Below, one piece after another: positions 1-64,000 of a stretch of DNA of 64,000 nucleotides (its first letter is position 1; each line of letters opens with the position of its first letter). The position numbers and the translations under genes are program-made. The stretch covers positions 248,001 to 312,000 of the forward strand of contig JADGKB010000002.1 in the NCBI GenBank assembly GCA_027604185.1. Reading direction: 5' to 3'. The notes below the pieces were generated by a model. That model was not told the origin of the DNA and did not search any database. It was given only the letters and a program-made list of their open reading frames with translations. This DNA is from Boothiomyces macroporosus. Lineage: Eukaryota > Chytridiomycota > Chytridiomycetes > Rhizophydiales > Terramycetaceae.

Positions 1-917
1 TGACTCAATGGTTGCTTGGATTCACAATCACCTTATATATCCTGTTGATCATCTTCTTCAATTTCAAAGTTAGTGCAATTAAACGCTGGGAATCTACAAT
101 AATATCTCTGTGTATCATATTACCCCTTCCACTGTCATTCATTATCCTGTTTTCAAAGCCAGATGGTGTCAATTCGTTGATCGGAGATGCCGACTTGTAA
201 TTTTGGATTAACTGTAGTTGGTGCTGGATATCCTCAGAACACTACTCTGTGTACCAAGTGGGTTTGGGTTTGCTACCAAATATAGCCATAATAGTTGGCG
301 AAACCCTTTCTTTCTTTGCAATCGCTCTCACTATTGCTGGTAACAGTGAAGAGTATGTCGTTTCTAATTTTAGAATTCAGGAAATGCTTTCCAAACCGTA
401 CAAGCGGTATATCATTACAAGAATGCTGGCTTATATGATTGCATTCTGGATTATCTGGGCACCAACATTAATTAATAGAATTGCAGAATACACCATTGGA
501 CAGCCAGTATTCATACTAGCAATGATAAATGCTGCTACAACACCTGGACAAGGCTTCATTCACTTTTTGGTGTTCTTGATTACATGGTAACTTTTAATTT
601 ACGATAGGTATTTATCTCCGTTGGTCAGATATCCAGATTCGACACCTCTATCGGACAAAGATTCCGAACATCAGATGTACCAAAATCCATATACCAACTA
701 CTCTGATACATTCGATAACGGCTTTGATAGCATTACTGTTCTCAACACTGTAATGAATTCGTTACCTCCTTTAGAAGGGCTACCAAATAGACGAATGTCA
801 ATTGTAGTTCACGATGCTGGCCGTAGAAGTTTAGATCAAGCAACAGATAGAACAAGTTTAGATGAATTGGATGGTGTAAGCAAGTTTAGAGAAAGCCACA
901 GGCATTCGGTTGCTTAG
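1..917 (+). CDS. Seven-transmembrane receptor, cAMP-receptor/secretin-like class (5' end missing)
   Basis: The frame is open at the left window edge, so the N-terminus lies outside. Exons are <1-196, 218-586 and 608-917; the two 21-nt introns (197-217, 587-607) restore one frame. The product is a polytopic membrane protein with at least five hydrophobic helices visible. A short CWIS stretch opens the exon after the first intron, like the Cys-Trp-Ile signature of Dictyostelium cAMP-receptor/secretin-class GPCRs, and a Ser/Thr/Arg-rich cytoplasmic tail of about 100 residues follows. Likely role: plasma-membrane G-protein-coupled receptor; ligand unknown. It converges on Nic96 with under 40 bp between stop codons. 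The family call rests on topology and the short motif, so Git3-like or other fungal 7TM classes remain possible. Confidence 0.6.
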
Positions 918-955
918 TTCCATAAAGTGATAAAATATATAATTTCTCTTGTACT

Positions 956-3691
956 TTATTCGAGCATGACCCAAGTGCGGTTGATTGTTGCTAAAAGATC
1001 CCCAGGGAATTGGTATTGTAAGAAACCACAATACGAAATTACCGCTTTAAACCTTTCTTTAATGTCAACAAGCATTTTTTCCTTGTCTGTAGTTTTTGAC
1101 TGCTTGATTTGATGATAGGTTTGAGATAGGGCGTTGGTGACTGATAATAAAAGATTTGGAAGTACTTTTGCAATATTGTCATCCAAAGCAGAAAAGGAAT
1201 TCGCCTTGTTTCTGACCAGTGTAATGTCATTTGAAGATGGAATCAGATCCAATTCGTAGAACAGCTTGAGGGCAGACTTGAATTCCTTTTGATCATACAA
1301 ATGTTTGAACTTTGCCAAATTGATTAATGTCTTGCAAGTGTTGGTAATTCGGAGATCCAACATTGATGCTTGCTGAGGGCGAGAATAATAAAATGCCAAG
1401 ATTCCTTCCGCAGTTGCAACGGGGTTGCTGATGTTGCCAAAGAGAGTGTTTTCAGAAGTGTGGATAGTGCTTGGAACATCTCCAGACAAAATAGTCTCTC
1501 CAATTTTTCTAATCAATAATTCAATAACTTTGTTTGGTTGTCCGCATAGATTGTACATTTCCAAAGCGTCCTTATATCTCCCTTCTAGATCACACTGCTC
1601 TGCTGCTGGCAGAACAATTCTATCCAAGAATTCTTGATCGCTTTCCAGATGGATCAACTTGCGATGCTTTTCGATTGTACCCGCAGTTCTACCGTGGCCA
1701 TCAGAATGCATTTCTCCCAGCAACTTTGGAGTCTTTGAGGCGTTGGTGATAAGTTCTTTGATAATAGAGTAGGTATATCTAGTGTATTCCTTTCCACTTT
1801 CCCACAGTTGTTTGTTTTGGTTGGGAGGAACTGCGCTATCAAGCGGCTTACCAAACAATCCAATCAAATAAACGTAATGTAACGCATCAATAGGGTCAGA
1901 TTGAATCCAGTCTTTAGCAAATACATTCATTAGCTTTGCAAAGTGCAAATAGTTTACTTCATATTCGACGTTTGAAATTTTCAATTTCAAGGTAGAGATC
2001 AACGTTCCTGAAACTGGAATGCTCTTTGGATTTTCTGGTACATTCAAAACCCCATAGTACGCCATTGCAACAGCAAAATGAAGAGCATCTGCAGCAAAGT
2101 AGGGCTCCTTTGATAACTCGTCAATTGCCTTTTCATATTCCCCACACAACAATAGCACTGTAAACCAAATTTCGATTTTCTTAAAGTACGCTTTTCCAAA
2201 CTTTAGCATAGTCTGTGAAAAGTCTCTCAAGGTATACTTTTCAAATGCTGCATCATTCACATAGTTTTCGTTGATGAGCATAGTGTGGATCCACAAGTAA
2301 TCATCAGTAGTACTGATTAAATCCTGGTTTCTAATAGTCTTGATGTTCAATTCGCACCGTCCAATCAATTTGTAAAGAGTGTATTTAAAGACATCCCCTT
2401 TTGGAGTAGATTTGGAATCTACCAAATAATCTCGAACCCTTGAATTCCATTCTCCAATAAGTTTGTCTCTATGAGACTTTGGTAAACGTCCATCAGGAGA
2501 TTGGCACCATGCTCTGAAATAAGTGTGGAAATTAGGATCTTGAGAAGCCCCAATTTCAGAGCTGTATCTTTCAATATAGTCCAGTGCATCTTTGCGCAAG
2601 CCCATACGAACCAAGTAGTAAACATGCGCCCAAAATGGTGTTTTACCAATTGAAAGATCCAACCAAGGCAGACTCCATCTGCCATTTCTGAAGAATTTAA
2701 TTTTCAAAAAGGCTTCCACTTCGGAATGGACAGTCGGTCTTCCACCAATTTCATAATGCTGATCGCGGACTTGGGAAGTAAGCCAGTTTTTGAATGTTTC
2801 TTCAAGCCAATATCTTCCTCCATCAACAAGATTTGTCCTGAATTTGATAAATGCGGGATCTACTGAATCCCTGGTAGATTGAGTGTACAGCTCTGAAAAG
2901 TGTCCAGCAACATACGAAACCTTTCCTTTTCGAATACCGAGCATACTTTCCAGCAGGTTCCAGCTTCCAACAATGAATTTCTGTTGATTGGAGTCTTGTA
3001 GCCTTGCTTCGTTGGCAACTTTCTTAAAGTAAGTGGTAGGAAGGTATGGGGATTCAGTTAAGCGATGTTGATTGATTTCCTTTACGACATTAGCATATGC
3101 ACGAAGTCTTGGATGGTCAGAGAGACCAGTGGTAGTGTCCAGGGCCATTCCGGAAGCAAATCTATTTGAACCGTCAATCACTAAGGTTAATTGGATCATA
3201 CTTGATTCATAATCAGGATGAGTTGCAACTTGGTGCCCAAGATCTTCCATTATTTTTCTCTTTTGTTTATTCCAATCCTTTTGCACCAACTTTTCAAAAT
3301 TTTGTTCAAAATCAGAAATGGTTTTGTTTTTAGATTCTTCTATTGCTATTGAAACCAAATTTTCATGTTCGTTGACCAAATATCCATCAATATCTGTGTC
3401 TGGCAATCCTTGCAATGGATCAAAAGTCAAACCCAATTTGATATCGACAAGATTTTCCAAGACTTTGTCAGCATCAATTCCTCTTGATGCAAGTAAATAA
3501 GCAGTGCGGTTATCAACATTTTGTTTTTTGTTTGGGGAATCTTGGCGTGTGCTTGAGCGACGAAGTAATCGCTTGGTCTGAGCTTCAATCTGCTCTATCC
3601 CACGTTCAATCTGTTCGACTCCAGTTGGTAAAATATGATTTGTTAAACTACGACCTTCTAAAACTAAATTCTTTAGATTGATCCCTGACAT
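956..3691 (-). CDS. NIC96: Nucleoporin Nic96/Nup93
   Basis: A single 911-residue exon, close to the usual length of Nic96/Nup93, the inner-ring scaffold nucleoporin. The N-terminal 60 residues contain short amphipathic segments of the kind that bind the Nsp1 channel trimer and Nup192/188. The rest is a long alpha-solenoid with family-like stretches, for example around the YYLVRMGLRKDALDYIERY region and the WFTVLLLCGEYEKAI repeat. The stop codon is embedded in an AATAAA hexamer (reverse strand around 953-960), so stop and poly(A) signal appear to be shared. It lies in tandem 23 bp downstream of the TACO1 gene. NUP170, another inner-ring nucleoporin, is in this window at 45.7 kb. Confidence is high from overall pattern and length. 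Confidence 0.88.
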   Translation of the reverse strand: MSGINLKNLVLEGRSLTNHILPTGVEQIERGIEQIEAQTKRLLRRSSTRQDSPNKKQNVDNRTAYLLASRGIDADKVLENLVDIKLGLTFDPLQGLPDTDIDGYLVNEHENLVSIAIEESKNKTISDFEQNFEKLVQKDWNKQKRKIMEDLGHQVATHPDYESSMIQLTLVIDGSNRFASGMALDTTTGLSDHPRLRAYANVVKEINQHRLTESPYLPTTYFKKVANEARLQDSNQQKFIVGSWNLLESMLGIRKGKVSYVAGHFSELYTQSTRDSVDPAFIKFRTNLVDGGRYWLEETFKNWLTSQVRDQHYEIGGRPTVHSEVEAFLKIKFFRNGRWSLPWLDLSIGKTPFWAHVYYLVRMGLRKDALDYIERYSSEIGASQDPNFHTYFRAWCQSPDGRLPKSHRDKLIGEWNSRVRDYLVDSKSTPKGDVFKYTLYKLIGRCELNIKTIRNQDLISTTDDYLWIHTMLINENYVNDAAFEKYTLRDFSQTMLKFGKAYFKKIEIWFTVLLLCGEYEKAIDELSKEPYFAADALHFAVAMAYYGVLNVPENPKSIPVSGTLISTLKLKISNVEYEVNYLHFAKLMNVFAKDWIQSDPIDALHYVYLIGLFGKPLDSAVPPNQNKQLWESGKEYTRYTYSIIKELITNASKTPKLLGEMHSDGHGRTAGTIEKHRKLIHLESDQEFLDRIVLPAAEQCDLEGRYKDALEMYNLCGQPNKVIELLIRKIGETILSGDVPSTIHTSENTLFGNISNPVATAEGILAFYYSRPQQASMLDLRITNTCKTLINLAKFKHLYDQKEFKSALKLFYELDLIPSSNDITLVRNKANSFSALDDNIAKVLPNLLLSVTNALSQTYHQIKQSKTTDKEKMLVDIKERFKAVISYCGFLQYQFPGDLLATINRTWVMLE

Positions 3692-3714
3692 GATTCAAAA
3701 AAAATTGTAAACAT

Positions 3715-4536
3715 TTATTTCGCATTGTGATAGACATTAACCACCTCATCTTGATTTTCTATTGCTTCTAGAAAGGTCGAAAAGGAAGCGCTGTCAGCTT
3801 CATTCAGTTCTATTTGGTCAAGGGGGAAGAACCCAGAATAGAATTCCTTAATCTCATAGCCCTTGGCAGCCAGAGCTGTTTGGATGGAGTTGGTATCGTT
3901 GATTCCGCAGAATATTTGAATTTCATCTTCCAACTCTATAAAATCATCAATTTCATGTTCAAGGGCGGAATCTGCCATTTCTGCCAGTGTGTGATTGGTA
4001 GTGCCTTTTCCATATATAACTGTCCCCTTGTGCTGGAATAGATACTCTACCGGACCCATGGTGCCTTTTTGTTTCTTGAATATTGATTTAACCTCTGCGT
4101 TTGTTTCTAAATTAAAGGATATTACTCGCAGAATTAGAAACCATGCATTCCACTACGCAAGCAACCCCTCCAGGTGAAAGTCCTTCAAATCGGATAATTT
4201 TAAAGTCTTCTTGTTCCTTTGGCGATGTAGCTCTTTTGATCGCATCTTGAAGAGTGTGTTTTGGCATTTGGGCGACTTTAGCTTGATGCAAAGCCGATGC
4301 CAAGTAGTGATTAAGGGATGTATCTGTTTCTCCATTCATTGCTTTAATTGCTCCAACAATTTGCTTAGAGATTTTGCTAAACAGCTTTCCCCGCTGTTGA
4401 TCGTTCGCTCCCTGAGTTAATCGCTGGAAACCTTCGCATGTCTAATCTTTGACCTGAGATGAATTCCAAATTACCATTTGTTGTGTCCCGCAAATCTTAC
4501 TTGGTTGTACCTGCAATTAATCCGTCTCAAAAACAT
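3715..4536 (-). CDS. YebC/TACO1 family mitochondrial translation factor
   Basis: Four exons (4536-4475, 4453-4432, 4411-4126, 4106-3715) separated by introns of 21, 20 and 19 nt give a 253-residue protein. The family hallmarks appear only after splicing: AGHNKWSKIRHAKGANDQQR at the N-terminus, then QMPKHTLQDAIKRAT, PGGVACVVEC and KKQKGTMGPVEY. In the family, TACO1 activates translation of mitochondrial COX1, and bacterial YebC proteins assist ribosomes or act as regulators. The N-terminus MFLRRINCRYNQ is basic and could be a mitochondrial targeting signal. The second exon is only 22 nt, a micro-exon between two ultra-short introns. The stop codon overlaps AATAAA. The start is 88 bp from the start of the divergent SAM-domain gene. 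Confidence 0.88.
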
Positions 4537-4624
4537 TCCAAAAAAATTTGAAAAAATATCTAGTATCCTAAACCCCAATATCTTTTCGCCCCAATTTAAT
4601 ATAGTAGTGCCTTGTTTCAAGTTC

Positions 4625-5635
4625 ATGTCTTCCCGTCCAGTATTTTCCCACACAATGAAACCGCTTAAAATCAAGATAAAAATCAACAAGGAGCTGCCAG
4701 AACTAAATGCGATTCCAAGGTGCTTGCTGCTTGAATACGGTATTTTGTGCAAAGTCATCATCCAAAACTCAATTACCATACTGGAAATTAATTGCTTGGA
4801 GAACGATTTAGAATTCACAAAGAAAGTGATAATCAAGGAATTGAAGGAACGATTACCTGGATTTAAGCTTCCTATTGAATGGAATATTTCAGAAAACCCA
4901 ACAGGAAACTGGGATGACGCTCATTTGCTGGCAAACTTGAATAACGAAGGGAGCCAAAAACCTTTTGATTTAAAAGAACTCCATCCCGAAACTAGCTTAA
5001 ATCCGCAAAGAGAAAAGATTAAAGTGTTGGATAAGCCAATACTCATTCAAGCCACTAATGTACAGCTTGAATCCAAAAATATTGATTCATGCGGAAACCT
5101 GTCAGTTGATGCACACCCAAAAACAGTTGACCACAAAGATGACGTATTTGACACCATTGGGAGAAATGATTTGACACTTCTTGATGATTTAGAAACTCAA
5201 GCGGACAACCAAAAGGTCGTATTTGTCAGTTATAAAGGAAGAGGAATCTCAATTGAAATATCAAAATACAGCACACTAAAAAAGTTGTATATAGCAATTC
5301 AGAAAGATTTCCCAATGGAATTGAAGATCAACACCCTATTCTGGTTGATTGGAAATGAAAAGTTTTACATTACCGGTATAAATGACTTCAAACCCGACCA
5401 CATATACTATGTAGAAGCAGATGATAATGCTCATTTTGAAGATATGGAAGGCTTTTACAACCGTCTTTTCAAATTCTTGACAAAAGAAGAAATTGCTAGA
5501 ATTTACCACTTTTTTGAACAAGAATCAATCCATTTTGAAACACTAAAAATGCTAGATGCCCAGAAACTGAATGATATGGGTATCAATCAAATAGGATTGC
5601 AAGATTTGATATTGTATGTAATTAAATATAATTAG
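4625..5635 (+). CDS. SAM-domain protein of unknown function
   Basis: Intronless, 336 residues when started at the ATG at 4625; the frame stays open upstream, but that stretch overlaps the first exon of the divergent TACO1 gene. The C-terminal 50 residues (FLTKEEIARIYHFFEQESI to the end) form a helical unit ending in the NDMGINQIGLQDLILYV pattern typical of sterile alpha motif domains, which mediate protein-protein interaction. The preceding 80 residues look like an alpha/beta, possibly ubiquitin-like, fold (VVFVSYKGRGISIEISK, later YYVEADDNAHFEDM). The N-terminal half is poorly characterised. No enzyme motif is seen. The next gene starts 21 bp after the stop, so transcription signals must overlap. 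Confidence 0.6.
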   Translation: MSSRPVFSHTMKPLKIKIKINKELPELNAIPRCLLLEYGILCKVIIQNSITILEINCLENDLEFTKKVIIKELKERLPGFKLPIEWNISENPTGNWDDAHLLANLNNEGSQKPFDLKELHPETSLNPQREKIKVLDKPILIQATNVQLESKNIDSCGNLSVDAHPKTVDHKDDVFDTIGRNDLTLLDDLETQADNQKVVFVSYKGRGISIEISKYSTLKKLYIAIQKDFPMELKINTLFWLIGNEKFYITGINDFKPDHIYYVEADDNAHFEDMEGFYNRLFKFLTKEEIARIYHFFEQESIHFETLKMLDAQKLNDMGINQIGLQDLILYVIKYN

Positions 5636-5656
5636 TTGCTTTGAAATTTTTCGCGT

Positions 5657-7177
5657 ATGAGCATAGAACTGCCAGTTGAAATCTGGTATCAGATACTTTT
5701 ATGTTCAGATAACCCGCAACAGTTGTCGCACACAAACAAAAAGCTCTATTTTCTTTCACTAAATCCAACTACTGACGCAAGATGGCTGGTTAACCGATAT
5801 GGGAAAGATGCCTTTTTTGGAGCAATATATCACTGGAGTAGAAATGACGAATGGAAACAAATGCTTTATTATGAATGCAAAAATATTAAGCTTGAACCTA
5901 TAAAGATGAACGAATCCAAAGGAATAGGGTATCTAAAGAGCCGATGGTTCGATAGCAAGTCAAAATGTAGACGCTGCAAAGGCTATGGGGAGCTGAACTT
6001 GGGATTGATAGAAAGGGAATGGCTAAGGCAATACGATGAAGGTCTGCCAACAAAGGAAATCAATGCAAGTATAAAAAAGTACATAATCTCAAATATCGAT
6101 GGCGTTAGCTGTCCATTCGAAACACATCAAATGCGTATTTTGATTTTGATTTTTCAGCAAGTGCAGATTGATTCTTGTTACATGTTCCTGCTTCGTTTCG
6201 CTGCAGCTTCTGGACATCCAAAACTATTGTCGCTACTGTTTCAACTAACAAATGCCAACAAAGACTCTCCAGTAGAATGGCCAGATACGATTAAAACCAA
6301 GCAATTCATCACGTTAAACTATCATAATGAAGTAAAGGAATTGTTTTATCAGAGCTTATACACTGGGAAAATAGTTTACTCGTTTCAAATTATGAATTCC
6401 AATTTACCAAGCCAGCTAGTGACAAGAGATTGGGGCGACATGCTTCATGCGTGTGTAAAGCCAAACTCTGTTGCTCTTCTTCATATATTCATGGAAAAAC
6501 ACTCCCACACGCGGCCATTTCAAGTGCAGTCTGCAATAAAACTAGCAGCAGTACCATACTTTGGCCAGAAAAAGAAACGAATCAATGCATTTCGGATACT
6601 TGAAACACTTCCAGACAATCTGTTGAATGAAGATTCAGATAGAATTATCCTGATGGCAGCTGAATCCGGACAGGATAACATTTTACGATATATGCGTTCC
6701 AAAGGCCAGCAATTCAATTTCCTACAAGGGGCTCCGTTATTCAATGCCACAATGTTTGGAAGAGTAAGCACAGTGAAGCTATTGTTATACGACATTCGAG
6801 TAAACTCGTACATCTTTCACAAAGAGCGTGGAATAGTCATTTGTTTACTGACATTTGATCATTTATTAATCCTGTACGCCCTTGTCACTGGATTCATATC
6901 ACTGATAAACGGGTGGGTTTGCTCAGCACTGGGTCTTGGTGATTCAACATTTTCAGTTTTTGGGTTTGTTAACGATTCCACAAAGTGGTGCATAGACCCG
7001 TCGCTGTCAACAGACACTTCAGGCAACAACCTGTTCATTTTCTTGTTCTTTTCAGCTGTTTATTCACTATTTTATTTGTATATACCATTTGTACCAATGC
7101 TTCGGTCGGTGTATATGGTTTTAAGGAAGAATAGAATCGACAGGATTGTTAATCCCAATCCAGCCGCAATGGTGTAA
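5657..7177 (+). CDS. F-box/ankyrin-like protein with C-terminal membrane segments
   Basis: Single exon, 506 residues. It begins with an F-box-like ELPVEIWYQILLCSDNPQQL, followed by a block (LSLNPTTDARWLVNRYGKDA) of the kind found in ankyrin-type proteins of zoosporic fungi. Degenerate ankyrin helices continue through LMAAESGQDNILRYMRS and GAPLFNATMFGRVSTVKLLL. The last 130 residues contain two strongly hydrophobic segments with a roughly 60-residue polar loop between them, so it is probably an integral membrane protein. Function is unknown; an adaptor or ubiquitin-ligase role is only a guess. A 17-nt GT...AG segment at 7174-7190 would extend the frame to 7410 across the 3' end of the SulP gene; I kept the plain stop. 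Confidence 0.55.
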   Translation: MSIELPVEIWYQILLCSDNPQQLSHTNKKLYFLSLNPTTDARWLVNRYGKDAFFGAIYHWSRNDEWKQMLYYECKNIKLEPIKMNESKGIGYLKSRWFDSKSKCRRCKGYGELNLGLIEREWLRQYDEGLPTKEINASIKKYIISNIDGVSCPFETHQMRILILIFQQVQIDSCYMFLLRFAAASGHPKLLSLLFQLTNANKDSPVEWPDTIKTKQFITLNYHNEVKELFYQSLYTGKIVYSFQIMNSNLPSQLVTRDWGDMLHACVKPNSVALLHIFMEKHSHTRPFQVQSAIKLAAVPYFGQKKKRINAFRILETLPDNLLNEDSDRIILMAAESGQDNILRYMRSKGQQFNFLQGAPLFNATMFGRVSTVKLLLYDIRVNSYIFHKERGIVICLLTFDHLLILYALVTGFISLINGWVCSALGLGDSTFSVFGFVNDSTKWCIDPSLSTDTSGNNLFIFLFFSAVYSLFYLYIPFVPMLRSVYMVLRKNRIDRIVNPNPAAMV

Positions 7178-7269
7178 TTGATTTGGTGAGAGTAGAACTG
7201 ATTCCAACGGATCTTGTAGCGATTGTTGATGCACTAAACCAGGAGCACCGTAGAATAACTCGAATTGCT

Positions 7270-8916
7270 TTATTTCACATAGTATTTATAGTACAGGATC
7301 CATATCACGCAGGTAACCATGCCGCAAACCACTCCTACACTAGGATCAAATCCAATCACAGTTACAAAAGTAATAAACCATATCGACAGCTCTTTAAAAT
7401 TCCTGATTGATTGTTCCATTCTCCATTTCTTGAAAATTTCGTAGCCTTTAGAAATCTTGAACAGTGTACTTTGAAGTGAGACGATAGTAATTGCTGCAAG
7501 CACTGACAGTGGGATATAGTACACAAAGTCTGTAAGAAACATTATGGTGATCAGTGAAAGAAATGATGCAAAGAAATTTGCGAGCGGGGTTTGGGACTCA
7601 GTTTGAGTTGCCAATATTGCACTCCTTGATAGAGACCCAGCAGGCACATATCCAGAAAAAAATGGGGATACTAAATTCGAGACGGTCAATGCTATTTGTT
7701 CATTAATTTCGGTATCTTCATCTTTGTTTAGCGATACTGGTGATATCATGGCAGTAGTTAGCCCCGACACGGGTGTTGGCAGAGCATTTGACTGAGGTGA
7801 TATCAATGCCGAACTCTCTGATGGCCCAGTTTCCTGTTTATGCGGCGGAAATGATTGAAGAATAGCTTTCATAGTAACATACGCGATTAATGAAATTGAA
7901 ACAGCGTCAGGAATCATACCAATCATTATACGAAAATGCTGCGATTTTGGAGTTGATTCGAGTATTCTCCAAGGAAGACTAAACGTCGGAGGACCAGAAA
8001 CCACTTTGCCCACCACTGCTACTCCAAATGAGTTTTCAAAATCTAAAAGAAAAGACATCAAAGATGTGATAATGATTGACAATAATGCTTTTGGCAAATT
8101 GATTGCTTTAGCCCCTTCTAGATTTTCATATCCAGCCCATTTTTTATAATAGTACCACAAATCCAGGTATGGCTCTACGTATCCCAACAAATTGATGACT
8201 ACAAACACACAAACACCCACTAGAGTGGTAACATAATTAATCGTGGCAATGTTCTCTACGAATGCGAACCATGTTCTTGGTGAGACGAACGTACCGGTAA
8301 TGGGTGGCAGTTTCAGTCCAAATAGGTGTTTAATCTGAGAAGTCACAATTGCCAAACTTGCGGCGCTGGTGAATGCGAGTACTAATGCTGTAGGCAGAAT
8401 ATTCTCAATATGTTTTCCGAATTTTGTAGCTGTAAAGATCAACATTATTATCCCGCACAAAAAAGTTAGATATTCAGATAGAGGCACGATAAGTGGATAC
8501 CTCTTCCACATTTCAAAGGCGTCGACTGGAGTTTCAGTCAGGGTTATAGCTGTGGAAAGAAGCGAATTGCCCACCATGAGGGACATTACCGCGTATGGAC
8601 CTAGAGACATGTATGGCGAGTATCCAAAGAACAGATGTGCAATACTAGGGATAATTGTAGAGTATAGTCCCCTTTCAGCAGGCAAATAAGCCAACACTAT
8701 TAATTAATTCAAAAAAGTACTTGCATAGGCCATCGCTTGTGGTACTAGTATTGTTGACAATGTTAAAGCTGCCAATACATCCTGCATGAATTTTGCTGTA
8801 GAATAAGATCTAATCCAAGTTGAGATCGGGAGTATCTTCATCAGAACGGAAATTTTCAAAGGTGAAAAATGGTGCGAGCTATTAGCAATTGACATCATGA
8901 AAGATCTACATCGCAT
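7270..8916 (-). CDS. SulP/SLC26-type anion transporter lacking a STAS domain
   Basis: Two exons (8916-8721 and 8696-7270) joined across a 24-nt intron, giving about 540 residues. Splicing restores the classic SulP signature: VPQAMAYAMLAYLPAERGLYS followed by GPYAVMSLMVG. Further SulP helices follow, including VNLVSPFFSGYVPAGSLSRSA with its NLVSPFF-GYVP motif and a final DPSVGVVCGM helix. The family carries sulfate or other anions across plasma, vacuolar or endosomal membranes. The protein stops about ten residues after the last helix, so the cytoplasmic STAS domain usual for the family is absent and no in-frame exon encodes one downstream. The stop codon is fused to AATAAA. Substrate cannot be inferred. 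Confidence 0.82.
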
Positions 8917-9121
8917 TAATGTAGCACTGGTTCTCGGATACCCTTACAAGACCTTTGAATAGAATAAAGAACCAATTGGTTATCAACTCAAATAATCCAA
9001 GAGCAGTAATATTGCTTTTGGGTAAGAAACGAAAGCCTCAGTCGTAATCCAAGTTTTTTGAATGTCATACGACTGAAACTGCTGAAAGGCACGAAATCGA
9101 TTGACGCGTGTTCCCCCAAAA

Positions 9122-9512
9122 ATGACAAGCTATTTGATGGTACCCTTAAACTGACTCAGTCCGGCGATCCAAAGAAGGAAGATTTCAGAAAATATCTAGA
9201 GCGCAATGGAATAATTGACGCATTAACAAAAGGTTCGTTTAACTAATTGCAGTACTGGTCGGACTCTACGAAGAACCCGAAAAGCCAGATTCGCCAATAG
9301 AGTAATCATTACTGATCCAGATATATCAAGCACTTCCTTGGTGGGCCATCTGAGGTAGATACAGAAGCTTTAAAACACGAAAACGAAGAATTAAAGAGTA
9401 GAATTGAAGAAATGCAGGCAAAGATTGATCAATTAATGAGTGGTGTAATTATTACTTGATTTAGCAAACCCCAGAGGCTCCAGCAACAACTGAACAGACA
9501 CCAGCGACATGA
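9122..9512 (+). CDS. MYCBP/AMY-1-like small coiled-coil protein
   Basis: Five short exons (9122-9139, 9160-9232, 9253-9301, 9321-9444, 9465-9512) with introns of 20, 20, 19 and 20 nt. The spliced 103-residue protein contains DPKKEDFRKYLERNGIIDAL, TKVLVGLYEEPEKP and YIKHFLGG, closely matching c-Myc-binding protein (MYCBP/AMY-1), followed by a short heptad coiled coil. In animals the protein binds A-kinase anchors and is found in cilia and flagella and with MYC; its role in fungi is not established, though the family is typical of flagellated eukaryotes. The start was chosen at 9122 because only that ATG reaches the conserved exon through an ultra-short intron. The stop is 11 bp from the convergent COA8 stop. 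Confidence 0.8.
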
Positions 9513-9523
9513 TTAAAACTAAT

Positions 9524-10024
9524 TTATTTTGATAGCAATAAAGGTGTGAAAATTCCTGCGATAAACCACAATACCATTCTGATACGCTCTCTTACCAGCT
9601 TTTGGTAACCTCTAATCATTTCTTTTACAACGGCGATTTCATACTGTATTCCCGGGATAAGCATTCTGAAATTTTCCTTCCACAATTCTTTGTTATACTG
9701 AACCATATTATCGTGATTTCGCTCGGAATATAGTCTGTAGAAATCAGAGTAGTCCTGCGAGGTAGGATTTTCCAACTTTTCTATATGTGATTGCAGCTCT
9801 CTTTGGAATCGCTCGTTATTTTCTTTCCAAAATAAATGATGCTTCAGCAAGGATTGTCTCTTTAAAGCCAAGTACGGATGCTGAAAGGACGGTTGAAGCA
9901 TTCGGATGTTGCTTACCGGGTGCGGTTGAGACACTCTGTGTGGGGTAATAATTGACGGAAATTTCAATAGCTGGAATGTGATTGGAATCCTTGTAATCCC
10001 GGATTTCTGAATTGCCTTCAACAT
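9524..10024 (-). CDS. COA8/APOPT1-like cytochrome c oxidase assembly protein
   Basis: Intronless, 166 residues. The core HPVSNIRMLQPS, then FWKENNERFQRE, then DFYRLYSERNHDNMVQYNKE followed by LWKENF resembles the COA8 (APOPT1) family, mitochondrial proteins that protect and assist assembly of complex IV. The N-terminus MLKAIQKSGITRIPITFQLL is basic and free of acidic residues, as expected of a mitochondrial presequence. Near the C-terminus, VLWFIAGIFTPLLL is a hydrophobic segment longer than I would expect for the family. The stop codon sits inside AATAAA. The start codon is only 33 bp from that of the divergent pyridoxal kinase gene, so the two share a minimal bidirectional promoter. Confidence 0.65.
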   Translation of the reverse strand: MLKAIQKSGITRIPITFQLLKFPSIITPHRVSQPHPVSNIRMLQPSFQHPYLALKRQSLLKHHLFWKENNERFQRELQSHIEKLENPTSQDYSDFYRLYSERNHDNMVQYNKELWKENFRMLIPGIQYEIAVVKEMIRGYQKLVRERIRMVLWFIAGIFTPLLLSK

Positions 10025-10057
10025 TATCTGATTGTAAAAAATTTTCAGTTACTCAAA

Positions 10058-10960
10058 ATGACCAAACGAGTTTTATCAATTCAGAGCCATGTGGTTTACG
10101 GAACAGTAGGAAATAAATGTATAGGAAGACTAACATTCAGCTGCGACGCTTCCACTGCAGCTCCTCGGGTTTGAAGTCGACCCGCTAAACACAGTTCAAT
10201 TTTCAAACCATGCTGAATACGAGATATTTAAAGGACTGGCATTTAATAGACAAAATATTCAGGATTTGTTTCAAGGATTGATTTTGAATGAATTCGTTTC
10301 AGAATACACTCATATGATAACTGGTTACTGCGGTAAAGCCGAATCACTGCTGGAGATTTATGATTTCCTTGTAAAGCAAAAAAGAGATGGATTGACCATT
10401 GGTATTCATTGATTTATGTAGTGGTTGACCCAGTGCTAGGTGACGATAACAAATTGTACGTTTCCAATGATCAGATACCCATCTACAAACAAATGATTGC
10501 GATCGCTGATTTAATTACACCAAATGGATTTGAGGCAGAGTAATATACTATTAAGTATAGAATTTTATCTGGCATTAAACCAAGTGCTGATAATATTCGC
10601 CAAGTCTTTGATATCCTACACAGTTTTGGACCAAAGATGGTGCTGATAACATCAGTTATCGAGTCTAATGGGGATAAACAAAGTCTGGTGTTGTACGGTT
10701 CTGATAACGGTAAACTGTTCAAGATTTATATTCCAAAGATTGAAGGTAGATTTGTAGGAACTGGTGACGTGTTTTCTGCACTTGTGTTGGGCCATTTGGA
10801 CAAGGGACTGGTTAAAGCTTGTGAGTTGTCTGTTGATACAATGCAAAAGATTCTAGAGAACACTTGCAAACTAAAGAGGAAAAGAAATGAATTGGCTCTG
10901 GTTGCCAGCATTTCTGATATCCTAAACCCAACTGCAACAGCCAAGGCAATATTATTATGA
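10058..10960 (+). CDS. Pyridoxal kinase (PDXK/BUD16 type)
   Basis: Exons 10058-10118, 10141-10401, 10422-10539 and 10561-10960, with introns of 22, 20 and 21 nt. The product starts TKRVLSIQSHVVYGTVGNK and continues LLGFEVDPLNTVQFSNHAEY, VVDPVLGDDNKLYV, LITPNGFEAE and the ribokinase-fold anion-hole motif GTGDVFSALVLGHL. It phosphorylates pyridoxal, pyridoxine and pyridoxamine in vitamin B6 salvage, in the cytosol. About 279 residues, slightly shorter than yeast and human enzymes. The catalytic Asp of the GTGD motif is present. It overlaps in signals with PAF1: the two stop codons are 4 bp apart and the PAF1 AATAAA lies across this gene's end. Confidence 0.9.
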
Positions 10961-10964
10961 TTTA

Positions 10965-12178
10965 TTAAAAATCCTCGTCTTCGGCTTCAATCTTGAATAA
11001 ATCTTGCATCATGTTCTTTCTCTTTTCTCGCTCCTCAGATGTAAGGGGCCGATGCTTCATCAATATTTTGGTTGGTTTTTCAATATTATCCGAATAGTAG
11101 CGGTCGCGTTTACTCTGAGATTAGTTCTATTTACCAGTGCTCTACGTTTCTTTAATTTCAATTGATTTTGAATTGGGCTATAGAAAGCACCTCCTTCTTC
11201 GGTACGAACCTGCAAAAAGAATGGATAGTTACTTTGACTTGCTTGATGATCATACTCTCTCTGGAACTTGTATTCATATTGCTGATATTAGTAATATTTA
11301 CGAATTGGTTAATGTTGTATTGGTCTATTTCTTCTAGTCTTCGTTTCTGCATAATCTTTGAGATGGTGTCTTTTGAAGGTGTATAGTACGCCATCCAAGA
11401 TTCAGTTCTGTCTTCTGTCTTTAATGCAAGTGGTTTCAACAATGATTCTTCGAGGGCAAGCAAATGCTGATCAGCAGGAAGCGTCTTGTTAGCCATACGA
11501 TACCTCTTTGCGTTCTGGTATAGGATCTTCATCGTACGTAACCATGCAATAATTATCATCCCAGTTTTCAAAATCTGGAAAGACAGGGATGATTTCGATT
11601 GCTTTCAAGTCCTTGTTTCGAGGATGCTGAAGTGTAGATACATTGGCATTCCTAGCTTTATCAAACGTGTTCTTGATTGCTGCAATTTGCTCATCAATTG
11701 TGTATTCCTTTTCAATGTATTTCTTTTCATAGTCCTTTTTATTTCCTCTTCCATAAGCGTTTCTCTGTGCAGAGATAAACTCTGATCTTCTGAGCCAGGG
11801 CACGTTGATAACTCCTTGGGAATCAAGCTTTTTATCTACAGGTTTGACCATCAGCGCTTCATCTTTAGGATCCAGCTTCTTTTTGGTTAATTTGTGATTT
11901 GGGTTTTGAAACTCTTTTTCGCATAGTCCTAGTTGCAGTGGGTTGCATGGTAATCCTTGATCTCCATCCGGATGTACAAGTTGATGTTGATAGTTTGATA
12001 GCAGTGATGTTTCTTTGTATCTGTATAATCTATCTTCCGCATGTGGGTATTTCAGTAATACTGGATCAAAAGGCACAGGAGGTAGCTCGCAGTGGTATCG
12101 CAATTTGAAGGCAAAATCCTGTCCAACTTTTCTACAATTACTTTGCAGTTACTTTTGTGCGTCCTTCTTGGATGACAT
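10965..12178 (-). CDS. PAF1: RNA polymerase II-associated factor PAF1
   Basis: Five exons (12178-12153, 12131-11504, 11484-11302, 11281-11135, 11114-10965) with introns of 21, 19, 20 and 20 nt encode about 377 residues. The signature KLRYHCELPPVPFDPVLL is followed by VPWLRRSEFIS and, near the C-terminus, EYKFQREYDHQASKSNYPFF and GGAFYSPIQNQLKLKKRRAL. PAF1 is the core subunit of the PAF1 complex, which travels with RNA polymerase II and promotes histone H2B ubiquitination and elongation. The first exon is only 26 nt. The stop codon overlaps AATAAA. It follows PEX11 in tandem with only 28 bp between that gene's stop and this start. Confidence 0.92.
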
Positions 12179-12206
12179 GATTTGAAAAAAGAAAATTCTC
12201 AAGTCT

Positions 12207-12866
12207 TTATTTTTTGGTAGGGTAGGTATCATAAATACCAATAAGAGAAGTAATAGTTCCAGCCAGTCCAACGGTACCATCGCTGATGTCCATCCATCCC
12301 AATCTGGCGGTTGGAACGATCAAATCAACAGAGTTCTTTACGATTCCCTGTTTCAATTTGAATTCCTTTGCCGGATCCTTCTTTCCTTTCTCCAGTAGAG
12401 ACTTTAACTTGTAAGCGGAAAGGATGGCTCCGCTCAACAAACCAAAGAACCAGGCTTTAGAGTGGATTGTAGACCACTTCTTTTCATCAGCCAGTTTAAT
12501 ATAGCCAACTTTATGGAACCATTGCATATGATCGACAACCATCCAGATAAATAAAGAGTAAGATTTAAATAATCCAAGAGCTTTTTCTACAGGGTCTTTA
12601 ACGTTCAAAGCCGAAAGGAAATCTTGCAAGAATTGGACGGATCTAAACATACGCATGAGTTTACGGGACAATCCAACTGCAGAAGCACCTTTTGAAAGTC
12701 TTTGAATAGTGTCCTTGTCTCCTCCATGAGTTTTAAGATAGTGAATTGGAATTTTAGAACCATAGGCAACCAGTCTATAGAGTTTATCGCGTCCATCAGT
12801 CTTCTTTAACCAGTCCAAGAATCTTAATGCTTCTGGCGGAAGTGAATACGCAGTTGGTTCTGACAT
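12207..12866 (-). CDS. PEX11: Peroxisomal membrane protein PEX11
   Basis: Single exon, 219 residues, close to the size of yeast and human PEX11. The N-terminal amphipathic region (RFLDWLKKTDGRDKLYRLVA) matches the membrane-bending helix of the family. It is followed by LSRKLMRMFRSVQFLQDF and a hydrophobic C-terminal half ending with a membrane span near WMDISDGTVGLAGTITSLIG. PEX11 drives elongation and division of peroxisomes. The stop is fused to AATAAA. With PEX14 at 44 kb it shows that the organism keeps peroxisomes. No intron is present. Confidence 0.9.
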   Translation of the reverse strand: MSEPTAYSLPPEALRFLDWLKKTDGRDKLYRLVAYGSKIPIHYLKTHGGDKDTIQRLSKGASAVGLSRKLMRMFRSVQFLQDFLSALNVKDPVEKALGLFKSYSLFIWMVVDHMQWFHKVGYIKLADEKKWSTIHSKAWFFGLLSGAILSAYKLKSLLEKGKKDPAKEFKLKQGIVKNSVDLIVPTARLGWMDISDGTVGLAGTITSLIGIYDTYPTKK

Positions 12867-13440
12867 TTTTTGTAGAAATATTTTGCGGACGATTCCTGCT
12901 GTTTTACCACTGTCAGCTGATCATCAGTCGGCCATAAAAAACATGAACCAAACATTTAATTTAAGCCCATGCAAATATACCTCTGGATAATTGCAGCGAA
13001 GCGAAATTATAGGTATGGAGGGGTTGGCTTTGGTATACAGATTTTATGCTATAAAACATGTGACTATTTCTTCACATTTCTTCATGTGATTTTTGGACTA
13101 CCACTTGATGACCAGTTAGGGCAAGATTGGACGCTCAAATCGAATGCGATAGTTTCACAATAGAGTAAATAACCATTTCCCTTAAAAAATCTGTAGGATC
13201 ACACCTTACGGTAAAATATTAGATTAAATCGCATGAGAAGGTAACTGTTAAAGTTGGGGTTAAACCGTGCTCTTTAGATGATGATAGGTATCTACTGTTG
13301 CTTGGAATACCAATACTGAATGCTGAATGATATAATTCCGTACCAAATATACCTAAATAAATAGATGAAAACATTAAATGATGGTTGGGCCAGTTTCCGC
13401 TTTTAATATTTTATAACCAAAAATTTCTTGACATTTTCAA
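12867..13440. other. Intergenic region between PEX11 and the Crinkler-like gene
   Basis: About 570 bp, one of the longest non-coding stretches here. I see no supported ORF, no tRNA-like A/B boxes and no recognisable snRNA. It is AT-rich and contains several short A and T runs. It marks the left border of the accessory island that holds the Crinkler-like gene and the transporter array. Confidence 0.5.
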
Positions 13441-15237
13441 ATGAAATCTCAACATTCCAAAGATATCCATTCGCTCATTGAATTTATTAAAGTATTGAAA
13501 AAAAGTCTCTCCAACCGCTTCTTGAAGAGCTTGAATACGAACCAAGCCCACTCTCCGTTTATTACAAACGAACGGAAAGTCAATGGAAAGAGTTCTTCGG
13601 CCTTCCTGGAGTTGATATTTACAACGAACTTCACACACAAGATTATGTAGACACAGAAATGGTAAACCAGAATGTTGATTCACACCGTACAACTGTTTTA
13701 AACTAGAGACGATGAAATGGATGTTGAGTCTCTACCTACTTCTGATTCGTCTATTTCTTCCATCAACAAAGTGATTCAGACAGATGGTATAGATATTCAT
13801 TCAGCACATCTTAAAAGACCGGAATTACTAGACAAACTTTCCGAGTTGTCGACTCAATATCGATTTGTCAGATTGACTTCCCCAGCAGCTTCTGGAAAAA
13901 GCTCGTTATTAAAGTTGTATCAACACACCTTCAATGAAACTACTAAAGTAATCTGGATATCTTGTTTATCGGACAAATCGTGCTTTGAACTTTTGGCCAG
14001 TAAAGGTATTGATTTAGAGAACTGTAAATATAAAGAAAGTATTCGAAAACAAAATACTGTGGTATTTTTTGATGATGCTCAAGCAAAGTATGCTGAAGGT
14101 ACATTCTGGACCCTCCTTATTAAGTTTTCTCCAACTTGGCTGCCAAACAACTTTCGATTTATAATATCATCAACTCATCTTCTATCTGGAGGAACAATCA
14201 GTCCTGTAGAATTTAAGTCCCTTCCAGCGCTTAATAGAAGCGACTTTCTTCTAACTTCAGAAGAATCAGATGAATTTCTGGAACTACCTGGCATAGGACT
14301 GCCTCAGCAGATGAGGTATGAAAAAGTAAAACAGGTACTTATAAGGGAATGTGGTGGCCTCATTGGCGCATTACGTCAATCAATTGATTCTCTTCAAGGA
14401 CGGTTTGCTAAAGACTCCCAACCTTCAGAAACTGCTTTGCTACAACATTTTTTATCTAACGATATACTTTCATATATGGCTCGCTGTTTCGGAAGTGCTC
14501 ATTCTAAACCAATTGGAAATGATTTCAAAATGTTTCTGAAAAAAATCTTTGTTGATGATAAGCTTTTTCTAGATGGGTTGACAAATGAACAAGATGACGA
14601 TTCTTATTTAACACTCAAGAAGGCTGGCATATTAGTAAAGTTTCCGGACTCTACTTTCGGTTTCTCTTCTCAGTTAGCCAAACGGTACTATTTCAAATGG
14701 GTATTCCCTAATCGTTCAAAAACTGCACCTTCTTCACTTCAAGAACTCATAAGAAATGTTGTTTCCAACATGTCCTCAACTGTTTTAAAGAATTGTACTC
14801 TTCCAGGAGACCTTCCAAAGGAAGCGGTATTTCAACATCTGTTTATGGAAGGACTGGCATTGTATACACCTCCTAGCTGTTCTATTTGCCCAGAACTGTC
14901 AAAGATCTTTCCTTCCAATACAAACCTCAACGCTCAACAAACAATTCCTGGGGAAATTGACTTTTATTTGAATGGCGGCTTACGTTGGGGCATTGAATTG
15001 CTCATTAATGGAGCCGGCATTAGCGAACATATTAGCAGATTTACTCCTCCAAATGGAAAATATGTATTGCTTAACGTTAAAGATTATGCAGTTGTTGATT
15101 TTCGTAGAAATGAAAGTGGCCAACCATCCAAACACCCCAACCGAATATCTGTATTTTTCAAGAATGATGACTACTCTGTTGCACGCTGCGTTTTCAATGA
15201 AGTTCCTACTGTTTTCAGCATTAACCTCGCGAATTGA
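13441..15237 (+). CDS. Crinkler (CRN)-type effector: P-loop NTPase plus restriction-like nuclease, with a frame break near the 5' end
   Basis: The main ORF (13717-15237, 506 residues) has a Walker A motif SPAASGKSS with Lys at residue 61, and a Walker B VVFFDDAQ at 115-122. About 400 residues in there is a restriction-endonuclease-like core, GEIDFYLNGGLRWGIELLIN then EHISRF, in which the Asp of EIDF and the Glu of GIELL match a PD-(D/E)XK arrangement. This NTPase-REase order is that of Crinkler effectors of oomycetes, chytrids and Rhizophagus, which act in host nuclei or in conflict. Coding sequence continues upstream (13506-13686), joinable by a 22-nt intron at 13687-13708. The first 17 codons (13441-13491) are out of frame, separated by a 14-nt GT...AG stretch that includes a run of seven A. 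It may be a homopolymer indel, a decaying gene or an extremely small intron. No signal peptide is evident. Confidence 0.7.
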
Positions 15238-15450
15238 ATCAAAAACTATATATTTTAACATGTAACAATTCATGGTGCCTTTTCTAAACACTCCTGATTT
15301 ATTAATTACAACAGCATGATTTTTTCAAAGATAAATTTAATTAGAACATAGCATGTAATTATTCTTGGATTTATAAAGGAAGACTTTTATGTCTGTTAAA
15401 GATAGTTCAAGGACGTAAAATCCAATTGAACCAACTATTTGCTTGGCTGA

Positions 15451-15693
15451 CCCAATTTAATATTCACAGATCCAGAGCATGTCGAGTGGCAAATAGAATG
15501 GCTCTACAAACTTTGCACATTAACACCTGAGAGCATAATGTGTACTGAATACACATGTCACAATCATACTGCATTCCATAAGATTAAAGTTAATGGGTTA
15601 ATACTATATGCTCACACCATTTCATTCGGTGATTGCGAGTGTCTTAAATCTGTCTACAATAGCCAAAGTGTTCCTTGGATGTCTGCCAAGTAA
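15451..15693 (+). pseudogene. Orphan coding-like segment
   Basis: An 80-codon open stretch with no good start codon, ending in TAA at 15691. Composition is protein-like and Cys/His-containing: MCTEYTCHNHTAFHKIK, then SFGDCECLKSVYNSQ. I do not recognise the family. It sits between the Crinkler-like gene and the transporter array, has no typical ultra-short intron linking it to another exon, and may be a relic of an element or effector. It could also be chance; support is weak. Confidence 0.25.
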
Positions 15694-15751
15694 GTAGGAC
15701 ATGGCAAAACGCTCAAATGAGAGCAAGAATGAATTTGTAAATCTTTATTGC

Positions 15752-16992
15752 CTACAAGAATACCCAAGCTGTTCCTAAACTGCCCATTACAATTCCAGAT
15801 AAGGTTATAAAGATTTCAATAGCCCATTCAAGTTTGGAAAGCTTCTGGCCAAACAGGGACATGTAGCAGCACGACGGGAAAACTACAGACACAGTAAAGG
15901 CAAACACAGACCCTAACAGTGCCATTACTTTGTGGAATTCAGGTACAGCAATAGAAATAAACAAAATTATGCCACCAGAGAGCGTAATTGCCAAAATTCT
16001 TCTGATGCTTGGTCTTGTATCAAAAAAGTATCGTATAATTTCTTCAAGCTGTGAGTTTAATGGACTTATACTAATGGGGTATTTGGTGAATGCATTGATA
16101 GCTACCAGACCAATCATCAAGTTTGATAGAATCTTGTTATATTCTGGTATGAGCGGGATGTTTTGAGTAATCTAGGTTAGCCTTAACTTACTTCATCCTT
16201 TGTGTCTGCGCCAAACATCAAGTAGCCAATAACACCAACGAACCCGTAAATAAATACAACGATAAGATAGGAGTAGTTGAGTAGTTTGTTGTATTTTTCA
16301 GGGTGTCTCATGTCATGATAGATCTGTGGGAAAACTATGATTAATTATGAAATACCAGAATGACCACAGAAACCAGCCATAAGCAAGCCGAATGATAAGG
16401 GGATATGAGAATACGAAAGTGGGACAGCGTTAACTGGAACACTGTGGATAATAGAGCCTGGAGCTTGCTGCTTTGAGAGGCCGTTATACGAAAGAATTCC
16501 AATCAGATTGCCCATTGCAATGATACCAATCAACGAAATATAAGAGATCAGAGATAATGATCTCGGCCAAGTTACTGGGATTACCGATGTTGCAACTATG
16601 ATTTTCACATACATTGGGTCATACATTGGAAACAAAGCAACGATGGAATCTGCAGTTAGAATTACTAGCGCTACGGCCACTGTACCCAGCTCCAAAAAGA
16701 ATAATATACTGATAAAAGTTCTTCCAGGAATACCAAATGCAGCCTGCCCAATGTCGCTATACGTGAATCCAGCTTCATCGTTTGCCTTGCATTTATTCAA
16801 GCATTTTCCTAGCAACATTCCTGTGTGATGCGTAATTACCGCAAACAGCACCAGTAAAACTAGTCCCAGGCCATAACCAGTAATACTGAACGCAAACGGA
16901 AGGGAAAGCAATCCAGTTCCCATGAGGATATTCACAGAGTTAAATAAAGAGTTGGAGAAATTTGAACGGCGTTTCTTTTCAATCATTACCAT
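15752..16992 (-). CDS. Amino-acid transporter, AAAP/AVT family (copy A)
   Basis: Three exons (16992-16356, 16334-16192, 16171-15752) with introns of 21 and 20 nt, 399 residues. It begins near FSNSLFNSVNILMGTGLLSL, the first-helix signature of the Aa_trans family, followed by about ten further hydrophobic helices, including the AAFGIPGRTFISILFFLELG region and GFCGHSVFPQIYHDM. Members move neutral amino acids, usually proton-coupled, across vacuolar or plasma membranes (yeast AVT, animal SLC36/SLC38). It is the last of a head-to-tail series of three minus-strand paralogues. The very short N-terminus lacks the regulatory extension seen in copy D. The stop is followed within 2 nt by an AATAAA hexamer. 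Confidence 0.88.
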
Positions 16993-17386
16993 TTTTTAAT
17001 TTGAAAAAAAATCCGACCCGATACTTTCTGTTGAGTGTGGGGGTGGCGTAATTGCGAAAACTGACCGCAAATTATGAAATTGGGAAATGAAAAAATTAAG
17101 CGTCATTCTTATGATTTCTTTTGGGATATTGAAAAGTATATTGATCTCCTTTGATGTGACTAAATAACTTGAACTTGCTATCTACTTTGTCATTTCATCC
17201 ATGGCGTTCGAAAACAGGACTTTCCTTTTTCGTATTCACAACAAAGTTTCGTGAGAATTACAGCCAAGATATTACAGTACAATATCACAACTCTTTGTAG
17301 TAACACTCCAGAGGATTACAAAGCCCCTTCTATCCAATTGACTGCAAAAAATAAATATCCACCACTTTATTATTGAAAATATCAAT
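16993..17386. other. Intergenic spacer between transporter copies A and B
   Basis: About 390 bp without a supported ORF or RNA gene. It holds the promoter of copy A, with a poly(A) stretch just upstream of its start, and the 3' end of copy B. Confidence 0.5.
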
Positions 17387-18622
17387 CTAAAAGAAAACCC
17401 AAACCGTTCCCAAACCTCCCATCACTAAACCTGCGGCTGTAATTAATATTTCGACAGCCCATTCGAACCTAGTCAGTTTTGATCCAAACAAGGACATGTA
17501 GCAACAAGAAGGGAATATTACTGATACTGTGAATGCGAAAACAGATCCCAACAACGCCATTACTTTGTGGAATTCAGGTACAGACACTGATATGAACAGG
17601 ATGACCCCTCCAGAAAGTATAATTGTCAGAAATCTTCGAAAGGCTGGTTTAAATTTGAAAAAATATGTAAATATTTGTTCTAGCTGCGAGTTTACAGGGC
17701 TAATACTAATAGGGTACTTTGTAAAGGCGTTAGTCGCTACTAATCCAATCATCAAGTTGGTCAATATCTTGTTGTACTCTGGAACTAGCGGTATATTCTT
17801 TGTAATCTTTTGTTAGTGAACAGCATACTTCATCTTTGGTATTGGATCCAAACATCATGTACCCGACAACACCTACAAAACCATAAATCAAAACAACAAT
17901 GAGATAGGATAGGTTCAGCAACTTTGGATACTTTTCTGGCTGTTTCATATCGTGGTAGATTTGTGGAAATACTGCATCAATTCAAACATACCTGAATGAC
18001 CACAAAATCCTGCCATCAAGAGCCCAAAAGATAGAGGAATTGGAGCGTACATTGGAGGATTAGCAGAAATATCAGCAGATTGAAGAATTGATCCTGGTGA
18101 CTCTTTTTTAGTCAACCCATCAAATGACAGAATTCCAACCAAATTCACCATTGCAATAATTCCGATAAGTGAGATATACGAAATGATTGACAACGACCTT
18201 GGCCAAGTTGCAGGAATAACCAAACAAGTGACGGCTATTTTGACATAAAATAAATCAAATTGGGGGAATAGTGCAACCATAGAATCAGCCGTCAAAATGA
18301 CCAAGGCAACTGCAGCCGTTCCAAGTTCCAGAAAGAAAATGATACTTATAAATGTCCTACCAGCTGTTCCAAATGCCGCCTGCCCAATATCGCTGTAAGT
18401 AAATCCAGCTTCATCATTCGCCTTGCACTTGTTTAGACACTTTCCTAAATGTTTCCCGGTGTGATGAGTAATTACAGCGTAAAGCACCAATAAAAACAAT
18501 CCAAGTCTGTAGCCAGTGATACTGAATGCAAAAGGCAGAGAAAGCAGTCCCGTTCCCATTAGTATATTAACTGAATTAAATAGCGAGTGAGAAAAATTCG
18601 AGCGTCCAATCTTTTCTATCAT
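17387..18622 (-). CDS. Amino-acid transporter, AAAP/AVT family (copy B)
   Basis: Exons 18622-17992, 17971-17829 and 17806-17387, introns of 20 and 22 nt, 397 residues. Same architecture and same intron positions as copies A and C. The start MIEKIGRSNFSHSLFNSVNI was chosen to match copy A; the frame is open further upstream to another ATG at 18712. The second intron differs completely in sequence from those of A and C although its position is identical. Probably an endomembrane or plasma-membrane neutral amino-acid transporter. Confidence 0.88.
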
Positions 18623-18762
18623 GAGAGTTAATTTTTTTTGAATCACAAAATCCGTTTTGGAAGGCGGTTGCGGCCAGTCCAGAGAATGACAAATAATTCG
18701 CAAACACTTCATTCATGTCAATATACAACTAGTTTCATGGAATTTTTTATTAGAATGGTTTT

Positions 18763-20045
18763 CTAAAAGAATACCCATACTGTGCCCATACCTCCCATCA
18801 CAATACCAGCTGCTGTAATGAAAAGTTCAACTGCCCATTCGAATTTGGTTAATTCGGAACCAAATAACGACATGTAGCAGCACGATGGGAAAATAACAGA
18901 TACTGTAAAGGCAAATACAGATCCTAAAAGGGCCATTACTTTGTGGAATTCAGGGACTGATACTGCAATAAACAAAATCAATCCACCAGAAATGGTAATT
19001 GACAAAAGTCTCCGCACATTCGAGTTCATCTTGAAAAAGAAGCTAAAGATTTGTTCCATTTGCGAGTTGACAGGGCTGATACTTATTGGATATTTTGTAA
19101 ATGCATTGATTGCAACCAGGCCAATCATTAAATTGGTCAATATAGTGTTGTATTCTGGAACTAACGGAATATTCTGAGTAATCTAGGTTAGCCTTAACTC
19201 ACTTCATCTTTAGTATCGCTTCCAAACATAAAGTATCCAATAACACCAACAAACCCGTAAATCAGCACGACAATGAAATAGGACAAGTTGAGCAATTTTG
19301 GATATTTTTCAGGCTGCTTCATGTCATGATAGATTTGAGGAAATACTAGGATAAGAAATGAAATACCAGAATGGCCACAGAATCCAGCCATCAATAAACC
19401 AAAGGATAGTGGTATCGGAGAATACGCTGGTGGTCCTGCCGATACATTGGCGCTGTGGATTATGGAGCCTGGTGATTCTGCTTTGGTGAATCCATCATAC
19501 GAAAGAATTCCAATCAGGTTTACCATCGCGATAATTCCAATTAATGAAATATAGGAGATGATGGAAAGAGATCGAGGCCAAGTAGCAGGAATAACCAAAC
19601 ATGAGACTATGATTTTTACATAGAATAGGTTGTAATGGGGAAACAAAGCAATAATCGAATCAGCGGTCAAAATCACAAGAGCTACTGCTGCAGTGCCCAA
19701 TTCTAAAAAGAATATGACACTGATGAATGTCCTCCCAGGAACCCCGAATGCAGCTTGTCCAATATCGCTGTATGTAAATCCAGCCTCATCATTCGCCTTG
19801 CACTTGTTCAAACACTTGCCCAAGTGTTTCCCAGTGTGGTGCGTAATAATAGCATAAAATACTAGCAGAAATAGGCCAAGACCATATCCTGTAATACTGA
19901 ACGCAAATGGAAGGGACAGTAGCCCAGTTCCCATCAAAATATTCACAGAGTTGAACAGCGAATTCGTAAAGCTAGACCGTCCGTCGTTTTCAAATAACTT
20001 GAACTTGTTCCGCAGTAACATCAATTGAGTTGGTTCTTGCTGCAT
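18763..20045 (-). CDS. Amino-acid transporter, AAAP/AVT family (copy C)
   Basis: Exons 20045-19367, 19345-19203 and 19182-18763, introns of 21 and 20 nt, 413 residues. The first intron (19346-19366) is 21 nt and has no in-frame stop, so unspliced message would still be translatable with seven extra residues; alignment to A and B shows it is an intron. The second intron is 19/20 identical to that of copy A although flanking exons are clearly more divergent. The N-terminus has about 15 more residues (MQQEPTQLMLLRNKFKLFE) than A or B. The whole gene is repeated at 61359-62641 with no difference that I can find. Confidence 0.9.
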
Positions 20046-20404
20046 CGGTAGATTTTTTTAATTTAGGTGAAACCGGAATACTTGCGGAATGAAAAGTTGT
20101 TCACTTGACCTACTGAACCAAATATTCCAAATCCACACAGTGCAACAAACTGGCCGGCGGATCTGCAATACTATAAATCATGGATATCAAGTCCACAAAT
20201 CTAACAGCAGAGCAACTGAAAATATCTGGTTAAATGAATCGCTGCAGGTAGATCCACCAATTGAACACATCTTCCTATCAGAAAATGACTCTAAATGAAT
20301 TGCAAGGATTTGATAACAGATAAGGAGAGTTGCTGCCCACATGCCAAAAACGAGGACCCTGCTTATCTTGGATAAAAGAAAAACTGCAAACCCATTCACT
20401 CAAA
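20046..20404. other. Divergent spacer between transporter copies C and D
   Basis: About 360 bp containing the two divergent promoters. It includes a possible tiny ORF opening with MDIKSTNLTAEQLKIS at 20180 on the plus strand, and a Cys-containing open stretch at about 20300-20355, but I could not join them into a convincing gene by typical introns. They may be leader ORFs. The same sequence is present at 62642-63000. Confidence 0.4.
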
Positions 20405-22050
20405 ATGACTGACCCAGAGAGAGCAATCGATATACAGCCAGGCAATCGTCGAGGCTCAGACAGGAACTACGGAAGCTTTTTGGATTTACAAAGGAATACA
20501 TCCATTTCCAATGGCAACGTTCAGCCATCTTGGTCGTCGTCATACAAGCGATCGTTAGATTATACATACTTCAGGAATAGCAGAGCATCAGGTGTTACAC
20601 TGCCTAGTATTAGCATTGAAGATCCCAGTCCAAACACTCCAGATTTCACAGATGATGAAAGTCCACTGTTGGAAAGCTCATTCCTCAGGAACCCGAAATT
20701 AGCTCGACATGATGATGTTTTAGGGGACACAGAGGTAATATACGAAGAAGAAGAAAGCCTTATTGAAGAAATTGATCAAGTTCACTCCACTTTTTCACAA
20801 ACGCTGTTCAACAGTGTAAATATATTGATGGGAATTGGCATTTTATCACTGCCTTTTGGCTTTGCTATTACTGGCTGGGCTGTAGGGCTTGGTCTTCTAG
20901 TGCTGTTTGGATTAATGACGTATCACACTGGATTGTTGCTGGGAAGATGCTTGGGAGAGAGAAAGAGCGGCCAACCAGTATGTTACACATATGGAGATAT
21001 AGGTATACACAAACTAACAGTAGGTGAAGCAGCATTTGGTATGGGCGGCCGTACATTCATCTGTATTGTATTCTTTCTTGAGTTGTGCGCTGCAAATATT
21101 GCTTTAATCATTTTAGCGGCCGATTCTATCGTTGCACTAGTTCCTTCATTGGATTTAGTTCTTGTAAAATGCGCTGTTGCTTTCATTGTCTTTCCTTTGA
21201 CTTGGCCAAGGTCACTGGCAATTGTTTCTTATGGATCATTGATTGGCATCATTGCAATTTTAAATCTCGTTGCAATCCTTTTGGTCGATGGATTTTCTAA
21301 ATCCACTGCTCCAGGTAGTTTGTGGGAACCTGGAAATACCAGTGTGTTACCACCTGCCTATTATCCAATCCCATTAGCATTTGGATTGATTATGGCAGGG
21401 TTTTCTGGTATGTTTAAGCTTACTTTAGGTCATTCGGTTTTCCCAAATCTCTATAGGGATATGAGAGAGCCTGAAAAGTTTCCGCTGCTTTTGAAATCAA
21501 CCTATCTGGTCATCATGATATTCTATGCTCTAGTTGCGTCTGCAGGCTACTACATGTTTGGAGATGCAGTTAGGGAAGAAGTAAGTGTTTCTAATCTAGA
21601 TTACTCAAAATCTTCCGTTAATTCCAGAATATAATCCTATATTAACGAGAGTTACTGTTGGAATAGTAGCAATTAATCCGTTAACGAAATACCCACTTAA
21701 TGTAGCCCCACTGAACTTTCAACTTGGTAAGAGTCCACTAACAAGAACAAATATTACTCTATTTTATTCCCTTGAAATCAGTTAATCTTTCCAGAGCAAT
21801 ATGCTGTGTTGCGTCTGCCATTGTAATTCTATTCGTCTCGGTAACTTTTCCAGGATTCCACTCTGTAATGGCTTTGCTGGGATCATTCTTTTCATTTACT
21901 GTATCAGTAGTATTCCCAGCAATGTGCTATTTAAAGCTTTTTGGGTCAGATATCAGTACACTTGAATATCTGTTTGAAGTAACTGTCGCCGTAGTTGGGG
22001 CTTTCTTTGGTATTGTAGGTACCGTATGGGTGTTCTTACCACTAAATTGA
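20405..22050 (+). CDS. Amino-acid transporter, AAAP/AVT family, with long N-terminal tail (copy D)
   Basis: Five exons (20405-21002, 21024-21407, 21429-21580, 21600-21726, 21746-22050); introns of 21, 21, 19 and 19 nt; 521 residues. The N-terminal 125 residues are hydrophilic, Ser/Pro- and acid-rich, as in AVT1-type vacuolar transporters; then HSTFSQTLFNSVNILMGIGI begins the Aa_trans domain. Two of the introns (21003-21023 and 21408-21428) are multiples of three without an in-frame stop and so look like coding in a raw translation; comparison with copies A-C shows each would insert seven residues at a conserved site. It is transcribed divergently from copy C and converges on an unknown gene with 40 bp between stops. 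Confidence 0.88.
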
Positions 22051-22090
22051 CGGCACTCAAAAGAGTTATTGAAATTAAATAAGTGTTTAT

Positions 22091-23387
22091 TTACCATAAT
22101 TTTCCTAAATTTAAAACATCTTTGACTAGCTCAAAGAAACCATGACCCATTTCTAGGACGGTCTTGTTTCTCTGTGCTACCATATCTATGATGTCGACTT
22201 CTTGTGAGCTGGAAGGATTCTGATAGATCATTGAATCGGTTAGAACATATGGAGTATAAGAGTTTGGCGCAGGCATAGGTAAAGGTAGAGTATCTTTTAG
22301 TAGATCTGCCTTTCTATCTGCTAGCTTGTTTGGTTTGCTAAATATTCCTTGTGGTTGAATGAACAAAGGCATGTATTCTGGTATCAATTTTAGCATTTCC
22401 TGGACCATCTTTTCAGTAACTTGCATGAAACTTGGGAGGTAATATATACTCTTGTTACCAACTACAATTAGAAACAGCTTACGTGTATCGATTTTTAATA
22501 GAGTTTCTTTGACGGGTGAAAGCCCAGAGTACGTGTCAGTTTCAACTATGTTTCTCTGTTCTACTTTCCAGTTGAAACCAACTTTGGACCCATACTCGTG
22601 TAGTAACTTTCCATACTTGTCAAACTGCACGTTAAGTGACTTTGGTTCCAACATGTTCTTTGATTCTACAAACTCCACACTGCTTCCGGAATCTTTAAAC
22701 GAGCGTTTAATTTTCAAGATATTGCTTTTGACTGTAGGATCACTGTGTAGTATAGACTTTTTTTTGTATTTGCGTGACAGTGGAAGATAATTTGGAGGAT
22801 TTAAAAGTACATTTTTTAGTCGATCTAGTAGCTTGGTTCGTTCCGGCCCACAGAGCTGCGAGCAAAGCTTCAACAGATTGAACCAGTCCGGCCCTATAGA
22901 AAGCTTTTTGAAATTTATGCTTGACTCCTTTTTACAGCTCGCGTTTATGCTACAGGTTGGTTTTATATACAGAGTGCCACAAATTGTTGCGTCCAGTTCA
23001 GCCCTATTATAAGTGGAAATAGTACCATGTAAAAGTCAAGCTGGAGTTGTCCTGTAGCGGATTAAATAAACCAAGACGGCGAAAAGTTTGGTTGAATTTT
23101 CGTATCAGGACATTTTCAAGCCGTTCTCTGGCGACACCGCACGCTAACGGTATCAGTCTTTGTCTAGTAAATTTAAATGTTTGAGCTAGATCCAGATAGT
23201 CAAAGTCTCTATACAAGAAATCTACACCGACTGCAGTAAAACCATTAGGCTCGCAGTCCGGATAATATCTTGTCAAAGGGTCATGCGAATATAATTGATT
23301 ATATGCTGGCAGGATCAAGATCTGAGCTGCGGTGTAGTCGTAATTTGGCTTGACTGTAATTCTATGAATTTCTCTTTTCAATGACAT
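22091..23387 (-). CDS. Uncharacterised protein
   Basis: Two exons (23387-23026 and 23003-22091) joined by a 22-nt intron, 424 residues. The joined frame runs without interruption through a Cys-containing stretch (ATICGTLYIKPTCSINASC). I do not recognise the family. No transmembrane segment, P-loop, zinc-finger spacing or signal peptide is clear; a predicted alpha/beta segment LFLIVVGNKSIYYLPSFMQV lies near the middle. The stop codon TAA overlaps a following AATAAA. Coding status is supported by length and by the correctly phased intron. Confidence 0.6.
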
Positions 23388-23511
23388 GAAAAATAGGTTT
23401 AAAAATTTTAATTAAGAAAGTAAATTGCGTTCTATTGCGCTAGGACTTTCAAAATTTTTCATGTTACACAGGGAGCTGTATTAGGGTTGACAAAGAGGCC
23501 CCACGCCCTCC

Positions 23512-23697
23512 CTAAACCGGTTTGATTGGCTGCTGAAGGAAAGTAGAATCCCCCCAAAACGAGTCCTCTAAACTGTGCGACACTGCACAAATGGTAATGC
23601 ACACGACCAGCTGATCAACAGTGAAAGACTTTCTCAACTGATCAAAGGCAGGACCAAGCGCACTCATTTCCACGTACCTTTTTTGAGCATGAAACAT
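23512..23697 (-). CDS. Possible small protein of 61 residues
   Basis: An ATG-initiated ORF of protein-like composition (MSALGPAFDQLRKSFTVDQL, then SHSLEDSFWGDS). It occupies most of the roughly 420-bp gap between two genes. I do not recognise it; no intron connects it to a larger frame. The rest of 23388-23811 shows no other feature. Confidence 0.3.
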   Translation of the reverse strand: MFHAQKRYVEMSALGPAFDQLRKSFTVDQLVVCITICAVSHSLEDSFWGDSTFLQQPIKPV

Positions 23698-23811
23698 ATT
23701 GATTAATAAGTGACCAATGTTGATAAGATAGCCAAAGCGTTATCAGAAATAGGCTCCAGTTTATCTTACTGTTCGCTTTATTTACATTTTCGCAAACAAT
23801 GAAAGTTTCCA

Positions 23812-24734
23812 ATGAACCAGCAACCTCTGCCTCCAATTCAAAGCAATAACCTCGACGCTTTCAAAGCCGAAATGAATAATGCATTCAAAATGCAGCAAAT
23901 CATCCATAGGGATACCGACATGCTTCAGCAGTACATTGCACTAATAGTAGAATAATGCATACGCATTTTGTATTTTTGGAGCGAGTTGTTTCAGACTTAT
24001 CACATAGAATAAATGACTTGCAGGAGCAGCTTAATATCGAACGAAAGGAACGTTTGGAATATCAAAGTAAAAACCCCGAAACGCCAAATGTCAAACTTGA
24101 CAACTATCAAAAGCAAAATGACAATCGAGACGAATTAAATCTACTAGATCAAAAGATTCAAATACTGCATCAAAACGCCTATTCTCAGAACGACACAATA
24201 GCCCAGTTAACGGATGTTGTAAATACAAATAAAGCCTACCTCCAAGACTTGCTATCATCACACAAGCAAACTATAGAAACAGCAAATGCAACAATTATGA
24301 AAAACTATGAGACATTCCAAACTAAACTGACAGGCGAACTAAACTCTTTCAAAGTTGATATCGAAGAAGCAATCAAAACGAAATTCAAAGAAGTAGAGCT
24401 ATTCAATGTAATGGTGATTAAAAACCAAGAAGAATCAAACTCTAGGTTTCTGGAATTGGAAAAGAGTTTGATAGCAAAAATTGAACTGGATGTCCAGGAT
24501 TCGAGAATACATTTTAGAAATGAGCTGGAGCTTTCGAATCAGTCAAGAAGGCACGAGCAGACGAGTATCATTGGAGTTATCAGTACAATGAAACACAGCA
24601 TCACTGGAATGAGGCAGGAACACAAATTATTTGAGCAAAAATTGATTCAGCAAGTGAACAGCAAGATAATTCAGTTTGAGTCAGATATTAGGAACGAGAT
24701 TAAAAAAGTGTCCAGACCTCTAATCGTAACTTAA
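23812..24734 (+). CDS. Coiled-coil protein of unknown function
   Basis: Exons 23812-23930 and 23951-24734 with a 20-nt intron, 300 residues. From residue 40 onward the protein is almost entirely charged heptad repeat, for example VVSDLSHRINDLQEQLNIER, rich in Gln, Glu, Lys and Asn, without any globular motif. Family unknown; similar proteins are found in cytoskeletal and basal-body contexts, but no specific assignment is possible. It converges on ATP1 with about 60 bp between stops. Confidence 0.65.
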
Positions 24735-24795
24735 TCCGCACATAAAGTCAATAAAATGCAAGCAATTCAATTTTTAAATTTATTTGAAATAGCGT

Positions 24796-26524
24796 TTACT
24801 GTTGGAATTGAGCAGCAAAGTCACCAAGGACCTTTCTGATTTTAGCATCAGTTTCAGGGCTAATTGCGTTTTCCTTCTTGATGGCAGCAAAGATTTCAGG
24901 TGCGTTTGCGTTGACGTATGGAACGAGAGCAGCTTCGAAAGCAGTAACTTTGTTAACTGGGATCTTGTCAAGGAAACCGTGGACACCAGAGAAGATAATG
25001 ACGACCATGTGTTCAACGGAAAGTGGGGCATATTGGTTTTGTTTCAACAATTCAGTGAGACGGGCACCACGGTTAAGTGTGGATTGAGTAGCAGCATCTA
25101 AATCAGAACCGAATTGAGCGAAAGCAGCCATTTCACGATATTGAGCCAAGAAAAGTTTGAGGGAACCAGCAACTTGTTTCATGGCCTTGACTTGAGCAGC
25201 AGAACCGACTCTGGATACGGAAAGACCGACGTTAATAGCTGGACGAACACCCTTGAAGAAGAGTTCAGCTTCCAAGAAGATTTGACCATCAGTGATAGAA
25301 ATTACGTTGGTTGGGATATAAGCAGATACATCACCACCTTGGGTTTCAATAACTGGAAGAGCAGTCATGGAACCACCACCAAAGTTCTTGTTCATCTTAG
25401 CAGCACGTTCTAAAAGACGGGAGTGGAGATAGAAAACGTCACCAGGGTAAGCTTCTCTACCTGGTGGACGACGGAGCAACAAAGACATTTGACGGTAAGC
25501 AACAGCTTGCTTGGACAAATCATCATAAATGATAAGAGAGTGCATGCCATTGTCACGGAAGTATTCTCCCATAGCAGCTCCGGAATATGGAGCCAAGAAT
25601 TGAAGTGGAGCAGCATCTGAAGCAGTAGCAGCTACAACAATAGCGAACTTGAGCGCATCGTTTTCTTCCAAAGTTTGGACGAATTGAGCGACGGTGGATC
25701 TCTTTTGTCCGACAGCAACGTAGATACAGTAAAGTTTCTTGGTTTCATCAGAGGTGTTGTTCCATTTTTTTTGGTTAAGAATGGTATCAAGAGCGACAGC
25801 AGTCTTTCCGGTTTGACGATCACCAATGATCAATTCTCTCTGTCCACGACCAATTGGTACCATGGAATCGATACATTTAATTCCGGTTTGCATAGGTTCG
25901 TTGACAGATGCACGAGGAATAATACCTGGAGCCTTAACTTGAACTCTTTGACGTTTAACGTTTTGGAGTGGTCCCTGATATTAAATTTGAAGTACCTTTC
26001 CGTCAATTGGGTTTCCAAGGGCATCAACAACACGGCCAAGGAGACCAGCACCAACAGGTACGTCTACAATGGAACCGGTTCTCTTGACAATATCACCTTC
26101 CTTGATAAGACGATCGTTTCCAAAAACTACAATACCAACATTGTCGGTTTCCAAGTTCAAAGCTTGCCCCTAACAGTCAATTAACAATATACCTTAATAC
26201 CAGAAGAAAATTCCACCATCTCTTCTGCTTGGACATTCTTAAGACCATAAACACGGGCAATACCATCCCCAATGGAGAGTACTCTTCCAGTTTCCTGAAT
26301 ATCAAAAGACTTGTCAGCACCAAGGATTCTTTCTTCCAAGATTGAAGAGACTTCAGAAGTCACTAATATAAAATATGTCCTTACAAGCTTTAGCAGCAAA
26401 TGCTGGCTTTGAAGTTGAGATTGGTCTTGCAAGTGCAGCTACACGAGTCTAATACAATTAAATTCGATTGACTTACAGCGACTGAAGAGCGCATCAGAGG
26501 AGCGAAACGAATTGTTCTAAACAT
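24796..26524 (-). CDS. ATP1: Mitochondrial F1-ATP synthase alpha subunit
   Basis: Five exons (26524-26477, 26448-26385, 26362-26193, 26169-25996, 25974-24796) with introns of 28, 22, 23 and 21 nt give 544 residues, the usual length. The P-loop GDRQTGKT, the [20 protein letters not shown] block and the adjacent [17 protein letters not shown] segment are intact. The N-terminus [16 protein letters not shown] is a mitochondrial presequence. The protein forms the non-catalytic nucleotide sites of the F1 head. The first intron, at 28 nt, is the longest I find in the window. The message appears highly expressed: codon choice is more biased than in its neighbours. The promoter lies in the 270-bp gap to bL21m. 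Confidence 0.98.
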
Positions 26525-26795
26525 GATCAGATGAAGCGTTGAAATTTTTTCTTTTCACTCTTGCAGAAATAGGTTCAAATTTTTTTAAGCCAATCAGAAC
26601 CCACCTCGTGCAAATTAACAATCTTCTCATCGTTTTTAAATCATAAAACTGGGTCTTGCAATTACAATTTCGCATGGGTTGAACATGATATAGAATGAAT
26701 AAATAGCGGGGAAATTGTAAGGCGGATTGTGCATTGAAATTGTCATATTTTTCCGCATTGGAACATGAATACAGAAAGACACTGAGCAATCTGAA

Positions 26796-27284
26796 TTAAT
26801 CTTTATTAATTTTAATTTCTGATAATCGCAGAATGGTGTGGTGAGTTTGATTGCGGACATATTTAGTTAACCCGCTCTTTTTCCAATGCTTGCGTTCAAT
26901 TTCCTTTGCAGATGCATGTTCAACCACCACGGCTTTCAATGTGCAATAGTCTGGCAGGATGTAAGGGTTTCCCTTTAGCACAAACGATTCATTTCCAATT
27001 TCTCTGATTCTATCTAATTCAATAACATCACCAATCTTCAGGTCGTTCATTCGCATGGTTATGATGATATCATTCAGTGCGGCATGGTATGGCCGTTGCT
27101 TTAATTCAAATGTAGCGTAAAAGTTCTTTCCAGAATCCAGTAGCTCTAGAGCTTTTTTGGTTTCTGGACTTTTTGTTTTTGGAATTGCTGGTCTTGGTTG
27201 CAGTTGTTGGTGAACTTGCGGATATACTGGATAATCAGCTATAGTCTTGGAATACAGTCTTTTAAATAATCGCTGTGTCGACAT
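26796..27284 (-). CDS. Mitochondrial ribosomal protein bL21m
   Basis: Single exon, 162 residues from the ATG at 27284 (an upstream in-frame ATG would give 177). MSTQRLFKRLYSK is a basic presequence. The core FYATFELKQRPYHAALNDII, then LKIGDVIELDRIREIG and FVLKGNPYI, is characteristic of bL21 of the large mitoribosomal subunit, which contacts domain V-proximal rRNA. The AATAAA hexamer lies just inside the coding end. The start codon is only 29 bp from that of the divergent CWC15 gene. Confidence 0.85.
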   Translation of the reverse strand: MSTQRLFKRLYSKTIADYPVYPQVHQQLQPRPAIPKTKSPETKKALELLDSGKNFYATFELKQRPYHAALNDIIITMRMNDLKIGDVIELDRIREIGNESFVLKGNPYILPDYCTLKAVVVEHASAKEIERKHWKKSGLTKYVRNQTHHTILRLSEIKINKD

Positions 27285-27313
27285 TTTGGTTTTGAAAAAA
27301 AACTCGAGAAAAA

Positions 27314-28003
27314 ATGACATCCGCAGCAAGACCTACTTTCCTTCCAGCTATTGGTGGTCACTCTCTCAGAGATACCGGTGCTGGGCCAGTTACAATGCAG
27401 TCCGCCAAAGACTTGGCTGCGCATACCAAGTTGAAATTCAGACAAAAAGGACAGTTTTCAAAGGATGAAATGAAGAGGATTGATTTGAAAGCTCAGCTCC
27501 AAGAAAAGGAACAAGCCTACTTTCAAAAGATCAAATCTTCTGGTAAATAGTGTTTTACAATAGCGACTCTGAGTACAAATGTTGAAGAGAAATTCATCGA
27601 GTTTCAAAATCTAGACAAGGACGATACCGATGAAGACGATGATGGTAGAAAATGCTTTACTTTAGATGATGACGACGACGAAGAGGATGAAGATGATACT
27701 GCTGAATTGATGAAAGAACTGGAAAAGATCAAACAAGAACGAAGGCAAGAGCAGGAACGGATTGAGCGAGAACAGCAAGAGCAAGAAGAAAGAGAAGCAG
27801 AAGAACGAGCAATGACGGGCAATCCGCTATTGAATGAATCTACTCTCGGAGGGAGCAGCTTTACAATCAAACGAAGGTGGGACGACGACGTTATTTTCAA
27901 AAACCAATCCAGAGGCGTAGTTGAAGCTCCGAAAAAGAGATTCATTAACGACATGTTAAGATCAGATTTTCACCGCAAGTTTATGGATAAATATGTTAAA
28001 TAA
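27314..28003 (+). CDS. CWC15: Pre-mRNA splicing factor CWC15
   Basis: Exons 27314-27542 and 27564-28003 with a 21-nt intron, 222 residues. The start [20 protein letters not shown] and the end [20 protein letters not shown] plus [18 protein letters not shown] are diagnostic of CWC15/AD002, a component of the Prp19-associated NTC complex in the active spliceosome. The centre has acidic Asp/Glu runs and a basic-acidic coiled region. The gene is itself split by an ultra-short intron, so the splicing machinery must handle such introns to make its own part. The stop codon overlaps AATAAA. Confidence 0.93.
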
Positions 28004-28063
28004 ATACTAATCAATTTTTCAACTGGTTTTTAATGGGAAAAGTCTATCACGGTTTTTCCAAAA

Positions 28064-28757
28064 ATGTCTGCTCTGGTGGAAATGTTGATTGGGAAAAAAC
28101 TAACTCCAGAAGAGCAGGTAAAGAAATGGAGGCAATCGATAAGAGCTCAAGAGCGGGAGCTTGATAAGAGCGTAAGGAATATCGAAAAGGAACAACAAAA
28201 TGCCAAGAAACTTATCAAACAGGCTGCAAAGAGAAATGATTTGGCATCTTGTAGGATCCTGGCAAAGGAAGTTGTCGCTAGCAAGAAGGCAATCAACCGC
28301 ATTATCACTTCCAAAGCGCAATTAGGTTCACTAGCGATGAGCATGCAACAACAACTAGGTGATCGAAACTAATATAGCCGTGATTAAAGTGACTGGAGCA
28401 CTAGAGAAATCTACTCAAGTGATGAAAGTGGTGAATAAGCTTATGAAATTACCGGAAATATCCCACACGATGACGGAAATGTCTAAAGAGATGATGAAAG
28501 TATTTAGTTATAATGTAGGCGGGAATAATTGAGGAAATGATTAACGATACGCTTGAAGAACAGGATGAAGATATTGAAGAAGAGGCGCAAGAAGAAGTTG
28601 ACAAAGTACTCTTTGAATTGACAGATGGTAAACCGCACTAATCGCAGGTCTCTTGGGAGAAGGTGGTATTGTCGGTCAAGATTTACCAGCAACGCAAGTC
28701 AAGGAAGATTCAAACAAGGAAATGGAGGCCAGGTTGAAGGCATTGCAGTCTGTTTAA
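28064..28757 (+). CDS. VPS24: ESCRT-III subunit VPS24/CHMP3
   Basis: Four exons (28064-28358, 28378-28499, 28519-28627, 28648-28757) with introns of 19, 19 and 20 nt, 211 residues. The Snf7-domain pattern KKWRQSIRAQERELDKSVRN is followed by RILAKEVVASKKAINRIITS, a KVVNKLMKLPEI segment and EMSKEMMKAGIIEEMINDTL, matching VPS24/CHMP3 better than VPS2. The C-terminus, rich in Glu then ending MEARLKALQSV, resembles a MIM helix that binds VPS4. It acts on endosomes in membrane scission and multivesicular body formation. TAATAAA follows directly at the stop. Confidence 0.9.
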
Positions 28758-28879
28758 TAAATTTGAACTGTAAATCGTTTTAACTGGCTCCGTGGCATTG
28801 AAGGAAATTCGTCTCTTTAAATCTATCTGTAATTTTTTGCCACACGTTTTCCTTGATTTTTTTTTTCAAAAAAAACTAA

Positions 28880-30474
28880 ATGGCATCCATTGGTATTAGT
28901 TTTGGTACTGTCTACTCTTGTATCTCTATTCCAGACAAGGTATCTCGCCTTTAATTTCAGAACGGAATCCCGGAAGCAATTGCAAACGAGGACGGTTTCA
29001 GACAAATTCCCTCATATGTCGCATATAACGACGTAGAAGTGTTATGTGGTACACAGGCAAAGCAGCAAGCATTGTCTAACCCAAAAGGAACAATCAACCA
29101 CTTCCGCCCTCTTTTGGGGAAAAAGTAATTTGATCTTGACATAGAATTGGTGACAATGAAGTTGAAGATTTTGGAAAGACTTTTAGAGTGCCTCTTGTCC
29201 CATCCAGTGATGATGCTGCCTTGCCAGTCTTTGAAATTGAAACTTTCCCTGAAGGTGCAGAGGAACCAATTATTTCACAATATTCAGTTACTGATGTAAC
29301 TGCTACCTACCTTAAAAAATTAAAGGACACTGCAGAATACTTCCTCAGTTCACAAGTAGACAACTGTGTCATTTCAATCCCAGCCCATTTTGAAGAATCT
29401 CAAAAGAAAGCTTTGTTGAAAGCTGCACACGAAGCCGGGTTCAAATCTGCCTACGAGCTCCATGAACCAGTTGCTGCTGTAATGGCATTCAACAACCTTG
29501 GTTCCACTACTCAAAACAAACTTGACAAACAAATTGTTGTTCTAGATCTTGGGGCTGAATCATTCAACATTACTGTTATTTCCAACCACGATGGTTTGTA
29601 CACTATTGAAGACTCTGTAGAAGAGCCAAACTTGGGTGGTAATGACTTTGACCAAGTCTTGGTTGGATTCGCAAAGGAAGAATTCAAGCGCAAGACTAAA
29701 ATGGATATTTCAGACAACAAGCGTTCATTGATCAAATTACAAAATGCTTGCGAACGCACTAAAAGAGCATTAACCCGTAACGACACTGCTCCATGCTCTG
29801 TAGAATCATTGTATGACGGTATGGACTACAACGGCTCCATCCCTAGAGCTAGATTTGATATGCTTGCTGAACCACTATATGCTAGATGTAAAGCAGCAGT
29901 ATTGAAAGCTCTAAAGAAGAACAAGCTGTCTGTGGAAAAAGTTGATCAAGTTATTTTGATTGGTGGAAGTTCAAGAATGCCAAGATTCCAAGCTTCAATG
30001 AAATCTCTTTTCCCAAATGCTGATGCAGAAACTGAATTCAGATGTGATATTGAACCTGATGAAGCTATTTCTTTGGGTTGTGCAGTTCAAGCCCAGATTT
30101 TGTTGGCCAACGAAGTCGATTTCGATGTCAAGTTTGAAAAAAAGTTGATTGATGCCGAACATTTGTCCAAAACTATTACTATTGCTTCTGCAAGTGGCGA
30201 GCACGTCCCTGTTATCCCTGCAGGTACCCCATTGCCAGTTCGTCGTCAATTTACCCTTCCACTTGCCGCAAAGCAAACCGGTGTGTATCTGTCTGTCTCT
30301 GAATCAGACGGCGCTGCAAACTCCCTACTTGGGGAAGTTGTGTTGTCCGGTCTACCAGATGATATCAAGGACGGAAAAGTTGAAGTTGTGTTCTTGATCG
30401 AATTAGATCATGTTCTTCAAGTCACTATCACTGAAAAAGTAAGTGGAGAAAAGGTTCATGTTGCATTGAAATAA
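28880..30474 (+). CDS. SSZ1: Hsp70-like ribosome-associated chaperone SSZ1
   Basis: Exons 28880-28939, 28961-29124 and 29145-30474, introns of 21 and 20 nt, 517 residues. It begins ASIGISFGTVYSCISIP, a degenerate Hsp70 phosphate-1 motif, retains IVVLDLGAESFNITVIS and VDQVILIGGSSRMPRFQ, and ends shortly after a truncated substrate-binding domain. This shape and length fit Ssz1, the atypical Hsp70 that pairs with zuotin in the ribosome-associated complex on translating ribosomes. Ssz1 is typical of fungi, which supports the taxonomic call. The stop codon is fused to AATAAA and the following SMC6 start is 62 bp away. Confidence 0.87.
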
Positions 30475-30536
30475 ATCATTAATTTTCCATAACTTTATTT
30501 GTCCAGATTTCTTGACATTTTTGCCTCCATCTCAAA

Positions 30537-33500
30537 ATGGCAAAGAAAAGAATTACAGATTCGGATGAAGAATCGGTGAACAAACGACAAAGAAAAGAAG
30601 TAGAAAACAATTAATAATTAGGAGTCGGAATCTGACGCCTCTGAATCTGAGGCCCTTGAATCAGAAGCCGAACAGGATGAACCATCAAGGAAGGATTTTT
30701 CTGGACTAGGAACAATCGAATCGGTAACCATGGTCAATTTCATGTGTCATAAATACTTGGAAATTAAATTGGGAGAGAAATTGAATTTTATTGTTGGACA
30801 CAATGGTTCTGGAAAATCAGCAATTCTAACTGCATTAACAGTTGCATTAGGCGGAAAAGCGTCTTTTACAAACCGAGCAACTAGCATTTCCAAATTGTTG
30901 AAAGAAGGGGAAGAGTATTTCGTAGTTAAATCAGGGTTGGCGAAGTGGTTGTAAGAATTCGTAATCGCGGGCCAGATGCCTATAAGCATAGCGAATATGG
31001 AGATACTATTGTTGTTGAACGAAAGATTGCGCAGGCTGGAAGTGCCTCTGGATACAAATTAAAATCTCATTCTGGAAAGCTTGTTTCAACAAGACACGAT
31101 GAATTGATGGCTATTTGCGATCACTTACAAATTGAAGTTGATAATCCAATGGCAATTCTTACTCAGGACACTGCAAGGATGTTCTTATCGAACAGTACCC
31201 CAAAAGATAAATACAACGTACTTTTTTTCTAACTCAGTTCTTTTTGAAAGGAACCCAGTTGGAAAGGTTACAACAGGATTATGTTAAAATGACTGAAAAT
31301 ATGGAAATGATTCAAAACTCTCTTTTACGTAAAGAGCAAGTAATGCAATTTAACTGTAGGGTTTACCAGACTTGGAAAAGGAAGTTAATGATTTGGCAAA
31401 GAAATGGAAGGTCATATCTCTTTAATCCTAGGATATGGAAATGGCGACAAAACTTGAAGGAAAGATCAATGAACTACAAGCGGAACAAATCTGGTCGCGC
31501 GTTGCTGAAGTTGAGAAGAGGGCTGAAGGTAAATTGACCGAGTGCAAATCATTAAAGGAAAAAATCAAGAAGGTTGATGGATATATTGAAAACTATCAGC
31601 AACAAGCCCGGCAGTTTAGCGAATCTGGAGACGAGCTGCGAGAAAGAGAAAAGTTTGCAAAGTCCCAACTTACTCCACTACAAATGCAAAAATCTGATAT
31701 TTTCCATGCACTTCAGCAAATCAAGGCTGAATTACACAGCTGTGAATCTGCAAAAGCAAATTTGCAAAATCAGATTCAGCGCCAAAAGGAAGTTGTGAAT
31801 GATATAACTGGCCGTATTGAAAGGGAAAATCAGAAAATGTCCAAAGACTTTTTAAGCCAAAAAGAGGCTAATGAAAAGGAATTGGAGTCAATGATCCACA
31901 AACGTGATGGACTCATTGATCAAATTTCAAGGGTAAGGCAAACTAATATAGGCAAGGAAAGAAATTGATAGATTGGCTAGTGATATTGATCGCGAGCAAC
32001 AACAAGAAAGGAAAATGGAGGCTAATTTGCAAGCTATTCGAAAGGACATTGATGGCGTCCAAAGAAATATCAGAGACTGTGATGCCCAAAAAACTGACAA
32101 ATTAGCCGCTTACACCAGGAACATTTCTGCTGTTGTTAAAGATGTTGACGATTGTGAACGGTTGCGTAAATGGAGTGGATATAAACCAGTTGGCCCGATT
32201 GGGATTCACATAAAGTTGAATCAGAAAAAGTATGCCCATGTAATCGAAACAATTTTGAACAAGTCTATGAATGCATTTGTCGTACAAAATCAGGAGGATT
32301 TCCGTCTTTTACAAGGAATTTTAAGAAATAGACAGTGGTAAGCGAGTTGTTTATTATTAGTGCCGCACCAATATACAAGTACAGTCCTAAATCAAGCCTG
32401 AATTATTTTGATGGGCAGCCATCTAAACAATTGAAAACCGTCTTGGATGTGCTATCTGTAATATATGCTAATCTAGATTGACAACCAAATTGCCCTTGAA
32501 CAATTGATTATCAACAACAACATTGAAAAGTCGGTCCTTGTTGATACGATGGAAGAAGGTGACAGTCTAAACCCTTGGCCAAAGAATGTTTTGGGTGTGT
32601 TTACTCCAGAAGGTCATATTATCGGTGGAAAACAGGGTGGATTGTCTACTACAAGTATGACCATGTATCGAGGAGCACCACGGTTGTCTGAAAATTTGGA
32701 CGAATATGTTCGGTAATAGTTTCTCATATATAGTGAGCTAGAATACGAATTAAACCAATTGAAATCAAAATACAATGATTTGAACGCTGACCTTAGTGAG
32801 GCAAATAGGAGAAGAGTGTCCGTCGAGCGTCAAAAAAGCAATCTGATTGCTGAAACGAGAAAGCTAGAGACCTCAAAGTTAAGACTTGACGGGCTGATCA
32901 GAGAAAGAGAGGAACGAATCAATGTATGTCAAATTTTAATCTTAGGATGCACAGCCTGTTAACATCGATTCATATATTGATATGAAGAATGTAATTGCAA
33001 ACTAATTTCAGGAAGAACTGAGTAAACTGGAATTACTCGAAAAGCAAATGTGTGATGCCAGAAATGCGCTCGCTGAAATTGCTCAAGAGCAGAAAGCAAA
33101 GATCATGGAAAAAGATGAAATTCTAAAAGAAATCAGCAAATGTGACGCTACAATTAATAGTATCCAAAACGAACTGGCTCAATTTGAACCGCAATTGCTA
33201 AAGTTCAGAACTCAAATTGAAACGTATGTTAGAAGGAGAACTGAATATGCTGAGCAGTTGGCAGAATGCACGGAACAATATGAAATATTGACTGACGCCC
33301 TTGAAAAGCAAATCGAATCTTGCAATGCTTACTGCGAACGCGTTGAAATCACCCGTCCAAGAGAGGAAATTGATGAGGAACTGAAAAAGGTGCAGGCTTT
33401 ATTGAAGGAAAAAGAAAAACAGTATTTACATATTAACATGTAGACTGGGATCCCGTGAAGCACTCCACAAAAAGTATACTCAAAAGAAAGAAGCGCTTGA

Positions 33501-34123
33501 TAATGCTATTAAAGAGATTAATGATTTCAAGACTTTAATGGAATGCTTGTTAAAGACCAAGGCTAGACGTGAAAGAAGATATGAAAGTTTCAAATCTTTC
33601 ATTACAATTAGAGCAACCAGAATGTTTGCCGAGTTGATTAGAAAGAGAGGATATCGTGGTGTCCTTTCACTTGATCATGAGGCTGGGACATTGTCTTTAA
33701 ATGTATTGAAATACTAATTGTAGGTTGACGTAGAAAACAAGGGTAGCGTTGACGAAGCTGAAGATGAAATTGATAATGACCCGAGAGCATTGTCAGGGGG
33801 CGAGAAAAGCTATGCGACAGTATGTTTATTGCTAGCTCTGTGGGAAGCTATGGCTTCTCCTTTCCGTGCGTTAGATGAGTTTGATGTTTTCATGGACGCA
33901 GTTAATCGTAGACTTGCAATGAAATTAATGATTGACAATGCGAGAGATGCTGATGTACAGTCTCAATACATTCTCATCACTCCACAAAACATGAGGTAAG
34001 TTATTTCTGATCACTAGTAATATCAACATGAATGCTGCAGATATTCGTGTTCATCTTCTCAAGGCACCAGAGAGAGGACAGCAAACATTGGATTTCTCCA
34101 GAGCCCGTGCACGAAACGAATAA
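30537..34123 (+). CDS. SMC6: SMC6, subunit of the SMC5/6 complex
   Basis: Fifteen exons separated by fourteen introns of 19-23 nt: 30600-30621, 30915-30934, 31218-31237, 31340-31359, 31411-31431, 31933-31951, 32338-32360, 32458-32476, 32713-32733, 32924-32945, 32991-33011, 33422-33443, 33703-33723, 33996-34017. Joined, they give 1097 residues, exactly as expected. Motifs: VNFMCHKYLEIKLGEKL, Walker A GHNGSGKSAI, VDNPMAILTQD, hinge region around GPIGIHIKLN, signature LSGGEKSYATV, and Walker B DEFDVFMDAVNRRLA. It partners with SMC5 in DNA repair and chromosome segregation. An acidic N-terminal tail of about 60 residues precedes the head. The stop overlaps AATAAA. This gene alone shows that ultra-short introns are routine here. 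Confidence 0.95.
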
Positions 34124-34156
34124 ATATAATCATTATTGTTAATGTGGCCAAATTTA

Positions 34157-36070
34157 TTACAAATTCATATTTGATTTGGAAGCCTTTCCAAAGATGCCCC
34201 GCTTCTGTGGTTTGTTGAGACTGGTTCTGGATGCGGACTCTACATTTTGCACTGGGGCTCCAGAATTAGTTCTGTTCAAAAAGTTTAAGCCAAACTTTGA
34301 TTTTTCATTTTTAGGTCTGCCAGGCGAATCCATTTGTGTGTTTGCTAGGGAAGAAATCTCTATCGCTGATATGTTTTTTTCTTTTTCAAGGAACTGGGCT
34401 TTGTCTGGGGGTTGATCTACATTAAATATTGATTACTGAACAAAGTATCGATTGTTGCTTCATCCAGACCAATCCTTTTCGCTAAATCCACTGGGGTTTC
34501 ACCTTGATCGTTCTTGATTGAAGGGTCTGCTGATTTATATAGCAAATAGTGTGTTACTAGTACATGCGAGTAGCTAATGGCCTCGTGCAATGGAGTCCTA
34601 ATACTAAGAAAGAAAGTACCATCCGTTAAATCCAGAACAATTGATATCAGCGCCATTCAAAACAAGAGCAATGACAACATCCAAATTTCCTCTTCTAACT
34701 GCAATGTGGAGAGCTGTAGATCCACACCCATCTTTCAGATCAACCTTGACTCCAGCATGTAGCAGCAATTTTGTAATATTGATTTGTTTTGATAATAGTA
34801 GTCCAAATGAGGATTTGGCAATGACAGCTTTGCTTGCCCTACGAATAAGTAAAGTTTACAATTCAATGAGCTGTAATGCTACAGTTTCGTGTCCACTTGC
34901 TAAAGCTAATTCATACAGTAATATTTCTTTTTCATTGATAAATTCTTGGGGAAAGGTAATTGGCCCTTTCTGGCCATACTGTCTGAATGCATCTTTAAAA
35001 GGCGATGGACTTTCTGGCGAACCATTTTGTGGTGATCCATTACTTGATTTTGGTACATGCGATTTCAATCTGTTCAATAAACACAAATCTGCGAGTCCAA
35101 GTGTCTGGTTAACGTTTGCCCCGCACTGGAGAAGCAACTGAATCATCTGATCATTGCCTTGTACGCAAGCAATCTGCAATGGTGTGACTTGATACCAACT
35201 CAAATTTGGATCTGCTTTGAACTAATATTAGAAGGGTTTACTTTAATCATTGTCTTGCATAGCTGGTCCAGCCCAAAGGAACATGCAAGTTGGAAATAGG
35301 AAGGAAATGTGAATTTGGGTGGTTTTTGAGGATTAACAGGTTTGAAAATTGAACTATTAACATTTTGGGGAAAGCCTTTTTCCATCATATGAATACACAC
35401 CGTTTGTAACCTATTAATCATTGCATTGAGAAATATTCTGTTTGCATCTTGCGGCCTCTTTTTTATCAGTGTAGCGTCAGAAAGCAAGTCTAGTAAAGCA
35501 CAAGACTCAATCACTTGTCTATCCATAACCGCGATGGTAAGCGAGTGGAATATTCCTTCATTTAGAAATATTTACCAGTGCGGGTCCGTTTTTGTTTCTT
35601 GTTGCGCAAAAGCGCATTTATTTTACTTCCAAATCCGAGGCGTTTACCTGATTTATCACCCTTGGCTATCATTAATCAGAATTACTAGTCGCATCCTGGA
35701 TTGTTTTATTTGCAGTTGGTTTTAATTTGTTTGATAGTATATGTCGCTGATTAAGTGCATACAGTATCTTGCGTTGGAATTTAGGTTCTCTATCGGTTCT
35801 GCGGAAGTATGCGAATGAATCGTTTTCGGGTATCGCTTCAACGGTCACTAATTCACTAGAACTCTTTCCTTTCTCGTCTTTCGTCTCCTCTACTCCTACT
35901 GTTCTGCTTCTCGCCCGATGCTGTAAAGGAGCGGTGAGTAACTTGTCTTTGGATAAATTAATTGATGATGTGGACCTTGGGCGGGTTTGATTATCATTTG
36001 CAGTTTTTGGTATATCCTCAGTCACAATAATGATATTATCTGCTGGTGGAGTCTGCCCTGTCTGCTCCAT
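34157..36070 (-). CDS. Ankyrin-repeat protein
   Basis: Seven exons (36070-35686, 35665-35576, 35555-35242, 35221-34860, 34838-34620, 34597-34437, 34416-34157) and introns of 20, 20, 20, 21, 22 and 20 nt give 596 residues. Repeats become visible only after splicing: VTPLQIACVQGNDQMIQLLL, GSTALHIAVRRGNLDVVIAL, NGWTPLHEAISYSHVLVTHY and GETPVDLAKRIGLDEATIDT. The N-terminal 180 residues and the C-terminal tail are Ser/Lys/Arg-rich and probably disordered. It is likely a scaffold; no catalytic domain is seen. The TAA stop runs into AATAAA, 33 bp from the SMC6 stop. Confidence 0.82.
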
Positions 36071-36224
36071 AGATTAGCAAAGCGAAGTTGTGGATGTCAC
36101 AACATTGTCTTTAGCGTGACACCTAATTAGTGTTATTATCAATGGCTGGGCTTTGCTTTGAGAAGCTGGAAGAATTACTTTGAATTGCAAACTGGTAATA
36201 GCGTTCATTTATTATTAACATTTA

Positions 36225-36548
<324 letters not shown>

Positions 36549-36660
36549 TTAACCTGGAAAAAGAAGTTATAGGTAATTTGGATGGTAAATGAACTATCCT
36601 TCAAGCCGGTTTTAGCCGTAAGTTGGCCGAAGCCATCCGAAATTTTGTTTCATTTTTTAA

Positions 36661-37545
36661 ATGTCAAAATCAGCAAAGGTAATGAGCAAGATTGTAGAAA
36701 TCAATGGGATCAAAACGGAATTGACGCACTACAGCTCAAAAGAAACTGATCACTGTTTGATCTTCTTTCCCGGAAATCCCGGCCTTGCAAGTTTCTATGT
36801 AGAATTTTTGTCCAAAATCCATGATGAATTAAACGGAGATTTAGATATCATCTGTTGCTCATATCCCGGGCATTCACCTGCGGATGGTTCAATGTTAAAT
36901 TTAGACGAACAGATTCAACATAAAATTGATTTGGTAGACTATCTCTCTGAATCACTTTCTGATACCAAATTCTACATTGGAGGCCATTCTATTGGTGCGC
37001 ATATGGCAATCAATGTAATCAAACATAGACCAAATCACAATATCGTTAAAGTGTTTGCCTTGTTTCCGACTTTGCATGGAATGGCAGAAACTCCAAGAGG
37101 TAAAGAAGTGTCCAAAATTACGGGTGCAGTGGCTAGATCCGTTATTGCGTGGGTAGTGGTGGTCTTGAATATCTTGCCAATGGCTTTACTTGTAAAGATT
37201 TGCCAATTAGTAACCAAACAACCAAAGCCAATGGCTCAAGTCACTGTTCAGCAACTCTGCAGATATAACACGATAAAGTCAGTGTTGCATTTGGCAGATT
37301 GGGAAATGAAGCAAGTGATTGAATTAGATAAAGACACAATCAACAAACATTGTGACAAGCTTGTCATGTACTATTCACAAGACGATGGATGGGTACCTAT
37401 GGACTACTATCATGAAATCAAGGCTGAATTTCCTGATGTTGAAATCCATTTGTGCAAAGATGGAATGGATCACGCATTTGTTACGCATCACTCTGTCGCG
37501 ATGGGTGTAAAGATGGCTGGTTGGATCAGAAACTTGATTAAATAG
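36661..37545 (+). CDS. Lipid-droplet-associated hydrolase (LDAH family)
   Basis: Intronless, 294 residues. An alpha/beta hydrolase with the family marks LIFFPGNPGLASFYVEFL and the nucleophile elbow GGHSIGAHMAI (catalytic Ser of GHSIG). Catalytic Asp and His candidates are in YYSQDDGWVPMDYY and KDGMDHAFV. LDAH-family proteins sit on lipid droplets through a hydrophobic hairpin, here plausibly SVIAWVVVVLNILPMALLVK, and act on sterol or other lipid esters. The start at 36661 is the first ATG after a T-rich leader. Confidence 0.88.
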   Translation: MSKSAKVMSKIVEINGIKTELTHYSSKETDHCLIFFPGNPGLASFYVEFLSKIHDELNGDLDIICCSYPGHSPADGSMLNLDEQIQHKIDLVDYLSESLSDTKFYIGGHSIGAHMAINVIKHRPNHNIVKVFALFPTLHGMAETPRGKEVSKITGAVARSVIAWVVVVLNILPMALLVKICQLVTKQPKPMAQVTVQQLCRYNTIKSVLHLADWEMKQVIELDKDTINKHCDKLVMYYSQDDGWVPMDYYHEIKAEFPDVEIHLCKDGMDHAFVTHHSVAMGVKMAGWIRNLIK

Positions 37546-37859
37546 ATCAACAATTTCGTTTAGACGGCCTTTATTCTGGTGGTTAGAGAATGAATTTTTA
37601 TCAATAAAACATTAGGAGACGAAAGCTTTAAATTTTTGCACGGACTGCTAGTTCAGATTGATGATTTTTGGTATAATTCACAGTAAGAGTAGATAACAAT
37701 CCATCAACTATTATCCCGCATTAAAACCTAGGTATTACCGATAGTTGTCTTGGCTATGGTGTAAAAATGGTCACATGACCGTCGCCCGAACTGAGTCGAG
37801 GTTTTATCATTTGGCCGAACTTATCCACTACTTAACCCCGCAAAAAACTACCTACCAGC
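37546..37859. promoter_or_regulatory. Intergenic promoter region upstream of the quinone oxidoreductase gene
   Basis: About 310 bp with no ORF or RNA gene. An AATAAA lies about 60 bp after the LDAH stop. Further on are two GTCGCC/CGAG-containing GC-richer blocks that stand out from the AT-rich surroundings, but no known operator can be named. Confidence 0.35.
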
Positions 37860-38973
37860 ATGTCATCAGTTAAAGAATCTCTTAAGAACCTACCAACAAC
37901 CTTTCAAAAGATCATTGTCCACACTCTCTCCAACGATTTCGATCAGGCAACTAAAATCGTTACTGTTGATTTCAAATCATTTATTTCTCAGCTAAGACCA
38001 AACCAAGTAGTTGTTAGATACAAATACGTTGGTATTAACGCCTCAGATATCAATTTCACCGCTGGAAGATACGACCCAACAATCAAGCCTCCTTTTGATG
38101 CTGGTTTTGAAGCTATTGGGGAAGTTGTAGCCACGGGAAAGGCAACCAAAATAAAGCTGTTACAGCCAGTAGCGGTAATGAACTATGGTGTTTTTGCTGA
38201 ATATCAGATTGTGTCTGAAAAAGCATTAATTCCAATCCCAACACTAAACAAAGCATTTTTGTCCTTGATCGTGTCTGGATTAACTGCTTCGCTAGCCCTA
38301 GACTACCATGGACATATGAAATCCAAGGAAGTTGTTTTGGTTACTGCTGCAGCTGGTGGTGCTGGCCAAATTGCCGTGCAATTGGCAAAACTCGCGGGTA
38401 ATCATGTAATTGGAACTTGCTCCACTGGAAAAGAAGCCTTTTTAAAGTCAATTGGCTGCGACAGGGTCATTAACTACAAAACTGAAAACGTTGCAGCAGT
38501 ATTGAAGAAGGAGTACCCAAAAGGTGTAGATATTGTATTTGAATCTGTTGGAGGAGAAATGTTCCAAACTTGCATGAAGGCATTGAATGTAAAAGGTTCG
38601 TATTGCTGATTGTAGGTCGTATGATTATCATTGGCGCTGTTTCCTCTTATGCAAACGAAGTCAAGGATGGTGAAAAGATGAACGTGTTTAGCTGGGACTC
38701 TGTGAAAACAAACACTCTCCTCAACAAATCAACCACTATTACAGGGTTCTTTTTGAATCATTATGTATCAGAATTCCCTGTAACAATGAAGAAACTTACC
38801 GATTTGACCCTCTCTGGTAATTATAATTAATTTCAGGTAAACTCAAGCCTGCTACTCACGATGAAGGATTTGCAGGGTTGCAAGATGTATCCAAGGCAAT
38901 TAAATGCATGCATGCTGGCAAAAACATTGGTAAAGTTGTTGTGGAATTGAAAACTCCATCAGCGAAACTATAA
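37860..38973 (+). CDS. Zinc-independent quinone/prostaglandin reductase (MDR superfamily)
   Basis: Exons 37860-38595, 38616-38816 and 38837-38973, introns of 20 and 20 nt, 357 residues. It has the MDR features YKYVGINASDINFTAGRYD, FDAGFEAIGEVVATG and the NADPH-binding Rossmann motif VLVTAAAGGAGQIAVQLAKL. It lacks the Cys cluster of zinc alcohol dehydrogenases, fitting the ZADH2/PTGR3 branch, which reduces enones and quinones. Cellular location is not shown; no clear targeting signal. The C-terminal PSAKL resembles a peroxisomal PTS1 tripeptide (AKL). Confidence 0.87.
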
Positions 38974-39018
38974 CAAGCCGTTGCAAGTCAATAATAAAAC
39001 AGTTTTATTTACTTTCTA

Positions 39019-40917
39019 TTAGAAATTCACTTTGGGACTGGCTATTTCTGGTGCTATATGAACAAGGATGAGGTCAACTGCGATGTACAATAGATGCTTA
39101 TTGATTCGTTTGTTTTGGAAAACATCCACAAGCGATTTGACTTTTTCTTTTGTATCTTCTGGTTTCATCAAGTAGTTATAGTTTTCTATCGTTAAATAAA
39201 AGTACTGGGTATCATATCGTGAAGATTGTTTTCTAGCCGCTCTCTGATTGCCTTTTTTTCAGATTCCGATCTCAATGGATTTGGTGCGCAGGGAATGTCG
39301 TTTGGCCAGAACGACTCTCTTATCAGTTCCAAGTATAGAGCCAAAGTATCTTCTCTAATTATTTGGTATATGCCCCGTATTATTCCTCTGCAAGTTAGCT
39401 TTTGAGTTACCTGTTGATTATGTGACCAAAAAAGGTTGCTGTTACTGGTCGAATGAAAAACTGAATATGCATAATTGACCAATACTGATCTTTATCTAAC
39501 TCTAAAATAGCGTGCACTAATTCGAGAAAAGATTCCTCTAGGTGATGTCGATCATATAGTGTTGTGTTAATGGGTCCAAGTTTCCATGGTCCTTTCTTGG
39601 TTTCCCAGTGTAATTTCCATAGTTGATCCCAAACATTCTTGAGAACACCATAAACATCACTCTGTGTCGGTACTGTTAACTCTACCGATTCTTCAGATTT
39701 CAACTCTGAAAATGAAACCATAGGCTTCATCTTTAGCATTCCTGGAGGAGCTAAATGACTGTCTAATCTTGACTGTTCGCTATACATGTGATTGGAAGTA
39801 AGTTGAGATAGATCGGAATTAGATTTGGTTATGACAAGTTGTGGTGCTTTTGAAGGCGAGGTGTCAGGCGTTGAAGCTTCATACAACTCTGCTTCACTCT
39901 CTGAATCATTCCGCTTTAGATTTGATTCATTCTTTTCACTTGTGGACTTAACTCTTCTTCTACGTCTTTCAATACCCGATTCTTGACTCACAAAGTCCTT
40001 GAATTTGTCCATTTTGTTTGATATTTTATCAAATCCTCCAAATGTGAACTTGTTCAATCCAGACGTAATTGCTTGTACAGCATTGTTTGGATTATTTGGA
40101 TCACTCTTGCGCCGTTTCAACCTAAGAAATCCAGACTTTTGTTTGACTTTAAATAACGTTGGTTCTTCAGTTGATTTTGTGCTTAAATTTAGTTCAGAGG
40201 ATTGTTCAGAAGGTAAATATGCTTCAGGAGACTCTGATGTCTGTGATAAAATGTCTGACTCAAAATCAGACTGTTCAGATTTATAACCTTCGTAATAGGC
40301 AGTTTCCAGAAATTCAGGTTCCAGCAACTACAATTAAACAACGAATTTACAAACAATATCTTTTCATTTAGCCAGTCAGGATCTGACAGAACATCCATGA
40401 GTAGAAGTAGCACATTATTGCAGAGTATCTCTTTCACAAGTATCCGCACGGAATCGCTGTTTACTTCTGATTCCGGCAACAATATATCCAATAAAATATC
40501 TGATACTTTTTGCATGTATTCAAGCTCGCTTTCGTTGGAAGAAAGAGCGGTATGTGGTTGTATTCCATAAAACAATTCTTCAAATGACTTTCCTCCAGAA
40601 TATGCAGTCCCTAACTTGCTGCAACAGTTTTTGTAATCCTTTATGTGATTAGTAAGGACTTTAGGCAAATCGAAAGAGATCAGCTCTATCCAATCCACTC
40701 TGCTTAGCCGTCTCTCTATTTCCTGAATCAAAACGGAAATGGTTTGGACGATTTCCTTGTAAAACTCCATGTCGTCTGAAAGCAGTGAATACCAAGCTGA
40801 AACATAGTCGTGCAGCAATAAGGCGATGATGCGAGAAAGTTCGCTGTTGACTTTTTCCGAACTCGTCATTTTCTGTTGCTTTACCAACTGCAGAATGTCT
40901 TTTAGATTTGAAGGCAT
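39019..40917 (-). CDS. PXA and nexin-C domain protein (sorting nexin-like, no PX domain seen)
   Basis: Four exons (40917-40351, 40327-39411, 39387-39206, 39185-39019), introns of 23, 23 and 20 nt, 610 residues. The N-terminus has the PXA pattern SRIIALLLHDYVSAWYSLLS continuing to EIVQTISVLIQEIERRL. The C-terminal region (VYGVLKNVWDQLWKLHWETK, then YLELIRESFWPND and a helical end) resembles the nexin-C domain of MDM1/SNX13/SNX14. The centre is disordered, with RRKSDPNNPNN and an RRRRR run. No PX phosphoinositide-binding motif is visible, and no N-terminal membrane span. Likely role: ER-endosome or ER-vacuole contact. Confidence 0.72.
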
Positions 40918-40977
40918 ATGAAAGTTAAAAACGGTGCGGCGAAACAAGAGCAAAAATCACTACCAAACAATATATTA

Positions 40978-41778
40978 CTAATATAAATCTTTGGTCAGCC
41001 AGATAATGAGGGTATAGCGCAGCAAGCAGGATGCGGTCAGGATGGCTGCATCTCGAGAAAACACTAGGAACCAGTACTTGGAAGTCCCGATAGGATAGTA
41101 TTTTCTCGTTCCCAGTATGTCTCCGAAGCCAGTGAACAGTGTCCACAATTCAATATTTCGCGCCCATATAGACTCGCCTCTATAATGACACTTTGACTGC
41201 CACAGCATAGGTGAGAAAGCATGTAACTTGAATTGCTCGTGATCAAATTCGCACTGTTCAATAATTTGAAATTTAAGCTCATTCGGTAGTTTGTTTCCAA
41301 GCTGAGCAACAAGTTCTTTCATTTGCAGTTGGAATTCGGTGTCAATCATGAATTCCGCAATTTGAACTTGTTTTTGTCTAATCCACAGGATGTGATTTTT
41401 AATGGTATCCAAATCCTGCAAATTGTTACAATTGTAACTGCCAAAAAGAATGAAAGTTGGCCATATCATGAATCCAACAATAAATGGGACTGAAATAAGT
41501 GTGGGAATGGTGTAGAGCAGATAAGTATATAATGGTTGTTTTATGTGAGCATATATGAGGTACATGTGCATGTCAAATATTCTGTAGGTACTGTATGATA
41601 ATAAAAGCAGTTGAACTGCTGCTGCTACTGCCATTATCTGCTTTGCCAGATTCCTATTCATTGATTTGTAATATAATTGAACTGTCCAGTTTTCATGGAC
41701 GAATGATTCGGGTGGGAAAAAGAATCGTTTTGGCGATGAATAGATTGGTGTTTGACCTGTTCGTTTAGTGACTATCAT
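40978..41778 (-). CDS. Uncharacterised four-helix membrane protein
   Basis: Intronless, 266 residues. Hydrophobic segments: IMAVAAAVQLLLLSYSTY, LYTIPTLISVPFIVGFMIWP, and a final pair near WFLVFSRDAAILTASCLLRY and TLIIWL. A soluble charged stretch of about 120 residues lies between them. I do not recognise the family. It lies upstream of the PXA-domain gene on the same strand, stop to start about 60 bp; the neighbour normally has an N-terminal membrane anchor in other species, so a functional link is possible but unproven. Confidence 0.6.
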   Translation of the reverse strand: MIVTKRTGQTPIYSSPKRFFFPPESFVHENWTVQLYYKSMNRNLAKQIMAVAAAVQLLLLSYSTYRIFDMHMYLIYAHIKQPLYTYLLYTIPTLISVPFIVGFMIWPTFILFGSYNCNNLQDLDTIKNHILWIRQKQVQIAEFMIDTEFQLQMKELVAQLGNKLPNELKFQIIEQCEFDHEQFKLHAFSPMLWQSKCHYRGESIWARNIELWTLFTGFGDILGTRKYYPIGTSKYWFLVFSRDAAILTASCLLRYTLIIWLTKDLY

Positions 41779-41964
41779 AGATAATTGACGAAAAGTTCCT
41801 GCTTGAATTTAAGGTGCAGTAGCAGACTCAGATGATCCACGAGCAAAATGAACCCATTGTTGTCATTTTTGTTTGACAGGAGCCACATCACAGGAAAATC
41901 TTGGATGGATTGAAACAAATCACTTGACCAATACTTTGTTCGTGAGTAAACGCTGGCTAGTCAA

Positions 41965-43929
41965 ATGCGACTTTATGAAGTTTTGATGTTCGTAATATTC
42001 GGTCATTTGGTATCGCCTTTTGAAGCTATTGCCGTCAGATAGTATCAAGTATGCGAATCTATTTTTTCAGATATTAGCAATGTTGAAAATTGTGTTTTTT
42101 GATAATTTTTCGTGTACTGGTCCCAAGATGACATTGTACTTGAACGAAAACCTACACGATTTCTCTCAGCTAATTATCCCAGATGATACGCACTTCAACT
42201 ATACAAACTTATTGGCGCTTTGTACGGATTTAACGGGAAAGCAAACCATCGGATTAAACTTGTGGACCGAGTTGGCGTCATCCCACTTTAAACTCGCTCC
42301 ACAGGATTCAAGGATATTCTTTGAAACGTTTTCCCTATCGTTTGCGGAACAGAAGGGGTCTATGATGTCTGTTCCAGTTTTAACATTTGTATTGTTTCTG
42401 TATAATCAGCTATATGGCCTATCAATCAGTCAAATCCCTGTGAAGACCCAGGATGAATATCCAAACCTCAAAGAAGGACCGCATTTCCCGTTGGAAAATA
42501 CAGAGCTACCAACCCACGCTTCTTGTGCTTCTTTGGATGAAGAAGATATTGAAACACTAAATCACCAATCTTTTCCTTCTCATTTGATTGATGGAAGAAA
42601 CAAACTCACAACATATTGGCGTTCGACAACTAAAAAATGGCTACAATTGATCTATGTTGTGGTATATGGAAACAAGGCAGACGCCAGACACAATTCATCA
42701 AGGCCAAACGGATTTGATTTCAACATCAAAGACTTGGCCGGCATGGATGCCTTCTTTACTGCTGTATTGCCTGCTTCTAGATCGCAATCAAGTAAAATTA
42801 ACCACGAGCGATTCCAATCCTGGATGAATCAACGGGAATTTGCAATTACTTTCAACTATCCAAAAGATCTCCATACTGTTTCAGATAATACTCTTCGCCG
42901 AGCGGATGCATGCAGTCTTCTCAAGGAGTATTTCCAGTATTCTACCTTTTCAAATTGCAAAGTACCTTTAGACGCTTTACACTACTGTTTCCAATGGTGT
43001 ATTATGGAGGGTCAACCAAATTATTCAACGATAAAATTATCAGAGAACGGAGTAGCTCTTGAAACTGAAACTAATAGACAAGTTTCTTTTGCCAATCCAG
43101 AAGGTTTATTTCGTTTAATGTAGTTTTGCTATCTCGTAAAAAACACTTGTCAATCATGCTATCAAGTGAATTTATAGAAAACAAGAAAGTCATACTTCAC
43201 CGACTTTATGATTGTAATATTTACCTGGTTGGTCTGGCAAAGAATGTAATGATCTCCAGATGTAAGAATACAAACATTTATGCTGGTGTCCTACACAACC
43301 AAGTTCACTTACAGTCAAGCGTAAATTGTAGGGTCCACGCGATTTGTAAAAGGATTATGGTTTCTATGGATGCTTCTACAATCACATCAAATATAGACAG
43401 CAACCACCTCTTTATCAATACCAAATTCAACCCTCTATTATCATGCTCGGCCACAAACAATATTCCAGTTGTCTTAGCCCCATTTGATAATTGGCACTTT
43501 GGGATATTGGATCAAATCAAATTAACTGGAAATGATTTAAAAGTAAACCTATGGGACCAACCGGTATCAGTACAAAGAAAGAGCACAGACTATTCCATAC
43601 TTGCTCCTGCTCAGTTTTTCTTGTCTGAGCTTCCATTTACTGTCTTGCCAAATCCAGCAAACGCTGTCAATGAAGGTAGACCCGAGACTACGGTTGAATA
43701 TCAAACCATTTTGAAACATTTGCCCGTGCAGTACGCGACTTGGCTAGAAGGGATGTCAAAGATCAATAATCTGCTGATTGAAGCTATCAAGAAAGCAACT
43801 TTAATGGATCCTACTTTGAGTACAACTGTTGAAGATGAATTTCAGAAATGGCTTACCACTTCGGGTAATATCAAGTATGTAGGAAGTATGTTGGGTTTGC
43901 AAAGTGATTATGAAAAGCTGATTAAATAA
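41965..43929 (+). CDS. TBCCD1: TBCC domain-containing protein TBCCD1
   Basis: The body is 42026-43103 plus 43124-43929 with a 20-nt intron. The C-terminal half is a TBCC beta-helix: VILHRLYDCNIYLVGLAKNV, then VHLQSSVNCRVHAICKRIMV, APFDNWHFGILDQI and LKVNLWDQPVSVQR, as in TBCCD1, which places centrioles and basal bodies. The N-terminal exon is uncertain. An ATG at 41965 gives MRLYEVLMFVIFGHL, aligning to the family N-terminus, but reaching the main frame needs removal of a 16-nt GT...AG segment (42010-42025) or a single indel. Length would be 642 residues. The protein fits a flagellated organism, alongside DRC8. Confidence 0.8.
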
Positions 43930-43953
43930 CATTACTTGATGTAATTACTATAT

Positions 43954-44870
43954 TTATTGTTTTAGTTTGCCTGCAGTGGGAAAATTGCGGCGAGATAAAA
44001 GCAATCCTTTTAAACTACGAATTTCACTTTTTATCGAATTGGCTTCAGAGTGGTATGTGCTATATGCTGGATAGTATGTTGCTTGGCGGACAGCTTGGCC
44101 CAAATTCTGCGCTTCTAAGGAAACTTCCTTGTATATATTTGGCTGCACGGTAGCATCCTGTAGCTGGTTGTTTAGCTTTGAAATATTTTTGGAGACAGAG
44201 TAAACCATTTCTTTGAAAGATTTCGATATACTGGTATCTGCCTCATCGCAATCCAGCACTGATTTATACAACGTGCAGAAAGCAAAAGCATCCTGAAAAT
44301 ATGCACTTGTCGATTTTAATCTCTTTGCTACCTGAGCTTTATATAATTCTAGGAATGGAATGTAAACTGCTTGGAGCCACTTCTTATTGTTAGATTTATC
44401 GATACCTTCATTTGGTAAACTATCCAAGACCCGCCTCCTAGAATAGGGAGTAAATATAACAACAGAAAATATCGAGTTGGTCTTGGTTGAACAACACTTG
44501 TCTTTGCGACAGGCTGAATAGAATTAGTCGGTTCGCTAATTGGAGTTGGAGGCGGTAAAGCTGTATTCGTAACATTGGTGGATTCGACCTTTTCAAACGC
44601 CGTCTGGATTTCCCCATCCGTTAAGCCTTTGCCTTTCAGAAACTTAATCTTTTCTGCTTTTGGAGCAGTCTGCACTTTGGGGTTGGACAAAAAATCTACA
44701 GCTTTTTGAACATTTTGTTGATTTTGTAAATTGGCTACCTCTGCTACAACTGACTCCTGGAGCTTCAAATCATTTTCTTTTGAAATATTCTCCGCTGTTG
44801 AACTAGTCTGTTCATGGTTGGGCACCACTGGCATTGGGTCTATTTTCTCCTCGTTTTCTTTTGATGACAT
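43954..44870 (-). CDS. PEX14: Peroxisomal docking protein PEX14
   Basis: Exons 44870-44406 and 44382-43954 joined by a 23-nt intron, 297 residues. The conserved N-terminal receptor-binding fold appears as NVQKAVDFLSNPKVQTAPKA then IKFLKGKGLTDGEIQTAF, located after a 50-residue disordered leader. A membrane segment YFLLLYLLPILGGGSWIVY and a helical C-terminal half follow. PEX14 docks the PEX5 cargo receptor at the peroxisomal membrane. The stop is inside AATAAA and lies 24 bp from the convergent TBCCD1 stop. Confidence 0.88.
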
Positions 44871-45002
44871 GTAATTTTTTCTTTACAAAATTTTCAAATT
44901 ACTGGTCTGCCTATAGCACACCATTCGTTTGGAAGCACACTCCTTAGATCCCTCTTCAGGAATCTGATTCGTCGGGTTCACCATCCTTGCGATGGTTGTT
45001 GA

Positions 45003-45191
45003 ATAGGCTTGAGTCATTGGTGTGCAACATTGATATACCTTCCTGCTTTTCCCATAGAACTAGCCAGTCTGTTGACGAGTATACGCAAGTTCTACTGGAT
45101 TATAGGAGGACATTTTACTGGTATTGGTTTAATTTATCATACTCAGCATAAATTAAGTCAAGTGCAAAGACAATATAAATTAAAAAAGTGA
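45003..45191 (+). CDS. Possible small membrane protein (3' exon)
   Basis: An open stretch of about 62 codons containing IYLPAFPIELASLLTSIRKF and WIIGGHFTGIGLIY, hydrophobic with a charged tail KLSQVQRQYKLKK, like small mitochondrial inner-membrane proteins. There is no in-frame ATG, so a first exon would have to lie upstream; I could not find a typical 19-24-nt intron giving one. It sits 28 bp before the ACBP gene. Confidence 0.35.
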   Translation: MGLSHWCATLIYLPAFPIELASLLTSIRKFYWIIGGHFTGIGLIYHTQHKLSQVQRQYKLKK

Positions 45192-45218
45192 GCATCAATG
45201 TTCTGACCTCAGAATATC

Positions 45219-45503
45219 ATGACTATATCCTACCAACAAATTTTCGAAATGGCTGCCAGTTACGTCCGCTGCAGTGATCCTAAACCTGTAGATCCCAATG
45301 TAATGTACCAGCTCTATTCTTATTATAAGCAAGCAACAGAAGGCGATCAATACCGTGAAGCGCCATGGAAAATCAATGTTGAATCCTATGCCAAGTGGAA
45401 CGCTTGGAAATCTCTAAAGGGAATGCGAAAGGATCAGGCAATGACGAAATACGTCGAACTTTTGAATCAAGTTGAACCAGGTTGGATAAACAAGCGAATC
45501 TAA
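45219..45503 (+). CDS. Acyl-CoA-binding protein
   Basis: Intronless, 94 residues, the length of classical ACBP. The ligand-binding pattern is intact: MYQLYSYYKQATEGD, then KWNAWKSLKGMRKDQAMTKY, with the conserved Tyr, Lys and Trp residues. It binds long-chain acyl-CoA esters in the cytosol and buffers their pool. No signal or membrane segment. The start ATG at 45219 is supported by family length. Confidence 0.92.
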   Translation: MTISYQQIFEMAASYVRCSDPKPVDPNVMYQLYSYYKQATEGDQYREAPWKINVESYAKWNAWKSLKGMRKDQAMTKYVELLNQVEPGWINKRI

Positions 45504-45721
45504 TCGAAATGTATAAATCCTACGGGAATGATTTTAAATAAATATAGTTTGCCAAACTTGTTTGGAATTCAACCTGTAAGTTGAATCCCATTCGCCATTG
45601 TGGTATATATTAATGGACGACCACCACCGCAACGAAGGGATATCTAGGAGAGCGGATTTGAGCACTGTTCTTTTTCCAATTGTTGTTTCCAATTCTCCTA
45701 TTGGACTTTGTCAAAAAAATT

Positions 45722-48700
45722 ATGTTGAGTTCAAGATCAGCAATTCCAAACAATTCAAAGCCGGACCAATTACGGCAAACGTCGCTGCTGATTGAAGAGC
45801 AAATAAGCAGAGACAAGTAATTGATTATTAACTTTGCTTTCCTGACTTGCAGGATTTACTTCTTGGAGAAAGAAAACGAACTTCACAAACAACCATAAAT
45901 GTGGACAACTCTGGCAAATGGAATTATCTCGTGGCAGAATCTTTTAAAAATCTTCCGGATTTTATTCTACAGCGATATGATTGTAATTTCAACTAATATT
46001 AGCGTTGATGGTGTCATCATTCATGGGTATCTTTCCCGAGATTAATCATGTGTGGATGACCATTGATAACCAATTATATCTCTGGAATTATGAAGTACAA
46101 GAACCTATTTGTACCCATGAGGATCCGGACCAAGTCATTATCCATGTCAGTCTCGTCAAACCGCTACCTGGAATATTCTTGGAGCAGATCGAATATTTGC
46201 TTGTTATTGCAACACCATTAGAAATTACACTACTTGGAATTGCTTTTGAAGAGAAAAAGAAGGCTGGAAGGCCAAGAGGAAAAGTAAAGATTTTTAGAAC
46301 GGATTTAGCGTGTCATGCTGACAGTGTCAATATGTCTAGCATCATTGGTACTGATCAAGGCCGTATTTTTATGAGAGGAAATGATGGGCAGCTATTTGAA
46401 CTGGTCTATCAAGGTGATGATGGATGGCTTACTAGAAAAATTAGAAAGTTGAACAAATCTGGAAGCAGTTTAGCCGTATTCATTCCATCCATCTTTAACT
46501 GGGCTGGAAGTGGTAAGAAGAAACTCATGTTAGATCCTATCAAATTGATTGCGTTCGATAATGATCGAAATGCACTTTACACTGTGACTAAAAACAACTA
46601 TATTGAATTGATTTATCTTGGACCGGATGGAAAAGGCTTTACCAGAATTGCAAAGTACAAGGATCTCAACAATGATTTGAACAAAATCAACGCCTTTGAT
46701 GATCAAATTATTGCTTTGTATCCAGTTTCACCAATGGAGTCCAGATCTTTGCATATGGTTGTGATTACTTCTTCGGGAGTGCGTGCATATTTTTCAACAA
46801 ATGATTACAGTTACGCTACAACTACCAACCCAAAATTCATTGAACCTAAAACACTAAAATGTCTATTTGCTATACCGCCAAGCAATATTGCTGGCGCTGT
46901 TAATCAAAGAATTAAAGTTCATCAAGGATACTATTCAAATGGAATCACCATTACTTCTCAGGCTCTGGAAGACATTGATCGTATTTTGATGTCGGCTCCT
47001 CATGCTGGGGCTATCGTGCAAGGGGATAGAAAATATTTGGTAGAATATGCTGGCTATTGTGAAGTAGAAGGTCGTACTTGGGCCATTGAAGAAGTCCCTT
47101 CCGATTTGCTCTCGTCAATGAAAAAGAAGCCTGTAGTTGGGTATCACTTGAACGAATTAGCCACTCAATTTGAATTCGAGCCCAGAAAGTTCTATCTTTT
47201 GACAAATGGAGGGTTGCACACGATTGTGAAGTATCGGCCAATTGATATCCTCTACCAGCTCCTCTCCTCCCAATCTCCGAGCAACCTGCGTGTATTTCAA
47301 GACTTTTTCTCAAAGTAATCTAGTTCATAACAATAGTTTTGGAAACGATCAAAGTTGTGCAATGTGTTTGGCTATTGCTGCAAATCATCCGTAACTATTA
47401 CTAACTGTAGAACAATTAATCAGGGCCTTTACGCAGGTAATTGAGCATTTATTTCAGTCAATAACAATATCGTGAGTCTTGCAACAAAATTGTACTTTGA
47501 GCTTGGTGGGGTGCCGTCCATGAGAAACTCTCCACAAACTCAAATGGGAGGTAATCCAAGATTAATTTCCAGTTACTTCTTTAGGAGTTCCATTTTCCCC
47601 TAATGACGTCGCTCATTCTGCAAAGTATAATGGACTTGTATTATACATTTCAAGGCTAGTTCGATCATTGTGGAAGCGGGAGTTGGTCTCTAAAAGGTTC
47701 ATATCACTAATTTATAGTTTGTCACCCAATGGACAAGAGTTGTTAGTGCCTACATTTACATCCGAGCAATTGGCATCAATCCAATTGAATCTGGGTTCTT
47801 TGGAGGCTTTTCTGAAATTGTATCCAAAGTTGACGGCTGCACCAACGCCAGATACCAGACCAACTCAAGGAGACCATGAAGCATGGAAGATTGAACAGCA
47901 ATCATTTGCATACATTCATGAAATCATTATTAGAACTTTGGAAACAATTTCATTTCTATCAATACTTATTGACTTTAAAATCCCCAACCTGGTGCAAAAT
48001 CTTTCAGAACACGATCGAAAGGAATTAATCTCAATCACGTTTGATGGTTTGGTGATTTTGCCAAAGGGGAGAGAAGTTGCCAAAGCTTTAATGTCTGCGC
48101 TAATCAACAATCAAATCAACAAGGAAATCGGTGCTGAATATGTTATTGATTCATTACAAAAGCGCTGTCCTGGCATTTGTGAAAGCAACGATGTTATCCT
48201 CTTCAAAGGAATGGAAAACCTCCGAACAGCTAAATCTATTGCCAACCAAGGCTCGTCAGCTCAACTATTACAAGATGCGCTCAAGTACGACGTTATTGAT
48301 TGTAGGTTATTTTTGTCCATTTCCAAGCATTTGACGTTGGAGAAATTGTCTGAAATCGTTGAAAACTTTAAGCAGTTGCGATTTTATCCTGGAATCATTG
48401 ACTTGGTGTTGCTTAAATCCTCGGAATATGTAATTCCTGACAACCTCGCAGTGGATGTAAACAATCCTTACAATGAAATATTAGATTTAAGGCAGAGATG
48501 TTATGAACTAATCTTTGGAACATTTTCTTCAATTTCAAACTTGGGCACCACTGGGCAAATGTCTAAGGATCAGGTTGAAAAATACACAAAGGTATTGCTA
48601 AACAAAGCTTTGGCAAGCGATGATAGAAACTTTCACTATTCATTATACACTTGGTTCATTAATCAGAGTTGGATCGACAAACTGCTCGAGATCCAATCAC

Positions 48701-49739
48701 CACATTTCGAGGCATTTTTGGTCGAAAAGAAGAGAGACTTGGTGCTTGCTGATTATCTGTGCCGATTTTATGTGCGAAACAATAGATTCTTTGATGCTGC
48801 GCAATTGCTCAGCGAAATCGCTTATTACCCAGGTTTAAATCTTGATACAAGGCTCTCCTATTTGGCAAATGCAATTGCCAATGGAAAGAGTTGCACTGGG
48901 TCCAACACTCAAGAATTGCTAGGTCAATTGAACGATCTCCTGGATGTAGCTCGTATTCAAGCAGACATTATTTCCACGCTTAAAAATATTCCTGACACAG
49001 AGCTCTTGCTGCAAGAACTTGATAGTGAATTGTTGGATCTTGCAACCGTAATATCAAATTAACATAGCTTTTTAGCAAATACGCCAGACCTTACGAAATG
49101 AATGAAATTATGCTTCAAATCTTTTACATTTCCGAAACTAGTCCTGATAAAGCAAGAATTATAATTGAAAAATGCTGGGATGATATAATCAAGCAAAGTA
49201 ATTATTGCTAAATAATAGAATTCAGAGACGCACAATTCAGCAAGATATCTCCATTTGATTCTCTTTCTGATAAGATCAAAGAGCTCGGGTTAAAGTTTTA
49301 CCCTTCAGACTTGGTATTCCCGTTATTGTATTTGGTCAACAAGCTCGAACAGTCCAGCTTGGACTATTACATCAAGGAAAATTCATACTCGTATGGATGG
49401 GTTGCTCGATCACTTCTTGATGTTAAAATACCATTTAATCTGTTGTTCCAAGTCTACCAATCCATCTACGAATCAAAGGTATTTCTAAATCTTACGTAGT
49501 TGCCCCCATGGTCGTCAAACGAGGCAATCGCATTCTTGATTCACAATATTTTAAAACTCGTTCAGACTTGGTTCGACTATATTAGGTCACCAGCCACTGG
49601 ATTCTATGAAAGAGATGAATTCCCAGCAAGAGAAATTGATGAAGTACTAAGCAAATATCTCTCCAATCTCCCTATGGACAACAAATCATTAAGCAACGAA
49701 ATCCAAAAACTACAAAGCAGGCTCCGATCTGCCTTTTAA
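45722..49739 (+). CDS. NUP170: Inner-ring nucleoporin NUP170/NUP155
   Basis: Ten exons (45722-45816, 45837-45982, 46003-47314, 47337-47390, 47411-47436, 47458-47550, 47573-49047, 49068-49197, 49219-49478, 49500-49739), 1276 residues. The beta-propeller region includes FMGIFPEINHVWMTIDNQLY and YLWNYE; later SCAMCLAIAANHP and FELGGVPSM match NUP155/170; the C-terminal half is an alpha-solenoid. It anchors the inner ring of the nuclear pore to the membrane. Exon 5 is a 26-nt micro-exon. The first intron (45817-45836) keeps frame and the conserved FPDLQDLLLG only if it ends in TG instead of AG. The stop overlaps AATAAA. Confidence 0.92.
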
Positions 49740-49753
49740 TAAAAAATCCATCT

Positions 49754-50370
49754 TTATTTTGCGAGAATTGTAATATAATCTTCATAATAAATCTTGTTTT
49801 CTGCTGGATCAGTACAGGCAGCCAGCATTTCTTCAATCTCTTCTTCTGTAAATACTTCGCCTTGGGAAGTTAGTGACTTTTTCAACTCATCTGGAAGTAA
49901 ATAACCTTTCTTGTCTGTATCTAGAGTCAGGAACGCTCGAAACAGAGTTTCTTCGTCACTCTTCACTGGATAAGTTCCACTAAGAATTCTAATAGTGACT
50001 TTGGAAAATCTTTCCCATGTAACAAATCCTGATGGCTCATCTTCTTCCATCTACGTTAAATCAATGCCATACTTCAGTTACCCATCCATGCAGCTGCTCC
50101 AAAGTAGGATAAATCCCCAAAGATCTCAGGATTGTACCGATTTCACGTACTATATTAGTTGAAATTACCATCACATGTGCTGTTGTTTTGTTGGTCAAAA
50201 GTATCAAATGCTGCCCTGACTCGCTTCAAAAGGATTGTTTCTGGAGACTCTACTTCTTTTACGGGAAGCGGAGGAAGTGGAGCTTCAACAGATTGAATTT
50301 CAACTTGTGGTTTTTCAATTGGGGCTTCTTCTTGTGTGGTTATTTCTGGAACAGGTACTTCACCGTTCAT
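49754..50370 (-). CDS. Dynein regulatory complex subunit 8 (DRC8/EFCAB2), EF-hand protein
   Basis: Three exons (50370-50169, 50149-50073, 50050-49754), introns of 19 and 22 nt, 191 residues. Calmodulin-like: RVRAAFDTFDQQNNSTCDVR followed by EIGTILRSLGIYPTLEQL, then EEDEPSGFVTWERFSK, FLTLDTDKKGYLLPDELKK and a fourth EF-like end KIYYEDYITILAK. This order and spacing fit DRC8/EFCAB2 of the nexin-dynein regulatory complex in axonemes. Not all loops keep the calcium ligands. The N-terminal 45 residues are Pro/Glu-rich. The gene is the strongest sign that the organism builds a motile flagellum. Centrin is the main alternative but fits less well. Confidence 0.78.
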
Positions 50371-50555
50371 TGAGGGGTAAAGTACGCGCTAAGCTTTCTA
50401 TACTTATTATTGACGTGCAATTTTCCTCATGCGAGTTATTGGAAACTAGAGCTATACAATTGAAAAACGAGAAAGGTTATAAAAAATTAGCTGCAATTCA
50501 TGAAATGGGCAAGTAAAGTTATCTTTATAAATCCAATGATTTCTCGGTTTTCAAC

Positions 50556-50627
50556 GGCTGTGTAGCTCAATGGTAGAGCGTTGGACTTCGGATCCAGAGG
50601 TTGCGGGTTCGATCCCCGTCATAGTCT
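50556..50627 (+). tRNA. tRNA-Arg (anticodon UCG)
   Basis: A 72-nt cloverleaf. Acceptor GGCTGTG pairs with CATAGTC (two G-U pairs). The D arm is GCTC...GAGC with TGGTA, the anticodon stem TTGGA/TCCAG encloses loop CTTCGGA with anticodon TCG, and the T arm is GCGGG-TTCGATC-CCCGT. A box and B box are good matches. There is no intron. CCA is not encoded, as usual in eukaryotes. It decodes CGA (and CGG by wobble). Confidence 0.95.
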
Positions 50628-50628
50628 C

Positions 50629-50636
50629 TTTTTTTT
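50629..50636 (+). terminator. RNA polymerase III terminator of tRNA-Arg
   Basis: A run of eight T beginning two bases after the mature 3' end, the standard Pol III stop signal. Confidence 0.85.
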
Positions 50637-50753
50637 CTCATTCCTTTGAATGCTCTTGGGTAGTATTGGATATTTTTTAACTCATAGGTGATAATTTGTA
50701 CTTTTAAAGTTTATGTTGAGATTATTTGGCTTTTCAGCTTCATTTGCCTTCAT

Positions 50754-51929
50754 ATGAGTGGCGCCAAGATTTTTCACAAACTGAACCCAAAACTGAAATT
50801 CATGAAATTTCCGAAAGCAGACACAGCGTGCAGACCTTCCACAGAATGTGTAGACTATTTCCATCATGAATTCGACTTTCTTGACCTGCACACCTGTTGG
50901 AGAAAGGCGAATTTACAAGGAAAACAAGATACCATTGAAGCAAAACGAAGAGAGAATGCAACATGGAGAAAATACTTTCAAAACAAGTACAATATACCCA
51001 AATGCAACCCGCAAGACATTGACTGGTATAAAGACAACGACGTTCTGTGGTTTTACGGGCCATTTTTCGCCCATAAAGAATCCGAGACTACACCACTATC
51101 GAGGGTGCCTTCGTCGAATTCGATTTCGGATTTAAAGCTGAAGCCGTCACTAAAGCGAATGATTCGACCGAAAGAAATCCTTCCGGTCATCACCACATTG
51201 AAGAAAACATTATCAGACTCATGCCTAATTGATCCAAACAGCGAGATAGAAATTGAAAGACCGTTAAAAGACATCGAAAGCCCTGTGACGCCAAAAGATG
51301 TGGTGTCAGAGTTTTTTAAACAGGAAAAACAAAAGACCAAGAAACACATTCGGTTTAGTACCGACTTTAAGCCCACAAAGCACGGATTCATATTGCAAAA
51401 CTTTATCAACCATAGGGACTCGCTGGCAGAGAAGGAAGATGCTACTAATTCAAAGTGTAGCTCTACGATTCGACGCGATTCTACTGGCGAGCGTGAAGAG
51501 TTTTACTCTGCAGAGGAAATTTACGTTAAAGAACAAATCAAGGCTCTCGATATACAAAGCGATATTCAACTACAAGCAATCGAGATATCTGAAGAGATAA
51601 TTATTGCGAAACTTTGCGAATCTCCAATTCCACTACGAAGAGAGATTAAAGATTCATTTGTGTATCGGCAATCTTCTCTTTTGGATCTTATAGAAAATGA
51701 TTCAGAGTACCAGCAAGACACGCATCTGCCCTACCCGCCTTATGAAGAAGATGAGGTGGAAGAAGAGGAAGACCCTGAAGTGATAAAGCAAGACAAGATT
51801 AGGGACCAACTAGTAAATCAAAATGTACAATACAATGTTAGAGAATACATCTGTGACTCTATCAAAAACACTATTGAAATTGGATTATTTGTATTTCATT
51901 GTGCGAAATCAATTTCATTCTGGCAATAA
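50754..51929 (+). CDS. AreA-like/DUF1752 fungal regulatory protein
   Basis: Intronless, 391 residues from the ATG at 50754. Residues about 30-100 hold the block FDFLDLHTCWRKANLQ, ENATWRKYFQNKYNIPKC and DIDWYKDNDVLWFYGPFF, resembling the fungal PF08550-type domain found at the N-terminus of GATA/AreA-like regulators and of Glc7 phosphatase regulators. A KKHIRFSTDFK motif is of the RVxF kind that binds protein phosphatase 1. The rest is acidic and probably disordered; no zinc finger is present. It may be a nutrient-signalling regulator. Assignment is moderate. Confidence 0.6.
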   Translation: MSGAKIFHKLNPKLKFMKFPKADTACRPSTECVDYFHHEFDFLDLHTCWRKANLQGKQDTIEAKRRENATWRKYFQNKYNIPKCNPQDIDWYKDNDVLWFYGPFFAHKESETTPLSRVPSSNSISDLKLKPSLKRMIRPKEILPVITTLKKTLSDSCLIDPNSEIEIERPLKDIESPVTPKDVVSEFFKQEKQKTKKHIRFSTDFKPTKHGFILQNFINHRDSLAEKEDATNSKCSSTIRRDSTGEREEFYSAEEIYVKEQIKALDIQSDIQLQAIEISEEIIIAKLCESPIPLRREIKDSFVYRQSSLLDLIENDSEYQQDTHLPYPPYEEDEVEEEEDPEVIKQDKIRDQLVNQNVQYNVREYICDSIKNTIEIGLFVFHCAKSISFWQ

Positions 51930-52028
51930 AGTTAATTTTAAGTTAAGCTTTTTTAATGCATGCCTAGCCAATAGATTAAGGTTGAAAAAGTTAATTTCAA
52001 CATAAAAAAATGACGAATTTAAATCGGT

Positions 52029-53249
52029 ATGGCCACTCTGAGCTCGCTCATCTTTGTTGCCTTGAATGACATTGATTCCACCACTGGGATTAAAGAGTAT
52101 GAAGATTCACAAACAAAGAATTGCTCGTCCAAATTGTACAGTCACCTGCCAAAATGCAGAGCATGTGTGAAAAAGAATGGAGAATTATGCAGGTTCAAGA
52201 ACTTTCGGAGATTCTTTAGACTAAACGGGCTCTCTAGTGGTCCAGTATTCTATTTCGGTGATCCGCCGGTATTCAATCTGCCAAAGCTGGATTACTTTGC
52301 ACTCATTATCAAATCTAGATGGATTAACTACTTGCATGTAGAAGCCATCTACCGCCCAGAGTTATTCAAGTGCGACTATTGCTCATTCCCTGTATTTATT
52401 TATCGGCTATGCAAAGTCTGCGGTATAATCTGTTGTCAATTTTGTCAAAAAACATGCCATTCAAGCGATATTGTTTGTTCCATGATTGATAACAATTATC
52501 TGCAACGGCTAATTTATGAATCTTTGGACATCCAGACTGGAGTGTGTCCCCGGAATGATATTTTGGTGATGCATACAGATACTGTGTTCCCAAAGTTGCT
52601 CAACCTGATGGAAAACAAACGAGTTACATTGATTGATTGCAAGACTGGCTCAAAAATAAAGGCATTCCTGGAATCTGTAGCGATGAATAAGCGGGTACTG
52701 AAATACCAGGATTATTTTGGTGGATACAATGACTATCTACCAAAACTCCCTTTGCAAAATCTCTTGGATTTCAGCCTAGTTAAATTCGACCCTTATGTTG
52801 AATTTGGTAGCGAATGTGACTCTGGTTCTTGCACCAATCCACTGACTTTGTTGAAGACTGATCAATTGTGTGTGATGATTCAGGGTGAAGGGGTGGTAGA
52901 ATGGGATATTTGGGAATACCATTCATTAAAACAAGCGATTCAAGATATCACACCATTGGATCCGTTCAAAGATCCCAGTTGGTTTTTAGACGACTATTGG
53001 AAACATCAATTGCCAAAAGCGAAACGAATTGAACAGTGTGTGGGAGATATAGTCTATTTGCCAGCTGGAAGTGCGTTCCAAACTGTAAACAAGTGCTTGG
53101 CAGTACTAGTAAATTCCAATTGATATTAGGTAAAACTGGATTTTTGCTCAATTGCAAATCTTTGCAAGTGTATGGATATTCAAGATCAGTATCCTGGAAA
53201 TGTCAACTTTGATGCTTTATTGTTTAATTATCTCAATTCAAACAAATAA
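52029..53249 (+). CDS. KDM3/JMJD1-like JmjC protein, probably inactive
   Basis: Exons 52029-53108 and 53130-53249 with a 21-nt intron, 399 residues. The N-terminal 170 residues are Cys-rich (CRACVKKNGELC; CDYCSFPVFIYRLCKVCGII; CCQFCQKTCH), as in the zinc region of KDM3 H3K9 demethylases. The JmjC end is recognisable: DPFKDPSWFLDDYWKHQL and GDIVYLPAGSAFQTVNKC correspond to the KDM3 DPIHDQSWYLD and GDVVFIPAGAPHQV blocks. The distal iron-binding His of the latter is Phe here, and the HxD pair is not found at its expected place. It is therefore likely a pseudoenzyme or a divergent chromatin factor. The stop overlaps AATAAA. Confidence 0.68.
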
Positions 53250-53269
53250 AATGCATTAATCCACCACAT

Positions 53270-56200
53270 TCAAACAGAATTCTGTGAGTCCGTGTAATTC
53301 AACAGAGATCCTCCTGCTTTCGTGACTTTCATTGGGGGATTACCAACATCTTCAAGGGGACGCTTGGCAGAAGGATTACCGTATCCTCCACCACCTGGCG
53401 TTTCAATTCGAATCCTATCACCCTTTTGCATAACAGTGGAATTCTTTCCTCCAAAATTCACCCAAAGCGGACCTTTTGCAGTGCTTCTGATCAAATAATT
53501 CATTCCAGCAGCTCCAGAATCACCCCCATTCAGCCCATAAGGTTGAAATACCCTTCTTTCGGACAAAATCGATAATTGGAGCTCTTCCAAAAATTCAATC
53601 TGGTTTAATATTGCTTTTACCTCTCTTACCACACCATCTCCACCTCGGTACTGTCCTGCCCCACCACTATTCTTTCGCAAACTGAATTCTCGGAGAATCA
53701 CAGGATACCGTCTTTCCAAGATTTCTGGATCAGTAATTCTTGTATTTGTCATATGTGTATGCACTCCAGATCTTCCATTCCAAGTTGGACCTGCACCGGA
53801 GCCACCTGCAATTGTCTCATAGTAACCAAACCCTTCGCCTTCCTGAACTGCATCTTTACCAAACGTTAAATTATTGCAGCAGCCTTGCGAAGCCGAGCAT
53901 GCCCTAAATGCTTTGAAAATAACATCACAAAGTCTTTGGGAGGTCAATACATTCCCTCCAACTACCGCGGCAGTTTCGCTTGGGTTTAACAAACAACCTT
54001 CAGGGATACTAATTGAAACCGGACCTAAAGCACCTTGATTCAAGGGCATATCCAAATTGATCAAGCACCTCAGGCAATATATGATGGCAGAATAACAAAC
54101 TGATTTAGGTGCATTCGTATTTGCATACACTTGAGGACCAGTTCCAGCAAAATCAAATGAAGCAGTGCCCTTAGCAGGATCAATTCGTACAGTTAATGCA
54201 ATGGGTGTGCCATCATCCATATAATCGACTGCGTGTAACCTACTTCCAAGAGTTGCATGGGTCTTCTTCAGCAAATCACAAACAGCATGGTACGCATTTT
54301 CTTGTATGAATTTCATATACGCTTGAACAATTGAAAGTCCAAATTCTTTAATCAGCGATTTCACCAGTTGAATTCCACGATTATTCGCTGCAACCTGAGC
54401 CTTGAGATCCGAAATATTATCTTTGATACATCTACTTCCTGTACACCCAGCGTACTGGGCAGGATCCGTAACCAAGAGTTTTGTGATTCCCTTTTCGTCA
54501 AAGACTCCATCCTTGACAATCTGGAAAGACTTGATAGCAGCTCCTTCTTGATAGAGTTCTCTGGAGTTTGGAGGCATCGACCCAGCTTGCATCCCCCCAA
54601 TATCTGCATGATGTCCTCTAGACGCAACGAAAAAGACAATATTTCCATTATCAAAAACGGGAGTAATTACTGTGATATCCGGGAGATGTGATCCACCAGC
54701 CATAGGGTGATTGGTAAGCAGCACAGTACCTTCTTTTATCTTGTTCTTTAAATGCTTCATTTGCCATTTAACTGCTTCTTGCATACTTCCGAGATGCACT
54801 GGTATGTGCGGAGCATTTGCGACCAATCCACCATCTGGCCCAAATAAGGCACAAGAAAAGTCGAGTCTTTCTTTGATATTTGTAGAAATGGATGTTTTTT
54901 GCAGAGTTCTTCCCATTTGTTCTATAGTTTAACAAAAATTACCAGCGATACTCATAAACCTATGACCAAAAACGGACAATAAAATAGGATCACAAACTAT
55001 CTCTGTTTCTGAAACAACCATTTCTTGTTTACCAACAAACCCAACCACATGCTCAGAGGTAACTACAGCTTTGCAGTTGGGCTCCACAGCAATTGTTGAA
55101 GTATTGTCCAGAATCAAAGCAGGTCCAGATATCTCAGACCCTACTGGTACATCTTTCAACAGATATACCGGGGTATTGATTCTTCCAGGCCCCTCCCAGT
55201 ATGCAGAAATGGTATGGGAAGCTTTAGAGAAAGGTTTTCGATTAACAGTTTCCAACTCTTGGTATACCGTGGTCCATTTCACATCCTTTCCGGTTGCAAT
55301 ACTCTTTCCAATTCCTCGAATGCGAATATCGTCCACCAGTATAGATCTATCTGGCAATGTAAACCCAAATTCCTGTTGATAGTTTTCCAAGAATATTTTT
55401 TCAAACTCCCACGAATTTGTAGGTTTTAGTGTCATAATTGCAGTATCAGTACCCTGGTATCGCAAGTTAAGGTATACTTCGGTTTCAATCTTGCTCCCAG
55501 GAAATCCTTGCTGCTTCAACTCTTTTCGACAAAGCTTATCTAACCTCGTGCATGTGTCTTTGATATCCTTCATTTCAGAAGCCTGAAGAGTGTGTGCAGC
55601 AGGTTCTTGAATTTCATAAACAACATCTGCCAATGCCTGACCATACGCAGAAAGTATTGAAGAATATTTGTGAATCAGTATTGTATGAATTCCTAAAGAT
55701 CTTGCAATGGCAAATGCGTGCTGACCACCAGCCCCGCCAAAACACGCTAAAATGTGATCAGATGCCTTAAACCCTTTCCCTTCAGTCAACGCTCGAATAG
55801 GTCTGCACATAGACTCATTTGCAACTTTGATGAAACCATACGCTATTTCATCGATAGACATTTCCTTTGAGCCGTCCTGCTTTGCAAGAAAAGCGTTGAT
55901 TTCCTTGGCAATTTTTTCAAAGCCTAACTTTGTAGCATTTTTATCCAATGGCTCGTTTTCGGATTTGCCAAAAATCTTTGGAAAGTATTCTGGATCCAGC
56001 CTACCGAGCTGCAAATTGGCATCTGTTATCGCTAGAGGACCATTTTTTCTATAACATGCAGGTCCAGGATGAGCAGACGCACTTTCAGGGCTAATATCAG
56101 GGAAAATTTACCCAACTACAAACATGCCATTTCGGAAAAATAATCGAGAGCCTCCGCCAGCTGCTACAGTGTTAATATCTAATTGAGGAGCCTGAATTGG

Positions 56201-57343
56201 AATACCAGCAGTTATAGTTTCAAAAACATGTTCAAAAGCTCCTCCGAAACGTGAAACATCCGTAGAAGTGCCACCCATGTCAAACCCAATTACAGCTTTT
56301 CCATTTTCTTGCCAACTTGTTGTAGCATACCCGACCACTCCACCGGCAGGCCCACTCAAGATTGCTTTTGACCCATTAAAGTTGAAAGCATCTACTAAAC
56401 CACCGTCAGATTGCATAAATTCAACTTTGACCTTTGGTTTTTGCCCATTCAAAGCCAACATTCCGTCATCGAATCCAGAAAAAAAAGAGTCAAGGTATCT
56501 TTGAATACATGGAGTTAGATAACCATCTGCAGTGGTAGAGGTACCTCTAGGTACCAACTTGATCATTGGCGATACGCTGCTTGATATAGTTACGTGTCGA
56601 AATCCGATCGATTTACACAGTTCTTGCAACTGCAACTCGTGGTCTGGAAATGTGAATGCATGCATAAGGCAGATAGCAACGCTTTCAATACCCGACGATT
56701 TAATTCTTTCAAGTCTAGGTCTGATTTTTTCCAATTCTAAATCAGAAATAGTCTACCTGGCGCCTTCAAAATATGCACCCATTCTCCAGTAATCCCTTTT
56801 ACATAACTATCGTCACCTTCAGGTATTTGAACGTTCAATCCTGATGCTACTGACGAATATCCAACAAGGGTAACCCTCTCATCAACTTCCAAAACTTGTT
56901 TGTACAACACGTCTGGTGTAGCAATCGATAAATCAAACAAATTAGGTCTAGCTTGATTGCCAATCTTTAAAATATCACCAAACCCTTTCGTTATCAAAAG
57001 TGCTGTTGGTTCTCCCTTGCGCTCCAGCAACTATATTAAATTTGATGTTTACCGCATTCGTCGCTACTGTTGTTCCCATTCGGATCAATTCAAGGTTAGA
57101 TGTGTCTACTGGTTTATCCCGTGGATGTTTAACCCCGGTAGCAATTTCCAAGATCCTCCGAATACCTTCTCTTGGAGCATCCTGGTAATTATTAGGGTCT
57201 ACTGACAAGAGCTTCACTACGATTGTTCGAAATGGTTCCTGTGGTTTTGGAGATCCCTTTGGATATATATGATTTGGTACGAACGCTATGCAATCGGTAA
57301 ATGTTCCTCCGCGGTCAACACACACCCGAATTTTAGATTGCAT
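53270..57343 (-). CDS. ATP-dependent 5-oxoprolinase
   Basis: Five exons (57343-57053, 57030-56757, 56736-56112, 56090-54943, 54921-53270), introns of 22, 20, 21 and 21 nt, 1329 residues. It begins [20 protein letters not shown], the hydantoinase A start with its ATP-binding DRGGTFTD; further HyuA marks are [20 protein letters not shown] and [14 protein letters not shown]. The C-terminal HyuB half has [42 protein letters not shown] and a final GGGGYGNPS. It hydrolyses 5-oxo-L-proline to glutamate with ATP, a step of the gamma-glutamyl cycle of glutathione turnover. Its start lies only 46 bp after the PDI stop on the same strand. Confidence 0.95.
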
Positions 57344-57389
57344 TTTCAATAGAGGAAATAAGATGAAACAAGTATGATGCAACAATTTA

Positions 57390-58958
57390 TTAAAGTTCTT
57401 CACGCTCAACCTTATCATCAGAAGATTCTGAAGATTCTGCTTCTCCGGCCAACTGCTCACCATGAACAGCATTCTTGATCAAGAATTCTTTGAAGCTTTC
57501 AACAGAACGTTCACCATTGAAAGTGACTCTTTCATTTGAGTCGGCTTTGAATAAAATAATGGTTGGGAACCCTTGAATATCAACTGGGACGTCATTTGCA
57601 GTAGCATCACATTTAGCAATAACAATATCTGAGGTCTTTTTAGCAATTTCAGCACCTAATTCTTCCCACTTTGGAGCCAATTGCTTACAATGTCCACACC
57701 ATGCTAAGATTAGAAAAATTCTTACGAGCATAGAATTCAATCAAAACATCCTTCTTTTCATCAAGAACAAGGGACTTGAAGTTCTTTCCAACAACGACTT
57801 TAACTGGTTCATCGTTTGATTCTGGGATTTCTTCAGATTTGAGAGTTGGCTTCAAAGTCCCTAAAGATTAAAATTATCTTACCTGAAGCGAATCCTTTTA
57901 CAAGTGCTTTGATATCAGCAGCTTCAAGTGCTTTGGATTGATCATAAGGGAACTTTTCGTTCTTGACAGTGTTGTGAATAGCGAATGCTGGCCATTCTCC
58001 TTGTTTAAGTCCAACATTGTCAGCATGAGCACCATACAAGTTTGCGTCCAAGTAGACAAAGTTAATTTTGCCCTTGTGTTCTTTTGCAATGGCTTCAAAA
58101 GTAGGGCCATGTTCAGATCTTTGTTCTGGAGTAGAGTAGAAAAAGTAACCCATTGGTAGACCCATAGACATGTACTTTTCATAGTTTTGTGGACCAATGT
58201 CATCCATAACTGGAGTAGCACTGACCTTGACGAATTCAGATAAAGCATCCTTTTCATATTTACCATCAAAAGTGTTCTTTCCTTCATCGAATTTCTTGAA
58301 CAATACAACAGCTGGGGCAGCAACGTCATTAGCCTTGATTAATTTTTCAGAGGAGGTGGCAGCAAAGATGTAATCGTCTCTAAGGACAGAGGCGACCTTG
58401 TCGAATACTCCACGTTCTTTGCTTCCTTCAGCAAAGAAACCAACAACTACAACTTTGTTTTCTTCAGTAAGTGCTTCAAGTTCGCTCTTGGTGGTCAATT
58501 CAGATACAGCAGGCAATAATTGTTTCTTCATAGTGTCAACGATAGAGGTTGAAGTACGTTGGCCTTTGTAGTCTGAAGGAGTACCATCTCTAAAGATTTT
58601 AAGAGTAGGGAATCCTTGAATTCCATAATCTTCACAAGTAGTCTTTTCAACTGTACAGTCTACTTTGGCAAGTGGAACTTTTTCAAGCAATTCAGTAGCA
58701 GCACGTTCATATTCTGGTTTCAATCTAAAGTTAATTAGCGGTTACTGTTTACAGTGTCCACACCATGGCGCATAGAATTCGATCAATGAGAGTGGGTTTT
58801 CAGTAAGGAAGCTCTTGAAGTTGGTATCGGTTAAAACAACAACATCGCTTTGTTCATCAGAGTGATCATGATCGTGATCATCATGTCCTGCATCTATATT
58901 AATCTACTCAATTACGAGCGGCGGCAAATGCAGCAAGGGCAAAGAGTGAGAACTTCAT
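57390..58958 (-). CDS. Protein disulfide isomerase
   Basis: Five exons (58958-58916, 58893-58746, 58724-57883, 57860-57726, 57703-57390), introns of 22, 21, 22 and 22 nt, 493 residues. A cleavable signal peptide [14 protein letters not shown] is followed by an unusual His/Asp run ([11 protein letters not shown]). Two thioredoxin domains carry [11 protein letters not shown] active sites, each interrupted by an intron, with two inactive thioredoxin-like domains between. The tail is acidic and ends REEL, a KDEL-like ER-retention signal. It forms and rearranges disulfides in the ER lumen. TAATAAA at the stop. The codon bias suggests high expression. Confidence 0.95.
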
Positions 58959-59257
58959 GGGTGAAAAAGGAGTCAGTGTTTCTGGGGTTTTATGTCATTT
59001 CCTGGAGAGGTAGCATGATTTGATTGGCCAACGTATGTGGCGCAAAACATAAGGGAATTCTGCTTGCAAGTAAACTGCGATTACTCAAGCTTAAAGGGGA
59101 TTAGGATATATACATCTTTGGTATGTTTATTTCCGGAGATGGGTTGGCGCTTTGCCTTACAAGTTACTTTCGAGTTTGATACGTAGCTGAATGATCACGC
59201 TCTCATGCTCCGGAGATGTAAGCTGCAAATTTTCAGTATCAATGTGGTCAGAGATAA
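58959..59257. promoter_or_regulatory. Divergent promoter region of PDI and glutathione peroxidase
   Basis: About 300 bp, no ORF or RNA gene. Two copies of TCCGGAGATG (near 59143 and 59208; each differs by at most one base in its flank) and an ATTGG (inverted CCAAT) box near 59021 are visible. These could serve redox or unfolded-protein regulation of the two flanking redox genes; that is inference only. Confidence 0.4.
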
Positions 59258-59842
59258 ATGACTAAACAAAGCCTGCATAAATTTCCCAGAATGTTGAGAA
59301 GATTTTCCACTCTGAAAAAAATGTCAGAAATATACAACTTCAAAGTCAAAGATCTATTTCAACGAGACTACGACCTTGCAGCTCTTAAAGACAAAGTAGT
59401 AGTGGTATTCAATACCGCTTCAAAATGCGGTTTTACCCCTCAACTCGAAGATTTTGAAAAGTTGTACAAAAAGCATAAAGATAACGGACTGGTAATCCTC
59501 GCGTTTCCTTGCAATCAAGTACGAAATTTCTAATCTAGTTCGCCAACCAGGAACCGGGGAATGCAGAAGACATTATTGAGGTTTGCGAACGAAATTATGG
59601 AGTTACTTTTCCAGTGATGGAAAAAATAGATGTAAACGGTGATAACGCTCATCCACTGTTTGAATACTTGAAGAAGGAAAAGCCTGGTATCTTGGGATTG
59701 AAGCGAATCAAGTGGAGTAAGCCTAAACTAACCAGATTTTGAAAAGTTTTTGATTGACAAGCAAGGCAACGTTGTCAACAGATATTCCTCCATGGTAAAG
59801 CCGTTTGACATTGAACCAGATATTTTAAAATTGATGGAATGA
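59258..59842 (+). CDS. Thioredoxin-dependent glutathione peroxidase (Cys type)
   Basis: Exons 59258-59518, 59539-59716 and 59736-59842, introns of 20 and 19 nt, 181 residues. Motifs VVVFNTASKCGFTPQLEDFE (peroxidatic Cys), ILAFPCNQFANQEPG and IKWNFEKFL (catalytic Trp-Asn) are all present. The active residue is Cys, encoded by TGC, so this is not a selenoprotein. An upstream basic stretch MTKQSLHKFPRMLRRFS suggests an alternative mitochondrial form; a second ATG at residue 22 could start a cytosolic form. It reduces hydroperoxides in the same redox network as its neighbours. Confidence 0.93.
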
Positions 59843-59899
59843 ATTGTTTTGCACTTTTCAACTGTTCAAGTATAGCGTATCACAATAATGAAACATTGT

Positions 59900-61056
59900 T
59901 TATTTCTTTGCCTTCTTCTTTCTGTATTCAGTGGCTAAAAGGTCAACAATTTCTTGTTCCTTTACAGAAATATCAGAAACGATGGATTCATCTTCCCAGG
60001 TACCAGAAAGCTTAATTGGACCGTTTGGCATCAACAAGATGGTGAACACTACGTGGGCAACATGTGCTTCAGGCTTTTCCAAAACGACTTCATACCCGTT
60101 AACAAGTCTGTGGGTGTTGCATTCAATGATACCCATGCGAGCCTTCTTTTCATCTTCCAATTGTCTAAGAGAGAATGCCATAGTTCCGCAATTCTTTTGG
60201 ATTTGGGAAAAGATTTGTCTGGCAGTGTTCATTTTCAATTGGTAGACTGCATCAGCATTGCGCTTGAAAACAGTGGTACGTACATTTCCTGGCTTTGGTT
60301 TTCCATCACCAGTAGAGATTAAGAGGTCAACGGAATACACTTCTCCCTGTTCAAAGGTATGGGTTTCGATTTCCTTTCTTTGTTGTTCAGATGGGTTCAG
60401 TACAATTTGCTTTGGTCCATCCAAGACGTTTCTCAAGACTTGGTGAGTAAGGAAGCCTGAAAGTCAGTTCTATCATACCTTCAACAGCCTTGCATCCAAA
60501 TTCGGCAGCAATCTTGTCAATTACTTCAGTGACTTGATAGTTGGTGTTTCCTGGCTTGATCAAACGAATGGCAGCTTCAGCACAAGTGGCTGCTGCTTTA
60601 ATAACATCTGCTTTCTTTCCAGTAACTGGTGCTGCTTTGGAGGCACCAACAACCACAGTTTGAGCAACTTGAGATACGTATCCGTCGACATGTGCACCCA
60701 ATTCAATTCTGACAACGTCTCCGTCTTTCAAAGCGAGGGATGATTCAGGATCAGAATCCAATGGAGATAAATGGCAAACATATTCGTTTGGTGATACACA
60801 GGTTGGGAATGCGATACCCTTCTTGACTTTGTTCTTGTTGTAAACAGTCTTTGCAATCTTTTCAATGGTTTCATCACCTAATTTGCAAAGGTCCAATACC
60901 TTTGCTCCAGCCTTGGTGGCATCTACGACTGCCTTGATTGCACCTAAGGTTAGACCGAGATCTACGAGCAGTGATGTCTCCAGCAACTTGGTACTTGGTG
61001 ATATTTACTGGTGAGAGTTCATTTTCATTAACTTCAACTTCTTCGTTGTCTGCCAT
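59900..61056 (-). CDS. EBP1/PA2G4-like proliferation-associated protein (MetAP-fold)
   Basis: Exons 61056-60966, 60943-60479 and 60456-59900, introns of 22 and 22 nt, 370 residues. It contains VNITKYQVAGDITARAIKAV, KKGIAFPTCVSPNEYVCHLS, a GAHVDGYVSQVAQT block and RMGIIECNTHRLVNGYEVVL, all as in PA2G4/EBP1. Despite the aminopeptidase fold the family lacks the metal ligands and works in ribosome biogenesis and at the ribosomal exit tunnel. A Lys-rich C-terminus ends YRKKKAKK. The stop is fused to AATAAA. It is the last unique gene before the duplication junction. Confidence 0.9.
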
Positions 61057-61097
61057 TTTTCTGTGAAAAAAAACCCTCACAATTAGGGCTATTAGGG

Positions 61098-61131
61098 CTT
61101 TTGGACTTGTACCACTGAGCTACTGTATCCC
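61098..61131 (-). other. tRNA 5'-half-like fragment beside two TTAGGG words
   Basis: Read on the minus strand, about 61131-61098 contains TAGCTCAGTGGTA, the D-arm/A-box consensus of a tRNA, but no matching D stem, anticodon arm or B box follows, so it is not a functional tRNA. Immediately beside it (61082-61098) TTAGGG occurs twice on the plus strand. It may be a trace of a breakpoint or insertion. Weak. Confidence 0.3.
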
Positions 61132-61138
61132 GAAAATA

Positions 61139-61277
61139 CAGAATTAATTTATAGTAATCGCGCTGTATTATATACAGAGACGAAATTATAGTAATCGTGC
61201 TGTATTATATACAGAGACGAAATTATAGTAATCGCGCTGTATTATATACAGAATTAATTTATAGTAATCGCGCTGTA
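61139..61277. repeat. 37-nt minisatellite, about 3.8 units
   Basis: Units begin at 61139 (36 nt), 61175 (37), 61212 (37) and 61249 (29, partial). The common core is ATAGTAATCGCGCTGTATTA followed by TATA; unit 2 has a C-to-T change in CGCGC. The first and last units share one 5' variant (CAGAATTAATTT) and the two middle ones another (CAGAGACGAAA). The array ends exactly where the duplicated transporter block starts. Confidence 0.9.
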
Positions 61278-61358
61278 GAGAATGACAAATAATTCGCAAA
61301 CACTTCATTCATGTCAATATACAACTAGTTTCATGGAATTTTTTATTAGAATGGTTTT

Positions 61359-62641
61359 CTAAAAGAATACCCATACTGTGCCCATACCTCCCATCACAAT
61401 ACCAGCTGCTGTAATGAAAAGTTCAACTGCCCATTCGAATTTGGTTAATTCGGAACCAAATAACGACATGTAGCAGCACGATGGGAAAATAACAGATACT
61501 GTAAAGGCAAATACAGATCCTAAAAGGGCCATTACTTTGTGGAATTCAGGGACTGATACTGCAATAAACAAAATCAATCCACCAGAAATGGTAATTGACA
61601 AAAGTCTCCGCACATTCGAGTTCATCTTGAAAAAGAAGCTAAAGATTTGTTCCATTTGCGAGTTGACAGGGCTGATACTTATTGGATATTTTGTAAATGC
61701 ATTGATTGCAACCAGGCCAATCATTAAATTGGTCAATATAGTGTTGTATTCTGGAACTAACGGAATATTCTGAGTAATCTAGGTTAGCCTTAACTCACTT
61801 CATCTTTAGTATCGCTTCCAAACATAAAGTATCCAATAACACCAACAAACCCGTAAATCAGCACGACAATGAAATAGGACAAGTTGAGCAATTTTGGATA
61901 TTTTTCAGGCTGCTTCATGTCATGATAGATTTGAGGAAATACTAGGATAAGAAATGAAATACCAGAATGGCCACAGAATCCAGCCATCAATAAACCAAAG
62001 GATAGTGGTATCGGAGAATACGCTGGTGGTCCTGCCGATACATTGGCGCTGTGGATTATGGAGCCTGGTGATTCTGCTTTGGTGAATCCATCATACGAAA
62101 GAATTCCAATCAGGTTTACCATCGCGATAATTCCAATTAATGAAATATAGGAGATGATGGAAAGAGATCGAGGCCAAGTAGCAGGAATAACCAAACATGA
62201 GACTATGATTTTTACATAGAATAGGTTGTAATGGGGAAACAAAGCAATAATCGAATCAGCGGTCAAAATCACAAGAGCTACTGCTGCAGTGCCCAATTCT
62301 AAAAAGAATATGACACTGATGAATGTCCTCCCAGGAACCCCGAATGCAGCTTGTCCAATATCGCTGTATGTAAATCCAGCCTCATCATTCGCCTTGCACT
62401 TGTTCAAACACTTGCCCAAGTGTTTCCCAGTGTGGTGCGTAATAATAGCATAAAATACTAGCAGAAATAGGCCAAGACCATATCCTGTAATACTGAACGC
62501 AAATGGAAGGGACAGTAGCCCAGTTCCCATCAAAATATTCACAGAGTTGAACAGCGAATTCGTAAAGCTAGACCGTCCGTCGTTTTCAAATAACTTGAAC
62601 TTGTTCCGCAGTAACATCAATTGAGTTGGTTCTTGCTGCAT
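61359..62641 (-). CDS. Amino-acid transporter, AAAP/AVT family (duplicate of copy C)
   Basis: Exons 62641-61963, 61941-61799 and 61778-61359, with the same 21- and 20-nt introns as the gene at 18763-20045 and an identical 413-residue product. Its 3' flank differs from that of copy C only beyond the duplication border, about 80 bp after the stop codon. Function as for copy C. Confidence 0.9.
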
Positions 62642-63000
62642 CGGTAGATTTTTTTAATTTAGGTGAAACCGGAATACTTGCGGAATGAAAAGTTGTTCAC
62701 TTGACCTACTGAACCAAATATTCCAAATCCACACAGTGCAACAAACTGGCCGGCGGATCTGCAATACTATAAATCATGGATATCAAGTCCACAAATCTAA
62801 CAGCAGAGCAACTGAAAATATCTGGTTAAATGAATCGCTGCAGGTAGATCCACCAATTGAACACATCTTCCTATCAGAAAATGACTCTAAATGAATTGCA
62901 AGGATTTGATAACAGATAAGGAGAGTTGCTGCCCACATGCCAAAAACGAGGACCCTGCTTATCTTGGATAAAAGAAAAACTGCAAACCCATTCACTCAAA

Positions 63001-64000
63001 ATGACTGACCCAGAGAGAGCAATCGATATACAGCCAGGCAATCGTCGAGGCTCAGACAGGAACTACGGAAGCTTTTTGGATTTACAAAGGAATACATCCA
63101 TTTCCAATGGCAACGTTCAGCCATCTTGGTCGTCGTCATACAAGCGATCGTTAGATTATACATACTTCAGGAATAGCAGAGCATCAGGTGTTACACTGCC
63201 TAGTATTAGCATTGAAGATCCCAGTCCAAACACTCCAGATTTCACAGATGATGAAAGTCCACTGTTGGAAAGCTCATTCCTCAGGAACCCGAAATTAGCT
63301 CGACATGATGATGTTTTAGGGGACACAGAGGTAATATACGAAGAAGAAGAAAGCCTTATTGAAGAAATTGATCAAGTTCACTCCACTTTTTCACAAACGC
63401 TGTTCAACAGTGTAAATATATTGATGGGAATTGGCATTTTATCACTGCCTTTTGGCTTTGCTATTACTGGCTGGGCTGTAGGGCTTGGTCTTCTAGTGCT
63501 GTTTGGATTAATGACGTATCACACTGGATTGTTGCTGGGAAGATGCTTGGGAGAGAGAAAGAGCGGCCAACCAGTATGTTACACATATGGAGATATAGGT
63601 ATACACAAACTAACAGTAGGTGAAGCAGCATTTGGTATGGGCGGCCGTACATTCATCTGTATTGTATTCTTTCTTGAGTTGTGCGCTGCAAATATTGCTT
63701 TAATCATTTTAGCGGCCGATTCTATCGTTGCACTAGTTCCTTCATTGGATTTAGTTCTTGTAAAATGCGCTGTTGCTTTCATTGTCTTTCCTTTGACTTG
63801 GCCAAGGTCACTGGCAATTGTTTCTTATGGATCATTGATTGGCATCATTGCAATTTTAAATCTCGTTGCAATCCTTTTGGTCGATGGATTTTCTAAATCC
63901 ACTGCTCCAGGTAGTTTGTGGGAACCTGGAAATACCAGTGTGTTACCACCTGCCTATTATCCAATCCCATTAGCATTTGGATTGATTATGGCAGGGTTTT
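63001..64000 (+). CDS. Amino-acid transporter, AAAP/AVT family (duplicate of copy D, 3' end outside window)
   Basis: Identical to 20405-21404. The first intron is at 63599-63619 (21 nt, no in-frame stop). The sequence leaves the window three bases before the end of the exon that precedes the second intron, so the last third is missing here. It is divergent from the copy-C duplicate at 61359-62641. Confidence 0.88.
   Translation, partial: MTDPERAIDIQPGNRRGSDRNYGSFLDLQRNTSISNGNVQPSWSSSYKRSLDYTYFRNSRASGVTLPSISIEDPSPNTPDFTDDESPLLESSFLRNPKLARHDDVLGDTEVIYEEEESLIEEIDQVHSTFSQTLFNSVNILMGIGILSLPFGFAITGWAVGLGLLVLFGLMTYHTGLLLGRCLGERKSGQPVCYTYGDIGIHKLTVGEAAFGMGGRTFICIVFFLELCAANIALIILAADSIVALVPSLDLVLVKCAVAFIVFPLTWPRSLAIVSYGSLIGIIAILNLVAILLVDGFSKSTAPGSLWEPGNTSVLPPAYYPIPLAFGLIMAGF

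Follow-up and report, generated by a model that had tools for sequence, protein, structure and literature searches.

In Stentor coeruleus introns measure 15-16 nt, the most abundant begins with GUAAUU, and the branch A lies at position 10 of 15 nt, 5 nt from the intron end (PMC9505925). Mikrocytids, parasitic rhizarians with a highly reduced spliceosome in which 17-19 proteins were found, have introns of 16-17 nt, 224 of them spread over 179 genes in M. mackini; the same report gives 18-21 nt for the introns of chlorarachniophyte nucleomorphs (PMC10245619). Paramecium introns are about 25 nt (PMC5014332). Trichomonas type B introns are also about 25 nt, with a minimum of 23, and account for 24 short introns among 63 active ones, a long class existing beside them (PMC12316389). 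The preliminary description of the DNA studied here had listed precedents for introns of this size; the ultra-short class is indeed known, and the mikrocytids (16-17 nt, PMC10245619) are to be added to that list.

The window, a stretch of 64,000 nt from a contig of Boothiomyces macroporosus, very probably carries true U2-type spliceosomal introns that have been compressed genome-wide to 19-23 nt in a Terramycetaceae-like chytrid, a reading in which splicing itself is deduced from the DNA. A codon-only Viterbi gene finder, for which any GT..AG segment of 8-150 nt was an intron of equal cost and which held no branch, donor or length model, placed 82 introns in the window, 44 of them at 18-25 nt. 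In the identical run, 239 decoy pairs of boundary dinucleotides gave a mean of 6.8 and a maximum of 19 at 18-25 nt (17 of 256 pairs were left out, namely GT-AG and 16 with an acceptor equal to the reversed donor). In the window, three AT-rich decoy pairs slightly outscored GT-AG in total path score; the evidence is therefore the length peak and not the total score. On 20 other contigs (200 kb) the same finder gave 89 GT-AG introns at 19-23 nt against a mean of 12 and a maximum of 16 for 15 hand-chosen decoys of similar composition. A motif model without a length term placed 121 introns in the window, 87 of them at 18-24 nt; with a 34-nt maximum the number at 19-24 nt was 107, and at least one intron of 18-24 nt occurred in 34 of the 41 window gene models. 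The earlier estimate of about 90 short introns in about 29 genes was thus right in scale. Its length range of 19-24 nt captured a real short class and is refined to mostly 19-23 nt, the main range found. That the introns are real, as then claimed, is borne out by a peak that arises without any prior on length, both in the window and in the 20 contigs, and by frame, homologue and paralogue support. Coding sequence carries about 1.6 introns per kb. Two window models (g00 and g31) have broken starts. The long introns of the first models were discarded as noise because decoys yielded equally many, the 30-34 nt 'introns' in the window models look like artefacts, and a model 'intron' at 12205 fuses two stretches that we take to be PEX11-like and PAF1-like.

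Motifs and spacing were tabulated for 336 introns of 19-23 nt, identical sequences with identical flanks being counted once and models without a start codon left out. Most have a GTA donor and a YTNAY branch motif, the latter complete at the called branch site in 268 of the 336; the GTA donors and the TTAAY or CTAAY motif before AG of the preliminary description hold up. Branch points are motif calls rather than mapped lariats. In 281/336 introns the distance between the donor and the called branch A is 14-16 nt; the A falls at +8 to +13 in 46/336 and at +17 or +18 in 9/336, and some of the calls away from +14 to +16 are probably miscalls. This nearly fixed distance, as found in ultra-short intron populations, is a sharper regularity than any in the earlier account, which placed the motif 4-10 nt before AG. 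Its closeness to the intron end stands, and the interval is refined, the called branch A lying 4-7 nt from the end in 290/336. As to introner-like spread, eleven near-identical intron pairs occur among the 336, and of the ten listed one joins paralogues.

The assignment to the U2 type draws on GT..AG ends, imposed by the finder and then tested against decoys, on a branch motif complementary to the GUAGUA of U2, and on the restoration of frame upon removal (in the paralogues, ATP1, 5-oxoprolinase, the SMC6 and EBP1 homologues and the 336-intron set). The genome yields a U2 candidate with GTAGTA, a U1 candidate with ACTTACCT (68.8 bits, slightly below Rfam's 69.5) and a U6 with ACAGAGA on the minus strand of the sequence read. 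The subset of protein factors searched gave SF1 with a KRKTRW motif, U2AF65 and U2AF35 with recognisable domains, Cwc25, and a relative of Isy1 whose N-terminal gene model is uncertain. The predicted Cwc25 contains MGGGDLNLKKSWHP and shows no loss of the N-terminal glycine motif of the Stentor type; an upstream extension in its gene model is probably a wrong start. As judged from the sequences read, U1, U2, U6, SF1, U2AF65, U2AF35 and Cwc25 can be recognised and look conventional, and the changes for which the preliminary description would have inspected U2, SF1 and U2AF did not appear there.

A structural basis for recognition at this size can be proposed, in which each intron is read as one composite element; as a whole, we hold this mechanism to be evenly balanced between right and wrong. 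The 5' end of the intron (GTAATT or GTAAGT, about +1 to +6) would pair with U1 and later with U6, and the YTNAY motif (A at +14 to +16) would, after SF1, pair with U2. A gap of only about 4 nt would remain between the donor and branch pairing sites, placing the two RNA helices nearly end to end, and the 3' splice site would be a YAG with its G 4-7 nt past the branch A. There is no room for a polypyrimidine tract after the branch A, which would leave U2AF65 to be held by protein contacts (the KRKTRW motif of SF1; U2AF35 on the AG) rather than by a tract. Splicing, the branch points and the order in which the parts are recognised are deduced, while the existence of the introns is shown by frame, homology and paralogues, and their length, their motif spacing and the presence of the snRNAs and factors named above are observed. 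Tentatively, and with a little more doubt than belief, we suggest that a conventional fungal spliceosome handles near-contiguous U1/U6 and U2 sites genome-wide without a polypyrimidine tract, a trait derived in the Terramycetaceae.

It is also possible, though we do not favour it, that recognition proceeds through modified or alternative short-intron factors (SPF45-like, RED/Smu1-like or a changed Prp8) and not through ordinary SF1-U2AF. In human introns about 50 nt are needed between 5' splice site and branch site, Smu1-RED being essential when that distance is short (PMC6692369), and U2AF65 requires at least eight pyrimidines, SPF45 taking its place on truncated tracts (PMC8363638). The introns described here have neither that spacing nor a tract of that size, which lends such factors some weight, but SF1, U2AF65 and U2AF35 are retained with recognisable domains. 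A Pfam search for RED gave no candidate, which also counts against it, in a search whose control genomes were equally blank and which cannot demonstrate absence. Seven G-patch matches were obtained in the search for SPF45, and neither of the two regions read was identified as that protein.

The compression to 19-23 nt would be only half of the picture if a normal long class had been overlooked beside the short introns. The finder covered introns up to 150 nt in coding regions, which leaves such a class some room above that length and in untranslated regions. We nevertheless consider it unlikely, as no band between 24 and 150 nt rose above the mean of the 15 decoys in the 200 kb from 20 contigs: 9 against 13.2 at 24-29 nt, 28 against 37.6 at 30-49 nt, 37 against 61.3 at 50-99 nt and 37 against 37.4 at 100-150 nt. 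Added length made little difference to the codon-only finder, which recovered about 40% of native introns exactly (117/288) and, when they were lengthened artificially by 20, 50 and 80 nt, 99, 112 and 113 of 288. A narrow length peak below 30 nt without a longer class, as in ultra-short populations, was thus found in the window and in the 200 kb for introns up to 150 nt.

Were the segments small coding insertions or assembly indels, the genes would be read through or broken, an explanation that we regard as highly improbable. It can draw on 24 of the 336 segments, which are multiples of three, free of stops and readable through, and on an exact long duplication in the assembly. Against it, keeping the intron breaks the frame or adds a stop in 312/336; the segments have GTA..YTNAY..YAG in common at near-fixed spacing, with no such peak at decoy boundaries; and homologues are gapless at most junctions compared, family alignments being the very test that the preliminary description had named for coding segments. 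Among introns with a length divisible by three 53/77 contain a stop, the finder itself favouring stop-bearing ones.

The junctions were compared with six EBP1 and seven SMC6 homologues, out of 120 matches listed. Both introns of EBP1/PA2G4 (22 nt each; 60457..60478 and 60944..60965, minus strand) are gapless within four residues in 6/6 chytrid homologues compared. In SMC6 (plus strand) eight of the 14 introns are gapless within four residues in 7/7 homologues: intron 1 (22 nt, 30600..30621), placed by the motif model in an N-terminus that is hardly aligned; intron 6 (19 nt, 31933..31951), at low identity; and introns 8 (19 nt, 32458..32476), 9 (21 nt, 32713..32733), 10 (22 nt, 32924..32945), 11 (21 nt, 32991..33011), 12 (22 nt, 33422..33443) and 13 (21 nt, 33703..33723). 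The other six have a gap at most four residues away in at least one homologue. One of these, intron 2 (20 nt, 30915..30934), coincides with an insertion of seven residues in the Terramyces record that is absent from the six other homologues; the remainder reflect poor alignment or a garbled Terramyces record, namely intron 3 (20 nt, 31218..31237; gapless in 6/7), intron 4 (20 nt, 31340..31359; 5/7), intron 5 (21 nt, 31411..31431; 6/7 within four residues), intron 7 (23 nt, 32338..32360; 4/7) and intron 14 (22 nt, 33996..34017; 5/7).

That record belongs to the closest relative found, Terramyces sp. JEL0728 (Chytridiomycota, Rhizophydiales), a collection strain, identified from two proteins; the best protein relatives are chytrids, in line with the flagellated (zoosporic) fungus of the preliminary description. 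The Terramyces Hsp70-SMC6 record has seven extra residues at each of two Boothiomyces intron sites, the second being the 20-nt intron at 29125..29144 (plus strand) of the Hsp70-like gene; at the 21-nt intron of the same gene (28940..28960, plus strand) the record (P0121) has no insertion. Each seven-residue insert, that in the Hsp70-like gene included, can be back-translated into 21 nt that fit a GTA..YTNAY..YAG intron of matching phase, a pattern fitted in that phase by 22 of 181,987 windows of 240 proteins, the two Terramyces inserts among them. The public Terramyces protein thus appears, from its residues, to treat two 21-nt introns at identical sites and phase as coding sequence. Twenty further chytrid SMC6 proteins (P0122-P0141) have 26 insertions of 5-9 residues that keep the frame, and one of them (in P0138) fits this signature; of two such insertions in 39 EBP1 proteins neither does; these counts depend on each annotation and are weak evidence.

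Amino-acid transporter paralogues provide a comparison within the window, by paralogue alignment. Four of them share an intron site at an identical alignment column and phase (phase 0), flanked by conserved protein, at which the introns measure 20, 22, 20 and 19 nt (16172..16191, 17807..17828 and 19183..19202, minus strand, in paralogues 1 to 3; 21581..21599, plus strand, in paralogue 4); a duplicate copy of paralogue 3 has a 20-nt intron at 61779..61798 (minus). At a second site, on the minus strand, lie introns of paralogue 1 (21 nt, 16335..16355), paralogue 2 (20 nt, 17972..17991), paralogue 3 (21 nt, 19346..19366) and its duplicate (21 nt, 61942..61962). Paralogue 4 (plus strand) has a 21-nt intron three codons off that second site (21408..21428) and two of its own (21 nt, 21003..21023; 19 nt, 21727..21745).

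Further genes bring the introns named here to 54, the 28-nt one included, against 107 of 19-24 nt in the models. In ATP1 (minus strand) the junctions of a 21-nt intron (25975..25995) and a 23-nt intron (26170..26192) are gapless when the spliced protein is aligned with two ATP synthase alpha chains of known structure. A 22-nt intron near the presequence (26363..26384) follows the motif model, with a one-residue gap about four residues off, and the length outlier of 28 nt in the presequence (26449..26476), which the preliminary description had reported, is plausible from its GTAAGT, TTTAAT and TAG. In the 5-oxoprolinase-like gene (minus strand) three of four junctions, counted by hand in an alignment to 7hk5_A, are gapless within four residues (21 nt, 54922..54942; 21 nt, 56091..56111; 22 nt, 57031..57052); at the fourth (20 nt, 56737..56756; motif model) a 13-residue gap ends about six residues before.

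The other introns were placed by the motif model in genes whose spliced proteins have Pfam matches, in a scan of 8/41 window models. The PDI-like gene (minus strand; Thioredoxin, 209.9 bits) has introns of 22 nt (57704..57725, 57861..57882 and 58894..58915) and 21 nt (58725..58745). The Snf7-family gene, the VPS24 of the preliminary description, has two of 19 nt (28359..28377, 28500..28518) and one of 20 nt (28628..28647), and a Phos_pyr_kin-family gene has introns of 22 nt (10119..10140), 20 nt (10402..10421) and 21 nt (10540..10560), all on the plus strand. Two of 20 nt lie in a zinc-binding dehydrogenase (38596..38615 and 38817..38836, plus), one of 22 nt and one of 19 nt in an EF-hand protein (50051..50072 and 50150..50168, minus), and single 19-nt introns in glutathione peroxidase (59717..59735, plus) and YebC/TACO1 (4107..4125, minus).

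Non-spliceosomal removal, by DNA elimination as of ciliate IESs or by tRNA-type splicing, merits practically no credence: the segments resemble the shortest ciliate eliminated sequences in size, but their GT-AG ends and branch motif fit the U1 and U2 sequences found, and the nearest protein relatives are chytrid fungi, not ciliates.

These results support a genome-wide population of ultra-short introns in a zoosporic fungus, with splicing deduced as set out above. The literature searched gave no description of such introns in a Terramycetaceae-like chytrid lineage. Introns of about 20 nt are far below the length thought necessary for human splicing, and, set against relatives (Batrachochytrium and Globomyces among them), they offer a natural test of how short the donor-branch and branch-acceptor distances can be for a spliceosome. 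If a conventional spliceosome does handle them as suggested, neither the spacing rule of about 50 nt nor the need for a tract seen in human splicing belongs to the core machine. The introns also pose an annotation problem, as the one Terramyces record compared in detail appears to translate stop-free 21-nt introns and to garble exons.

Ciliates, and reduced parasites or endosymbionts, are the organisms in which ultra-short populations are known; the host described here is a zoosporic fungus, and those of its splicing factors that were read look conventional. Stentor and Boothiomyces share GUA donors, a narrow length range and a branch A at a near-fixed position, and in both U1 and U2 recognition sequences look conventional and both U2AF subunits (U2AF2 and U2AF1 in Stentor) were found. 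They differ in length (15-16 against 19-23 nt), in the spacing of donor and branch A (10 nt in Stentor, 14-16 nt here), in the branch consensus, which is not strong in Stentor whereas YTNAY is strong here, and in Cwc25, which lacks the glycine plug in Stentor and has MGGG in the predicted Boothiomyces protein (PMC9505925). Mikrocytids are similar in narrow size range and conserved motifs, but their spliceosome is highly reduced, whereas SF1, U2AF65, U2AF35 and Cwc25 are all present in Boothiomyces (PMC10245619). Trichomonas type B introns likewise have a CTAA branch motif a few nucleotides before the 3' end, among 63 introns with a long class, compared with about 1.6 per kb coding here, where the search up to 150 nt gave no long class (PMC12316389). 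Paramecium, a ciliate, also has only very short introns, slightly longer than these (PMC5014332). The closest match in length is the chlorarachniophyte nucleomorph (via PMC10245619), which is a relict endosymbiont nucleus, whereas that of Boothiomyces is, by its relatives, a fungal nuclear genome (15.2 Mb of sequence).

The genome comprises 15.2 Mb in 216 contigs, the window being bases 248001-312000 of contig C2. Because the answer must not be built into the search, we used a Viterbi gene finder, run on both strands, whose only score is codon usage and which may skip any GT..AG segment of 8-150 nt at equal cost. This codon-only finder chose 82 introns in the window, 44 of them 18-25 nt long, and the tallest peaks of the length histogram stood at 20, 22 and 21 nt. 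The identical program, run in the window with 239 other boundary-dinucleotide pairs as decoys, placed a mean of 6.8 and a maximum of 19 introns in the 18-25 nt band. Three AT-rich decoy pairs reached a total score slightly above that of GT-AG because their letters are commoner; the argument is therefore the length peak. In a wider sample (20 other contigs, 10 kb each, bases 20001-30000 every time), 89 of the 214 GT-AG introns measured 19-23 nt, whereas 15 decoy pairs of similar composition averaged 12.1 in that range and never exceeded 16. Ultra-short introns exceed chance and are confirmed. The preliminary description, which had proposed a population of spliceosomal introns of 19-24 nt, is borne out by the length peak over the decoys in the window and the 20 contigs, and its interpretation was right.

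A search for a longer class (200 kb, 20 contigs, codon-only finder) left every band between 24 and 150 nt below the decoy mean. As a positive control, 288 native introns of 19-23 nt from the window and the 20 contigs were lengthened in silico by 20, 50 or 80 random bases; the same finder recovered 99, 112 and 113 of them exactly, compared with 117 when unchanged. Lengthened introns are thus found about as well as native ones, which argues that a sizeable class up to approximately 100 nt within coding genes would have shown up.

A donor-branch-acceptor model with no length term called 121 introns in the window, including 87 of 18-24 nt; in the 20 contigs it called 340, with 202 measuring 19-23 nt. 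Capped at 34 nt and applied to 264 kb, in which 172 gene models hold 205 kb of coding sequence, it gave 421 unique introns of 14-34 nt, of which 336 were 19-23 nt, a density of roughly 1.6 introns for each kb of coding sequence. For 312 of the 336, retention would disrupt the reading frame or introduce a stop codon. GTA accounts for 90% of the donors, and 88% of the 3' ends are TAG or CAG. Positions +4, +5 and +6 are most commonly A, T and T, so that G at +5 reaches just 19% (T, 43%); this low value is seen despite a conventional U1 5' end. In 281 of the 336 the donor G and the called branch A are 14-16 nt apart (+8 to +13 in 46, +17 or +18 in 9), and in 290 the distance from this A to the intron end is 4-7 nt. 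The full YTNAY is present at the called site in 268 introns, with gaps of about 4.3 nt from +6 to the motif and about 2.2 nt from the motif to NAG, a spacing that would leave no room for a pyrimidine tract downstream of the branch.

Comparison of coding sequences across the junctions agrees with removal of these segments. Four neighbouring amino-acid transporter paralogues in tandem (window 15752-22050) have a common intron, in the same phase and alignment column, that measures 20, 22, 20 and 19 nt and is flanked by well-conserved exons; this comparison is independent of any database. One paralogue has introns at two extra sites, and its second-site intron is three codons from that of the others, possibly through intron gain or sliding. 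In spliced ATP1, the two junctions inside the mature protein are gapless against solved ATP synthase alpha chains (two alignments), and both EBP1 junctions are gapless in all six chytrid proteins compared. Three of the four 5-oxoprolinase junctions are gapless within four residues (hand count, part of one alignment); the fourth lies about six residues past the end of a 13-residue gap. For SMC6, 8 of 14 junctions are gapless within four residues in all seven homologues, one of the eight lying in the barely aligned N-terminus, and the remaining six show a gap in at least one homologue. A Pfam scan of 8 of the 41 window models found a family above the curated cut-off in each.

Sequence comparison also disclosed a direct repeat, which starts inside a transporter gene (window 18681-21404 and 61277-64000, extending to 24404 and, on the stretch L048, to 67000). 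Its copies lie 42.6 kb apart and match at 100% identity for at least 5,724 bp; either the duplication is very recent or the assembly is at fault. Short tandem repeats occupy 61136-61277. A match to SNORA53, an H/ACA snoRNA family (44934-45114; Rfam, 60.5 bits, cut-off 38), falls between gene models, in a fungus.

Over its full length, EBP1 shares 95% identity with that of Terramyces sp. JEL0728 (Terramycetaceae, Rhizophydiales, Chytridiomycota) and mostly 54-62% with those of other named chytrids among the matches listed; for SMC6 the values are 73% and, among the matches listed, at most 42%. Judged by these two proteins, the studied strain is a close relative of Terramyces sp. JEL0728 and might be a Boothiomyces. 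These chytrids are free-living saprotrophs. The public Terramyces protein record P0121 is a fusion of Hsp70 and SMC6, which are separate adjacent genes in the window. It carries seven extra residues at each of the window intron sites 29125-29144 (Hsp70) and 30915-30934 (SMC6), and a 21-nt intron of the form GTA..YTNAY..YAG, its branch A at 15, could encode either stretch when placed in phase 2, which is also that of the two window introns. Such a phase-2 fit occurs in 22 of 181,987 windows of 240 homologous proteins, the two P0121 stretches included. The record omits the intron cleanly at about 8 of the 14 sites in SMC6; elsewhere exon stretches are missing or garbled. The extra residues and the clean absences argue that the ultra-short class is very probably present in Terramyces as well, and that its annotation seems to read stop-free 21-nt introns as coding. 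On this reading, short introns are already implicit in the public Terramyces annotation. Other Terramyces sp. JEL0728 proteins may have similar errors.

Components of the splicing machinery were located in the genome. Two U2 snRNA copies carry GTAGTA; a U1 candidate contains ACTTACCT and scores 68.8 bits, slightly below the family cut-off of 69.5; and U6, above its family cut-off, shows ACAGAGA when the minus strand is read. SF1 keeps KRKTRW. Judged by domain features, the SF1 model also has a KH region along with two zinc knuckles, the U2AF65 model starts RS-rich and contains a tryptophan region as well as three RRM-like stretches, and the U2AF35 model retains both CCCH fingers. The U2AF65 match, from a search run exon by exon, was under the cut-off of the full-length model. 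Introns in the SF1 and U2AF65 gene models are all 19-24 nt, and the U2AF35 model has one additional intron of 26 nt. The Cwc25 model has one 21-nt and one doubtful 14-nt intron. Its regions on two stretches, L033 (contig C49) and L034 (contig C100), give identical predicted proteins at identical coordinates, which at the protein level suggests duplicated assembly segments. Predicted Cwc25 carries the glycine motif MGGGDLNLKKSWHP, which is absent in Stentor, where its loss is part of a proposed steric-clash idea (PMC9505925). Its presence here argues that this loss would be unneeded at a donor-branch spacing of 14-16 nt.

Efficient assembly in human extracts needs about 50 nt from the 5' splice site to the branch site (PMC6692369), and human U2AF65 needs a minimum of eight pyrimidines (PMC8363638). 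Neither requirement can be satisfied by introns of 19-23 nt. The distance from donor to branch is almost constant, which suggests that the helices of U1/U6 and U2 would lie nearly end to end, and the 3' end may be fixed by the least distance from branch to acceptor. This proposed mechanism is directly testable.

In the literature searched, which left subscription journals mostly outside its coverage, the matches listed held no description of such introns in chytrids. A survey of 644 fungal genomes describes the 63-bp mean of Cryptococcus as relatively short, and neither "short introns" nor "shortest" occurs in its text (PMC8476143). Precedents are Stentor, mikrocytids, nucleomorphs, Paramecium and Trichomonas. 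In Stentor the branch is likewise followed by 5 nt, but its distance from the donor is shorter (10 nt versus 14-16 nt here), and the commonest intron starts GUAAUU, comparable to the low +5 G seen here (PMC9505925). The chytrid introns extend a known phenomenon to a new lineage and form a distinct variant of it.
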